Assembly: GCA_016285645.1 (NCBI GenBank)
Contig: JAEERC010000040.1
Coordinates: 1 to 46,484 of the forward strand
Length of the DNA: 46,484 bases
Reading direction: 5' to 3'
From: Clostridiaceae bacterium
Lineage (GTDB): Bacteria; Bacillota; Clostridia; Oscillospirales; Acutalibacteraceae
Under the pieces are notes generated by a model that was not told where the DNA came from, did not search any database, and was given only the letters and a program-made list of their open reading frames with translations. Below are positions 1 through 46,484 of this stretch, one piece after another. The position numbers and the translations under genes are program-made. Every line of letters begins with the position of its first letter. Position 1 is the first letter of the stretch.

Positions 1-1
1 C

Positions 2-2680
2 GATGTAAACGCGGAAAATGTCCGCGGGCTTACCACGGCGCAGATGACGGGCACAGCCGCCTGCGAAAATATGATTGGTTTCTTCACCCTTTCGGGCGGT
101 GAATACACGAGCGACGCCTGGTATGTTACCGACTCTTATCCGCTTCTCAAGGTGTTCGCTTCAGGCTCCGGTGATGATGAAATTCCCGCCGAAGCTGTGC
201 AGATAGGAACTTATGAAGAACTCAAAGCATTCGCAAGCCGTGTAAACGGCGGTGAAGAAGAACTCAATGCCGTGCTCACGGCGGATATTACCGCGGATGA
301 TGAAAACTGGACTCCGATAAGTAATTATTCCGGCATATTTGACGGTCAGGGGCACAAGGTAACCGGACTTTCCACACCGCAGGAATACGGAAACTTTGCC
401 GGATTGTTCGACTCTGTTTATGAGGAAGGCACAATCAGAAATGTCGGCATTGAAGGCGGTTCCATACATGGAGATATGTATGTAGGCGGCATCGCGGGAT
501 TTAACGAGGGAACCATAAAGAACTGCTATAACACCGGCAGTGTTTCGGGCAGCGGTATGTATGTCGGCGGTATCGCGGGAATTAATTTCGGAACCATAAA
601 GAACTGCTACAACACCGGCAGTGTTTCGGGCGGCAATATGTATGTCGGCGGCATTGCGGGCTTATCACAAGGTGATTTAATCAACTGTTACAACACCGGC
701 AGTGTATACGGCAGTGATGATTATGTCGGCGGTATTGTGGGACTTTATGCTAATTATGATGCAACTCACGAAATGAAGAACTGCTATTTTGACACAGATA
801 AGGTGACCGGAGTAAACGCCGTGGGTATTGATGTAAACGCGGAAAATGTCCGCGGGCTTACCACGGCGCAGATGACGGGAATAGCCGCCTGTGAAAATAT
901 GACCGGCTTTTTTACCCTTTCGGGCGGAGCATATACGAGCGATGACTGGTATGTTGCGGATTCTTATCCGCTTCTCAAGGCGTTCAGACCCGCCTCGCAG
1001 CCCACGGGGGATATTCCTCAGCTCAGAATAAATGAAGAAACGAATTATTGGGAAGTTTCATACGACAACGGTTCAACCTGGACTTCGCTCGGCGTTAAGG
1101 CAACGGGTGAAAACGGCCAGAACGGCTCCGACGGCGAAAACGGTATCACTCCTCAGCTCAGAATAAATGAAGAAACGAATTATTGGGAAGTTTCATACGA
1201 TAACGGCGCAACCTGGGCTTCGCTCGGCGTTAAAGCGACGGGTGAAAACGGTCAGAACGGCGCGGACGGTCAGGACGGACAGGATGGACAAAACGGCGCA
1301 GACGGTATCACTCCTCAGCTCAGAATCAATGAAGAAACCAACTACTGGGAAGTTTCATACGACAACGGCGCAACCTGGGCTTCGCTCGGCGTAAAAGCGA
1401 CGGGTGAAAACGGACAGAACGGTGCCGACGGTCAGGATGGTCAAGACGGACAAGACGGACAGAACGGTGCCGACGGTATCACCCCTCAGCTCAGAATAAA
1501 TGAAGAAACGAATTATTGGGAAGTTTCATACGACAACGGCTCAACCTGGGCTTCGCTCGGAGTAAAAGCGACGGGTGAAAACGGACAGAACGGCGCGGAC
1601 GGTCAGGATGGTCAAGACGGACAGGACGGACAGGACGGTGCCGACGGTATCACTCCTCAGCTCAGAATCAATGAAGAAACGAATTATTGGGAAGTATCAT
1701 ACGACAACGGCGCGACATGGGCGTCGCTCGGTGTAAAAGCGACGGGTGAAAACGGACAGAACGGCGCGGACGGTCAGGACGGACAAGACGGTCAGGACGG
1801 ACAGGACGGTGTCGGAATCGCAAGTGTTGAAATAGATGAAAACGGCCACCTCATCGTTACGCTTACAAATAACAGAGTGTTTGACCTCGGCAAAGTCACC
1901 GGTGAAAACGGACAGAACGGCGCCGACGGCCAAAACGGACAGGATGGACAGAACGGTCAGAACGGCGAAAACGGCGCGGACGGCAAAACACCCTCACTGC
2001 GCATAAATCCCGACACACTTGAATGGGAAGTTTCCTACGACGACGGTGCGAACTGGATCTCACTCGGTATAACAGCGGCAGGCGCGGACGGTCAGAACGG
2101 TGCCGACGGCAAAGACGGCGTTGACGGTCAGGACGGTAAAGACGGACAAGACGGTAAAGACGGTGTTGACGGTCAGGATGGCAAAGACGGTCAGGATGGT
2201 AAAGACGGTGTCGACGGTCAGGACGGCAAGGACGCCCCGACAATAACCGGAATGTATTATAACGAAGACGGCGAGCTCGTTGTTCAGATGTCCGACGGCA
2301 CGGAAATAAACGCCGGCAAGCCCGCGGCAAACACTGAAAGCGAAGATGAAAAGCCCGTTGTTACAATAGCCGGCTATCAGGCGGTAAGAAGCGCGGACTA
2401 CGGCACAACGATCACCTTCCACGCCTCGGCGGACTTCATCCCCGACGGATATGAGATACACTGGTATATAAACGGCGAGGATATGGGCACGGGCGAGGAT
2501 TATACGGTTGAGAACGCTAAAGCCGATTTCACCGTGAGCGCACGCCTTATGAAGGACGGCTCAACAATCTCCGAATCAAAATCCGAAAAAGTCGATGTGA
2601 ATACAAGCTTCTTCGGCAGATTTATCGCCTTCTTCAAAAAGCTCTTCAACGCGGCGGCGTTCATCATAGATCAGAAATAA
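2..2680 (+). CDS. GLUG / collagen-like repeat surface protein, 5' end outside the window
   Basis: The reading frame is already open at base 2, so the start lies upstream; 892 residues are visible. In order: the end of one GLUG module; a cap of the type YEELKAFASRVNGG followed by WTPI and FDGQGH; GLUG repeats (GGIAG..GTIKNCYNTGSVSG, about 440-790); a second copy of the module end; then six modules with the core INEETNYWEVSYDNG separated by Gly-x-x collagen-like runs (GQNGADGQDGQDG). A second collagen-like stretch lies at about 2080-2235. An Ig-like domain follows, and the protein ends with a Phe-rich amphipathic tail, SFFGRFIAFFKKLF. GLUG and collagen-like modules are typical of adhesins and cell-surface proteins. 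The same cap, GLUG repeats and tail recur in the 38812 gene, so the missing N-terminus may carry a signal peptide and dockerin as that protein does. No catalytic domain is seen. Surface role likely; ligand unknown. Confidence 0.85.
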   Translation, partial: DVNAENVRGLTTAQMTGTAACENMIGFFTLSGGEYTSDAWYVTDSYPLLKVFASGSGDDEIPAEAVQIGTYEELKAFASRVNGGEEELNAVLTADITADDENWTPISNYSGIFDGQGHKVTGLSTPQEYGNFAGLFDSVYEEGTIRNVGIEGGSIHGDMYVGGIAGFNEGTIKNCYNTGSVSGSGMYVGGIAGINFGTIKNCYNTGSVSGGNMYVGGIAGLSQGDLINCYNTGSVYGSDDYVGGIVGLYANYDATHEMKNCYFDTDKVTGVNAVGIDVNAENVRGLTTAQMTGIAACENMTGFFTLSGGAYTSDDWYVADSYPLLKAFRPASQPTGDIPQLRINEETNYWEVSYDNGSTWTSLGVKATGENGQNGSDGENGITPQLRINEETNYWEVSYDNGATWASLGVKATGENGQNGADGQDGQDGQNGADGITPQLRINEETNYWEVSYDNGATWASLGVKATGENGQNGADGQDGQDGQDGQNGADGITPQLRINEETNYWEVSYDNGSTWASLGVKATGENGQNGADGQDGQDGQDGQDGADGITPQLRINEETNYWEVSYDNGATWASLGVKATGENGQNGADGQDGQDGQDGQDGVGIASVEIDENGHLIVTLTNNRVFDLGKVTGENGQNGADGQNGQDGQNGQNGENGADGKTPSLRINPDTLEWEVSYDDGANWISLGITAAGADGQNGADGKDGVDGQDGKDGQDGKDGVDGQDGKDGQDGKDGVDGQDGKDAPTITGMYYNEDGELVVQMSDGTEINAGKPAANTESEDEKPVVTIAGYQAVRSADYGTTITFHASADFIPDGYEIHWYINGEDMGTGEDYTVENAKADFTVSARLMKDGSTISESKSEKVDVNTSFFGRFIAFFKKLFNAAAFIIDQK
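830..990 (+). repeat. Duplicated GLUG-module end, second copy of bases 2-165
   Basis: Bases 830-878 repeat bases 2-50 exactly (GATGTAAACGCGG...), and similarity continues for about another 110 bases with scattered substitutions. This is an intragenic duplication of the closing segment of a GLUG module. It shows that at least one more GLUG module lies upstream of the window. Confidence 0.8.
1018..1810 (+). repeat. Tandem near-identical coding repeats (collagen-like module)
   Basis: Five almost identical DNA copies of a module beginning CTCAGCTCAGAAT start near 1018, 1153, 1315, 1495 and 1655. A sixth, diverged copy starts near 1988. Spacing varies because the intervening GGACAGGACGG-type collagen triplets differ in number. 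All length differences seen are multiples of three, so the frame is kept. Confidence 0.85.
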
Positions 2681-2748
2681 TATCCGCCGTATAATAGCGG
2701 CGCAACATATTTTTACGGTATCGGTTCTTTAACAAAGGAGATAGAAAA

Positions 2749-4584
2749 ATGAAAGCTCTGAAAAAAGCAATCGCAATTATTCTCTCGGTTACAATGGTTA
2801 CGGTCACTTCGGTCGGCGCCTTCGCCGCGGACGGCAAGGAGGGCTACGGAGTGCTCGAACACGCCGTTGACAGTGTTTTCGGCGTTGTTCAGGACGGACT
2901 GTTCGCGATTCTCACCGCGATCAACATCCGTTTCGATCTGAAAAACGCGAAGGATTACAAGGTGGGGGAAGGTGAATACTTTTATCCCGGAACCGACGGC
3001 AAGGTAAGCGGCACGGGCTGGAAAGCGGGCTTTGCCGACAACAGCGTCATACCCGAAAAATGGCGCTGTGACGCAGAGGGCAACCCCGACCCCGAGGGCT
3101 GGTGCCTCGACAAAATGCACTGCGGCGGCGGATATCAGGCGGAAATAGATAAAATTTATTCGGGTCAGAATGTAAATGTTCTGGTCCTTTCAAACGGCAG
3201 CGACTCAAACGGCAACGGCAAGGAAGACATTATTATTATGATAAGTGTTGACGGCGTTGGCATAACGAGCGTGACCTGCCGCGATATAAGAAAAGGCGTG
3301 GAGGAAAAACTCAGCCGATACGGTATAACCCACGGCGACATTCTTTCCTGCACGGTGAGCGCCACCCACTGCCACGCGGGGCTTGATATTCAGGGAATGT
3401 ACTGGAAAAGGATTCTCAGCGTTCTCGCGATGAATCTCTTCAAGCGCTTTATTCCCGGACAGTATATGCTCACACTCGAAGAGGATATGCACGACACCCT
3501 CGTTGATAAGGCGTCCGACGCCGTTGACAGGGCGTTCGCGGGTATGGAAAACGGCAGTCTTTCGTTCTTCACCACAGATGAAGCCCGGGGCGTGAGGGAT
3601 AAATTCCACAGCGGCGCCAAAACCCAGAATAAGTTTTCCTCATTCATTTTTGAATCCGAAAGCGGCAAAAAGACCATAGTTTCAAATATCGGCGCCCATC
3701 CCGTTTCCGCCAACGCGCAGAGCACGCATATGACCGACTGCGACTATCCCTATTATATGAAACTCGCTATGAAAGACGCGGGCTACGACTTTATGTTCAT
3801 ACAGGGCTCCCAGGCGGGCGTTTCCACGGCGGACGCCGAAATCGGCAGGGATGCCGAGGAATGGGCGGCCTCAAAAGCGCTCACAAGGAACGAATGGGTT
3901 GAGAGATACGGCGAAGAGGTTACGGCGGAACTCTATGAGGGCTGCGAACCCGGCTTCGGCGATATGTATAAAAAGGGCTACGCCCTCGCGCATTTCGTAA
4001 TCGACGCGGCAAACGCAAAGACGGCGGTTGAACCCGTTGTGAATATCAAAACAACCGAAATACTCCTCGACTGCGACTTCGGCCTTATGGAGGTCGGCGC
4101 GGCTACGGGAGTGCTCGGCTTCAACGGCGTGCGCTCCTCCTCGGCGAAAAGCGGCTACGGCATTATGGTTGAGCTCGGCTGCATCGAACTCGGCGAGGAT
4201 GTCGCTTTCATAACCGTTCCCGGCGAACTCGCGCCCGCCTGCGTTTACGGCACAAAAGAGGGCTACGACGAATCCACGCTGTGGACGGGACCTCAGTCCT
4301 GGAGCGGCAAGGACTGGGAGTACAGAACCCTTGAGGATATGGTAAAAGAGGCGTCCGGCGATGAGAACAAGCAGGTTCTTGTTATGGGCCTTACCAACGA
4401 CGCCATAGGATATAACCTCCCCGACACAATCACAACAAAAGGCATACTCACTCCGCTCCTCATCTATAACGGCGACGGCGGCAACGAGGTGAGCAACTCA
4501 ATGCTTATGACCGTTTCGTGCCACAGCGCCTCCGATATAGTAAAAGGCTTCGGCGAGCTTCTCGGCGTACAGGCGAAAAAATAA
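2749..4584 (+). CDS. Secreted neutral/alkaline ceramidase-like hydrolase
   Basis: 611 residues. The start is set by AAAGGAG 8 bases upstream. A signal peptide with AFAA cleavage covers about residues 1-26, followed by a hydrophobic stretch (about 35-62). The rest resembles the N-terminal domain of neutral (non-lysosomal) ceramidases: SATHCHAGLDIQGM with H207 and H209 matching the zinc-binding THTHSGP region, a second conserved histidine in GAHPVSA (H317), and a late VPGEL...GLTNDAIGY block. That family cleaves the amide bond of ceramide outside the cell. The C-terminal Ig-like domain of classic ceramidases is absent. The usual GDVSPN nucleophile motif is not clearly present; QGSQAGVS occupies the area. 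The substrate is therefore uncertain. It is first in a same-strand run with other lipid- or amide-type hydrolases. Confidence 0.7.
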   Translation: MKALKKAIAIILSVTMVTVTSVGAFAADGKEGYGVLEHAVDSVFGVVQDGLFAILTAINIRFDLKNAKDYKVGEGEYFYPGTDGKVSGTGWKAGFADNSVIPEKWRCDAEGNPDPEGWCLDKMHCGGGYQAEIDKIYSGQNVNVLVLSNGSDSNGNGKEDIIIMISVDGVGITSVTCRDIRKGVEEKLSRYGITHGDILSCTVSATHCHAGLDIQGMYWKRILSVLAMNLFKRFIPGQYMLTLEEDMHDTLVDKASDAVDRAFAGMENGSLSFFTTDEARGVRDKFHSGAKTQNKFSSFIFESESGKKTIVSNIGAHPVSANAQSTHMTDCDYPYYMKLAMKDAGYDFMFIQGSQAGVSTADAEIGRDAEEWAASKALTRNEWVERYGEEVTAELYEGCEPGFGDMYKKGYALAHFVIDAANAKTAVEPVVNIKTTEILLDCDFGLMEVGAATGVLGFNGVRSSSAKSGYGIMVELGCIELGEDVAFITVPGELAPACVYGTKEGYDESTLWTGPQSWSGKDWEYRTLEDMVKEASGDENKQVLVMGLTNDAIGYNLPDTITTKGILTPLLIYNGDGGNEVSNSMLMTVSCHSASDIVKGFGELLGVQAKK

Positions 4585-4632
4585 ACCAAGCGTTACAAAA
4601 TCTTTCGCAGGCGCAGGAGCGCAGGGGGAAAA

Positions 4633-5619
4633 ATGAAAAAAGTCAGATTCGGAATTGTTGGCACGGGTACCATAGCCCACCGTTTCGCCAACGCGATAAA
4701 GAATACGCGGGGCGCCGAGCTCGCGGCCGTGGCGTCAAGAACGCGTGAGGGCGCGGAGAGCTTCGCACGGGAGTTCGGTATTCCCGCTTGCTTTGAGGGA
4801 TATGAAAATATGGCGCAGTCGGATTGCATTGACGCCGCCTACATAGCCGTTCCGCACTCGGGGCACATAACCTGCTCAATGCTTATGATGAACGCGGGCA
4901 AGCACGTGCTCTGCGAAAAGCCGATGGCGGTAAACGCGCGTGAGGCAAGGCAGATGTTTGACTGCGCTGAAAAGAACAATGTGCTTCTTACGGAAGCAAT
5001 GTGGGCGCGGCTTGTGCCCGGCACGCTTAAAATGCTCGAAATCGTCCGCGGAGGAGTCCTCGGCGACATACTCGGCGTGGAGGGAAAATTCTGCTACACA
5101 ATGGACGCCGATGAAATGGACCATCACGTGTTCAGACCGGAGCACGGCGGCGGCTCGCTTCTCGATGTGGGCTGCTACGGGCTGAATTTCGCAAGCTGGT
5201 ATCTCGGTGATGAGATTGAGAGCATCAGCGCGCAGGCGGATTTCTACAACGGCACGGACTGCCACACCTGCGTTCTTCTTAAATACAAAAGCGGAGCGAT
5301 AGCCGATATTTCGAGCGCCACTCTGCTTAAAAAACCGAATGAGGGTTATATTTACGGTACAAAGGGTTATGCCCGCCTGCCGAGGTTCTATGCCCCGCAG
5401 GAGATTATACTAAACACCGAACAGTCGGGCGAGAGCAGAATATCCGTCCCTTACGCCGGCAACGGCTTTGAGGAACAGATTGAGCATTTTTGTGCCTGCG
5501 TTTCGCAGGGGCTTCGCGAGAGCCCCGTAATCACTCACGCCCACACGCTTAAAATGATTGCCCTGTCCGATGAAATCAGAAAGATCATTTCACTTGAATA
5601 TCCGCAGGACCGCGGTTGA
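4633..5619 (+). CDS. Gfo/Idh/MocA-family NAD(P)-dependent oxidoreductase
   Basis: 328 residues, cytoplasmic, no signal peptide. The start is chosen after an AGGGGG site 6 bases upstream. The N-terminal Rossmann fold shows GIVGTGTIA (residues 7-15), and the family signature CEKP (residues 94-97) contains the Lys thought to act in catalysis. The C-terminal half is the alpha/beta substrate domain with GGGSLLDVGCYG. The pattern is closest to dihydrodiol dehydrogenase-like and sugar or inositol dehydrogenase members, which oxidise a hydroxyl with NAD(P)+. The substrate cannot be read from the sequence. It lies 48 bases after the ceramidase-like gene and 58 bases before the amide hydrolase gene, probably in one transcript. 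Presence between secreted hydrolases suggests it handles an imported product (inference). Confidence 0.85.
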   Translation: MKKVRFGIVGTGTIAHRFANAIKNTRGAELAAVASRTREGAESFAREFGIPACFEGYENMAQSDCIDAAYIAVPHSGHITCSMLMMNAGKHVLCEKPMAVNAREARQMFDCAEKNNVLLTEAMWARLVPGTLKMLEIVRGGVLGDILGVEGKFCYTMDADEMDHHVFRPEHGGGSLLDVGCYGLNFASWYLGDEIESISAQADFYNGTDCHTCVLLKYKSGAIADISSATLLKKPNEGYIYGTKGYARLPRFYAPQEIILNTEQSGESRISVPYAGNGFEEQIEHFCACVSQGLRESPVITHAHTLKMIALSDEIRKIISLEYPQDRG

Positions 5620-5677
5620 AAACCGTCTGAGCGTAAAACGGGGATGGTATATGTTAAAAAACCGGGAGGGGCATTCA

Positions 5678-6820
5678 ATGAAAAAAATCGGGGAAGTTAT
5701 AAACAATTTCAAAAACAATCAGCTTTCAACAATCCGCTCAACAATCAAACTGAGCGACAGCATTTATCTGCTGGATTACCGCTGCGATTACCATCTGCCG
5801 GAGCTGCTTGAAAAAGGGGTGTCGTCAATAGGCGGGCTTATGGCGTTTGCCGCCGACTCCCTTACATTCGGGGCGCGTGTTTTCAGACCCGGCACGGATG
5901 AGGGCGCGGGATGCACCACATTTGAGGCGTTTACGCCGCAGGGCGGTCATATCCTCGCGAGAAACTTTGATTTCAGAACAGCGCCCTGCTTTGTTGTGTG
6001 GACTCATCCGGACGGAGGCTACGCTTCCATATCCGTTGTTGACAACAATTTTATGGCTTACGGCAATGCCACACGCCTGAACGCGGCCAATTCCTTCAGA
6101 ACCCTTCTGGCGCCTTACTGCTGTGTGGACGGTATGAACGAGAAGGGGCTTGCCATAGCCGTTCTTCAGCTCAGAGCGAAGGCGACAAATCAGACGGAGA
6201 GCGGGAAAAAGGATATCACCACCACCGCCATGATACGCGCGGTGCTTGACACCTGCGCCGATGTTGACGAGGCGGTTGAGCTTATAAAAAGCTACAATAT
6301 GCACGATTCATTGTGGACCAATTACCATTACCAGATAGCCGACTCCCGCGGGCGCAGCGCGGTTGTTGAATATATCGACAATGTTCTGCACGTTTACGGG
6401 CGCGGCGGCGCGGCTTATCCCGTTGCGGGCTCCGTTTATGAGGATGACGGCCTCAATCAGCTGTATGCCGCCAACTTCAGCCTTACAAAGGATATCGGCG
6501 CGTTTAAAATAGAACAGCACGGGGAGGACCGTATTGAGGCGGTCAAAAGCGTGCTCAGGGCAAAGGACGGCGTGCTTTCGGAGATGCAGGCGATGGACCT
6601 GCTCTCGTTTGTAAAACTCAATTACAAGCACGACGTTTACCCGTGGAATGTCAACGCCCTGTGGAGCGCGGTTTACAACACCTCAGAGGGAACTCTCAGA
6701 ATCGCGGGCAATATGGATTACAAAAACATTTACACCTTTAAGATTGACAGCCCGCGCGTGGTTATCGGCCGCGAGTCAATTGAAAACTCTGTCTATCCCG
6801 ACAAAAAGTGGTCGCACTGA
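5678..6820 (+). CDS. Linear amide C-N hydrolase, choloylglycine hydrolase/penicillin acyltransferase type (Ntn fold)
   Basis: 380 residues from the ATG that follows GGGAGGGG. An in-frame ATG at 5558 would overlap the previous gene and lacks a good ribosome binding site. The putative N-terminal nucleophile is Cys79 in GAGCTTF, exposed only after removal of a propeptide. R95 and D98 in ARNFD follow it with the same 16 and 19 residue spacing as Cys2, Arg18 and Asp21 of bile salt hydrolase. The later block YHYQIADSRGRSAVVEY is also typical of this superfamily (C45/C59 peptidases). Members cleave bile salts, penicillins, N-acyl amino acids or fatty acid amides; which one cannot be decided here. 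No signal peptide, so cytoplasmic or released by another route. Neighbouring ceramidase- and lipase-like genes favour an acyl amide substrate (inference). Confidence 0.8.
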   Translation: MKKIGEVINNFKNNQLSTIRSTIKLSDSIYLLDYRCDYHLPELLEKGVSSIGGLMAFAADSLTFGARVFRPGTDEGAGCTTFEAFTPQGGHILARNFDFRTAPCFVVWTHPDGGYASISVVDNNFMAYGNATRLNAANSFRTLLAPYCCVDGMNEKGLAIAVLQLRAKATNQTESGKKDITTTAMIRAVLDTCADVDEAVELIKSYNMHDSLWTNYHYQIADSRGRSAVVEYIDNVLHVYGRGGAAYPVAGSVYEDDGLNQLYAANFSLTKDIGAFKIEQHGEDRIEAVKSVLRAKDGVLSEMQAMDLLSFVKLNYKHDVYPWNVNALWSAVYNTSEGTLRIAGNMDYKNIYTFKIDSPRVVIGRESIENSVYPDKKWSH

Positions 6821-6877
6821 AAAAGGTTAATATTCACCGGCCGGCCGCAAGTTGAGAGAAAAAAAGGAGAGCGTTTA

Positions 6878-8230
6878 ATGGATTTTATAGTGATAAGAAT
6901 AACGGCGCTTATAATGGCGCTTCAGCTGCTGTTTGCCGGGCTTACCGGTAAAACAGAATATAACAGCGGCATTTTTGAACGCTATTCGCTTCCTGCTTTT
7001 TCCGAGGGTACTCCCGAAGGAACTTACGAAAGCTCGGGTGAAACCGTAATCGCCCGCTATGAGAACATACAGAAAAAGCATTTTGAGGCGTATGTTCACG
7101 TGCTGCGTCTGGCGGGCTTTTCGCTCTATGACACAAACACGATTGACACAAACCGTTTTGCCACTCTTTACAGGGGCGATACCGCGGTTTTCCTTTCGTG
7201 GTTCGGCAAGGGTGAGGACCTTTCATCAACAGGCACGTTCAGAATAATCGCCGAGCCGAAAAGCTCGGAATATCCGCTTAAAGAATCATATAAGCGCGTG
7301 TGCGATACTCTCCTTACGGGCATGAGGGGCGAAACCGTTGTGGCTAACGAGGGAATGGGCTATATAATCCGCCTTGAGGACGGCAGCTTCTGCATAATCG
7401 ACAGCGGTATGGGCGACCCCGACCATATCGACTCAAACAAGCTTATGAACATTCTTCTTTCGCAGAAGCCTGCGGGAGAGGGCAAGCCGGTAATCGCGGC
7501 GTGGATTTTCACCCACCTTCACGGCGACCACATCGGCGTTTTCAACTGCTTTTCGCTTGACCACCACGACGATGTGGTGATTGAAAGGTTTTATTTCAAC
7601 TTCCCTAAGGATGAGGAAATCCGTGAGTCGGATTCGCCCTATATGTTTGACGGCACAATCTACCGCTACAATCAGTTCAGAAAGAATTTTGCTGATTTTT
7701 ATTCTTCCGTTCCCGTTGTAAAACTGCATTCGGGCAATCGCTTCGCGGTAAGGAATGTCACGTTTGAAACGCTTTACGCCTATGACGACTATTACCCGAA
7801 AACCATTCTCAACGGCGGTATGAACGAAAACTCACTGCTTCTTAAAATGACAGTCGGCAATCAGAGCATTCTGTGGACGGGCGACTTTGCTTTCGGTGCC
7901 ACGGAGCTTGTGCTCAGCGAATACACGGACGCCCTGTCTGCCGATATACTGCAGATGGCGCACCACGGTATAAACGGCACCGTTGAGTTCTATTCAAAAG
8001 TTGACCCGACCTACGCCCTTCTTCCCGTGTGGAACGGCGGTCTTGGAAGAATGCTCTCGTATCAGCAGAACAAGTGGCTCGTAAACAGCCCGAAACTTAA
8101 GCAGATGATTGTTACCGGCTGCGGAACATGGACCATACGTCTGCCGTACGCTCCGAAAGAGGGCACGTTTGAAAGAATACCCACGGACAGCACCGTTTAT
8201 CCCTCTTATCCCGCCCTCCTCGGGGAGTGA
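6878..8230 (+). CDS. Exported MBL-fold metallohydrolase (ComEC C-terminal-like)
   Basis: 450 residues. The start is fixed by AAAGGAGAG 8 bases upstream. An N-terminal hydrophobic segment (about 4-22) is a signal peptide or anchor. A short domain precedes the metallo-beta-lactamase fold, whose metal motif THLHGDH has H213, H215, D217 and H218. Further metal-site blocks are WTGDFAF and MAHHG. This layout resembles the ComEC/Rec2-type MBL group, which includes phosphodiesterase-like enzymes. The metal residues look intact, so an active hydrolase is likely; the substrate is unknown. The MBL half of the 24997 protein is a paralogue sharing the spacing and the AHHG block. It is followed by a hairpin at 8231-8267. 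Confidence 0.8.
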   Translation: MDFIVIRITALIMALQLLFAGLTGKTEYNSGIFERYSLPAFSEGTPEGTYESSGETVIARYENIQKKHFEAYVHVLRLAGFSLYDTNTIDTNRFATLYRGDTAVFLSWFGKGEDLSSTGTFRIIAEPKSSEYPLKESYKRVCDTLLTGMRGETVVANEGMGYIIRLEDGSFCIIDSGMGDPDHIDSNKLMNILLSQKPAGEGKPVIAAWIFTHLHGDHIGVFNCFSLDHHDDVVIERFYFNFPKDEEIRESDSPYMFDGTIYRYNQFRKNFADFYSSVPVVKLHSGNRFAVRNVTFETLYAYDDYYPKTILNGGMNENSLLLKMTVGNQSILWTGDFAFGATELVLSEYTDALSADILQMAHHGINGTVEFYSKVDPTYALLPVWNGGLGRMLSYQQNKWLVNSPKLKQMIVTGCGTWTIRLPYAPKEGTFERIPTDSTVYPSYPALLGE

Positions 8231-8267
8231 CGGCAAGCGCGGAGCTTTTCCGCTTTGCCGGGTTTTA
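8231..8267 (+). terminator. Probable intrinsic terminator after the MBL gene
   Basis: An imperfect hairpin CGGCAAGCGCGGA..TTCCGCTTTGCCG is followed by GGTTTT. The T-run is short, so partial readthrough into the lipase gene is plausible. Confidence 0.55.
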
Positions 8268-8292
8268 AGCAGAAAAAGGAAGGAGATTCCGT

Positions 8293-9828
8293 ATGAAAAA
8301 AGTTCTGTCGGTTGTTTTATGTTTTGCGCTTATCTTATGCGCGGCGTCGCCCGCCCTTGCGGATGGCGGATGTGATTGCGGTTTTTCGCCGGTTATATAT
8401 GTCGGTCCTCTCGGCTGTTCGTCAATAGTGCGTGACGCGGGCACCGAAAACGAGCAGCAGCTCTGGAAAATCGACACGAAATTCCTGCTTTCCAATCTCG
8501 GCGGCGTTCTGCCGGATTTAACAAAAGCGCTCCTGACACGAGATGCCGATTTGCTCGGCGACGCGCTTGTGCGGTTTGTCAACGCCTGTTTCGGCGATCT
8601 CGCGCTCAACAGCGAGGGGAATTCGAAGGCGAATGTCACCACGCCCGAACTCAATGTTCCCGCCGGTGACAGGCACGGCCCCGACAGCGACTATTATTTT
8701 GACTACGATTTCCGGCTTGACCCCTTTGAGCACGCGGACAGACTGCACGAATTCATTGAGCAGGTCAAGGCGCTTACCGGTCATAACAGCGTAAAACTCA
8801 AATGCTCGAGTATGGGCGGAGTAGTGCTTTCGGCTTATCTTGAAAAATACGGGCACGACGGAATTGATGTCATCATATGCCGCTGCTGTCCCCTCAAGGG
8901 AACCGCGGTTGCGGGCGAGGCGTTCTGCGGCAAAATCGAACTCAATTCAACCTCGCTCACACGCTACGGCGAGGACGCCATTCCGTTCCTCGAGACGGGT
9001 TTCGCCGACGATTTCATTGAGGGCACGCTCTACGCCCTTCTCGACACACTCAAAGCCGCGGGAGTTGTTGACGGGCTTTGCGCTCTCGGCGACAAACTGA
9101 TAAAAGACGCGGGCGATAAAGTTTACCGCGAGGCGCTCATCCCCGTTTTCGGCACTCTGCCGGGTATATGGTCGTTTGTTCCCGAGGAATATTTTGACGA
9201 TGCCGTTGAATTTATGAATCTTCCCTCCGAGGGCGGACTTCACGATAAAGTATTCGCCTACAGAAACGCCATGGCTGATATTGAGGAAAATCTTGCAGCG
9301 GCAAGGGACGACGGCGTGAAAATATGCGTTATCTGCGGCTACAATGTTCAGAGAACGCCGCTTGTAACTCTGTGGAAATCCACATCCGACGGAACGGTGG
9401 ATACGAAATACGCCTCTCTCGGCGCCACCTGCGCCGATGTTAAGGAACCGCTCGACGACGATTATATAAACGCGATGCGGAGCAGGGATTATCTTTCGCC
9501 CGACAATATGATTGACGCCTCCACCTGCGCCCTGCCGGAGAACACCTGGTTTGTGCGCGACTGGCTTCACTGCAACGGCAACGCGGGCATCGATGAACTT
9601 TTCAATCTTGTTATGACAAGCGATGAAGTAAATATTTCATCATTTGAAAAATTCCCGCAGTTCCTCGAGGCGGACGATGACGCCGACACGGTATATCCCG
9701 TTACCGGCGCGCCTGACGAGGCGGCAAGGTTCAGAAACAGCCCGACCTTCCTGAATTTTATAAGATTCCTGTTCTCGGTTCTGAAAAGAATAACGGAAAA
9801 CAGCGTTTTTGACATATTGTTTAAATAA
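8293..9828 (+). CDS. Secreted LCAT/PGAP1-like lipase or acyltransferase
   Basis: 511 residues. AAGGAAGGAG lies upstream of the ATG. The signal peptide ends at about residue 23 (SPALA-DG). The alpha/beta-hydrolase features are an early strand with VIYVGPLG and a nucleophile elbow KCSSMGG with Ser173. A central block typical of lecithin:cholesterol acyltransferase-like lipases (DYDFRLDPFEHADRLHEFI) precedes the elbow. Candidate acid and base lie in the last third (D/H near RDWLHCNG). The elbow has Cys171 where the family usually has Gly, so the GxSxG consensus is broken at its first position. The C-terminus ends in a hydrophobic amphipathic helix (FLNFIRFLFSVLKRI) like the tails of other secreted proteins here. 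Probable action on phospholipid or another ester outside the cell. Confidence 0.65.
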   Translation: MKKVLSVVLCFALILCAASPALADGGCDCGFSPVIYVGPLGCSSIVRDAGTENEQQLWKIDTKFLLSNLGGVLPDLTKALLTRDADLLGDALVRFVNACFGDLALNSEGNSKANVTTPELNVPAGDRHGPDSDYYFDYDFRLDPFEHADRLHEFIEQVKALTGHNSVKLKCSSMGGVVLSAYLEKYGHDGIDVIICRCCPLKGTAVAGEAFCGKIELNSTSLTRYGEDAIPFLETGFADDFIEGTLYALLDTLKAAGVVDGLCALGDKLIKDAGDKVYREALIPVFGTLPGIWSFVPEEYFDDAVEFMNLPSEGGLHDKVFAYRNAMADIEENLAAARDDGVKICVICGYNVQRTPLVTLWKSTSDGTVDTKYASLGATCADVKEPLDDDYINAMRSRDYLSPDNMIDASTCALPENTWFVRDWLHCNGNAGIDELFNLVMTSDEVNISSFEKFPQFLEADDDADTVYPVTGAPDEAARFRNSPTFLNFIRFLFSVLKRITENSVFDILFK

Positions 9829-9873
9829 ACCGCTCTCTGCGGATTGAGAATCTTCGGAGAAAGGAAAATTACA

Positions 9874-11340
9874 ATGGAATTTGAAAATGTTTCAAATCAG
9901 TCGATTGCTGCGCTGGCTGCAGGAGCGGCGCTTGCTTTCACAATACCGGTTATTGTCGCGATAATTTGGAAAATAAAGAAAAAAGAGCCGGTTTCAACTA
10001 TCCTCATCGGCGCGGCGACATTTATTGTGTTCGCACTGATTCTTGAAAAGCCGATACAGAATCTGCTCATTGTTCCGGACCACGCCGTCAGCCGTTTTTT
10101 AAACGCGAGACCCGTGCTGTGGGCGTTTGTTGTTGGGCTTTTTCCGGGCGTGTTCGAGGAGACGGGGCGCCTTGTCGCGTTCAAAACCGCGCTTAAAAGA
10201 AGAAAAAACAGAGAGACCTCCATATCGCACGGCATCGGCCACGGCGGCGCCGAGGTTATGTTGCTTTTGGGATACACATACATCACATACATCGCCTACG
10301 CCGTGATGATAAACACGGGCGCTTTCGCGGCTGTTGTCGAACAGGTCAGAGCCGCGGCTCCCGCCCAGGCGGAATCGCTCTTTACACTTGCCGATCAGCT
10401 CGCGGCGTTCTCGTTCGCCGACCTCGGAACGGGGCTTCTCGAAAGAGTTTTCGCCTGCCTTTTCCACACGGGCGCGTCAATTCTTGTGTTTTACGCCTGC
10501 AGGGATAAAGGTAAATTCTTCCTCTATCCGCTCGCGGTGGCGCTCCACACGGCACTTGATTTCACAGCGGGGCTGTATCTCGCGAAGGTGCTGAATGTTT
10601 CCCCGTGGGCATTTGAAGCGATATTCGCGCCTTTCTGCATACTTACATTTCTGGGCGCGTTCTTCCTGCTTTACAAAAAAGACAGATACACGCCCGTTAC
10701 GGATTATAAAGGAGAAAGACCTATGAACGGCAATACAGACAGACTCCTCTACCAGGGGCACGCGAGTCTCAGAATAACAACCGCTTCGGGAAAAGTGATT
10801 TACATTGACCCCTACGCGGGAGAGGGCTACGAGCCGGCGGCGGATCTGATTTTAATAACCCACGCCCACTCCGATCACACGGGAGTCGGTCTTATTAAAA
10901 ACCGCAATCCGGACTGCCGCGTCATAACATATAAAGAGGCGCTTGAGGGCGGTATACACCGTGTATTTAACCTTGATTATGTCGGTGTTGAGGCGGTCGA
11001 GGCGGGTTACAACCGCAATCACAGCGTAACCGAATGCGTCGGATATATTCTCACTCTCCCGGGCGGCGCCACGGTCTATGTATCGGGCGATACAAGCAAA
11101 ACAAAGCAGATGTCTCTGCTCGCTCAGAGAAACATCGATTACGCCTTTTTCTGCTGTGACGGCATTTACAACATGGATCTTGACGAAGCGTCGGAATGCG
11201 CTTCAATTGTAGGCGCGAAGCACTGTATTCCCTACCATATGGCGCCCGGACGGCTCTTTGACATAAGCCGCGCCGAGGGCTTCGGCGCCGCAAACCGCCT
11301 TATTCTGACTCCCGGCGAGGAAATTGAACTCACGGTATAA
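9874..11340 (+). CDS. YhfC-family intramembrane protease fused to a UPF0173-type MBL hydrolase
   Basis: 488 residues from the ATG after GGAGAAAGG; a TTG 30 bases upstream is in frame but less well placed. Residues 1 to about 270 are a seven- to eight-helix membrane domain of the YhfC family, related to PrsW/CAAX-type glutamic intramembrane peptidases. Motifs are EETGR (E95, E96, R99), HGIGHGG (H119, H123), FHTGAS (H198) and ALHTALDF (H225). After a short linker, residues from about 284 form a compact metallo-beta-lactamase domain with THAHSDH (H330, H332, D334, H335) and VSGDT. The two parts are usually separate genes. A strong ribosome binding site and ATG sit inside the linker at 10708-10725, so the MBL part may also be made alone. 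Function of either part in this organism is unknown. Confidence 0.75.
   Translation: MEFENVSNQSIAALAAGAALAFTIPVIVAIIWKIKKKEPVSTILIGAATFIVFALILEKPIQNLLIVPDHAVSRFLNARPVLWAFVVGLFPGVFEETGRLVAFKTALKRRKNRETSISHGIGHGGAEVMLLLGYTYITYIAYAVMINTGAFAAVVEQVRAAAPAQAESLFTLADQLAAFSFADLGTGLLERVFACLFHTGASILVFYACRDKGKFFLYPLAVALHTALDFTAGLYLAKVLNVSPWAFEAIFAPFCILTFLGAFFLLYKKDRYTPVTDYKGERPMNGNTDRLLYQGHASLRITTASGKVIYIDPYAGEGYEPAADLILITHAHSDHTGVGLIKNRNPDCRVITYKEALEGGIHRVFNLDYVGVEAVEAGYNRNHSVTECVGYILTLPGGATVYVSGDTSKTKQMSLLAQRNIDYAFFCCDGIYNMDLDEASECASIVGAKHCIPYHMAPGRLFDISRAEGFGAANRLILTPGEEIELTV
10708..10715 (+). promoter_or_regulatory. Internal Shine-Dalgarno before an in-frame ATG
   Basis: AAAGGAGA is placed 7 bases before ATG 10723. 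The ATG is in frame with the YhfC-MBL fusion and exactly at the start of the MBL domain. From there the product would be 205 residues. The signal is as good as those of ordinary genes in the window. Confidence 0.6.
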
Positions 11341-11386
11341 GTTTATAAAATGCGAAGAATATGACCGATAAAAATGAGGTGTAAAT

Positions 11387-12304
11387 ATGACAAGCAGAGA
11401 AATAACCGTCGGGAAGGGCACGGAGTACCCGCTTAAAGGGCTTCTCACACTGCCCGATGACACTTCATCGCCAGTGCCGGCTGTTGTGACGGTTCACGGC
11501 TCGGGCCCGAGCAATATGGACGAAAGGGTTATGAAACTGACCCCGTTCAAGGATATTGCAGAAGGTCTTGCCCGCAACGGCATTGCCACCCTGCGCTACG
11601 ACAAACGCACCTTCGCCCACGCGCGTAAAATGAAAAACGCCCCCGTCACCGTGAGGGAGGAAACGATTGACGACGCTCTGCTCGCCGTTGATATTCTTAA
11701 AAACGAGCCGCTGATCGACAGCGGACGAATCTTCATACTCGGTCACAGTATGGGCGCTATGCTCGCCCCGAGAATTGACGCCGAGGGCGCTGATGTAAGG
11801 GGCCTTATTATGATGGCGGGCACGCCCTTCCGCCTTGAGGATATTGTTGTAAGGCAGCTCGGTCAGGCGGGCGGTGGGAACCCGCTGCTCAGGGGCATTG
11901 TCTCTCTCGAAAACAAAATATTCTCAAAAAAATTCGACGGGCTCTATGAGATGAGCGACGAGGAGGCGAAGAAAAAGAAATTCGCCGGCGGAATAAACCT
12001 CTACTATTTCAAGGAAATGGGCAGAAAAACCGCGGCGGACTACCTTCTTGAAAGCGAAAAGCCCGTTCTGATAATGCAGGGCGGCAGTGATTTTCAGGTG
12101 CTCGCGGATAAGGATTTCAGCAAATTCAAAGAACTGCTCGCGGGGCGTGAAAACACTCAGTTCAGACTCTATCCCGGGCTCAACCACTGCTTTGTTAACG
12201 CGATTTACAACGACATTCTCAAAGCGTCGAAGGAATACGGCACCGAGCGCCACATAGGCGAAGAGGTAATCGGCGACATAGCCCGTTTCATTCTTGAAAA
12301 CTGA
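11387..12304 (+). CDS. Alpha/beta hydrolase, dienelactone hydrolase/BAAT-like esterase
   Basis: 305 residues, cytoplasmic, start after TGAGGTG. The fold is evident from VTVHGSGPSN (oxyanion loop, residues 35-43), the nucleophile elbow GHSMGA (Ser121), a likely acid around DFQVLADKDF and the terminal base in GLNHCF. A cap insertion runs between about residues 145 and 220. These enzymes hydrolyse small esters, thioesters or peptides. The neighbours (YhfC-MBL upstream by 46 bases, metallophosphoesterase downstream by 23 bases) suggest one operon. Family assignment is firm; substrate is not. Confidence 0.8.
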   Translation: MTSREITVGKGTEYPLKGLLTLPDDTSSPVPAVVTVHGSGPSNMDERVMKLTPFKDIAEGLARNGIATLRYDKRTFAHARKMKNAPVTVREETIDDALLAVDILKNEPLIDSGRIFILGHSMGAMLAPRIDAEGADVRGLIMMAGTPFRLEDIVVRQLGQAGGGNPLLRGIVSLENKIFSKKFDGLYEMSDEEAKKKKFAGGINLYYFKEMGRKTAADYLLESEKPVLIMQGGSDFQVLADKDFSKFKELLAGRENTQFRLYPGLNHCFVNAIYNDILKASKEYGTERHIGEEVIGDIARFILEN

Positions 12305-12327
12305 CATCATTCACCGGAGGTATCACT

Positions 12328-13692
12328 GTGACAATCCTGCGTAAAATCACAACTCTGCTGGCTCTTCCGCTGGCACTGATAACGCTCATAAGCGGAATAT
12401 CCTTTGTTCCCAAATCAAAACAGGAGGAGCTCGAGGCGAATCTCGAAAAGGAACTCGCCGAGGATTTCGAGCCCGTGTTCCGTTTTGCCATAACCTCGGA
12501 TGTGCACATTTCCGCTTCGGACAACACAAACGCCGAGCGGCTTGCGAAAATGTTTGAAACGGCGTACCGCTACAGCGACAGCCATCCCTCATACAACACG
12601 CTCGACGCCGTTTTGCTCGCGGGCGACAACTGCGACTCCGGCTCGGACGAGGAGTATGAGGTTCTCAAACGGGTTATAAATGAGAATATCCGTGAGGAAA
12701 CTCAGCCGGTTACCATAATGGGCAACCACGAGTTCGCCAAAACGGGGCTTGACGGCTACGAAAGGCAGATGAATGAACCGCGCGACAAGCATGTTGTCAT
12801 AAAGGGCTTCCACATAATCGGTTTGTCTCCCAACCCGACCGACACCTGGCAGACTCCCGACCAACTTATCTGGATGTCGAACGAACTGCGAAAAGCGGAG
12901 AAGGACGCACCCGACAAGCCGATTTTCACAATGCAGCACGGCCATATCTGGAACACCGTCTATGTTTCGAGAAGCTGGTACACACAAATGTCAATTCCGC
13001 TTCATCTGGTCTATTCGCAGTACCCGCAGGTGATAAATTTCTCCGGTCACTCGCACGGCCCCGTAAACAATCCGCTTGAAATATGGCAGAACAGCTACAC
13101 CCAGCTCGGCACGGGCACGCTCAATTATTTTGAGATGGAACGCGATATAGGCGACAACACCGTTCCCGAGGGCAGCAGAAACGCCGCACAGTATCTCATA
13201 GTTGAGGTTGACGCCCAAAACAGGGTGCGCATTCAGCCCTTTAATGTTCTGACGGAAGATTTCATCAGAACCCCGTCAAACACCGATGACCCCGAAAAAC
13301 AGCTTCTCTGGCAGATTGACGATGTTTTTGACACGGCAAACTACGCCTACACATCCTCGCGCAAAAAGACGGCGGGCGTTCCGTATTTTGAAAAGGACGC
13401 CCGTGTATCCGCCGAAAAAACCGAGGACGGCAAAGTGAAAGTCACCTTTGACCAGGCGAAGGACGACATCTGCGTTTACGGCTACCGCATTTCATTCTTC
13501 GAAAAGACAAACCCGAAAAAGGCGGTGCTCGAAAAGGAGATTTATTCGGGCTACTACTTTGAACCGATGCCCGAAACGCTCTCCTGCGCCGTTGACGCTC
13601 CCGCGCCGGGCGAATACATAATAAAAGTAGTTCCGCTCAATGTCTGGCTTGCTCAGGGCGAGGCGGTAAGCGCGGAAATAACGCTTGACTGA
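12328..13692 (+). CDS. Exported calcineurin-like metallophosphoesterase with C-terminal beta domain
   Basis: 454 residues with a GTG start, chosen because CCGGAGG lies 7 bases upstream. An N-terminal signal or anchor helix covers residues 6-26. Metal-binding motifs run in order: TSDVHIS (D58, H60), LAGDN (D100), MGNHEF (N133, H134), MQHGH and GHSHG. These define an intact dinuclear metallophosphoesterase. From about residue 360 a fibronectin/Ig-like beta domain follows. Probable extracellular phosphomonoesterase or phosphodiesterase, perhaps for phosphate removal from lipids, nucleotides or glycans. A second, only distantly similar secreted member lies at 30265. Confidence 0.85.
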   Translation: MTILRKITTLLALPLALITLISGISFVPKSKQEELEANLEKELAEDFEPVFRFAITSDVHISASDNTNAERLAKMFETAYRYSDSHPSYNTLDAVLLAGDNCDSGSDEEYEVLKRVINENIREETQPVTIMGNHEFAKTGLDGYERQMNEPRDKHVVIKGFHIIGLSPNPTDTWQTPDQLIWMSNELRKAEKDAPDKPIFTMQHGHIWNTVYVSRSWYTQMSIPLHLVYSQYPQVINFSGHSHGPVNNPLEIWQNSYTQLGTGTLNYFEMERDIGDNTVPEGSRNAAQYLIVEVDAQNRVRIQPFNVLTEDFIRTPSNTDDPEKQLLWQIDDVFDTANYAYTSSRKKTAGVPYFEKDARVSAEKTEDGKVKVTFDQAKDDICVYGYRISFFEKTNPKKAVLEKEIYSGYYFEPMPETLSCAVDAPAPGEYIIKVVPLNVWLAQGEAVSAEITLD

Positions 13693-13772
13693 TTTGCAAA
13701 TAAAGGAGCGGGCGCCGTTCCCGCTGCCTTATTCAGATGCTCATAAATGCGATTGAAGGGAAGAACTGATTT

Positions 13773-15269
13773 ATGAATCTTATACCCGATAAAACCGAAA
13801 ACACCGGCAGTTATTTCTGCACCTGGGATTCGCAGTGCGATGAGATGAACACCCGCCGCCCCGTGCCGGAGGGCTTATCCTCACGCGACGCTATGTGTGA
13901 GGAATTCCTGTTCGGCGAAAACGGACTTCTCAACAGTTTTGACGGTGTAAGGGGCGATCTTATCGTCGTGCTCGATGACGGCTGGGATGTGCCTTACGGC
14001 GCGACGGACACCCGCCTTTTCGGCCTTCTCGAAGCGGATAAGGAACGCTTTCCGTCTCTTGCGGAAATGCAGCCGGCGCAGCGCCTCAAAACGCTGTCGG
14101 AAAGGGTGCGCTCACTCGGTTACAGGGGGCTCGGCTTGTGGGTTCCCACGCAGACGCCCTCGCTTGTAAACGGCAGGGAGATTTTCCTCTCGCCGCGGGA
14201 AGAGCGCGAATACTGGGATGAGCGCGCAAAATGGTGCCGCGAAGCGGGAGTAGTTTATATCAAAGCGGACTGGGGCGCCCATCAGGGCGACGCGGACTAC
14301 TGCGAAATGATGACGGAGTGCTTCAGGAAATACGCGCCCGATGTGCTTATTGAGCACGGACTGGTCAGGCGGCCCTTGTTCGAATCCCCGGAGGTCGGGC
14401 ACGCCGTTCCCGACAGGGTGAAGGAATATCTTCGCAGGGTTCTTCCCGCCTGCGATTATCTGAGAACCTACGATGTGGTTCACGAACTGAAATACGCCTC
14501 CACGGTTGACCGCGCGGCGGTCTGCCTCAACGAAGCGAAAAATATAAACGGGGCGTGCGCGGTGCTGAATATTGAGGACACCGCTTTAATCGGAGCCGCG
14601 CTCGGGTGCTCAATCGGCGTTATGCGCCACGAGTTTGAAAAGAAACGCAAATATCTGCCGCTTTCTCCGAGACCCGTAACGGATTCGGTATGCGCTCTGC
14701 GCTGGCAGCGTACAGCCCCGCCGTTTGCGGCAAACAGAGGAGAACTGCACATATCCTCCGAACGGCTCAAGGATGTATGGCGCTGCCCGAAAAGGGCTCA
14801 GAATCTCTGGCCGAAAGTTTCCGAGGGCGATTATTATGTGACAGCGCCCTTGTCGGTTTCAAGAAATATGCCCCTGCCTGAAGTATCTGCCAAAGGCGAA
14901 AAGCCCTATGTGCTCTGTTCGGTTCACCCCGACAACGGAGCGCTATGTGTCGCGGTAACTCCGCGGACCTTCACTTACGGCTTTTATATAACCCCGCCCG
15001 CCGAAATCAAAGTCAAAGGCGGCAGCATATCGGCTCCCGCAGGTCTCTTCGGCAGTTTCGAATCGCTTTCAATAGATTATGATGAAACGGTTGAGGGCAG
15101 AAAAGTTTACGCTCAGAATATGCTCTCGGATGAAGCCGCCGATGTTACGGATAAGGTCACGCTCTCCGGCAGCCGCCTGACCGTTCCCGGCGGACTGGAA
15201 ACCGCCCTGCCCGGCTTTTCGTATTATGAAAGCGACAGCCTCCCCGCGGTGATGTTAAAGATTGTCTGA
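13773..15269 (+). CDS. GH36/GH27-like glycoside hydrolase (alpha-galactosidase-like TIM barrel)
   Basis: 498 residues, no signal peptide, start after a moderate GAAGGGA site. The TIM-barrel blocks match clan GH-D alpha-galactosidases: VVLDDGWD, a LGYRGLGLWVPTQ strand, and the nucleophile strand VVYIKADWG with Asp166 in the position of the catalytic KxD aspartate. The last 130 residues form a beta-sandwich domain. Clan GH-D enzymes retain configuration and release alpha-galactose or related sugars. Exact family is uncertain because the remainder is divergent. Together with GH4 (26906) and GH110-like (44355) it adds a third alpha-galactosidase-type enzyme to the window. Last gene before a strong terminator. 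Confidence 0.65.
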   Translation: MNLIPDKTENTGSYFCTWDSQCDEMNTRRPVPEGLSSRDAMCEEFLFGENGLLNSFDGVRGDLIVVLDDGWDVPYGATDTRLFGLLEADKERFPSLAEMQPAQRLKTLSERVRSLGYRGLGLWVPTQTPSLVNGREIFLSPREEREYWDERAKWCREAGVVYIKADWGAHQGDADYCEMMTECFRKYAPDVLIEHGLVRRPLFESPEVGHAVPDRVKEYLRRVLPACDYLRTYDVVHELKYASTVDRAAVCLNEAKNINGACAVLNIEDTALIGAALGCSIGVMRHEFEKKRKYLPLSPRPVTDSVCALRWQRTAPPFAANRGELHISSERLKDVWRCPKRAQNLWPKVSEGDYYVTAPLSVSRNMPLPEVSAKGEKPYVLCSVHPDNGALCVAVTPRTFTYGFYITPPAEIKVKGGSISAPAGLFGSFESLSIDYDETVEGRKVYAQNMLSDEAADVTDKVTLSGSRLTVPGGLETALPGFSYYESDSLPAVMLKIV

Positions 15270-15291
15270 CGACAGATATAAATACGGAACA

Positions 15292-15325
15292 AGCCCTCTT
15301 CCGTTCGAAAGAGGGCTGTATTTAT
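15292..15325 (+). terminator. Intrinsic terminator after the GH36-like gene
   Basis: A 9-bp perfect stem AGCCCTCTT/AAGAGGGCT (15292-15300 and 15309-15317) with an 8-base loop is followed by GTATTTATT. It closes the 2749-15269 run. Confidence 0.85.
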
Positions 15326-15346
15326 TGCTTCCGGTTAAGAAAACAC

Positions 15347-15375
15347 TTGTTTTTTTATTTGAAATATATTATTGT
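15347..15375 (+). promoter_or_regulatory. Candidate sigma-A promoter of the permease gene
   Basis: TTGTTT, 17 bases, TATTGT, within the only AT-rich stretch of the intergenic region. The -10 ends 35 bases before the ATG. The match to consensus is moderate. Confidence 0.4.
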
Positions 15376-15410
15376 AGTTTGACAGAACAAAAAGAAAGAC
15401 ATAAACTCCG

Positions 15411-16553
15411 ATGAAAAAAGTTTTCAGATATCTTAAAAAGGAACTCATGCTCACGGTGTCGCTGCTCGCGGCGGCAGCGGGGCTTATAATCACGCCTCCG
15501 AAAGCGGATTTTTTCGCCGCGATAGACTGGCGCACTCTCGGCACCCTGCTTATGATGCTCTGCGTACTGGAGGGCTTCAAAAAGGAGAATGTACTGAAAC
15601 CCGTTGAGAACCTCGCCTCGCGCATAAGGACCGCGGCGGGGCTTTCGCTGTTCCTTATTTTCGGGGTTTTCTTTACATCGATGTTCGTCACCAACGATGT
15701 TTCGCTGATTATTTTTGTGCCGCTTACAATACTGCTTTTCAGAAGCGGCGAGCGTGAGGAACTTATACTGCCCGTGATTTCCATGGAGAACATCGCCGCC
15801 ATAAGGGGCTCGCTTCTTATGCCTTTCGGTTCGCCGCAGAATCTGTTTTTATACGGTCAGGCAAAGCAGGTCGGTTTTCTGCGCTTTATGCTCCATATGT
15901 CGCCCCTGTGCGTGATGAGCGCCGTGCTTCTGATAATTTTCGTACTTGTGCTCTATCGCAGAAATGTAAGGGAAAAGATAGTGTTCACGCACGAAAGCGG
16001 GGAGTGGGATAAGGAGAGACAGCCGCAGAGAATAACCTATATTCTGCTGTTTGTGCTCGTGATGATTGTCATTGTAACAAGAACATCGCTCTGGTGGGCG
16101 GCGCTTATTGCCGTTATTGCCGCGATTTTTATCGCGGACAGAAAGATTTTTCTCAGAGTCGATTATGTGCTCATTCTCACCTTCCTCTGCTTCTTCATAT
16201 TCTCCTCCTCAATAGCGGGGAACGAGAAAATTTCGCAGTACCTCGGCTCGTGGGTGGCGGGGCGCGAATACTGGTGGGCTATCGGCCTGAGCCAGATTAT
16301 TTCGAATGTGCCCGCGTCAATAGTTCTCTACCCGTTTTCAAAGAATTTCGCGGGGCTTATCTACGGGGCGGACACGGCGGGGCTTTGCTCGCTTATCGGT
16401 TCGCTCGCCTCGGTTATAAACTACCGTATCTATGTGCGCGAATACCCCGGCAGGGGCGGAAAATTCGTAAAGACCTTCACGCTGATTTCGTGGGCGTTTT
16501 TCGCCGTTGTTGTTTTGCCGGGTTACTTTCTTTCAAAGTGGAAATTTTTCTGA
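15411..16553 (+). CDS. SLC13/ArsB/NhaD-type ion transporter permease
   Basis: 380 residues, a polytopic membrane protein with about ten hydrophobic segments. The diagnostic blocks are FTSMFVTNDVSLIIFVPLT (residues 83-101) and an NIAAIRGSLLMPFGSPQNLFLYG block (residues 127-149). These are the two pseudo-symmetric membrane loops of the Ion Transporter superfamily (citrate/dicarboxylate, arsenite, Na+/H+). A second SNVPASIVLYPFS loop near residue 300 matches the C-terminal repeat. At 380 residues it is short for the family (usually 420-480). The ribosome binding site is weak (GAAAGA). The substrate cannot be predicted. It is a single-gene unit between two terminators. Confidence 0.75.
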   Translation: MKKVFRYLKKELMLTVSLLAAAAGLIITPPKADFFAAIDWRTLGTLLMMLCVLEGFKKENVLKPVENLASRIRTAAGLSLFLIFGVFFTSMFVTNDVSLIIFVPLTILLFRSGEREELILPVISMENIAAIRGSLLMPFGSPQNLFLYGQAKQVGFLRFMLHMSPLCVMSAVLLIIFVLVLYRRNVREKIVFTHESGEWDKERQPQRITYILLFVLVMIVIVTRTSLWWAALIAVIAAIFIADRKIFLRVDYVLILTFLCFFIFSSSIAGNEKISQYLGSWVAGREYWWAIGLSQIISNVPASIVLYPFSKNFAGLIYGADTAGLCSLIGSLASVINYRIYVREYPGRGGKFVKTFTLISWAFFAVVVLPGYFLSKWKFF

Positions 16554-16561
16554 ATTAAAAA

Positions 16562-16600
16562 AGAGCCTCCGCCCTTTCGCGGAGGCTCTGCTGTTATATT
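16562..16600. terminator. Bidirectional terminator between convergent permease and histidine kinase genes
   Basis: A 10-bp perfect stem AGAGCCTCCG/CGGAGGCTCT (16562-16571 and 16580-16589) has an A-run before it (TTAAAAAAG) and TTATATTTTTATT after it. It can end transcription from both sides. Confidence 0.9.
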
Positions 16601-16601
16601 T

Positions 16602-18554
16602 TTATTCCGAAAGTTCAAATGTGAGTATGGATTTGAAAAGGTCGCCGTCGATTTCGATGCCGAAGGTTCCGTTCTGAAACTCTGTGAAACTTTTGGCTAT
16701 TGAAAGACCGAGACCGTTTCCGCCGGTGGAGCGGGATTTGTCGTTTCGCTTGAAACGCTGGAGAAGTTCCTCGGCGGAGAGGGTTATCTTCTGCGCGGAC
16801 ATGTTCTTTATGGATATGACCGCCCTGCTGTCCGCCTTGCCGATTTCAAAATAAACTCTTGTGTCGGGCATGGCGTATTTGACTATGTTGTTGAGCAGGT
16901 TCTCAAACACTCTCCAGAGCATCGAACTGTCGCAGGAGATGATTACGCTCTCGTCGGGTGTGCTTATATCGGCGGTGAGCCCCTTCTTGTCAAACGCGGG
17001 GGCGAACTCCTCAATAACCTGTGAAAGGTAGAGACCTATATCGAGCGATTCGAAATTCGCCTCGATCTGACCCGTTGAGATTTTGGACACCTCAATAAGA
17101 CTCTGGAGCAGGTCGTTGAGTTTTTCGGACTGGTGGCTTATAACGCCGAGGTAGTTTTTGAGTTCCTCCTCGTCGCAGCCGCCGCTCGAGACGATGTCGG
17201 CGTAGTTTATGATGGATGTAAGCGGAGTTTTGATATCGTGTGAGATGTTCGCTATAAGCTCGTTTCTCAGCTGAACGCTCTTGTTCTTTTCCTCCATCGC
17301 CTTTATCATATCGTCACGGATAAACTCGAAATCGTTTGAAATTTCGCGGAAGTCGCCGAAAAGAATCGTGGTGTCGTCCGTATAATCGAAATTGCGGTGG
17401 GCGAGCTTTTTGCTGCTTACGCGCAGGTGGTAGAGGTTGAGCGCCATCATAAAGAAAAGCGAGGCGAGCACAACGGTTACGAAAACCTGGAAAATGGCGT
17501 AGTAGAGGAATTTGAACTCCGAAAGAAGCTCGTTTTCGTGGGTGCGGTAGTTGAACATAAAGAAAAGCGTCACCATAAGCTCAAGCAGCGCCATTATTGA
17601 GATTGTGATAATGACCTTTCCGATAAACGGAACCTTGAAATAGCCGTCGTTTTTCTTGCCCGCTTTTTTCCTTATGCCCGAAATAATCCTGAACACGAGG
17701 GTGTTTCTGTAAACGTGGCCGTATTTTATTCTGGTTGCGAGCGTTATGCTGAAAAGCAGCAGAACCGAGGAGAAGACGAGGGAGAGAATCAGTATTACGG
17801 CGTTCCACAAAACAAGGTTCGTCTTCTTTATATCCGCCACGGAGGTGAGCACCATAAGCATCACGATAAACGCCACAATCGCCGACATTATAATAACCAT
17901 AAGGTCAAACGGAATGCGGTCGATAAACCGTGTGGGGGTATCGTCGGTGCTGTCGCCGGAGCGTCTGCCTATACTGCTCATTATCATACCGAGGTCGATT
18001 ATTGCGGCGAGCAGGAAAATCACCAGCATAACAAGCAGCGGGTATTTGACAATATTTGCTGTTTTGATAAGGGTCATCGCAAGGCGGAAACTGTCGTTCG
18101 CGGGCAGACCCTTTCTGAGGTAGAGGGTGATTGTTCCCTGCGCGTTTTCGCCCGATTCGGTGCATATATTGAGCGGCTTTACGCTTTTGTATTCCGCGTC
18201 GTTATCGGGGTTGAAATTGTCGTTGTCAAGCAGGTTTGAAAGAATCAGACCGCCCTCTTCGCTTCTTACCGCGAAAACAATGTTTGACCTCTCCCTGTTA
18301 TATAGGGTGTAAACATCGCTGTAATCGCGCCCTTCGAGTTTGAGGGTTGTGTAATACTCTATGTTTTCAAATTCGGGATTCGTCTTTACGCGCAGAGTTT
18401 CCTCAACGGCGTAGGCTTCGCCGCCGTCCGAATAAAAACGGTAATCCGCAAGGCAGTCTATGGCGAGGAACATCGCCACGGCGAGCTCCGCGAGAAGCAG
18501 GAATATGAATATCGCCGTGATTTTGTCCGACAGGCTTTTTATCATATATTTCAT
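16602..18554 (-). CDS. Sensor histidine kinase, multi-transmembrane, VanS/PhoR-like
   Basis: 650 residues. An N-terminal helix (about 12-32) is followed by an extracytoplasmic region to about 170 and then by roughly five further membrane helices (about 172-380). A long linker leads to the HisKA domain: the H-box ISHDIKTPLTS places the phosphorylated histidine at H439. The HATPase domain has the N-box ENLLNNIVKYA and the G-box GNGLGLSIAKSF. All catalytic boxes are intact. The ATG is one base after the stop of the response regulator gene, so the two are translationally coupled. The large membrane part suggests sensing of a membrane or envelope signal. The signal is unknown and no resistance genes accompany the pair. 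Confidence 0.92.
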   Translation of the reverse strand: MKYMIKSLSDKITAIFIFLLLAELAVAMFLAIDCLADYRFYSDGGEAYAVEETLRVKTNPEFENIEYYTTLKLEGRDYSDVYTLYNRERSNIVFAVRSEEGGLILSNLLDNDNFNPDNDAEYKSVKPLNICTESGENAQGTITLYLRKGLPANDSFRLAMTLIKTANIVKYPLLVMLVIFLLAAIIDLGMIMSSIGRRSGDSTDDTPTRFIDRIPFDLMVIIMSAIVAFIVMLMVLTSVADIKKTNLVLWNAVILILSLVFSSVLLLFSITLATRIKYGHVYRNTLVFRIISGIRKKAGKKNDGYFKVPFIGKVIITISIMALLELMVTLFFMFNYRTHENELLSEFKFLYYAIFQVFVTVVLASLFFMMALNLYHLRVSSKKLAHRNFDYTDDTTILFGDFREISNDFEFIRDDMIKAMEEKNKSVQLRNELIANISHDIKTPLTSIINYADIVSSGGCDEEELKNYLGVISHQSEKLNDLLQSLIEVSKISTGQIEANFESLDIGLYLSQVIEEFAPAFDKKGLTADISTPDESVIISCDSSMLWRVFENLLNNIVKYAMPDTRVYFEIGKADSRAVISIKNMSAQKITLSAEELLQRFKRNDKSRSTGGNGLGLSIAKSFTEFQNGTFGIEIDGDLFKSILTFELSE

Positions 18555-18555
18555 A

Positions 18556-19263
18556 TCAGTTCATCTTCTCCATTTTATATCCGTAGCCGAAAACGGAAAT
18601 AATATATCTCGGCTGAGCGGGAAGGATTTCGATTTTCTCGCGGATGTGTCTTATGTGAACAAGCACGGCGTTTTCCATACCGAGCGGGTCCGCGTTCCAT
18701 ACGTTTTTGTAAATATCCTTCGGGGAATAGACCGTGCCGGCGTTTTCCGCGAGAAATTTGAGAATGGAGTATTCGGTAGGGGTCAGGTTTATGGCCTTGC
18801 CGTCAACCTCAACCGACTTGGAATCGTCGTCAATCACTATGGGACCGTTGGCGATAACATTCTTGCTCTGCGCGGCGGGAGCGCCGCTGTTTTTCCAAGA
18901 GTTGCGCTTTAACTGATATTCGACTCTCGCCGCGACCTCGATTTTGTTGAACGGTTTTGTGATGTAGTCGTCAATGCCGAGGCGGAACGCCATTCGTTTA
19001 TCTTCCGCCTCGCTTTTCGCCGTGAGCAGAATCACGGGGATATCCGAGAATTTGCGTATTTCGCACAGCGCCTCAATGCCGTCCATTTCGGGCATCATAA
19101 CATCCATGAGCAGAAGGTCTATGCCGCCGTTTTTTACCGCATCAAGCGCCTGTTTGCCGTTGTACGCCTCAATTATGTCGTATTCGCCGTTGTCGGCTGA
19201 AAGGTAGATTCTCAGTGCCCTTACAATATCCTTTTCGTCGTCGCAGATAAGTATTTTATACAT
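18556..19263 (-). CDS. OmpR/PhoB-family response regulator, partner of the adjacent kinase
   Basis: 235 residues. The receiver domain has acidic D8/D9, phospho-acceptor D54 in LLLMDVMMPEMDG, T81 and K103 (TKPF). The C-terminal winged helix of the OmpR/VanR type ends with ISVFGYGYKMEK. The ribosome binding site GGGAGG lies 7 bases before the ATG on the minus strand. A promoter at 19324-19352 and a tandem 11-bp repeat at 19377-19398 lie upstream, which is the layout expected for autoregulation. The repeat also sits beside the opposite-facing promoter for the GNAT transcript, a likely second target. Confidence 0.93.
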   Translation of the reverse strand: MYKILICDDEKDIVRALRIYLSADNGEYDIIEAYNGKQALDAVKNGGIDLLLMDVMMPEMDGIEALCEIRKFSDIPVILLTAKSEAEDKRMAFRLGIDDYITKPFNKIEVAARVEYQLKRNSWKNSGAPAAQSKNVIANGPIVIDDDSKSVEVDGKAINLTPTEYSILKFLAENAGTVYSPKDIYKNVWNADPLGMENAVLVHIRHIREKIEILPAQPRYIISVFGYGYKMEKMN

Positions 19264-19323
19264 CTTTTTTCCTCCCGGTTATTGCGCCGCCTTTAGGCGC
19301 GGCGATGAAAATTAACTGAATAT

Positions 19324-19352
19324 ACAATAAATCATTTTTTTCTTTTAATCAA
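19324..19352 (-). promoter_or_regulatory. Promoter of the two-component operon
   Basis: On the minus strand TTGATT (19352-19347), 17 bases, TATTGT (19329-19324). It is 60 bases upstream of the response regulator ATG. A small GCGCC..GGCGC hairpin lies in the leader. Confidence 0.5.
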
Positions 19353-19376
19353 TATCTTTAATAAAACATCATATCA

Positions 19377-19398
19377 AATCTTAATGCAATCTTAATGC
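19377..19398 (+). promoter_or_regulatory. Perfect tandem 11-bp direct repeat, probable response-regulator operator
   Basis: AATCTTAATGC occurs twice back to back (19377-19387 and 19388-19398). An 11-bp period, one helical turn, is typical of OmpR/PhoB-family dimer sites. It lies 24 bases upstream of the minus-strand -35 and 16 bases upstream of the plus-strand -35. Confidence 0.65.
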
Positions 19399-19414
19399 GC
19401 AGGTCGGTTTTTCG

Positions 19415-19443
19415 TTGAAATGTCAGCCGCCGTGTGATATACT
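19415..19443 (+). promoter_or_regulatory. Strong sigma-A promoter for the leader ORF and GNAT gene
   Basis: TTGAAA, 17 bases, TATACT, a near-consensus promoter. The transcript would start near 19450 and carry a leader of about 160 bases before the GNAT gene. Confidence 0.75.
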
Positions 19444-19505
19444 TTTAAGTGCGGTAATCACGCCTCACGGCTGATTATAAATTTTTATTTACAGGAGAGT
19501 ACTGT

Positions 19506-19541
19506 TTGAAAAAGTACGCAAAACCGGAGATTGCGGGCTGA
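19506..19541 (+). CDS. Possible 11-residue leader peptide
   Basis: An AGGAG (19493-19497) sits 8 bases before a TTG that opens an 11-codon frame, MKKYAKPEIAG, ending in TGA. It lies directly downstream of the near-consensus promoter and directly before a stable hairpin. The YAKPEI segment fits the YxxPx(L/I) leader pattern of lasso-peptide precursors, but no core peptide and no maturation genes are present. It may be a regulatory leader peptide, a decayed RiPP precursor or chance. Confidence 0.35.
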   Translation: MKKYAKPEIAG

Positions 19542-19571
19542 CGGGAGGTCTGCCGGCAACCGGACCTCCCG
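19542..19571 (+). promoter_or_regulatory. Stable leader hairpin before the GNAT gene
   Basis: A 9-bp perfect stem CGGGAGGTC/GACCTCCCG with an internal CCGG/CCGG that could extend pairing. No T-run follows, so it is not a standard terminator. It starts with the first base after the TGA of the mini-ORF, an arrangement compatible with attenuation or mRNA protection. Confidence 0.5.
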
Positions 19572-19612
19572 CCTGAGGGCATTGAAGTCAACAATTTTCA
19601 GGAGGAAAAACA

Positions 19613-20239
19613 ATGAATATAAATGACATCACAATCCGTTTGGAGAAAAAAGAGGATTACAGAGAGGTCGAAAATCTTATAAGGGAATCGTTCTGGAACA
19701 TTTACCGCCCCGGCTGCAGCGAGCACTATGTTATTCATGTGCTGCGCGATGACCCCGCTTTTGTGAGGGAACTCGATTTTGTAATGGAGAAGGACGGCGC
19801 GATAATCGGGCAGAATATGTTTATGAAAACCGTCATAAACTCCGACAGCGGCGGGGATGTTCCCGTGCTGACTATGGGACCGATATGCATAGCGTCCGGA
19901 CTCAAACGCAGGGGCTTCGGCAAAGCGTTGCTCGATTACTCTCTGGAAAAGGCGGCGGCTCTGGGCTTCGGAGCGGTGCTGTTTGAGGGCAATATCGCCT
20001 TTTACGGCAAAAGCGGCTTCGATTACGCCCGCAATTTCGGCATAAGATATCACGATCTTCCCGAGGGAGCGGACTCGTCCTTCTTCCTGTGCAGGGAACT
20101 CAAAGAAGGTTATCTTGACGGGGTAACGGGAGTCTATCAGACTCCGCGGGGCTACTATGTTGACGACGGCGATGTTGAGGAGTTCGACAGGGGCTTCCCC
20201 TGTAAAGAAAAACTCAAACTGCCGGGTCAGCTTTTCTGA
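19613..20239 (+). CDS. GNAT-family N-acetyltransferase
   Basis: 208 residues with a very strong AGGAGG ribosome binding site. The GNAT fold is visible: an N-terminal strand, then the acetyl-CoA-binding segment PICIASGLKRRGFGKALLDYSL (pattern V-x-x-x-x-R/Q-x-x-G-x-G/A) and a FEGNIAFYGKSGFDYA block typical of YhbS-like acetyltransferases. The C-terminal 50 residues are family-specific. It likely acetylates a small molecule or protein amine with acetyl-CoA; the acceptor is unknown. It is expressed from the promoter adjacent to the two-component repeat and closed by a hairpin at 20255. Confidence 0.88.
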   Translation: MNINDITIRLEKKEDYREVENLIRESFWNIYRPGCSEHYVIHVLRDDPAFVRELDFVMEKDGAIIGQNMFMKTVINSDSGGDVPVLTMGPICIASGLKRRGFGKALLDYSLEKAAALGFGAVLFEGNIAFYGKSGFDYARNFGIRYHDLPEGADSSFFLCRELKEGYLDGVTGVYQTPRGYYVDDGDVEEFDRGFPCKEKLKLPGQLF

Positions 20240-20254
20240 ACGGATAAAACCGGG

Positions 20255-20283
20255 CTTCGGGCGGGAAACCGCCCGGAGTTTTA
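20255..20283 (+). terminator. Intrinsic terminator after the GNAT gene
   Basis: A 10-bp stem (20255-20264 with 20269-20278, one G-U pair), GAAA tetraloop, then TTTTA. The next gene starts only 19 bases later, so some readthrough may feed it. Confidence 0.65.
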
Positions 20284-20301
20284 CGAAAAAAAGGTGAATT
20301 T

Positions 20302-22209
20302 ATGATAAACAGAATAATCGCGTTTTTTCTGGCGCTTTTAACCTTTTTCGGCGGCGCTTTCAACACTTACCGTCCGGGGAAAGAAACTGAGTTCACGGCG
20401 GATTATCCTTCGGGGGAAAGAGATATGGAAAAATACCACGGAATATACTCCCGCGTCGGCGACTGCGGCGGAGTGCCGACTCTGTTCATAAACGGCGAGG
20501 CGTTTCCCGCCGCCGCGTATATGACATATCTTGAGGAGTTCAACAACTATTCCGGGTTCGCTCAGGCGGGCTACTGCCTGTTTTCCGTGCCCGTGCTTTT
20601 CGCCGGAAGGTGGATAAGCGCGATGGATATGAAAAAGCCGTTTCACGCGGGCATTTTCGACACAAAGGGTCAGCCGGATTTCTCAACTCTCGACTCGTCC
20701 GTTGAAAGAATCCTCTCCGCCTGCCCGGACGCCTTTATAATCCCGAGAGTCAACCTTTCAATGCCGCTTTGGTGGATTGAGGAAAACCCGGACTGTCTCG
20801 ACGGCACAGGCAAAAGAGAATCGCTTTTCAGCGAAAAATTCAGGCAGACCGCCGCGGATATGCTCCGTGAGGTGATTGAACACGTAAATTCGAGCGATTA
20901 CGCCGAAAACATAGCGGGCTACCACATCGCGGGCGGAAACACCGAGGAGTGGTTCCATTTCGATATGAACGCGGGTTACTGCCAAACAGCCGAAAGCGCG
21001 TTCAACGCCTATCTTGACAAATATTACCCCGGCTGCGGTTTTTCGGGGCTTCCCGACCTGTCGCTTTTAAACGGGAAGGGTTCTTATCATAAAAACGAGC
21101 ACCTCGCCCGCTATCTGGAATTCGCGAGCAACGCCGTGGCGGACGACATATGTTATTTCTGCTCCGTTGCCAAGGAGGCGACGGGCAACAACCTCGCCGT
21201 GGGAACATTTTACGGCTACTCGCTCGAGGTCACGGGCTCGCTTCACGGCACCCACGCGCTGAAAACCGTGCTCGAGTGTGAAAGCGTCGATTTCATAAGC
21301 TCGCCCAATTCATATATCGGCACAAGGAACAACAATATCGACTGGACTGAGATGTACCCCGCCGATTCCGTGCGGCTTCACGGCAAGGTCTGCCTGCAGG
21401 AGTGCGATATAAGAACTTACCTCACAAGGCTCCTGTCGGAGTGCGCTCCCGAATATGACGAGGGGAAACTTCTTTCCGCCGAGGTCTGGCGCCCGCTTGA
21501 AAACAGGGAACAGTCAATAAGCGCCGTGCGCAAATCCTTCAGCCGCCAGCTCATTAAAGGCAACGGTTTCTGGTGGTTCGATATGTGGGGCGGCTGGTAT
21601 AACGACCCCGTCATTCTCGGCGAGATGCGGGAGATGAGAAATATTTACGCCTCGTCTCTGAACAACGCGAACAGGGCGTCCGTTGCCGAAGTCGCGGCGT
21701 TTGTCGACGAGAGCGCCTACAAATATATGACCGACTGCTCATTGAGGGGCACCGCCTTCAATATGAGGGAATCCCTCGGCTTCGCGGGCGCGCCTTATGA
21801 CCTTTATGACATAAGCGATTTTGAGGCGGTTTACAAAAAATACAAGGCGGTAGTTTTCTTATCTGACTTAAAGACGGAATATATGACGCGCGCGCTTGAT
21901 CTCTGCAAAAAAGACGGCGTAAAGTATATTTCAACCTCGGACATGAAAAAGAAATACACGCCTTCCGAACTCAGGGCTTTCTATGAGGCAAACGGCGTTC
22001 ACATTTTCTGCGAAACGGACGATGTCGTATATGTAAACGACAATTTCGTTGCCGTTCACGCGACCGAAGCGGGAACGAAGAAGATTTATTTTGACGGCGG
22101 GTGTTCGTATCGCGAACTTCTCTGTGAAAACGGAATTGAGGGCACGGGCGGCGTTATGAGCGTGCCTATGGAGAAAAACGAGACAAAACTTTTTGAAATA
22201 AAACGCTGA
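20302..22209 (+). CDS. Secreted clan GH-A glycoside hydrolase, beta-galactosidase (GH42/GH35)-like
   Basis: 635 residues, with a signal peptide over about residues 1-20. The catalytic TIM barrel covers about 60-430: PRVNLSMPLWWIEENPD, then GYHIAGGNTEEWFHF (acid/base candidate Glu215 or Glu216), and QECDIRTYL with Glu367 as nucleophile candidate. A GNGFWWFDMWGGWYNDP block is typical of the end of GH42-like barrels. From about 455 an alpha/beta domain resembles the trimerisation domain of GH42 (VAAFVDESAYKYM). It probably cleaves beta-linked galactosides or similar sugars outside the cell. Exact family is uncertain. Only 19 bases follow the GNAT terminator, so it may depend on readthrough or its own unseen promoter. 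Confidence 0.65.
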   Translation: MINRIIAFFLALLTFFGGAFNTYRPGKETEFTADYPSGERDMEKYHGIYSRVGDCGGVPTLFINGEAFPAAAYMTYLEEFNNYSGFAQAGYCLFSVPVLFAGRWISAMDMKKPFHAGIFDTKGQPDFSTLDSSVERILSACPDAFIIPRVNLSMPLWWIEENPDCLDGTGKRESLFSEKFRQTAADMLREVIEHVNSSDYAENIAGYHIAGGNTEEWFHFDMNAGYCQTAESAFNAYLDKYYPGCGFSGLPDLSLLNGKGSYHKNEHLARYLEFASNAVADDICYFCSVAKEATGNNLAVGTFYGYSLEVTGSLHGTHALKTVLECESVDFISSPNSYIGTRNNNIDWTEMYPADSVRLHGKVCLQECDIRTYLTRLLSECAPEYDEGKLLSAEVWRPLENREQSISAVRKSFSRQLIKGNGFWWFDMWGGWYNDPVILGEMREMRNIYASSLNNANRASVAEVAAFVDESAYKYMTDCSLRGTAFNMRESLGFAGAPYDLYDISDFEAVYKKYKAVVFLSDLKTEYMTRALDLCKKDGVKYISTSDMKKKYTPSELRAFYEANGVHIFCETDDVVYVNDNFVAVHATEAGTKKIYFDGGCSYRELLCENGIEGTGGVMSVPMEKNETKLFEIKR

Positions 22210-22278
22210 CTCCACGCTGCGTGGGTGGTGTCCGGCTATACGCTGTGATAGACTTTGCTCCGTAAGGAGGCATAAGCT

Positions 22279-22863
22279 ATGGATAAATATGTAACCGGAG
22301 CGGTTATAAAAACGCTCAGGGAAAACAAAAAAATGACGCAGGAGGAACTCGCGTCAAAAATCTATGTAAGCGGCAAGGCGGTCAGCAAATGGGAAACGGG
22401 GCAGGGCTTTCCCGATATAAGTCTGCTCGAGCCCCTCGCGCGGGCGCTCGGCATATCGGTTATAGAACTGCTGTCGGGTGAGCACATAAGCAATGTCAAC
22501 CGCTCCTCGAATATGGCAAAAAGCAGTTTTTATGTGTGCCCCGTATGCGGCAACGCTGTCCGCTCCACGGGCAGCGCCCTTGTAAGCTGCTGCGGCATAA
22601 CCCTGCCGCCGCTCGAGGCGGAGGAGGCGGACGGTGAGCACGCGATAAGCATTGAATCCGTTGAGGACGAATACTTTGTTCACATCGACCACCCGATGAC
22701 GAAGGAGCATTATATAAGTTTCATCGCCTGCGTGTCCGATTCCGAGGTTCAGTTTGTAAAACTCTATCCCGAGGGCGCCGCAGAGGCGAGGTTTAAGAAA
22801 AACCGCGTTAAATATATCTACGCTTACTGCAACCGCCACGGGCTTTTCAGAATTAAAAATTAG
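22279..22863 (+). CDS. XRE-type regulator fused to a desulfoferrodoxin-like domain
   Basis: 194 residues, start after TAAGGAGG. Residues 1-68 are a Cro/C1-type helix-turn-helix (MTQEELASKIYVSGKAVSKWE). Residues 84-110 match the desulforedoxin iron site: CPVCG (C87, C90) and SCCG (C104, C105). Residues 120-192 match the superoxide reductase domain with all five iron ligands: H121, H138, H144, C184 and H187 (HPMTKEHYI and CNRHG). The residue before the first histidine ligand is Glu, where active superoxide reductases have the catalytic Lys. A redox- or oxygen-sensing repressor is more likely than a detoxifying enzyme (inference). A small inverted repeat CCACG/CGTGG lies at 22216-22228 upstream. 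Confidence 0.85.
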   Translation: MDKYVTGAVIKTLRENKKMTQEELASKIYVSGKAVSKWETGQGFPDISLLEPLARALGISVIELLSGEHISNVNRSSNMAKSSFYVCPVCGNAVRSTGSALVSCCGITLPPLEAEEADGEHAISIESVEDEYFVHIDHPMTKEHYISFIACVSDSEVQFVKLYPEGAAEARFKKNRVKYIYAYCNRHGLFRIKN

Positions 22864-22910
22864 AAAATCACCCCGGTTTCCGCAACGGATTCCGGGGATT
22901 TTATTTGTTT
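22864..22910 (+). terminator. Intrinsic terminator after the XRE-desulfoferrodoxin gene
   Basis: AAAATCACCCCGG pairs with CCGGGGATTTT with a two-base bulge, followed by TTTTATTTGTTTTT. Confidence 0.7.
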
Positions 22911-22915
22911 TTATG

Positions 22916-22944
22916 TTGATATATTCTTTTCTTATTGCTATAAT
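22916..22944 (+). promoter_or_regulatory. Promoter of the GNAT-to-GH4 operon
   Basis: TTGATA, 17 bases, TATAAT, about 50 bases before the start codon of the next gene. Confidence 0.75.
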
Positions 22945-22994
22945 AATTTTATTACAAAATGAAACACGCACGCGCATTTGAAAAAGGGGTAAAT

Positions 22995-23399
22995 ATGGAA
23001 ATAACATATAAGGACACGCACGATTTTACGCGGGAGGAGCTCGAGCGGCTCTTTCTCTCGGTGGAGTGGTCGTCGGGGCATTTCCCCGACAAACTGGTAA
23101 CGGCGATGAAGCATTTCAGCACGGTGTTTTCGGCGTGGGACGGCGGCAGACTTATCGGTATGGTCTGCGCTATGGATGACGGCATTATGAACGCCTATGT
23201 GCACTACCTGCTTGTTGACCCCGAATACCACGGCAACACCATTGGCAGAACACTTGTGGAAATGGTAAAGGAAAAATACAAGGACTATCTGCGAATAGCG
23301 GTTATTGCCTATAACGATGAACTGAACTTCTATGAAAACTGCGGCTTTGTAAAAAGCAAGGATGCCTCGCCCATGTTCATAACAAGTCTGTGGACCTGA
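22995..23399 (+). CDS. GNAT-family N-acetyltransferase (small)
   Basis: 134 residues from the ATG after AAAAGGGG. An in-frame ATG at 22959 lies too close to the promoter and has no ribosome binding site. The core matches GNAT: YVHYLLVDPEYHGNTIGRTLVEMV (acetyl-CoA loop) and the FYENCGF block near the end. Typical single-domain acetyltransferase; substrate unknown. First gene of an operon with a small unknown protein, a P-loop kinase, an alpha/beta hydrolase, the MBL-TIM fusion and GH4. Confidence 0.88.
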   Translation: MEITYKDTHDFTREELERLFLSVEWSSGHFPDKLVTAMKHFSTVFSAWDGGRLIGMVCAMDDGIMNAYVHYLLVDPEYHGNTIGRTLVEMVKEKYKDYLRIAVIAYNDELNFYENCGFVKSKDASPMFITSLWT

Positions 23400-23411
23400 A
23401 AAGGGGAGAAT

Positions 23412-23732
23412 ATGACCGAAACGAAGATTTATATCGGATTAAACGACTCGAAAACGATGAAGCAGGAGTTCGAAACCGAGAAATATATAAACATTCTCAA
23501 AAATGTGTGCAAAAGTTACAGGGTCGCTTTTTCGTTTTCTGTCACTCAGGGCGGCTATATTCACGAAAACGGCGAATACACACAGGAAAAGAGTCTTGTT
23601 ATCTCACTCATCAACGCCGACAGTGCCGCGGTAAACGAAATGGCGAAGGACCTTTGCGCGTTTTTCAACCAGGAATCCGTGCTGATAACCGAGGGTGAAA
23701 TAAGGGCGTACTATATAAACGAAAAGCTGTAA
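23412..23732 (+). CDS. Small uncharacterised protein (DUF3574-like appearance)
   Basis: 106 residues, start after GGGGAG, 12 bases behind the acetyltransferase stop. It begins TKIYIGLNDS and has a mid VTQGGYIHENGEYTQEKSLVISLIN stretch, suggesting a small alpha/beta (ferredoxin-like) protein that binds a metabolite or another protein. No catalytic motif or signal peptide. I do not recognise a function. A longer frame on the same strand (23390-23698) overlaps it but lacks plausible composition. Confidence 0.75.
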   Translation: MTETKIYIGLNDSKTMKQEFETEKYINILKNVCKSYRVAFSFSVTQGGYIHENGEYTQEKSLVISLINADSAAVNEMAKDLCAFFNQESVLITEGEIRAYYINEKL

Positions 23733-23748
23733 TTGAGGGAACGGAAAA

Positions 23749-24273
23749 ATGATAATCATAATCACGGGAGCGACGCACACGGGCAAAACACTGCTCGCTC
23801 AGCGCCTGCTTGAAAAATACAAATATCCGTACCTCTCAATCGATCATCTGAAAATGGGGCTTATCCGCGGCGGTTATACGGCTCTTACTGCCGAGGATGA
23901 CGATGAGATGACCGTGTATATCTGGCCCGTTGTGCGCGAAATAATCAAAACCGCCGTTGAGAATAAACAGAACCTCATTGTCGAGGGCTGCTATGTTCCG
24001 TTTGACTGGCGAAAGGATTTTACCGACCGTTATCTTGAAAACATAAAAATCATCTGTCTCGCGATGACGGATGAGTATATTGACAGCCATATTGACGAAA
24101 TCAACCTGCGCGCGTCCGCCATAGAGGCGAGGGACGAAACCCTCACGGCGGAATATCTCAAGGCGGAGAACGGGTTTTATATCAACGGCTTTGAAAAAAG
24201 CGGAGAAAAGGTCACGCTTATTCGCGAAGATTATGAAAAGACAATCGGTTCAATTCTGAACGGTACGGAGTAA
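23749..24273 (+). CDS. P-loop nucleoside/nucleotide kinase-like protein
   Basis: 174 residues, start after GAGGGA. The Walker A motif GATHTGKT occupies residues 7-14. An acidic LSIDHLKMGL segment follows, and LIVEGCYVPFDW resembles the substrate-binding and Walker B-like region of adenylate kinase-like small-molecule kinases. A lid region with Arg residues (NLRASAIEAR) is present near residue 122. Likely an ATP-dependent phosphotransferase on a small metabolite. Similar stand-alone P-loop kinases are common beside GNAT genes in Clostridia. Substrate unknown. Confidence 0.75.
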   Translation: MIIIITGATHTGKTLLAQRLLEKYKYPYLSIDHLKMGLIRGGYTALTAEDDDEMTVYIWPVVREIIKTAVENKQNLIVEGCYVPFDWRKDFTDRYLENIKIICLAMTDEYIDSHIDEINLRASAIEARDETLTAEYLKAENGFYINGFEKSGEKVTLIREDYEKTIGSILNGTE

Positions 24274-24277
24274 AAAG

Positions 24278-25000
24278 ATGAAAAAGATTCTGAAAATTTT
24301 ACCGTTCGCGGTAGTGATAATACTGATTTCAGTGTTTTTTATCTATACCGGCGATTATTATCACGCGGACGGGCGGGCGCAAAAAGCGCTTGTTTCGGGA
24401 GGCGGGGTAACCGTTGAGAAGGCGGATTACGGATTTTTCTTTGACGGGCCCGGTGATGACTGCGCGCTGATTTTTTACCCCGGCGGCAAGGTTGAGGAGA
24501 CCGCCTACGCTCCGTTGCTGAACAGACTTGCTCAAAACGGTGTGGACGCCTTCCTTGTCAAAATGCCGTTTCACCTCGCCTTTTTCGGCGTGAACAGGGC
24601 GGGGGAAATAGCGCGGCGCGGCGATTACGACCGGCTCTTTATCGCGGGACATTCGCTCGGAGGCGTTGCCTGTGCCTCGTTTGCCGCAAAGAATCCGGAT
24701 CTGGTTGACGGTGTTATTCTGCTCGCCGCCTATCCGGCGGAAAAACTCGCGGACAGCACCGGCGCCGTGCTCGTTTACGGCTCGGAAGACGGAGTGCTCA
24801 ATATGGAAAAATATGAAAAGAGCAAGTCCCTTCTGCCCGCTTCCTTCCGCGAGTATGTTATTGAAGGCGGCAACCACGCGTTTTTCGGTTCATACGGCAA
24901 TCAGGACGGCGACGGCAGGGCGAAAATCACCCCGGCGCAACAGACTGAAAAAACCGTTGAAATAATAGTTAATTCGATGAAAGGCAAGGAGGATAAATGA
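24278..25000 (+). CDS. Membrane-anchored or exported alpha/beta hydrolase
   Basis: 240 residues, with an N-terminal hydrophobic helix (about 8-25). Fold markers are LIFYPGGKVEETAY (oxyanion region), nucleophile elbow GHSLGG (Ser126), acid candidate in VYGSEDGVLN and base in GGNHAFFG. It resembles the compact esterases that Pfam places in the alpha/beta hydrolase (BAAT/dienelactone-like) group and is likely displayed on the outer face of the membrane. Its TGA overlaps the ATG of the next gene (ATGA), so the two are translationally coupled. Confidence 0.82.
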   Translation: MKKILKILPFAVVIILISVFFIYTGDYYHADGRAQKALVSGGGVTVEKADYGFFFDGPGDDCALIFYPGGKVEETAYAPLLNRLAQNGVDAFLVKMPFHLAFFGVNRAGEIARRGDYDRLFIAGHSLGGVACASFAAKNPDLVDGVILLAAYPAEKLADSTGAVLVYGSEDGVLNMEKYEKSKSLLPASFREYVIEGGNHAFFGSYGNQDGDGRAKITPAQQTEKTVEIIVNSMKGKEDK

Positions 25001-26859
25001 AAAAGAGAGTTATTAAAATCATCGGTCTGATTCTTGCTTTTACCCTGATTTGCGGTTCCGCCGCGCCCGCTTTCGCGCTCGGCGCTCAGGTGACGGCTCA
25101 GGCGGATGCCGCGACGGACGGCGGGAACATTTTCGCCGGCATTATTTCTTTTTTCAGGGAATTGTTTGACAAAATCATTTCATTTTTCAAAAACATCTTT
25201 GACTTTTCAAAAAAAGAGGTTATACCGAACACGATGAACAAAAACGCCATTCATATGCTCAAATCCGTCACCGACACAATATGCGACAGCTTTATAATCA
25301 CAACGGAAGACGGTAAGGTTATTGTCATAGACGGCGGTCACAGAACGGAAACGGAATATTTTCTTAAATATCTCAAAGCGGTCACAGGGCAGGAAAAACC
25401 GCATATTGACGCGTGGTTTCTCTCCCACGCCCACGATGACCACTGCGAGGTTTTCCTTGAGGTTGCCGAGAATCACGCCGACGAGGTCAGCTTTGATAAA
25501 GTTTACGCGAATTTCCCCGAGGCGTCCTTCTATGACGGATATGACGAGTGGGGAGTATATATCATAAACGAGTATAACCGCCTTCTTCCCGCCTTCGCGG
25601 ATAAAGCGGCGGAGCTTCACGAGGGCGACAATTTCAATGTCGGGGCGGCGGAATTCACCGTTTTTTACACCTTCAACCCCGAGTGGAAAAATGTCAACGA
25701 GGGCTCGACGATTATGCGTATGGATCTCGGCGGGCGCAGTGTTATGTTCACGGGCGATGCCGGAGTGAACGCGGGCAACTATGTTGTTGAACAATACGGC
25801 GAAAGCGGCGCGCTCGACTGCGAGATATGCAAAATGGCGCACCACGGGCAGGACGGCGTTGACAGAAATTTCTATGAGGCGGTCTCGCCCGAGGTCTGCC
25901 TGTGGCCCACCCCCTCGTGGGTGTGGGAAAACACAAACGGCAACTTGAAAACCCTCGAGGTGCGCGCCTGGATTGACGACCTCGGCGTAAAGAAAAACTA
26001 TGTTGCCAAGGACGGCTCGAAGGTGTTTTATGTTTTCAGCCCGAAAATCGTCACCACAACCGATGTTTTCGAGGCGGGCTACCCCGCCGACAGGGCGGCT
26101 CAGCGCCTTGCCGCTCTCGGTTACGAGGGTATAGATATGGGCTTTGACTACTGGGTTTACGGCCCCGAGTCGCCGTTTTTGCAGGATGATTATCTCAACT
26201 GGGCGGCGTCGCTCAGGGAATGCGCCGAAACGGCGGGAACGCGGTACACCCACGCGCACGCCCCGGGCGAGGCAAACTCCGGCGATGTTATTGAGCGCTT
26301 AATAAGAGCCGCCGCGGTCATGGGCGCCGAATACCTTGTAATCCACCCCGTATGGAAATACGAAAACGGCAAAACAATAGAGAAAAAATCCGATTTCATT
26401 TCGATAAACGCCGAAGCGATAAGACAGTGGCTGCCGCTTGCCGAGGAGTGCGGAGTTATCCTTCTCTCCGAAAACATCCTTTGGGGAGCGTCCAAGGATC
26501 CGCGCATTATCGCCGAACTTGTAAAAGAGGTAAATTCCGATTGGTTCGGCTGGTGCTTCGATGTGGGTCACGCGCACTGCTGCGGCTATGAGCCGGAAAT
26601 CCTCGGAAAATGCGGCGTTGTTCCGCTTTCACTCCACATTCAGGACAACGACGGCACGGGTGACGGTCACCTCATACCCGGCGACGGCACAATCGACTGG
26701 GATGAGTTCATCCTCGTTTTAAAGGAAATCGGCTACACCGGCGATTGCGTTATGGAGGCGCACCACCAGTCCCTTGTCGCTCCCGATGAGGAGAGGGACG
26801 AAATACTCGCCCGTCTGCTCGATGAATCGGAAAAACTCCGCTTTGAAATGAAAAACTGA
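24997..26859 (+). CDS. Secreted MBL hydrolase fused to a xylose-isomerase-like (AP endonuclease 2) TIM barrel
   Basis: 620 residues, overlapping the previous gene by 4 bases. The signal peptide ends near AFALG (residue 28). A Phe-rich amphipathic segment (IISFFRELFDKIISFFKNIF, about residues 48-67) follows. The MBL domain (about 75-345) has LSHAHDDH (H144, H146, D148, H149), MFTGDAG and MAHHG. From about 349 a sugar isomerase/epimerase-type TIM barrel begins without a linker. Its metal-site motifs are EYLVIHP, LLSENILWG, WCFDVGHAHCCG, PLSLHIQDNDG and CVMEAHHQ. Both halves keep their metal ligands. Such barrels are usually cytoplasmic, so a secreted version is unexpected. Function unknown. Confidence 0.8.
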   Translation: MKKRVIKIIGLILAFTLICGSAAPAFALGAQVTAQADAATDGGNIFAGIISFFRELFDKIISFFKNIFDFSKKEVIPNTMNKNAIHMLKSVTDTICDSFIITTEDGKVIVIDGGHRTETEYFLKYLKAVTGQEKPHIDAWFLSHAHDDHCEVFLEVAENHADEVSFDKVYANFPEASFYDGYDEWGVYIINEYNRLLPAFADKAAELHEGDNFNVGAAEFTVFYTFNPEWKNVNEGSTIMRMDLGGRSVMFTGDAGVNAGNYVVEQYGESGALDCEICKMAHHGQDGVDRNFYEAVSPEVCLWPTPSWVWENTNGNLKTLEVRAWIDDLGVKKNYVAKDGSKVFYVFSPKIVTTTDVFEAGYPADRAAQRLAALGYEGIDMGFDYWVYGPESPFLQDDYLNWAASLRECAETAGTRYTHAHAPGEANSGDVIERLIRAAAVMGAEYLVIHPVWKYENGKTIEKKSDFISINAEAIRQWLPLAEECGVILLSENILWGASKDPRIIAELVKEVNSDWFGWCFDVGHAHCCGYEPEILGKCGVVPLSLHIQDNDGTGDGHLIPGDGTIDWDEFILVLKEIGYTGDCVMEAHHQSLVAPDEERDEILARLLDESEKLRFEMKN

Positions 26860-26905
26860 CGGCAATCAATTAACAATTTTAAATACAATCACGGGAGGAG
26901 CTTTT

Positions 26906-28234
26906 ATGAAAATTTCATTTATGGGTGCGGGCAGCACCGTGTTCGCGAGGAACGTAATAGGCGACTGTATGTGCGCCGAATCGCTTCGCGACAGCGTTTT
27001 CGCTCTCTACGACATCGACGCTCAGCGCCTTGAGGAGAGCCGCGTTATTCTCGAAGCCATACGCAAGGCAAAGGGCGGCTACGGCAGCATTGAATGCTAC
27101 TGCGGCGTTGAAAACAGGAAGGACGCTCTAAGAGGCGCGAACTTCGTGGTTGACGCCATTCAGGTCGGCCTCTACGACCCCTGCACCATAATCGATTTCG
27201 AAGTGCCTAAAAAATACGGGCTTCGCCAGACAATAGCCGACACCCTCGGCATAGGCGGCATTATGAGGGCGCTTCGCACAATTCCCGTGCTTGAGGGCTT
27301 CGCGAGGGATATGGAGGAGGTCTGCCCCGACGCGCTCTTCTTAAACTACACAAACCCGATGGCTATGCTTTCGGGCTATATGCAGAGATACACCGGAATT
27401 AAGACGGTGGGTCTGTGCCACTCCGTTCAGGTCTGCTCGGAATCGCTTCTCAACGAGGTTGATATGCAGGACAAACTCGAGGGCAGAAAAGAACTTATCG
27501 CGGGCATAAACCATATGGCCTGGCTGCTCGAGATAAAGGACAGGGACGGCAACGACCTCTATCCCGAAATCAAGGAGCGCCTCGAAAAACTAAACTACAA
27601 ACTCGATGACCCCGAATGTTATAACAAAGTCCGTCTCGAATATATAAGGAACTTCGGTTACTATGTAACGGAATCGAGCGAGCACAACTCCGAATACAAT
27701 ATGTTCTACATCAAGTCGAAATATCCCGAACTCATTGAAAAATACAATATCCCGCTCGACGAATACCCCCGCCGCTGCGTAAACCAGATTGAGCGCTGGA
27801 AAGAGGACTACGCCGATATGGTAAAAAACGGCGTAAAGGAGCACGAGCGCTCAAACGAGTACGCCTCGCGCATTATGGAGGCGGTCACGGAGTCAAAGCC
27901 CTTCCAGATAGGCGGCAATGTGCTCAACACCGACCATCTCATCACGAATCTTCCCGCCGAGGCGTGCGTTGAGGTGCCCTGCCTTGTAAACGGCTACGGA
28001 GTAAATCCCTGCCATGTCGGCGCCCTTCCCGTGCAGTGCGCGGCGATGAATATGACGAATATCAACGTTCAGCTTCTCACAATCGAAGCCGCCGTCACAA
28101 AGAAGAAGGAGCACATCTATCAGGCGGCGATGCTTGACCCGCACACGGGCAGCGAACTCGACATCGACACCATCAGAAAGATGGTTGACGACCTCATCGA
28201 AGCCCACGGCGACTTCCTGCCGAAGTATAACTGA
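26906..28234 (+). CDS. melA: GH4 alpha-galactosidase/6-phospho-glucosidase family, MelA-type
   Basis: 442 residues, cytoplasmic, after GGGAGGAG. The N-terminal Rossmann fold has the NAD+ loop FMGAGSTVFARN (residues 5-16). The TNPMA block (149-153), GLCHSVQ (C171, H172; metal ligand) and INHMAW (N202, H203) are GH4 hallmarks. Family members use NAD+ and Mn2+ in a redox-assisted cleavage. The CHS metal motif and overall pattern fit alpha-galactosidase/alpha-glucuronidase-type members rather than the 6-phospho-glucosidase subgroup (CNIP), so MelA is the best guess. Last gene of the operon; a strong terminator follows at 28251. Confidence 0.88.
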   Translation: MKISFMGAGSTVFARNVIGDCMCAESLRDSVFALYDIDAQRLEESRVILEAIRKAKGGYGSIECYCGVENRKDALRGANFVVDAIQVGLYDPCTIIDFEVPKKYGLRQTIADTLGIGGIMRALRTIPVLEGFARDMEEVCPDALFLNYTNPMAMLSGYMQRYTGIKTVGLCHSVQVCSESLLNEVDMQDKLEGRKELIAGINHMAWLLEIKDRDGNDLYPEIKERLEKLNYKLDDPECYNKVRLEYIRNFGYYVTESSEHNSEYNMFYIKSKYPELIEKYNIPLDEYPRRCVNQIERWKEDYADMVKNGVKEHERSNEYASRIMEAVTESKPFQIGGNVLNTDHLITNLPAEACVEVPCLVNGYGVNPCHVGALPVQCAAMNMTNINVQLLTIEAAVTKKKEHIYQAAMLDPHTGSELDIDTIRKMVDDLIEAHGDFLPKYN

Positions 28235-28250
28235 AAAAATGTCGCGATTT

Positions 28251-28281
28251 CCGCCGGAGGCAGCCGCCTCCGGCGGCTTTT
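28251..28281 (+). terminator. Strong intrinsic terminator after GH4
   Basis: A perfect 11-bp stem CCGCCGGAGGC/GCCTCCGGCGG with a 4-base loop, then CTTTTAT. Confidence 0.88.
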
Positions 28282-28311
28282 ATGTATGATTGTAAAAAAT
28301 GATATTTAATG

Positions 28312-28340
28312 TTGAATGCCTCTGCCGTTTGTGATATATT
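28312..28340 (+). promoter_or_regulatory. Promoter of the secreted esterase gene
   Basis: TTGAAT, 17 bases, TATATT. The start codon lies 41 bases downstream behind AAAGGA. Confidence 0.7.
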
Positions 28341-28381
28341 TAATTACATAAAAGAAAAAAACGGCGAAAGGATATGAAAAA

Positions 28382-29446
28382 ATGAAAAAATCGTTGTGTC
28401 TGTTCCTGAGTCTTATTATGATTCTCGGCGTCTGTGTGACCGCCTTTGCCGCGGATCCGAACGAGATTCCCACCCTCAAAGAAAAATTCCTTGACGGCGA
28501 AGGTCCCGAAACCGACGGAATGACAATAGACTATGTCTATTACGCCCCCGAAAATCCGCAGGGCGCGAAACTGCCCCTCGTTATCTTCTTCCACGGAGCG
28601 GGTCAGGGCGCGGCTCCACGCGCGCAGATTGAGGAGAACAATTTCCCGCTCTGGGCGGGCGATGAAATCCAGAGCCGTTTCACGGGCGGCGGAGCTTATC
28701 TGCTTGTGCCGAGAAGCCACGAGGAAAACGGCGAGAACTGGAGCGACAACCATGTTGCCGCGGTGAAGGCGGCAATTGATGATTTCATTGAGAAAAACGC
28801 CGATTCAATCGACATAACGAGAATATATGTCGGCGGCTTCTCAATGGGCGGTAAGATGACTCTCAAAATGGCGTCGAGCTATCCCGGATATTTCGCCGCC
28901 GCCTTCCCGCTCTGCCCCGCCTATGAGCCGACCTCGGAGCAGATTGAGGCGCTCTCCGATTTGCCGCTGTGGTTCATAGTCAGCCGCTTTGACATAATCG
29001 GCGGCTACTACACCTTTTCAAAGGATATCTGGGAGGAATTGTGCGAAAAAACCAATGTGCCTTCCGACTGCAGACTCACCCTTTTCGGAACTGTGAAATA
29101 CCCGGACGGCAAAAAAACTCCGAGCAACCACCATGTATGGTTCGCGCTGGCAAACGATATGTTTGCCTATGACGGAGGTAAATATCCGGGCGCGGTCACA
29201 ACGGACGCCCAAGGCAACGAAATTGAACTTGTAAGCCCCGACGGCGTTGTTTCGTGGCTCTGCTCATACACCTCTGATTATGACGGAGAGCCGCTTGAGG
29301 CAAACGGCACCCTTGAGAACAACCCCGACAGCATCTATAACGGAGCGGACAATGTTCTGAGAGCCGTGTTCCCGCTTGTAGCCGACGCGATAAAAACCTT
29401 CTTCACCGGCATTTTCGAGAGCATCGCCGGGCTGATAAAGAGATAA
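28382..29446 (+). CDS. Secreted feruloyl-esterase/PHB-depolymerase-like esterase (LpqC type)
   Basis: 354 residues. The signal peptide ends at about residue 24 (VTAFAA-D). Fold blocks are LVIFFHGAGQ (oxyanion hole, 67-75), YVGGFSMGG with nucleophile Ser154, an acid candidate in VSRFDIIGG and the base in SNHHVWF. These match the PHB-depolymerase-like esterase group that includes feruloyl and acetyl xylan esterases. It probably removes ester-linked groups from polysaccharides outside the cell. The last 28 residues form an amphipathic hydrophobic helix (ADAIKTFFTGIFESIAGLI), resembling the tails of other secreted proteins here. Transcribed alone from the promoter at 28312. Confidence 0.8.
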   Translation: MKKSLCLFLSLIMILGVCVTAFAADPNEIPTLKEKFLDGEGPETDGMTIDYVYYAPENPQGAKLPLVIFFHGAGQGAAPRAQIEENNFPLWAGDEIQSRFTGGGAYLLVPRSHEENGENWSDNHVAAVKAAIDDFIEKNADSIDITRIYVGGFSMGGKMTLKMASSYPGYFAAAFPLCPAYEPTSEQIEALSDLPLWFIVSRFDIIGGYYTFSKDIWEELCEKTNVPSDCRLTLFGTVKYPDGKKTPSNHHVWFALANDMFAYDGGKYPGAVTTDAQGNEIELVSPDGVVSWLCSYTSDYDGEPLEANGTLENNPDSIYNGADNVLRAVFPLVADAIKTFFTGIFESIAGLIKR

Positions 29447-29451
29447 AAGAA

Positions 29452-29490
29452 AAGGACCTGAAACGAAAAATGTTTCAGGTCCTTGTTTAA
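29452..29490. terminator. Bidirectional terminator between convergent genes
   Basis: A 13-bp perfect stem AAGGACCTGAAAC/GTTTCAGGTCCTT (29452-29464 and 29472-29484) is flanked by ATAAAAGAAA and GTTTAACTTTT. Confidence 0.9.
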
Positions 29491-29503
29491 CTTTTCAGTT
29501 ATA

Positions 29504-30019
29504 TTATTTAAGGAAACCGAAGCTCTTTACAATCGGAGCCTCTTTTGCTTTGCCGGAGCAGATTGAGAAGAAGCAGATGATTTTAACAACGAAGAGAATG
29601 ATTTCAAATATTGCTACCGGTATGGCGAGCAGGAAATTAAGGATGGGGATGCACAGGCAAATAAGGGCAAGAGCGGCACAGACGGTTATTTTGATTGCCT
29701 GTCTGATATGGAACTTAAGATAGGGTGAGTCGTTGCTCGCGAGAAGAGCGATAACAATACCTACCGCGCCGAGAATGTAGGGGAGCATGGCGTAGCATTT
29801 GTTTTCCGAAATATCCTGAGCGTCAAATTCCGCGGTATGATCGGTGGGATCATAGTTGTAAACGGGCTGCTGACCGTATGCCTGATACGCCTGATCCGGA
29901 TTCGGCTGAGCGTAATACTGGTTGGCGCCGGCATCCGCCGCGGGCTGCTGTGATCCGCAGGAAGGGCAGAAATTCTGGTAATCCTCCAACTGAATACCGC
30001 AATTGATACAATTCTTCAT
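29504..30019 (-). CDS. Zinc-ribbon, DUF4870-like small membrane protein
   Basis: 171 residues. The N-terminal zinc ribbon has C4, C7, C18 and C21 (CINCG...CPSCG). A Gln/Tyr/Pro-rich linker of about 45 residues leads to a three-helix membrane domain (about 78-155). That domain contains SPYLKFHIRQAIKI, the hallmark of DUF4870/YtzA-like proteins common in Firmicutes. Function unknown; often regarded as an envelope-stress or housekeeping membrane protein. Ribosome binding site GAGG before the ATG and promoter at 30066-30093, monocistronic. Confidence 0.82.
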   Translation of the reverse strand: MKNCINCGIQLEDYQNFCPSCGSQQPAADAGANQYYAQPNPDQAYQAYGQQPVYNYDPTDHTAEFDAQDISENKCYAMLPYILGAVGIVIALLASNDSPYLKFHIRQAIKITVCAALALICLCIPILNFLLAIPVAIFEIILFVVKIICFFSICSGKAKEAPIVKSFGFLK

Positions 30020-30065
30020 AACAATACCTCTTTCAATTGTTTTTTTGTAAAAAATTTACTTTTAC

Positions 30066-30093
30066 ATTATAGCATTTATGTATATTTTGTCAA
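30066..30093 (-). promoter_or_regulatory. Promoter of the zinc-ribbon membrane gene
   Basis: On the minus strand TTGACA (30093-30088), 16 bases, TATAAT (30071-30066): both hexamers are perfect consensus. Confidence 0.8.
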
Positions 30094-30186
30094 TCCGTTG
30101 GGAACTTCCATTCAATTTTTTTCGGAAACGGAAAATCTGATTCGTCACATTTAAGCGAGGTTTACGATTAATCTTTTTTATTTTTG

Positions 30187-30215
30187 TTGAAAAGCAATTT
30201 ATTATATAATATAAT
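30187..30215 (+). promoter_or_regulatory. Promoter of the metallophosphoesterase-GH127-esterase operon
   Basis: TTGAAA, 17 bases, TATAAT, 50 bases upstream of the ATG at 30265. The 245-base intergenic region otherwise holds only the divergent promoter and AT-rich sequence. Confidence 0.8.
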
Positions 30216-30264
30216 TTAACAGTACATTACTATCCCGATTAAACTTTCCGAAACGGAGGTCTGT

Positions 30265-31959
30265 ATGAGGAATTCACTGTTTAAAAAAGCGCTTTCGGTC
30301 TTTCTCTGCCTGCTTATGCTCGCGGGCACGGCTCAGCTTGTGTTCACCGCCTTTGCCGATGACGGCAAGGTGCTGTTCACCGTCGGCACGGATATTCACA
30401 TTGACAACACGCAGACAAAGATTGAGGAATACTACCCCGAAAACGAGTTGTATTTTCAGGCGTCCGGGTCCGGGAACATCTATGACCAGGCGGCGGAGCT
30501 TACAAAAAGTTTTCTTTACAAAAGCGTTGACGAGGGCGCGGAGTTTATACTGATAGCCGGCGACCTCACAAGAAGCGGAAACGCCGCCCAGCACACCTTT
30601 GTCGCCTCGCTCCTTTCGGATTTCGAGGAGGAAACGGGCGTTCAGGTCTATGTTATTCCCGGCAACCACGATTACTACAACTCCACCCGTGAGGAGTTCA
30701 GGAACTGCTACAGTGCGCTCGGCTACGACACGGCGCTCGCCGAGGATGAAAAAACCGCTTCATACACCGCGGATGTGGGCGGGAACTACCGCCTTATAGC
30801 CGTTGACTCAAACGACCCCGGCGAGGACGGCGACGGCATAGATGACGCCCTGCTCGGCTGGATTGAGACCCAGGTTAAGAAGGCGCACGAGGACGGCAGG
30901 GAAATAATATATATGATGCACCACTCCCTGCTTGAGCACCTCTGCCTCGGGCATCTGCTTATGAAGGATTTTATTGTGAGAGACAGCGAGGCACTCGCCG
31001 AAAAATTCAGCGAATGGGGCATAAAATATGTCTTTTCCGGCCACGAGCACGGCAACGACATTTCGAGTTTCACGGGCAAAAACGGCGAAGTTGTATATGA
31101 TGTTCTTACAACCTCACTCTCGTCGTATCCGCTCGAATACAGGTCTGTTACAATGTCGCCCGAAGGCGCGGATATAAAGATGAGAAAGATTGACGAGTGC
31201 AATGTTGACGCGCTTGTTGACGGCTACACCGACGCGCAGAAGGCGCTGCTTGAAAGCGATTACGAGGAGTTTGCCTACGGGCTTTTCAGATATTCCGTTG
31301 AGAGAAAGATTCTCAGACTCATCGCGCCTGAATATATCAAAGGCGTGCTGAATGTTACCGACGGACCCCTTGCGACAACCGTCGAACTTCTTTTCACCGC
31401 CATATCTGAAGCCCTCGAAATGCCGCTTTACGACAGCGGGGAGGGCGTGAGCATTGAAAAACTCGCTTCTTCCAAGGGTGTCAGAATTCCCGCTTCGGAT
31501 TACGGCTCGCTTATAGAACTCGCGAGCGCTATGGTGGCAATGCACTATTACGGCGACGAAAATATGCCCTCGGGCGAAAACCCCGAATGCGAAATCCTCG
31601 TCAAGGGTCTCAACACGGGTCTGCAGTATGTTCTTACAAGAACGGGCAGAAGCGGTCTCAACCTCCTGCTCGATGTTATCGGAACGCAGGTGAACACCGA
31701 GGAACTCAGCCCTCTTTTCACAGCCGTTGCCCTCGGCAGGGAGGATTCCTATAAAATCGCGGGCAGGGTGCTCTACCCGCTGCTCGACAAATTCGCGGTG
31801 GATTCGGGTCTTCCCGACAGGGATGTCTTCCTTCCCGCCGATACAGCCGAAGCGGCAGAAGGGGACAACGCGCCCGTGTCGTTCATCGGAAGAATAATTG
31901 AGTTTTTCAAAAAGATTTTTATCCGCGTTTCCGCTCTGTTCGGATTCGCGGCACAGTGA
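30265..31959 (+). CDS. Secreted calcineurin-like metallophosphoesterase with hydrophobic tail
   Basis: 564 residues, start after CGGAGG. The signal peptide ends near residue 31 (TAFA-DD). Metal motifs are all present: TDIHID (D43, H45), AGDLTRSG (D100), IPGNHDYY (N134, H135, D136), MMHHS and SGHEHG. A helical region of about 230 residues without a recognised domain follows. The C-terminus ends with SFIGRIIEFFKKIF (about 539-552), which aligns residue for residue with the tail of the first gene in the window. Extracellular phosphoesterase; substrate unknown. First gene of an operon with the GH127-like enzyme (25 bases downstream). Confidence 0.85.
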   Translation: MRNSLFKKALSVFLCLLMLAGTAQLVFTAFADDGKVLFTVGTDIHIDNTQTKIEEYYPENELYFQASGSGNIYDQAAELTKSFLYKSVDEGAEFILIAGDLTRSGNAAQHTFVASLLSDFEEETGVQVYVIPGNHDYYNSTREEFRNCYSALGYDTALAEDEKTASYTADVGGNYRLIAVDSNDPGEDGDGIDDALLGWIETQVKKAHEDGREIIYMMHHSLLEHLCLGHLLMKDFIVRDSEALAEKFSEWGIKYVFSGHEHGNDISSFTGKNGEVVYDVLTTSLSSYPLEYRSVTMSPEGADIKMRKIDECNVDALVDGYTDAQKALLESDYEEFAYGLFRYSVERKILRLIAPEYIKGVLNVTDGPLATTVELLFTAISEALEMPLYDSGEGVSIEKLASSKGVRIPASDYGSLIELASAMVAMHYYGDENMPSGENPECEILVKGLNTGLQYVLTRTGRSGLNLLLDVIGTQVNTEELSPLFTAVALGREDSYKIAGRVLYPLLDKFAVDSGLPDRDVFLPADTAEAAEGDNAPVSFIGRIIEFFKKIFIRVSALFGFAAQ

Positions 31960-31984
31960 TAATCGGAACGAAAGAGGGGAAAAC

Positions 31985-33709
31985 ATGTTTCCCGCAATAA
32001 ACTTAACTGAAGGGGATTTCAGAGAATATCTCCGCGTAATTTCGGAAAAGCAACTTCTCAACAGGGAACTTTGGAAAAACTGCGTCGGCGTGTTCTCAAC
32101 CGGCATAGACGATGAGGACAGGGGCTGGCGCGGCGAATACTGGGGCAAGATGATGAGAGGCGCCTGCCTTGTTTACTCCGTAACAAAGTCCGAAGAGCTT
32201 TACGCCGTGCTCACCGAAGCAGTTGAGGGGCTTCTCAAAAAGCAGGAGGCAAGCGGCAGAATAAGCGCGTACAGCGTTGAAAACGAGTTCTACGGCTGGG
32301 ATATCTGGGCGCGCAAATATGTTATGACGGGTCTTCAGCATTTTATCGATATCTGCAGGGACTCCGGCCTCTCCGAAAGAATAATGAAGGCGCTCACAGC
32401 CCACGCGGATTACATTGTTGAGCATATAGGCGAAGGCAGAATCGACCTTCTCGAAACGGGTCTTTATTGGGGCAGTGTCAATTCCGCGAGCATCCTCGAA
32501 CCCTTTGTGCGCCTTTACGCCGACACAAAAGAGCAAAAATATCTCGATTTCGCGGAGTATATAATCGGCACGGGGGGCTGCAATCTCGGCAGTCTGATTG
32601 ACTGCGTGAAGGAGGGTAAGGCGCCCTTTGAATTCCCCGAAACCAAGGCGTATGAAACAATGAGTTTCTTTGAGGGGCTCCTCGCTTACTATCTTGTCAC
32701 GGGCAAAGAGGAATACCTCGGTTATGTAATAAAATTCGCCGACCGTCTGCTTGAGACGGATTACACGGCAATCGGCTCCTGCGGCTGCACTCACGAACTT
32801 TTTGACAATTCAACACTTATGCAGACCGAGCCGAAAAACGATATTATGCAGGAGACCTGCGTCACGGTTACGCTCATGCGGCTGCTCTCACGCCTCTTCC
32901 TTGCTACGGGCGATAAAAAATACATAAACGCCGTGAGAAAAAGCGCGCTCAACGCCCTCGCGGGAGCGCTCAACATAAACGGATACGAACAGTTCAGCCG
33001 CGAAACAAAAGCATACCTGCCCGGTATGGTTTTTGACAGTTACTCCCCGCTTTGCGACGGCGCCCGCGCTCTCGGAATCGGCGGTTTCAAACGCTTCGCG
33101 GACGGCTCGCATTTCGGCTGCTGCGCCTGTATTGCCTCGGCGGGTTTCGCGCTTTATCCGCTTATGAGCGTCACCGGGGATGAGAAGACCGTAAGCGTCA
33201 ATTATATCTTATGCGGCGAATATGAGTTCGGGAAAATCCGCGTTCTCGTTTCGGATGATAAAATAAAAATCACCGCGCCCGGGGATGTAAAATTCAATCT
33301 CAAAGTCACATCGGGCGATGAATATCTTAAAATATCCGCAGTAAAAAACGGCGGAACACCACAAGCGGACGAGAACGGATATTATATATTTGAGGGCGTC
33401 AAAAACGGCGATGAATTTTCACTCAAAACCGTCCGGGTTTTAAAAGAGGAACGCGTAAACTCAAAAAGCACATTCAACCTCGGCGGTTATGCTCTCGCCG
33501 CCGACACAGCGAAAACTTCCGCCTATAATCCGGGCAAAAAAATCAATTTTTCAAGGGATGAAAACGGCGGCATCATTTACGAAGAAGTCGCGCCGTCCGA
33601 AGGCGAAAAATTGCGCGTAATCGCGAAAACCGACTCGGGCGATCTTATACTTACCGACTACTCCTCCGCGGGGCAGGACGGCAAAAGCCTTGTTACGGTG
33701 TGGTTCTGA
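31985..33709 (+). CDS. GH127-like beta-L-arabinofuranosidase family (DUF1680) enzyme
   Basis: 574 residues from the ATG after AGAGGGG; a longer in-frame start would overlap the previous gene. The (alpha/alpha)6 barrel occupies residues 1 to about 420: RGWRGEYWGKMMRGACLVY, LLETGLYWGSVNSASILEP, then QETC (E290, C292) and FGCCAC (C379, C380). Glu-x-Cys and Cys-Cys correspond to the zinc-binding, thiol-nucleophile site known from the GH127 enzyme HypBA1. The rest forms beta domains. No signal peptide, so it works inside the cell on imported oligosaccharides. Sequence is divergent and other GH127-related specificities (GH146 and others) are possible. Followed by an esterase 14 bases later. Confidence 0.75.
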   Translation: MFPAINLTEGDFREYLRVISEKQLLNRELWKNCVGVFSTGIDDEDRGWRGEYWGKMMRGACLVYSVTKSEELYAVLTEAVEGLLKKQEASGRISAYSVENEFYGWDIWARKYVMTGLQHFIDICRDSGLSERIMKALTAHADYIVEHIGEGRIDLLETGLYWGSVNSASILEPFVRLYADTKEQKYLDFAEYIIGTGGCNLGSLIDCVKEGKAPFEFPETKAYETMSFFEGLLAYYLVTGKEEYLGYVIKFADRLLETDYTAIGSCGCTHELFDNSTLMQTEPKNDIMQETCVTVTLMRLLSRLFLATGDKKYINAVRKSALNALAGALNINGYEQFSRETKAYLPGMVFDSYSPLCDGARALGIGGFKRFADGSHFGCCACIASAGFALYPLMSVTGDEKTVSVNYILCGEYEFGKIRVLVSDDKIKITAPGDVKFNLKVTSGDEYLKISAVKNGGTPQADENGYYIFEGVKNGDEFSLKTVRVLKEERVNSKSTFNLGGYALAADTAKTSAYNPGKKINFSRDENGGIIYEEVAPSEGEKLRVIAKTDSGDLILTDYSSAGQDGKSLVTVWF

Positions 33710-33723
33710 AGCGGGGTGAAAAA

Positions 33724-34527
33724 ATGACGGTTCTCAATGATGTTCCCTACGGCAGCCACGAAAGGCACAGGGTTGATATTTATATTCCCGACAGCCCCGA
33801 AACCCGCGAAGGGCTTATTCTGATTATTCACGGCGGCGGCTGGAGACAGGGCGACAAATCTATTCTCGCCCCGGACACGCGGTACAGATGCGAATGCGGA
33901 TTTATCTGCGCGGCTATGAATTACCGCTTTGTGTCGGAAAATGTGAGCGTCTCCGATGAACTTGACGATATAACGGAGGCGATGAAAGCGGTTAAAACCG
34001 TCTGTGCGCAGCACAGCTGCAACCTCACCCGAGTTATGTTCTCGGGCGGGAGCGCGGGAGCGCATCTCTCAATGCTCTACGCTTACACGAGGGCGAATGA
34101 ATCGCCGCTCACACCCGTCGCTCTTTTCTGCTTCTGCCCTCCGGTTGACTGCGCCGCTCCGGATTTCCTTACAGGCATAAAAGGCGAGTTTGAGGACTGG
34201 AAATATGAAGTGCTCTCGGATTGCTGCGGAGTGAAGATTACAAAACAGAATTATCTGTCCGCCCCTTCGCAGAAAGCGCTCAAAGGCATTTCTCCGCTCA
34301 GTTATATTGAAAGCGCCCGCATTCCCGTTGCGGTGTGTCAGGGTAAACTGGACGACATCGTCCCCCGCGGTCAGGTGATTTCGTTTATAAACGAACTTGA
34401 AAAAAGGGGAGTGCCCTGCGACTTCATAAGCTATGAAAATTCCGGCCACGCCCTCGACAAAGACGCCGGCAAAGCGGAACAGGCAAACACCCTGCTGACC
34501 GACTACGCCCGGCGGTATCTCAAATAA
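33724..34527 (+). CDS. Carboxylesterase-type alpha/beta hydrolase (HSL/BD-FAE-like)
   Basis: 267 residues from the ATG after GCGGGGTG; an upstream GTG would overlap the GH127 stop. The oxyanion motif HGGGW (36-40) and the nucleophile elbow SGGSAGAH (Ser110) are typical of the hormone-sensitive-lipase/BD-FAE group. The acid lies in KLDDIVPRG and the base in ENSGHALD. Members deacetylate or deferuloylate sugars and oligosaccharides. Cytoplasmic and cotranscribed with the GH127-like gene, so it probably de-esterifies imported oligosaccharides (inference). Terminator at 34555. Confidence 0.85.
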   Translation: MTVLNDVPYGSHERHRVDIYIPDSPETREGLILIIHGGGWRQGDKSILAPDTRYRCECGFICAAMNYRFVSENVSVSDELDDITEAMKAVKTVCAQHSCNLTRVMFSGGSAGAHLSMLYAYTRANESPLTPVALFCFCPPVDCAAPDFLTGIKGEFEDWKYEVLSDCCGVKITKQNYLSAPSQKALKGISPLSYIESARIPVAVCQGKLDDIVPRGQVISFINELEKRGVPCDFISYENSGHALDKDAGKAEQANTLLTDYARRYLK

Positions 34528-34554
34528 TATTGCCCGTAAAAAGAATAATAAAGC

Positions 34555-34586
34555 AAAACCTGCTTCACCGCGGGTTTTATTTTTTG
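34555..34586 (+). terminator. Intrinsic terminator of the metallophosphoesterase operon
   Basis: A 9-bp stem AAAACCTGC/GCGGGTTTT (one G-U pair), 6-base loop, then ATTTTTTGC. Confidence 0.85.
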
Positions 34587-34735
34587 CTTTCATAACGTCA
34601 AAGTCCCGTTTATCGTACTGCGATTATTGTATAATAACATCGAAGACGGAGGAAAAGCTCCGGGAGAAACGAGTACGAATTATCGGACAGTGGTTGTGAT
34701 ACAATCAACTCAGACAAATGAAAGGAACGGTTATT

Positions 34736-35551
34736 ATGAAAAACACCATCGGATTCCACGACACATCCCGGGAAAATGAAAACGAAGAAGTAATAAGCGG
34801 CGAACCCGCCCGCGCGGAGAAAAAAGAACCCGTGTGCTGCGTTGCGAAAATCAAGTTCAGCGGCGCCAACATACCTCTTTCTTACTACAACGATGAGTTT
34901 TATCTCGAACCCGGCGACAAGGTTTTTGTTACGGGCAAGTTCTACGGTCAGCTCGGGTTTGTTAAAAGCGTAACCACGCACTTCAGAATCGACAAATCAA
35001 AGTATAAGAAGGTTATCGGCAAGCCCGACAGGCACATTGACGGCAAATTTATAAACATCATCGATAAGATGGTAAGCTTTGACACAAGTTTCGACGCCGA
35101 CAGATTCGGAGCGATTATGATTCCTCCCCGTGATCCCGACAGCGACGAAGAAGAGGAAATTATCTGCGGTGAGGGATGGAGCGTTGACCTTGAATGCTTT
35201 GAGGAGAGCGACATTGTTGACCGCGACCTTATCAAGCCCGCTCTCGATTGCTGCAGGGATGGTAAAGTTCTTTATCTTTCTGTTAAAGACGGCAAAGGCG
35301 CGGCTTACATCAAAGGCAGAAAAATCTATAAAATCGACTTCAGTTTTGACGGCGAGACCGTGTCAGATCTTTACTGCTCCTGCTTCTTCGGCGATGACTG
35401 CCTTTGCAAGCACGAAACGGCGGCGCTCATCACGCTGAGCATGCTCTCACACTGCCCCGAATTTGAAGGCAGAAAGAACTTTACCGCAATCGATTCCGAC
35501 TTCTTCTGGAACTACATTTCCGAGGAATCAAAAGAGATTTCGCTGAAATAA
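34736..35551 (+). CDS. SWIM zinc-finger protein
   Basis: 271 residues from the second in-frame ATG, placed behind AAAGGA; another ATG lies 18 bases upstream. Residues 30-90 form a small beta domain with LEPGDKVFVTGKFYGQLGFVKSV. The C-terminal SWIM finger reads CSCFFGDDCLCKHE with C214, C216, C224 and H226 as zinc ligands. SWIM domains bind DNA or protein partners in helicases and other proteins; here there is no helicase attached. The middle contains an acidic stretch (DPDSDEEEE). Cytoplasmic, likely nucleic-acid-associated (inference). It starts a run with an unknown protein and an ASCH protein. Confidence 0.8.
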   Translation: MKNTIGFHDTSRENENEEVISGEPARAEKKEPVCCVAKIKFSGANIPLSYYNDEFYLEPGDKVFVTGKFYGQLGFVKSVTTHFRIDKSKYKKVIGKPDRHIDGKFINIIDKMVSFDTSFDADRFGAIMIPPRDPDSDEEEEIICGEGWSVDLECFEESDIVDRDLIKPALDCCRDGKVLYLSVKDGKGAAYIKGRKIYKIDFSFDGETVSDLYCSCFFGDDCLCKHETAALITLSMLSHCPEFEGRKNFTAIDSDFFWNYISEESKEISLK

Positions 35552-35632
35552 ACCGTGTCCGCTTTATAGGACTCCGTGTCTGATAAAATATAATCAAAGA
35601 ACAGGAGAACATCTCCGGAAAGAGGTAAAATA

Positions 35633-36682
35633 ATGACAGAATACATAGTCAAAGAACACATGACGATTGTCAACGACAACGAAAAAACCGCCTATGTTGT
35701 TCAGATGCTTCAGCAGTATATCCGCAATCTCAGGTCACCGACATTTATGCAAGACATCTCAATCGAAAGTTTCGAGCTGTTTCATAACAACAAGGTGATT
35801 TCCGGCGGGAATATGAGATTTGATAATTCCGCAGCCGTCGGTAAAAGCACCGCGTGGATTCTGAATGATGATTTTTTAGGGCCCGTCATTACGGAAAATG
35901 ATTTTGAAGACAGTTCGTCAAACCCGATATGCGCTCTTTTTTCCGATGATGACGAAACAAACGACATTATCACCTTCCGCATTTCTTATATTTGCGAGCC
36001 GGCTGTTGCCGCTGATGTCGGATTCAGATATTGGCAAAAATTATTTTATGCTTTTGACTGCGATGAGCTGCGTGAATCCGTAACATACAGGTGCCTTTCG
36101 GTAAAAGCGGGAGCGGAGGATAACAATTACAATTTCTGGTTCAACCGAAATACCGGCAACGCGGAGGATAATGACTACACATTATATGTTTTCAATTCGA
36201 TGCGCCGCGGATGTGTGATGCCTGTTGACTGTGATTTTATCCCCGAGTCAAAAGAGGAATGGGAGCTCAGCGAAATAAACATCGATGACTACAATGACAT
36301 TTACACCTGGCTCGCGCTTTCCGAGGAAGAATGGTCGCAGAAGGCAATTGAAAAATGTGAACCGCTGTTTAAAAAACTCGGCGCACAAGTGGAGCGATAC
36401 AGTGAATCGCCGCACGAAGACGATGAAGAGGACTGCAAATATGTATTTCAGGGGCTCAACATTTTCAGCGGCAAAATCAAGGGAGACGATGTCAACGATT
36501 TTATTGACTGTTATGATTCCCTCATAAAATATCTCAGAAGCATGTCAAACGGCAAAGAAAAGCCCGACGGCAATTCTTTCAGATACATTATCGGCGAAGG
36601 AGAAAACAGTCTGGCGTTAGTCATTCTTGATGATTCCGACCCCGATTACGACGGTGTAAAAATCCGTTGCGCAAGAATATAA
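35633..36682 (+). CDS. Uncharacterised 349-residue protein
   Basis: Start after AAAGAGG. I recognise no family. The protein is acidic, rich in Asp/Glu and aromatic residues, with no signal peptide, membrane helix or catalytic motif. Two halves can be seen: residues 1-200 contain beta-rich segments (ITFRISYICEPAVAADVGFRYW, YTLYVFNSMRRG), and residues 210-349 contain an acidic hinge (SPHEDDEEDCKYVFQGL) and a final NSLALVILDDSD strand. It may be a binding or regulatory protein working with the SWIM neighbour (81 bases upstream) and the ASCH neighbour (26 bases downstream). Confidence 0.75.
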   Translation: MTEYIVKEHMTIVNDNEKTAYVVQMLQQYIRNLRSPTFMQDISIESFELFHNNKVISGGNMRFDNSAAVGKSTAWILNDDFLGPVITENDFEDSSSNPICALFSDDDETNDIITFRISYICEPAVAADVGFRYWQKLFYAFDCDELRESVTYRCLSVKAGAEDNNYNFWFNRNTGNAEDNDYTLYVFNSMRRGCVMPVDCDFIPESKEEWELSEINIDDYNDIYTWLALSEEEWSQKAIEKCEPLFKKLGAQVERYSESPHEDDEEDCKYVFQGLNIFSGKIKGDDVNDFIDCYDSLIKYLRSMSNGKEKPDGNSFRYIIGEGENSLALVILDDSDPDYDGVKIRCARI

Positions 36683-36708
36683 GCAACCGAAACACAGGAG
36701 GTAACACA

Positions 36709-37053
36709 ATGTACATTCTCATTATGAACCCCGAATGGGGAGAAAAGATTCTCAACGGCGAAAAGACCTGGGAAGTGCGCAGATCCGCCACAAACCATAT
36801 CGAGCGTATCAAGATTGCTTACAGCAAAACCAAGAAGAGCTTCGGCGAAGTTAACCTTGTCAAGTGCATTTCTCTCACCAGGGAACTCTTTGAGAAGAAT
36901 GTTGACAAGCACTGCATCCACGACAGTTGGGAGAAAGTCACCGCCCGTTATCCGAACCCGGTCGCCTGGGTTATGGAAAAACCGCAGATTTACAAAACTC
37001 CCGTTCCCTACACTCCCCACCAGGGCGCGGTTGTGTGGGTGAAGGAAGACTGA
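36709..37053 (+). CDS. ASCH-domain protein (PUA-like fold)
   Basis: 114 residues from the ATG after an optimal AGGAGG; the frame extends upstream but without another good start. The N-terminus MYILIMNPEWGEKILNGEKTWEVRR matches the ASCH motif, in which a strand-Lys-x-x-E-x-R pattern forms the presumed RNA or nucleotide pocket. The remainder (GAVVWVKED end) completes a small beta barrel. ASCH domains bind RNA or modified nucleotides, and one group has amidohydrolase activity on acetylcytidine. It ends the SWIM run. Confidence 0.82.
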   Translation: MYILIMNPEWGEKILNGEKTWEVRRSATNHIERIKIAYSKTKKSFGEVNLVKCISLTRELFEKNVDKHCIHDSWEKVTARYPNPVAWVMEKPQIYKTPVPYTPHQGAVVWVKED

Positions 37054-37088
37054 CCCCGGTAAAACGCACGGTTTTCCCTCAGCGAGGA

Positions 37089-37170
37089 TTTCATCACGAA
37101 GTGATTTCACCCGTCCGTAAGGACGGATTTAGTTGAAAAGAGCACTTGCAGATGCAAGTGCTCTTTTCCG
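37089..37170 (+). repeat. Array of three hairpins ending in a terminator
   Basis: Three consecutive inverted repeats: ATCAC/GTGAT near 37092-37104; CCGTCC/GGACGG near 37111-37126; and a 14-bp perfect stem AAAAGAGCACTTGC/GCAAGTGCTCTTTT (37136-37149 and 37154-37167) with an AGAT loop. The last is an efficient bidirectional terminator. Modules of the type TTTCATCACGAAGTGATTTC recall dispersed hairpin repeats seen in gut Clostridia (recollection, not checked). Confidence 0.75.
37136..37170. terminator. Terminator after the ASCH gene
   Basis: The 14-bp perfect stem described above, with A-run on the left and T-run on the right. It also marks the start of the AT-rich patch. Confidence 0.88.
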
Positions 37171-37287
37171 TGTTGTGATGTTATTTTAATAAGGACATCA
37201 ATGGCAGTTGCAATTTGAACCGCTCTCTATTTATTCTTAAATATACTCTTGTTTTTGAACCTTTTTATATGATAAAATATATTTTAA

Positions 37288-37449
37288 GAAGTCTCTAGTG
37301 GGTATGTGGGAAAAGTACTATCATTAGTTCTGAGCGGTAAAATGATTATCGGAATGGTGCCCGTAGCGACACAGACAAACGAAAATGATGTTTTTATAAT
37401 AATCGACAAAACAAGTTTTTCCGCAGGCGATACTTCAAGGAATTATTAA
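37288..37449 (+). pseudogene. Short open fragment, possibly the end of a lost gene
   Basis: A frame open from 37288 to TAA at 37449 encodes about 53 residues with a plausible final strand VFIIIDKTSFSAGD, faintly like the C-terminal FSAGE block of S41 peptidases. No ribosome binding site precedes the GTG at 37306 or ATG at 37342. The rest of the 37171-37469 gap is AT-rich non-coding sequence with a possible -10 (TATGATAAAATAT) near 37270. Weakly supported. Confidence 0.25.
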
Positions 37450-37469
37450 AATAAAGGAAGATAAGTAAA

Positions 37470-37916
37470 ATGATTATTATTCTCTCTCTTGAGGATTCTG
37501 TATACATCAAATATGTTTTGTATTTAGCTGAAAACTTGGAATCTGGTTGGGAACTAGTAAAAAAAGATGCTTTGGTCGGCCCGTATAGAATGGAAATGAA
37601 CATGCGTATGTTTGAGCCGACAGAAGACATGATGAAAGTTAATCAACTCTCTTTGTCTGTTTCTAACGGTGAAGCAAAAAAGAAAGACTTAGAAGGCTTC
37701 TCTGTAAAACTTCTCGATACGGTTTATTCTTTTTACAAGGTTGCAGAAACAGAAGATGAAATCGCCACAGTTTTGAACGAAGCTGAAGACCTGATTTCTA
37801 AAGCGTACATCAGCCCGGTAAAAGAATTTTTCCCTGATTTAGATTTAATTGGCATGTTAAGGCGTGGAGAAGAAACAGACTACAATAATTATCATATAGC
37901 GACATATAATAAGTGA
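37470..37916 (+). CDS. Uncharacterised 148-residue protein in AT-rich patch
   Basis: Start ATG after AAAGGAAG. No family recognised. N-terminal hydrophobic strand MIIILSLEDSVYIKYVLYL, then an amphipathic helical middle with many Lys/Glu (KKKDLEGFSVKLLDTVYSFYKVAETEDEI). No signal peptide or Cys motif. Base composition and codon use (AGA, TTG, AGT) are more AT-rich than the main body of the window, suggesting recent acquisition. It may be an immunity- or antitoxin-sized cytoplasmic protein, but nothing directly supports that. Confidence 0.6.
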   Translation: MIIILSLEDSVYIKYVLYLAENLESGWELVKKDALVGPYRMEMNMRMFEPTEDMMKVNQLSLSVSNGEAKKKDLEGFSVKLLDTVYSFYKVAETEDEIATVLNEAEDLISKAYISPVKEFFPDLDLIGMLRRGEETDYNNYHIATYNK

Positions 37917-38011
37917 ACTTGTATTTATATCTGAGCACAATTTTTATGACAAATTCTCAGTGATGTGCGCTTATGACAGTATGAATAAGCCAAGTAACAA
38001 GCAGTATTATT

Positions 38012-38032
38012 ATCACTCTCTAGTGATATAAT
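38012..38032 (+). promoter_or_regulatory. Palindrome overlapping a -10 element
   Basis: ATCACT-CTCT-AGTGAT (38012-38027) ends in TATAAT (38027-38032), 41 bases before the ATG of the following gene. It suggests an operator over the core promoter. The -35 is weak (GTATTA). Confidence 0.45.
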
Positions 38033-38073
38033 ATGTATTATAGACAATAAACATTAATTATGGGGTGAAATTT

Positions 38074-38754
38074 ATGGTTTGTTCCAAATGCGGAATAGAT
38101 GCAGGCACAAGTAAGTTCTGTCCAAACTGTGGGACACCGATCGAAGCAGTTGCTACTAATTATAAAGAACCGGAGAATGACAAACCGGTTTGCGAAAGCG
38201 CAGATCAAACGGTCACACACTATAGGCAATCGGTGCCAAACGGAAAGACGAGTAAGGTTAAGATCGGTTGCCTGATTGCGTTGATCCCGATTGCATTCCT
38301 GTTTGGTTTGTTGATTAGACTCGGAACTGAATCAAACAGTACCATCCCTGAGAAGAATGCGACTGGTGCAGCCCAAGACCGGGCGAGCGCTAGAGATATG
38401 GTCCTTTATGATTCAGATAATATTCTTGTGGAATTCAGGGGACTTGAAAAACATTTTGATGATAGTTATATTATTAATATTTATGTCGAGAATAATCAAG
38501 ATGAGGATTTTTATTTTATCTTGTCGGATGTTCGAGCTAATGGATGTGTTGTTGATCTTTCAAATTGGGACTGTGTCTTGATTCCTTCTCACAGCAAATA
38601 TCTTGCTTATCCCAACAATGATTATATTCTGGATAATGATGATTTGCAGCCATACGGAATTGACAAAATTGACAGTATGGATTTTAAAATCAATTTTTAC
38701 AAATCTTGGATGAAAGACAAGTTTATAGAAGAAGAGATTCATCTAGAATTGTGA
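38074..38754 (+). CDS. Zinc-ribbon, single-membrane-helix protein with extracytoplasmic domain
   Basis: 226 residues from the ATG after GGGGTG; a GTG 9 bases upstream is possible. The N-terminal zinc ribbon has C3, C6, C16 and C19 (CSKCG...CPNCG). A membrane helix (IALIPIAFLFGLLI) lies at about residues 66-86. The outer domain of about 130 residues is beta-rich (ILVEFRGLEKHFDDSYIINIYVENN), like DUF4352/DUF5067-type immunoglobulin-like domains. Function unknown. Codon use is AT-rich, matching the previous gene. Confidence 0.75.
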   Translation: MVCSKCGIDAGTSKFCPNCGTPIEAVATNYKEPENDKPVCESADQTVTHYRQSVPNGKTSKVKIGCLIALIPIAFLFGLLIRLGTESNSTIPEKNATGAAQDRASARDMVLYDSDNILVEFRGLEKHFDDSYIINIYVENNQDEDFYFILSDVRANGCVVDLSNWDCVLIPSHSKYLAYPNNDYILDNDDLQPYGIDKIDSMDFKINFYKSWMKDKFIEEEIHLEL

Positions 38755-38811
38755 ACTTATGGTAAAATATACGCGTAGGTATTTCATAAAAACTCTATTG
38801 GAGGAAGAATT

Positions 38812-41800
38812 ATGAAAATAACAAAGAAAGCTCTGTCAGTTCTGCTCTCGCTGATGCTCGTGCTCGGCACGGTTAGTGTCGGGGGAATCAGCGTGTCGGC
38901 GGAGGTTCCTGCCGTAACCCTTTGGGGTGACGCCAACTGCGACAATCAGGTGGATATGGCAGACATCGTGTTGATTATGCAAAGTCTGGCAAATCCGAAC
39001 AGGTACGGGCGTTACGGCACCGATTATTCCCATATAACTTTACAGGGCGAAGTTAATGCCGATGTTGACAACAGTATCAATGGAGTTACTGCCGGTGACA
39101 CAACAAAAATTCAGGAGTATCTGCTCGGCAAGATAAGTTCATTGAACCCGAACAGGGGCACCGGCGCATCTTCTTCCGCGACTGTTTCTGACAAGAACGC
39201 GGATATTAACGCAGATGTTTCTTTCTCGTTCATGGACGAAGACGGCAGCAATAAAGTCAATCTGGCATCCGGTGAGAACAGAACAATCGGAGTTGATGTC
39301 AATATTGATGCCGGCAGCAATCCGATTTCCGCTCTTGATGTTCAGTTCACCGTTACAAACGGAATAAAAATCAGTGAGATTTATAGAAGTGTGAAAGCGT
39401 TCCGTGGCGTGACGGTCAGCAGAAATATTGAAAATCTGAGGGCAAACTATACGACTCTTGACGGTGACTCACCCATGACCGCGGAGAGCGGCAAATCGGC
39501 TTTTATGATTGATGTCGAGGTGCCGGCAGGCACACCGGACGGCGTTTATTATGTTGATTTTTCATCTTGCAAGATTTTTAAAGATAACACCTCATTTAAT
39601 TACACGGTGTCGGCTGACCCCCTTAAAATAGTTGTCGGTAACGAGACTATGGAAATTTCAACTTACAGCGACCTCAGGGATTTCGCCTCACGCGTAAACA
39701 GCGGTGAAACGGGCCTCAACGCAATACTGATGAATGATATTGAATGCAAAAACGATGACGGAACAGCCGCAAAAGACTGGACTCCCATCGGCAATTTGAG
39801 CAACAATTATATCGGCACATTTGACGGCGACGGCCATATAATAACCGGGCTTACTTACAACAACCCAAATCAGGATTACGCCGGTCTTTTCGGCTGTGTC
39901 GGCGAAGGCGGTAAAGTCCGGAATGTCGGCCTTGAAGGCGGAAGCATAACAGGACAAAAATATGTCGGCGGCGTCATCGGACTTAATTACGGCACCGTCA
40001 CAAACTGCTATAACACGGGCGGTGTTTCCGGCAAAGATTATGTCGGCGGCGTGGTCGGATATAATTATAACAGCTCGGTTTCAAGCTGCTACAACACGGG
40101 CAGTGTTACGGCAACAGCAAACTTTGCTTATGCCGGCGGCGTGGTCGGAGAGAATTGTGCAAACAGTTCGGTTGAAAACTGCTATAACACGGGCAGTGTT
40201 ACCGCCACAGAACAATATGCTTATGCCGGCGGCGTGGTCGGATATAATTATATGAGCAGCACGATTTCAAACTGCTATAACACGGGCAGTGTTTCCGGCG
40301 ATTATGATGTCGGCGGTGTGGTCGGATATAATGTTAATAACAGTTCGGTTGAAAACTGCTATAACACGGGCAGTGTTACGGCAACAGGTAACAATGCTTA
40401 TGCCGGCGGCGTGGCCGGAGAGAATTTTCTTGAAAACAGTTCGGTTAAAAACTGCTGTTATGACTCAGACAGAGCCCCCGGTATTCCCGCAATAGGGTAC
40501 GAAGACATTGCAACACACACCAATGTCGAAGGTCTCACCACCGCGCAGATGACCGGCGCAAACGCGCTTGACAATATGGTCTTTGAATACGGAGCCGGCG
40601 AAGAAAACCCCTGGCTGACCAGGGCAAACGATGACATCAATTCTTTTTATCCCCACCTTAAGGGCTTTGCCTACGACAGCGAGCCGACTGCGGAAAACTG
40701 GCCGCCCAAAATTGTGAATGTTATTGAATATCCCCTCTGGGTCGGCGGCAATCAGGTAACGAGCGACAATATGGATGATGTGCTTAAAGACGGAACTGTC
40801 AGATTTGAGGCGGTTGACGGCAAGCATATTCTCACTCTCGAAAACGCGGATATTACAGAGTCATATCGTTATGAGGAATTTGATAACGCTTATACAACCG
40901 CCAATATTGTGACAGCTTATCCGGTCAATGATACAGAGCTCACAATTGTTCTTATCGGGGAAAACAAACTGAGCGCTGCGGAATACGGCATCCGCGACTC
41001 AAATTCCCGCCTTCTGACGATTACGGGAGACGGCTCTCTTGATGTAACAGCGGATATAATGGCGATTCAGGGTATTGACCTGTTCATTGACGGTGCCGAT
41101 ATAACGGCGAAAGGAGCAGGAGGAGCGAACGGCGACGGAAGCGGTATTATCACAGATAATTTAACAATCCGCAACAGCGCGGTATCCGCAACGGGTTCAG
41201 AATTCGGAAACGGAATTTGCGGCACATCAATAAAAATAACTGACAGCGTAATTACCGCCGAGTCCGAAATGAATATCGCTGTAGCTTCTTCGACTTTATC
41301 AGTCAGCGGCAATAGCACCGTTATTGCCGAATGCGCTTCAGATGAGGACAGCGCGATTATTGCGGGAGAATTTGTATTTGATGACAGGAACGATATTACA
41401 GAACCCTGGAATTACAGACTTGAAAATAACGGCGATTATAAATTGGTTTACAATGCCGACGATAACACCGCGGCAAAGAAAGTAGTTATAGGCAAAGGAT
41501 ATGCCGTGACATTCCTTGACGGCGACGGCGAAACGGTTTTATACAAAACCAAGGTGCTCGAGGGAGCGAATCCCGAATACAAGGGCGCAGCGCCCACCCG
41601 CACAGACCCCTCGGGCGGATACACCTACGCCTTCTCGGGCTGGAAAGACGGCAACAACAACGAATATGCTCCCGGCGCGGCTTTCCCCGCGGCTGAAAGC
41701 GACATAACATACACGGCGCAGTTTACCGAAACGCCGGTTGACTACACCGTAACCTTCTTCGTTGACGGCAAGCAGTATTCGCAGTCCACCGTTCCCTTCG

Positions 41801-42630
41801 GCGCGCCGGTTTCAAGCCCGCGCACACCGCAGAAGGAATATTATGATTTCACCGGCTGGGATGCGGAAATCCCCGATACAATGCCGGCACAGAATCTCGA
41901 ATTCAACGCGGTATTCAAAGCAATCGAATACACCGCGACATTTACAGCGGACGACGAAACGGTTAAGGAAGTTAAATTCACCGTTGAGGACGACAGCATA
42001 GATGAACCCGCCGTTCCCGAAAAAGAGGGCTATGAAGGAAAATGGACCGCATACACTCTCGCCGCGGCCGATATAACAATTAAGGCGGAATACACAGCCA
42101 TAGAATATACAGCAACCTTCGTTGACAAAAACGGAGAAACGGTTGAGGAAGTCAAATTCACCGTTGAAACAGAGAGCATTGAAGAACCCGCCGTTCCCGA
42201 AAAGACGAATTACACGGGAGAGTGGGAAGAATACACGCTCGGAGCAAATGACATAACGATTAAACCCGTTTACACTCTCGCGGGCGAAACGGTCGTAAAT
42301 ACCGACAGCGAGAGCGAAATCACAACGGACTACAAAGAATCAAAGAGATTTGTCTTTGAGCCCGAATTCGTTCCCGAGGGAGCAACCGCACACGTATTCT
42401 ATAACGGCGAAGACAGAGGCGAGGGCACTTCAATTGAAGTCAAAGAGCCCACCGATGACTACACCGTCGAGTGCAAGGTCCTCGATGCCGAAGGCAACGA
42501 AATCGCATCAAGCGGCGAAATCAAGGTCAAAGTCAAAAACAGCTTCTTTGACAGACTCAAATGGTTCTTCAATAACCTGCTCAGGATGGTAATTGAAGCG
42601 CTTATCGAAGGCTTCGGCTCAGTCTGCTGA
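38812..42630 (+). CDS. Large secreted protein: N-terminal dockerin, cohesin-like domain, GLUG repeats, InlB/Flg_new repeats
   Basis: 1272 residues, start after TTGGAGGA. Signal peptide to about residue 30. Residues 36-112 are a type I dockerin with two calcium loops (GDANCDNQVDMADIV and NADVDNSINGVTAGD). Residues about 120-280 form a cohesin-like beta-sandwich. A cap (YSDLRDFASRVNSG...WTPIG) leads to six or more GLUG repeats (about 340-560). A beta-helix-like carbohydrate-binding (DUF4353-like) region spans about 640-880. Four Flg_new/InlB-type repeats (YTVTFFVDGK, YTATFVDKNG) span about 900-1170. An Ig-like domain and a Phe-rich tail SFFDRLKWFFNNLL (about 1243-1256) close the protein. It is a paralogue of the first gene. 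An N-terminal dockerin is uncommon. Likely a surface scaffold or adhesin. Confidence 0.85.
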   Translation: MKITKKALSVLLSLMLVLGTVSVGGISVSAEVPAVTLWGDANCDNQVDMADIVLIMQSLANPNRYGRYGTDYSHITLQGEVNADVDNSINGVTAGDTTKIQEYLLGKISSLNPNRGTGASSSATVSDKNADINADVSFSFMDEDGSNKVNLASGENRTIGVDVNIDAGSNPISALDVQFTVTNGIKISEIYRSVKAFRGVTVSRNIENLRANYTTLDGDSPMTAESGKSAFMIDVEVPAGTPDGVYYVDFSSCKIFKDNTSFNYTVSADPLKIVVGNETMEISTYSDLRDFASRVNSGETGLNAILMNDIECKNDDGTAAKDWTPIGNLSNNYIGTFDGDGHIITGLTYNNPNQDYAGLFGCVGEGGKVRNVGLEGGSITGQKYVGGVIGLNYGTVTNCYNTGGVSGKDYVGGVVGYNYNSSVSSCYNTGSVTATANFAYAGGVVGENCANSSVENCYNTGSVTATEQYAYAGGVVGYNYMSSTISNCYNTGSVSGDYDVGGVVGYNVNNSSVENCYNTGSVTATGNNAYAGGVAGENFLENSSVKNCCYDSDRAPGIPAIGYEDIATHTNVEGLTTAQMTGANALDNMVFEYGAGEENPWLTRANDDINSFYPHLKGFAYDSEPTAENWPPKIVNVIEYPLWVGGNQVTSDNMDDVLKDGTVRFEAVDGKHILTLENADITESYRYEEFDNAYTTANIVTAYPVNDTELTIVLIGENKLSAAEYGIRDSNSRLLTITGDGSLDVTADIMAIQGIDLFIDGADITAKGAGGANGDGSGIITDNLTIRNSAVSATGSEFGNGICGTSIKITDSVITAESEMNIAVASSTLSVSGNSTVIAECASDEDSAIIAGEFVFDDRNDITEPWNYRLENNGDYKLVYNADDNTAAKKVVIGKGYAVTFLDGDGETVLYKTKVLEGANPEYKGAAPTRTDPSGGYTYAFSGWKDGNNNEYAPGAAFPAAESDITYTAQFTETPVDYTVTFFVDGKQYSQSTVPFGAPVSSPRTPQKEYYDFTGWDAEIPDTMPAQNLEFNAVFKAIEYTATFTADDETVKEVKFTVEDDSIDEPAVPEKEGYEGKWTAYTLAAADITIKAEYTAIEYTATFVDKNGETVEEVKFTVETESIEEPAVPEKTNYTGEWEEYTLGANDITIKPVYTLAGETVVNTDSESEITTDYKESKRFVFEPEFVPEGATAHVFYNGEDRGEGTSIEVKEPTDDYTVECKVLDAEGNEIASSGEIKVKVKNSFFDRLKWFFNNLLRMVIEALIEGFGSVC

Positions 42631-42644
42631 GTAAAAACAACCAT

Positions 42645-42670
42645 GCCCGCATCGGGAAACCGATGCGGGC
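42645..42670 (+). terminator. Hairpin after the dockerin protein gene
   Basis: An 11-bp perfect stem GCCCGCATCGG/CCGATGCGGGC with a GAAA tetraloop. No T-run on the plus strand (TGATATAATC), so termination may be weak. Confidence 0.55.
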
Positions 42671-42731
42671 TGATATAATCAATTCGATAAACCGGGATTT
42701 TATGAAAAAGTGAGTAAGGGAGGCGGAGAAG

Positions 42732-44300
42732 ATTATTAAACGGATATTTATATATATTCTTGTATTTTTGCTTTCGCTGTCTCCTTTTTCGTCGGGCGGT
42801 GGGCAGTCGGTTACGGATTTCCCGAAGGCGGCAAAAGAAGCCGCAACACTGCTGCTGACCGATATTCCGAAAGACGGCACTGCCCTGACTCTTGCCTCAA
42901 TGCAGGGGCTGCTCGCGAATACAAGCGAAAAGAATCTCCTCTTCCGGGCTGAAAAATTCAGGGAATGGCTGCCCTTTACAAATGCTCAGCTTATTGAATC
43001 TCAGCCGGACGGCTCGCCGTGGGATTTTACGGCTCTGCTCAAAGAGTTTGCGCCCTGTTTTGACGGCTACATTCTGTGCGATGATGACAGCGCTTTGATT
43101 GCTCTCTCCACGGCAAATCAGAAAAACAGCATAGTTGTTCTGCCCGGATATGAAAATGCCGTCCGGGATGCGGGGCTTAAGATGACCGCGGATGTGCGTG
43201 ATTGGGATGACATTAAATTCAGAATGTCCCCCGAGTTTAAAAACCTCAGGCGCGACATCGCGTTTGAGCAGTATGCTTCATTCGCTCCGCGCCTTCTGGA
43301 TTATGCCGTTATGAGCGACGCTTACATATGGTATGACGCCGATGCAAACCGCGCCGAGCATACAAACGCTTTCCGTTTTCTGTGTGACAACGCGCTGATA
43401 TTCGGCTGGAATAATGACCTCGGCGAGTATAATACGGTATCCTCGCTCTCATCACTTAATGCCTGCCTGATTCCTTCGGACTGGGCGTGCAATCTCTCGG
43501 TGCTCAGCGGCTTTCCGGGCAAAAATCTTAAGCAGAAAACCGATGTTTCTTCCGAAGCGGGAGGTCGCACAGTTTGTATTCTGATGTCGGACGGCGACAA
43601 CCTGCAGTGGTTTCTTGGCTCTTATGAAGATTCATCTCATTACGGGTCGCCTGTCAGAGGGCAGTTCCCCGTCTCCTGGGGCGTTCCGGCTTCCGCGGCA
43701 GACCTCGCGGTGCCTCTTGCCGAAAAATACTACGGCGAAATGACCGCCAATGATTCGTTTGTGCTTTCGCTCAGCGGCCTCGGCTACACTTTCCCGTCAA
43801 AATGGACAAGCCGCAAGGCGCTTCGGAATATGGCGGGCACCCTGTCTCAAAAAATGGAAATGCTGGATACCCGCGAACTGCTGGTGCTTGATGACGGCGG
43901 ATTTGATTCAAACGCGCTTGACATTATTATGAGTGAAACCCGGGCAAACGGCATCTTCTATATTGATTATGAAAAATACGCGGGCTTAAACGGAAAAATT
44001 CGTTTTGCCGGCGGTAAACCGGTGGTATCGGCAAAATATCAGCTCTGGAACAATATGCCGGGCTGTTCACCTGAGGAAATTGCCGCCGCGGTCAACTCTC
44101 TGCCCGCAGACCCGAAAAACCCCGATTCCTATGTCTTCATCATCGTTCACGCCTGGTCGGGGCTTGACGGCAACGGTGAATTTGTTGAGGGCGGCAACAC
44201 CATGGCGGCGGTTGAGAAGCTTGTCAGCGGTCTTAACCCGGATACACATCTTGTCTCACCGTCACAGTTTATGGAACGGATTGTATCAAACTGCGGATAA
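42732..44300 (+). CDS. GxGYxYP-family putative glycoside hydrolase, exported
   Basis: About 522 residues if started at the ATT codon 8 bases after GGAGG (42719-42723). The conventional codon TTG 42768 would cut off the signal peptide (IIKRIFIYILVFLLSL). The family motif is seen as SGLGYTFP (GxGYxFP) near residue 345. Other family blocks are VCILMSDGDNLQWFLGSY, PVSWGVPASAADLAVPLAEKYY and YVFIIVHAWSG. GxGYxYP proteins are predicted carbohydrate-active enzymes and often sit in glycan-utilisation clusters; no activity is established to my knowledge. The gene lies 54 bases before the GH110-like gene, so both probably serve the same glycan. Confidence 0.75.
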   Translation: MIKRIFIYILVFLLSLSPFSSGGGQSVTDFPKAAKEAATLLLTDIPKDGTALTLASMQGLLANTSEKNLLFRAEKFREWLPFTNAQLIESQPDGSPWDFTALLKEFAPCFDGYILCDDDSALIALSTANQKNSIVVLPGYENAVRDAGLKMTADVRDWDDIKFRMSPEFKNLRRDIAFEQYASFAPRLLDYAVMSDAYIWYDADANRAEHTNAFRFLCDNALIFGWNNDLGEYNTVSSLSSLNACLIPSDWACNLSVLSGFPGKNLKQKTDVSSEAGGRTVCILMSDGDNLQWFLGSYEDSSHYGSPVRGQFPVSWGVPASAADLAVPLAEKYYGEMTANDSFVLSLSGLGYTFPSKWTSRKALRNMAGTLSQKMEMLDTRELLVLDDGGFDSNALDIIMSETRANGIFYIDYEKYAGLNGKIRFAGGKPVVSAKYQLWNNMPGCSPEEIAAAVNSLPADPKNPDSYVFIIVHAWSGLDGNGEFVEGGNTMAAVEKLVSGLNPDTHLVSPSQFMERIVSNCG

Positions 44301-44354
44301 AAAAACACTCAAAGAAAGAATATGTTCAAATAATTTAACCCCCGGGAGAGTCAT

Positions 44355-46202
44355 ATGATGCAACGTTTGTTATCTCTTTTACTGTTGCCTTTTGCGCTGC
44401 TGTATATACGCATAAGTCCTCCGCCTGCCGTTCCCGCTCAAACCGTGCTGACCGAGGACGAGCCGGAGTGTTCGCCTTTTCAGACGGTTGATACTGTATG
44501 CGGCGCTGCGGACAGTAAGTTTTATATTCTCAGACCTGAAAGCGACACACTGACATCCGTAAACGCTGACTCGTTCGGCATGAGTGAAAATATGCCGGAT
44601 AACACACAGCCGTTTACGGATGCGATAGAATACTGTCGCTCGCATCCCGACACAAAGCTGATTATTCCTCCCGGTATCTATCGTTTTACAAAGACTAATC
44701 AGATTGTCTTACAGGGGCTCAGAAATGTCTTCATTGATGGAGAGGGCGCGGAGTTTATTTTCTGCACGCCCGGCAGGCAGATTCTTGTGTATGATTGCGA
44801 GGGACTCGAAATCCACGGGCTTGCAATCGACCATGACCGCGTCAACGATCCGATTGACGATGTGGTTTCGGTGTGTAATGCTGACCCTGACACTCACACA
44901 CTGGATTTTTGTTTCTTTGAAAAAACAGATATTGACGAGTCCACGGTGCTGAAAGCCGTGACTCAATGCGATCCAAACACACTTACATTCGGCGCGTCGG
45001 GCAGTGAAAAGGAAGTCTATTTTTATACGCTTGATGAACCCGTAAAAAGCGTAACCAAAGTATCTTCCAATGTGCTGCGCGTGACGCACGACGGCTGTAT
45101 GGACGGCTTTGAGAACGGCGAAACATATATTCTGCGCCACCACGTCTATGACGGGGAGGGCATCCGGACGGAAAACAGTTCCCACATCACTTACAGCGGT
45201 ATGAAGATATACGGCGGAACGGGTTGCTTCTTTGTTTTCGGCATCGGAGCGTCGCATTTTCAGATACTTGACACTTTTGTCGGCGTTGATCCGCAGGATA
45301 AAACCGGAGCGCATGTTTCAACCGCCGCCGATGCGATTCACATCGCCAATACAAACGGATGTTTCCGCGTGGAAGGCTGCGACATCAGCCGTCAGGGCGA
45401 CGACGCGCTCAATGTTCACGACGGCTTGGGATATGTCGAATCCGTCTCCGGCGATACCGTGAAAATGTATGCCTCTGCATTCAGACTTTTCAACGGCGAC
45501 ACTTTGCGGTTCAAAGATGAGACATATCGTAACATTACGGACTTTTCCGCCGTCATTGTTGACGCCGACACTTCCGGCACGCTCAAAACGGTCCGGTTTG
45601 ACCGTGATGTGTCCGATGTGATTCACCCCGGATATATTGCAATCAACACCGCCGCGGACAGCAGCGGTTATGTTGTGCGAAACAACTATATTCACGAAAA
45701 CCGTGCTCGCGGATTTCTGCTTCAGTCCTCTTGCGGACTTTGTGAAAACAACCGTTTTTACAAAACGCAGATGCAGGCAATCAAAATTGTTGTGGATATC
45801 ATTCCGGATTTATGGCAGGAAGGCACAGGTGTCAACACGCTCAAGATCCGCGGCAATACTTTTGAGCAGTGCGTTGTCGGTGAAAACAGTGAGGTTATCA
45901 CTCTTTCAACCGGTTTAAACGGCAGACCCGCCGACGGTTACGCGTTTGAAAATATAGAAATCACGGGCAACACATTTACTGCGTTCCCGGGCAGGCTTGT
46001 CAACGCGTCAAATGTTAACGGTTTTCTTTTTGCGGATAACACCGTAAACGCCGACAGTATCCGTAACGCACTGTCCTTCGGCGCATATTGTGAAAACATG
46101 CAGATTCGCGATAACGGCTGGTCAGGCACAGGTGCGTGGTTCGCGGAATTCCCGCGTTGCAAAACGCTGCGGGAATGGATTCTTCTGTATTCCGGTATGT
46201 AA
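44355..46202 (+). CDS. Secreted beta-helix glycosidase, GH110-like alpha-1,3-galactosidase
   Basis: 615 residues, start after GGGAGAG at a doubled ATG. Signal peptide to about residue 28. The rest is a right-handed parallel beta-helix with an N-terminal pectate-lyase-like cap (IIPPGIYRFTKTNQIVLQGL). Candidate catalytic aspartates are D326 (AADAIHIAN) and D349/D350 (RQGDDALNVHD). As I recall, the GH110 enzyme PdGH110B has the same 23/24-residue spacing among its three catalytic Asp. GH110 enzymes remove terminal alpha-1,3-galactose from blood group B or linear B structures on host glycans. The specificity is inferred. Followed by about 280 bases with a gene remnant and a terminator. Confidence 0.72.
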   Translation: MMQRLLSLLLLPFALLYIRISPPPAVPAQTVLTEDEPECSPFQTVDTVCGAADSKFYILRPESDTLTSVNADSFGMSENMPDNTQPFTDAIEYCRSHPDTKLIIPPGIYRFTKTNQIVLQGLRNVFIDGEGAEFIFCTPGRQILVYDCEGLEIHGLAIDHDRVNDPIDDVVSVCNADPDTHTLDFCFFEKTDIDESTVLKAVTQCDPNTLTFGASGSEKEVYFYTLDEPVKSVTKVSSNVLRVTHDGCMDGFENGETYILRHHVYDGEGIRTENSSHITYSGMKIYGGTGCFFVFGIGASHFQILDTFVGVDPQDKTGAHVSTAADAIHIANTNGCFRVEGCDISRQGDDALNVHDGLGYVESVSGDTVKMYASAFRLFNGDTLRFKDETYRNITDFSAVIVDADTSGTLKTVRFDRDVSDVIHPGYIAINTAADSSGYVVRNNYIHENRARGFLLQSSCGLCENNRFYKTQMQAIKIVVDIIPDLWQEGTGVNTLKIRGNTFEQCVVGENSEVITLSTGLNGRPADGYAFENIEITGNTFTAFPGRLVNASNVNGFLFADNTVNADSIRNALSFGAYCENMQIRDNGWSGTGAWFAEFPRCKTLREWILLYSGM

Positions 46203-46284
46203 ACCGTGGCTCCGCAAATTCCGGTTTATCGGGATAAATCACACAGAAAGAATAATACAAATCGGGATTTAATGAGGCGATATT

Positions 46285-46421
46285 ATGAATGATAATAATA
46301 AGAAAAACAATAACACATACCATATATAAATTATTTACAATGAATGATTATTTCCGTTGGTTACCGTGTGAAGTCTCAGCGCGGTATTCAGTTCAGAATC
46401 TGGGCGGCAAACATAAAATAA
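46285..46421 (+). pseudogene. Remnant of a RhuM-family gene
   Basis: Bases 46344-46421 encode VGYRVKSQRGIQFRIWA and stop prematurely. This matches the conserved core of RhuM (virulence_RhuM) proteins, normally about 330 residues. Upstream, an ATG at 46285 after GAGGCG opens 14 codons (MNDNNKKNNNTYHI) that could be the old N-terminus. Everything between and after is lost. No intact function. Confidence 0.55.
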
Positions 46422-46430
46422 TAGCAAAAA

Positions 46431-46463
46431 AGACCACAGGAAGTGAAACCTGTGGCCTTCTTT
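46431..46463 (+). terminator. Intrinsic terminator near the right end
   Basis: A 7-bp stem CCACAGG/CCTGTGG with an 8-base loop. It is preceded by GCAAAAAAGA and followed by CCTTCTTTGC. Confidence 0.65.
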
Positions 46464-46484
46464 GCACTCAAGGATTATACCTTC

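Follow-up and report, generated by a model that had tools for sequence, protein, structure and literature searches.

Terminal amphipathic helices on exported proteins of a clostridial genus, candidate in-plane anchors of the cytoplasmic membrane

Introduction

Within a stretch of 46,484 nucleotides from a Clostridiaceae bacterium of the family Acutalibacteraceae, analysed over its whole length and referred to here as the window, several exported proteins with different domains carry similar Phe-rich segments at one of their ends. Do these segments constitute a common element, how far does it extend beyond this locus, and what could it do for the proteins that bear it? The window makes up a single contig of a genome of 2.6 Mb (73 contigs), and the initial annotation had described four such segments as a module shared by unrelated secreted proteins, possibly a membrane-holding helix or a sorting tag. 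We find that the terminal amphipathic helix is real, recurrent and export-linked, and that it is wider than first reported.

Terminal helices in the window

A hydrophobic amphipathic helix is present in six window proteins, all encoded on the forward strand; in five it lies at the C-terminus, and in the sixth it follows the signal peptide directly. Export was called from heuristic signal peptides, with the 5'-truncated 2-2680 standing outside this test. The latter is a GLUG/collagen-like protein whose frame runs off the contig, which hides any signal peptide, and its Phe-rich helix lies at 2603..2677 (hydrophobicity H 0.76, moment 0.52), with a profile match 7 residues before the stop. The exported GLUG/Flg_new protein 38812-42630 ends in a Phe-rich, Cys-terminated helix (42538..42627) that is the best profile match in the window's genome, being itself a seed of that profile. 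The signal peptide of this protein is followed directly by dockerin-type-I-like repeats (38812-39300; a match to Pfam PF00404 at E 0.0011 that does not reach the curated cut-off). Among the enzymes, the exported metallophosphatase 30265-31959 has its C-terminal helix at 31873..31956, and two tails that had been noted as looser equal the rest in amphipathicity: that of the exported esterase 28382-29446 (29366..29443; H 0.72, moment 0.60) and that of 8293-9828 (9745..9825; H 0.74, moment 0.64), an exported alpha/beta-hydrolase-like protein with a weak fold assignment (Pfam E 0.04-0.09). The sixth helix, at 25126..25215 (18-mer H 0.82, moment 0.66), follows the signal peptide of 24997-26859, a metallo-beta-lactamase fold fused to a xylose-isomerase-like TIM barrel. 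Several genus relatives of this protein match only its first ~346 residues and have frames of about 346-367. A possible weaker post-signal-peptide helix in 2749-4584 (2848..2937; H 0.85, moment 0.33) is uncertain and falls below the rule given next.

A fixed rule on the C-terminal 33-mer (H 0.75-1.15, moment of at least 0.45; the strict rule below) was passed by 5 of 11 window C-termini and by 8 of 1122 overlapping interior 33-mers; proteins 2749, 6878, 12328, 20302 and 44355 of the window, likewise exported or presumed so, do not pass it at this end. The six helices are terminal and too little hydrophobic to span a membrane (H 0.72-0.82, moment 0.52-0.66), and a combination of LPXTG-like motif, spanning helix and basic end was absent from the tail sequences on inspection by eye, so the tails are indeed, as had been stated, neither LPxTG signals nor membrane-spanning helices. 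Curated NCBIfam CTERM models, run against seven proteins at E up to 1, gave no tail match; the sole match to such a model, TIGR04200 (PExPT-CTERM, E 0.009, below its cut-off), falls in the signal peptide of 8293 (residues 6-28). No Peptidase_S11 domain was matched at E up to 0.01 in the ten window proteins scanned.

The four segments sit where they had been placed, and the consensus proposed for them, S-F-[FI]-x-R-[FIL]-[IK]-x-F-F-[KN]-[KN]-[LI]-[FL], fits the three C-terminal ones; the segment of 24997 does not fit it, being a similar but longer helix. Searched strictly in all six frames of the window, the consensus occurs exactly three times (SFFGRFIAFFKKLF, SFIGRIIEFFKKIF and SFFDRLKWFFNNLL), with 10-15 residues left before the stop, and it was absent from 500 shuffles of the 11 exported or presumed exported window proteins.

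An Ig-like domain followed by a Phe helix

The Phe consensus describes mainly one homologous family, in which an Ig-like domain of ~80 residues is followed by the Phe helix at the end of many large surface proteins. Two of the four proteins first reported belong to it: the Ig-like domain preceding the tail of 2-2680 (2351..2602, forward strand, delimited by alignment) is paralogous to that of 38812 (42319..42537, forward strand), and the last ~120 residues of both proteins align at 27% identity, so that these ends are not unrelated. The description of the bearers as unrelated thus has to be dropped for the ends of this pair and is kept for the enzymes, which do share the helix without being related. 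An AlphaFold2 model of the end of 38812 shows a beta-sandwich (pLDDT about 85-92) and one C-terminal helix of 27 residues (residues 98-124 of the 125 modelled; mean pLDDT of the model 80.7), with helix pLDDT of about 87-91 in the first half, declining to 59 at the end. Foldseek places the Ig-plus-helix model among generic beta-sandwich folds, fibronectin-III-like modules being among the nearest solved ones, and a search of solved structures with the tail profile returned a single chance-level match, to an alpha-1,3-fucosyltransferase (E 1.7).

A first profile of seven tails (three from the window, four from relatives) gave 36 matches in the window's genome at E up to 10, and all 30 that were fetched, three of them the window seeds themselves, end 4-13 residues before a stop. 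Among the six unfetched matches is the 24997 helix (E 2.07), the single match known to lie elsewhere than at a C-terminus. Within this genome the core of the family is identical in six copies (NGFFDRLKAFFAELIEKI), and 10 of the 30 Phe tails end in Cys (..SVC, ..SIC, ..KAC or ..KIC; L033-L040, L043 and L048), the window example being 38812 (L033). Relatives of 38812 with a similar tail (L003, L004, L007, L008 and L010) belong to metagenome-assembled genomes that carry the label Ruminococcaceae or Clostridia bacterium; goat omasum is the source of two of the five. Two further genes, L057 and L062, have a near-identical PENPENPDNPGTDDEP linker and FFEKL(I/V)KFFTELF tail near the starts of contigs C12 and C40, and a third profile match, with a score equal to that of L062, lies on contig C51; repeats of this type may have broken the assembly.

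A larger profile of 19 tails (16 from the window's genome) matched, at E up to 0.1, 24 of 25 genomes of the genus with 1 to 41 matches each, the exception being a genome only 64% complete, and each of the 26 best genus matches fetched is followed by no more than 16 residues. Beyond the genus, one of the 18 listed genomes from other genera of the family has a match (E 0.0086), and matches in order genomes of other families are marginal (2 of 15, E 0.04-0.06). At E up to 0.01, 8 of 298 other genomes of the phylum and 4 of 244 other genomes of the order have one match each, where E-values lead one to expect ~3 and 2.4; most of the eight phylum matches contain internal stops or lie in frames of less than 65 residues, and the best match outside the genus (genome G537, E 3.7e-4) lies in a frame of 29 residues. 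In other genomes of the order and phylum, then, the larger profile finds weak, near-chance matches only. A local control on sampled stretches, with a profile built largely from tails of the window's genome, gave 8 matches of at least 10 bits in that genome (7 within 30 residues of a stop), 2 in the genus and none outside; the reversed profile gave none at this score in any group of the same stretches.

Looser helices on unrelated enzymes

The initial annotation had envisaged an HMM built from the four segments. The Phe profile performs well on the Ig-linked family but leaves most enzyme tails undetected, as the majority of these have only physical character in common; a single HMM thus falls short of the class, and a physical rule was applied alongside it. 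What emerges is a second layer, a looser hydrophobic, amphipathic and basic end-helix on unrelated enzymes, whose character is kept while its sequence drifts.

In the metallophosphatases (29 of 30 fetched genes readable), pairwise identity is 25-26% in the tails vs 61-68% in the catalytic part, and 21 of the 29 pass the strict rule. The moment is reached by fewer than 5% of own-composition shuffles in 12/12 and 9/13 tails, and for a combined score of H plus moment only 9/12 and 4/13 tails beat 95% of shuffles. Four genes (L174, L178, L179 and L193) have a helix-like tail that fails the rule, three of the genus (L180, L181 and L197) stop before the tail, L180 and L181 right at its expected start, and the sole outgroup (L198) lacks a tail. 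AlphaFold2 places the helix of 30265 at residues 536-563, with low confidence (pLDDT about 62), after a low-confidence linker (residues 529-539, pLDDT <50).

The cleanest contrast between the genus and other genera is given by the alkaline phosphatases, with 27 readable genes among the 30 fetched (L206, L208 and L211 could not be read). Both genus genes fetched have an end-helix, one passing the strict rule and the other, less hydrophobic, failing it, and none of the 25 readable genes of other genera passes. Nineteen of these 25 stop at most 15 residues from where the homology ends; six are longer, among them L200, whose end looks like a spanning helix, and L221, whose 48-residue extension is basic and partly hydrophobic and fails the rule.

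The helix after the signal peptide of 24997 is kept in 9/9 readable orthologues (L118 and eight of nine further stretches; L276 was not readable), with moments of 0.59-0.69, hydrophobicity of 0.38-0.82 and a drifting sequence. Since 24997 and its orthologues carry the helix in this place, its position is flexible, and the placement originally proposed, C-terminal or next to the signal peptide, agrees with these orthologues and with the 30 fetched profile matches near a stop.

Enrichment in exported proteins

Beyond single families, C-termini were compared in stretches sampled by place at arbitrary positions, some on contigs already known from tail, sortase or phosphatase matches: the window and 20 stretches from its genome, 40 from the genus, 37 from other genera of the family, 16 from the order and 4 from the phylum. 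After 78 frames open at a stretch edge were dropped, 1644 were kept. Signal peptides and amphipathicity were called by heuristic rules rather than trained predictors, and the signal-peptide class is diluted because the heuristic admits some membrane proteins and spurious frames.

In the window's genome and genus together, the strict rule is passed by 24/115 signal-peptide proteins vs 5/479 cytosolic ones (p 5e-14) and vs 3/77 signal-peptide proteins outside (p 5e-4), p-values that belong to the threshold pair giving the smallest of six tried. This strong enrichment in signal-peptide proteins over cytosolic ones supports the initial annotation on this point. By group, 14/38 signal-peptide proteins pass in the window's genome, 10/77 in the genus, 2/50 in other genera of the family, 1/26 in the order and 0/1 in the phylum; the cytosolic counts are 2/145 in the window's genome, 3/334 in the genus and 3/492 outside. 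Proteins with a heuristic lipobox never pass (0/22 in the window's genome and genus, 0/18 outside), and by the loosest rule 1/22 does. The window's genome alone differs from outside signal-peptide proteins with p 9e-6; without it, the signal-peptide proteins of the genus still exceed its cytosolic proteins (10/77 vs 3/334, p 6e-6) and those outside (vs 3/77, p 0.04). Looser rules separate the classes less well than the strict one: with thresholds of 0.50 for the moment and 0.45 for H, 38/479 cytosolic ends pass, and once the window's genome is set aside the genus shows no difference from outside (16/77 vs 10/77, p 0.14). Similar tails occur in three other genera of the family, in one sampled protein each (L234, L243 and L244, from genomes G686, G635 and G529), so the broad trait is enriched in the genus and not exclusive to it. 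The 24 passing tails, two of which (L029 and L256) look like spanning helices, are rich in Phe (15% vs 5%) and positively charged (net +1.9 vs -0.2) with few acidic residues, a composition that suits a helix at the membrane surface.

What the helices may do

We consider it probable that the helices are in-plane anchors on the outer face of the cytoplasmic membrane, comparable to the tail of PBP5 and used as a portable terminal element. The protein would be exported by Sec and its signal peptide presumably cut; a basic amphipathic helix of 15-30 residues, predicted to form at the C-terminus or, in 24997, directly after the cleavage site, would then lie in the plane of the outer leaflet, Phe, Ile and Leu buried and Lys and Arg towards the phosphates, and the enzyme or adhesin would remain on the cell with no need for lipid, sortase or spanning helix. 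In the models of 38812 and 30265 the helix is separate, following the Ig domain or the low-confidence linker. Omp85 is absent from 30/30 relatives, so no outer membrane is expected, and a diderm envelope was rejected. The genus also has sortases and lipoprotein-like proteins, and the helix would add to those routes rather than replace them.

The closest known case is Escherichia coli PBP5 (DacA), an exported enzyme whose C-terminal amphipathic helix, about 18 residues long, tethers it to the outer side of the inner membrane (PMC2909392); as described there, removal of the last 18 residues yields a soluble form and proper localisation is lost. The likeness would lie in the anchor and the difference in its use, which for PBP5 concerns one enzyme family; here the helix occurs throughout a genus on numerous exported proteins that are unrelated, and in some cases it follows the signal peptide. 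Descent from an ancestral PBP5-type anchor was considered and rejected: the sole Peptidase_S11 carboxypeptidase found in the window's genome (L270) ends in what resembles a spanning helix. Two to four S11 genes are present in several members of the genus.

Could the helix instead be a tag read by a dedicated machine for sorting, modification or surface transfer, like LPxTG, PEP-CTERM or MYXO-CTERM, with membrane contact merely transient? Dozens of copies in the window's genome, strictly terminal and in a restricted lineage, would suit such a tag, as would the tails ending in Cys, a possible modification site, and those known tags are likewise short C-terminal elements with dozens of copies per genome in restricted lineages (for MYXO-CTERM, PMC11980579). 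They are tripartite, however, with a motif, a spanning helix and a basic cluster served by a dedicated protease; here no motif is common to all, the enzyme tails having no invariant one, the window tails lack the spanning helix plus basic end, no enzyme is known, and in 24997 and its orthologues the helix is N-terminal. A partner gene was not identified with sortase as the only candidate profiled, and sortase was rejected as partner: it occurs in 37/40 relatives, with and without tails and outgroups included, and does not track them. We regard this explanation as rather unlikely. Docking or oligomerisation elements that join exported proteins to each other or to a scaffold also seem unlikely: oligomerisation helices can be amphipathic and a docking partner might require the identical Ig-plus-helix core seen in six copies, but the tails are Phe-rich and basic instead of Leu heptads, and those of the enzymes diverge too far for one partner surface.

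There might, alternatively, be nothing in common beyond one duplicated Ig-plus-helix domain, the other tails being ordinary C-terminal helices packed on their own domains. That two of the four original proteins share the Ig domain and that the contrast with outgroups weakens under lenient criteria would favour this; such ends are nonetheless rare in cytosolic proteins (5/479), alkaline phosphatases of other genera end without the helix, and the model of 30265 puts the helix after a low-confidence linker, all of which makes this account improbable. Basic, Phe-rich amphipathic helices also resemble membrane-active peptides, and one might imagine a role in disturbing membranes, e.g., in vesicle formation or attack on competitors, but their presence in many copies on ordinary exported hydrolases renders it extremely improbable.

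For the in-plane anchor, the mechanism as such is known, and its portable, genus-wide use is what apparently distinguishes this case. Monotopic in-plane anchors, of which 21 reported cases are compiled in PMC1564421, likewise have an amphipathic helix that runs parallel to the membrane; we found no mention there of a set on exported proteins that extends across a genus. The main text of a review of monoderm surface display (PMC5817068) does not contain the words 'amphipathic', 'amphiphilic' or 'monotopic', and in the open-licence literature, a corpus without most subscription journals and preprints, we found no portable-helix set across the exported proteins of one genus. We tentatively postulate, as a possibility well short of probable, a genus-wide display system of a monoderm that is neither lipid- nor sortase-based: in a large share of signal-peptidase-I-type exported hydrolases and large adhesin-like proteins, a terminal amphipathic helix that arose by convergence or was acquired several times, and that can occupy either the C-terminus or the mature N-terminus, would hold the secretome at the outer leaflet, and the Cys-ended subset may be further modified.

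Implications

Location predictors call signal-peptidase-I proteins that have no lipobox, LPXTG or spanning helix secreted into the medium. Should the helices act as anchors, much of the secretome predicted for this genus, some of whose named relatives are from ruminant guts, would be cell-bound. This, if true, would change how the products of these enzymes are shared with neighbours, and the helix would be a simple display tag.
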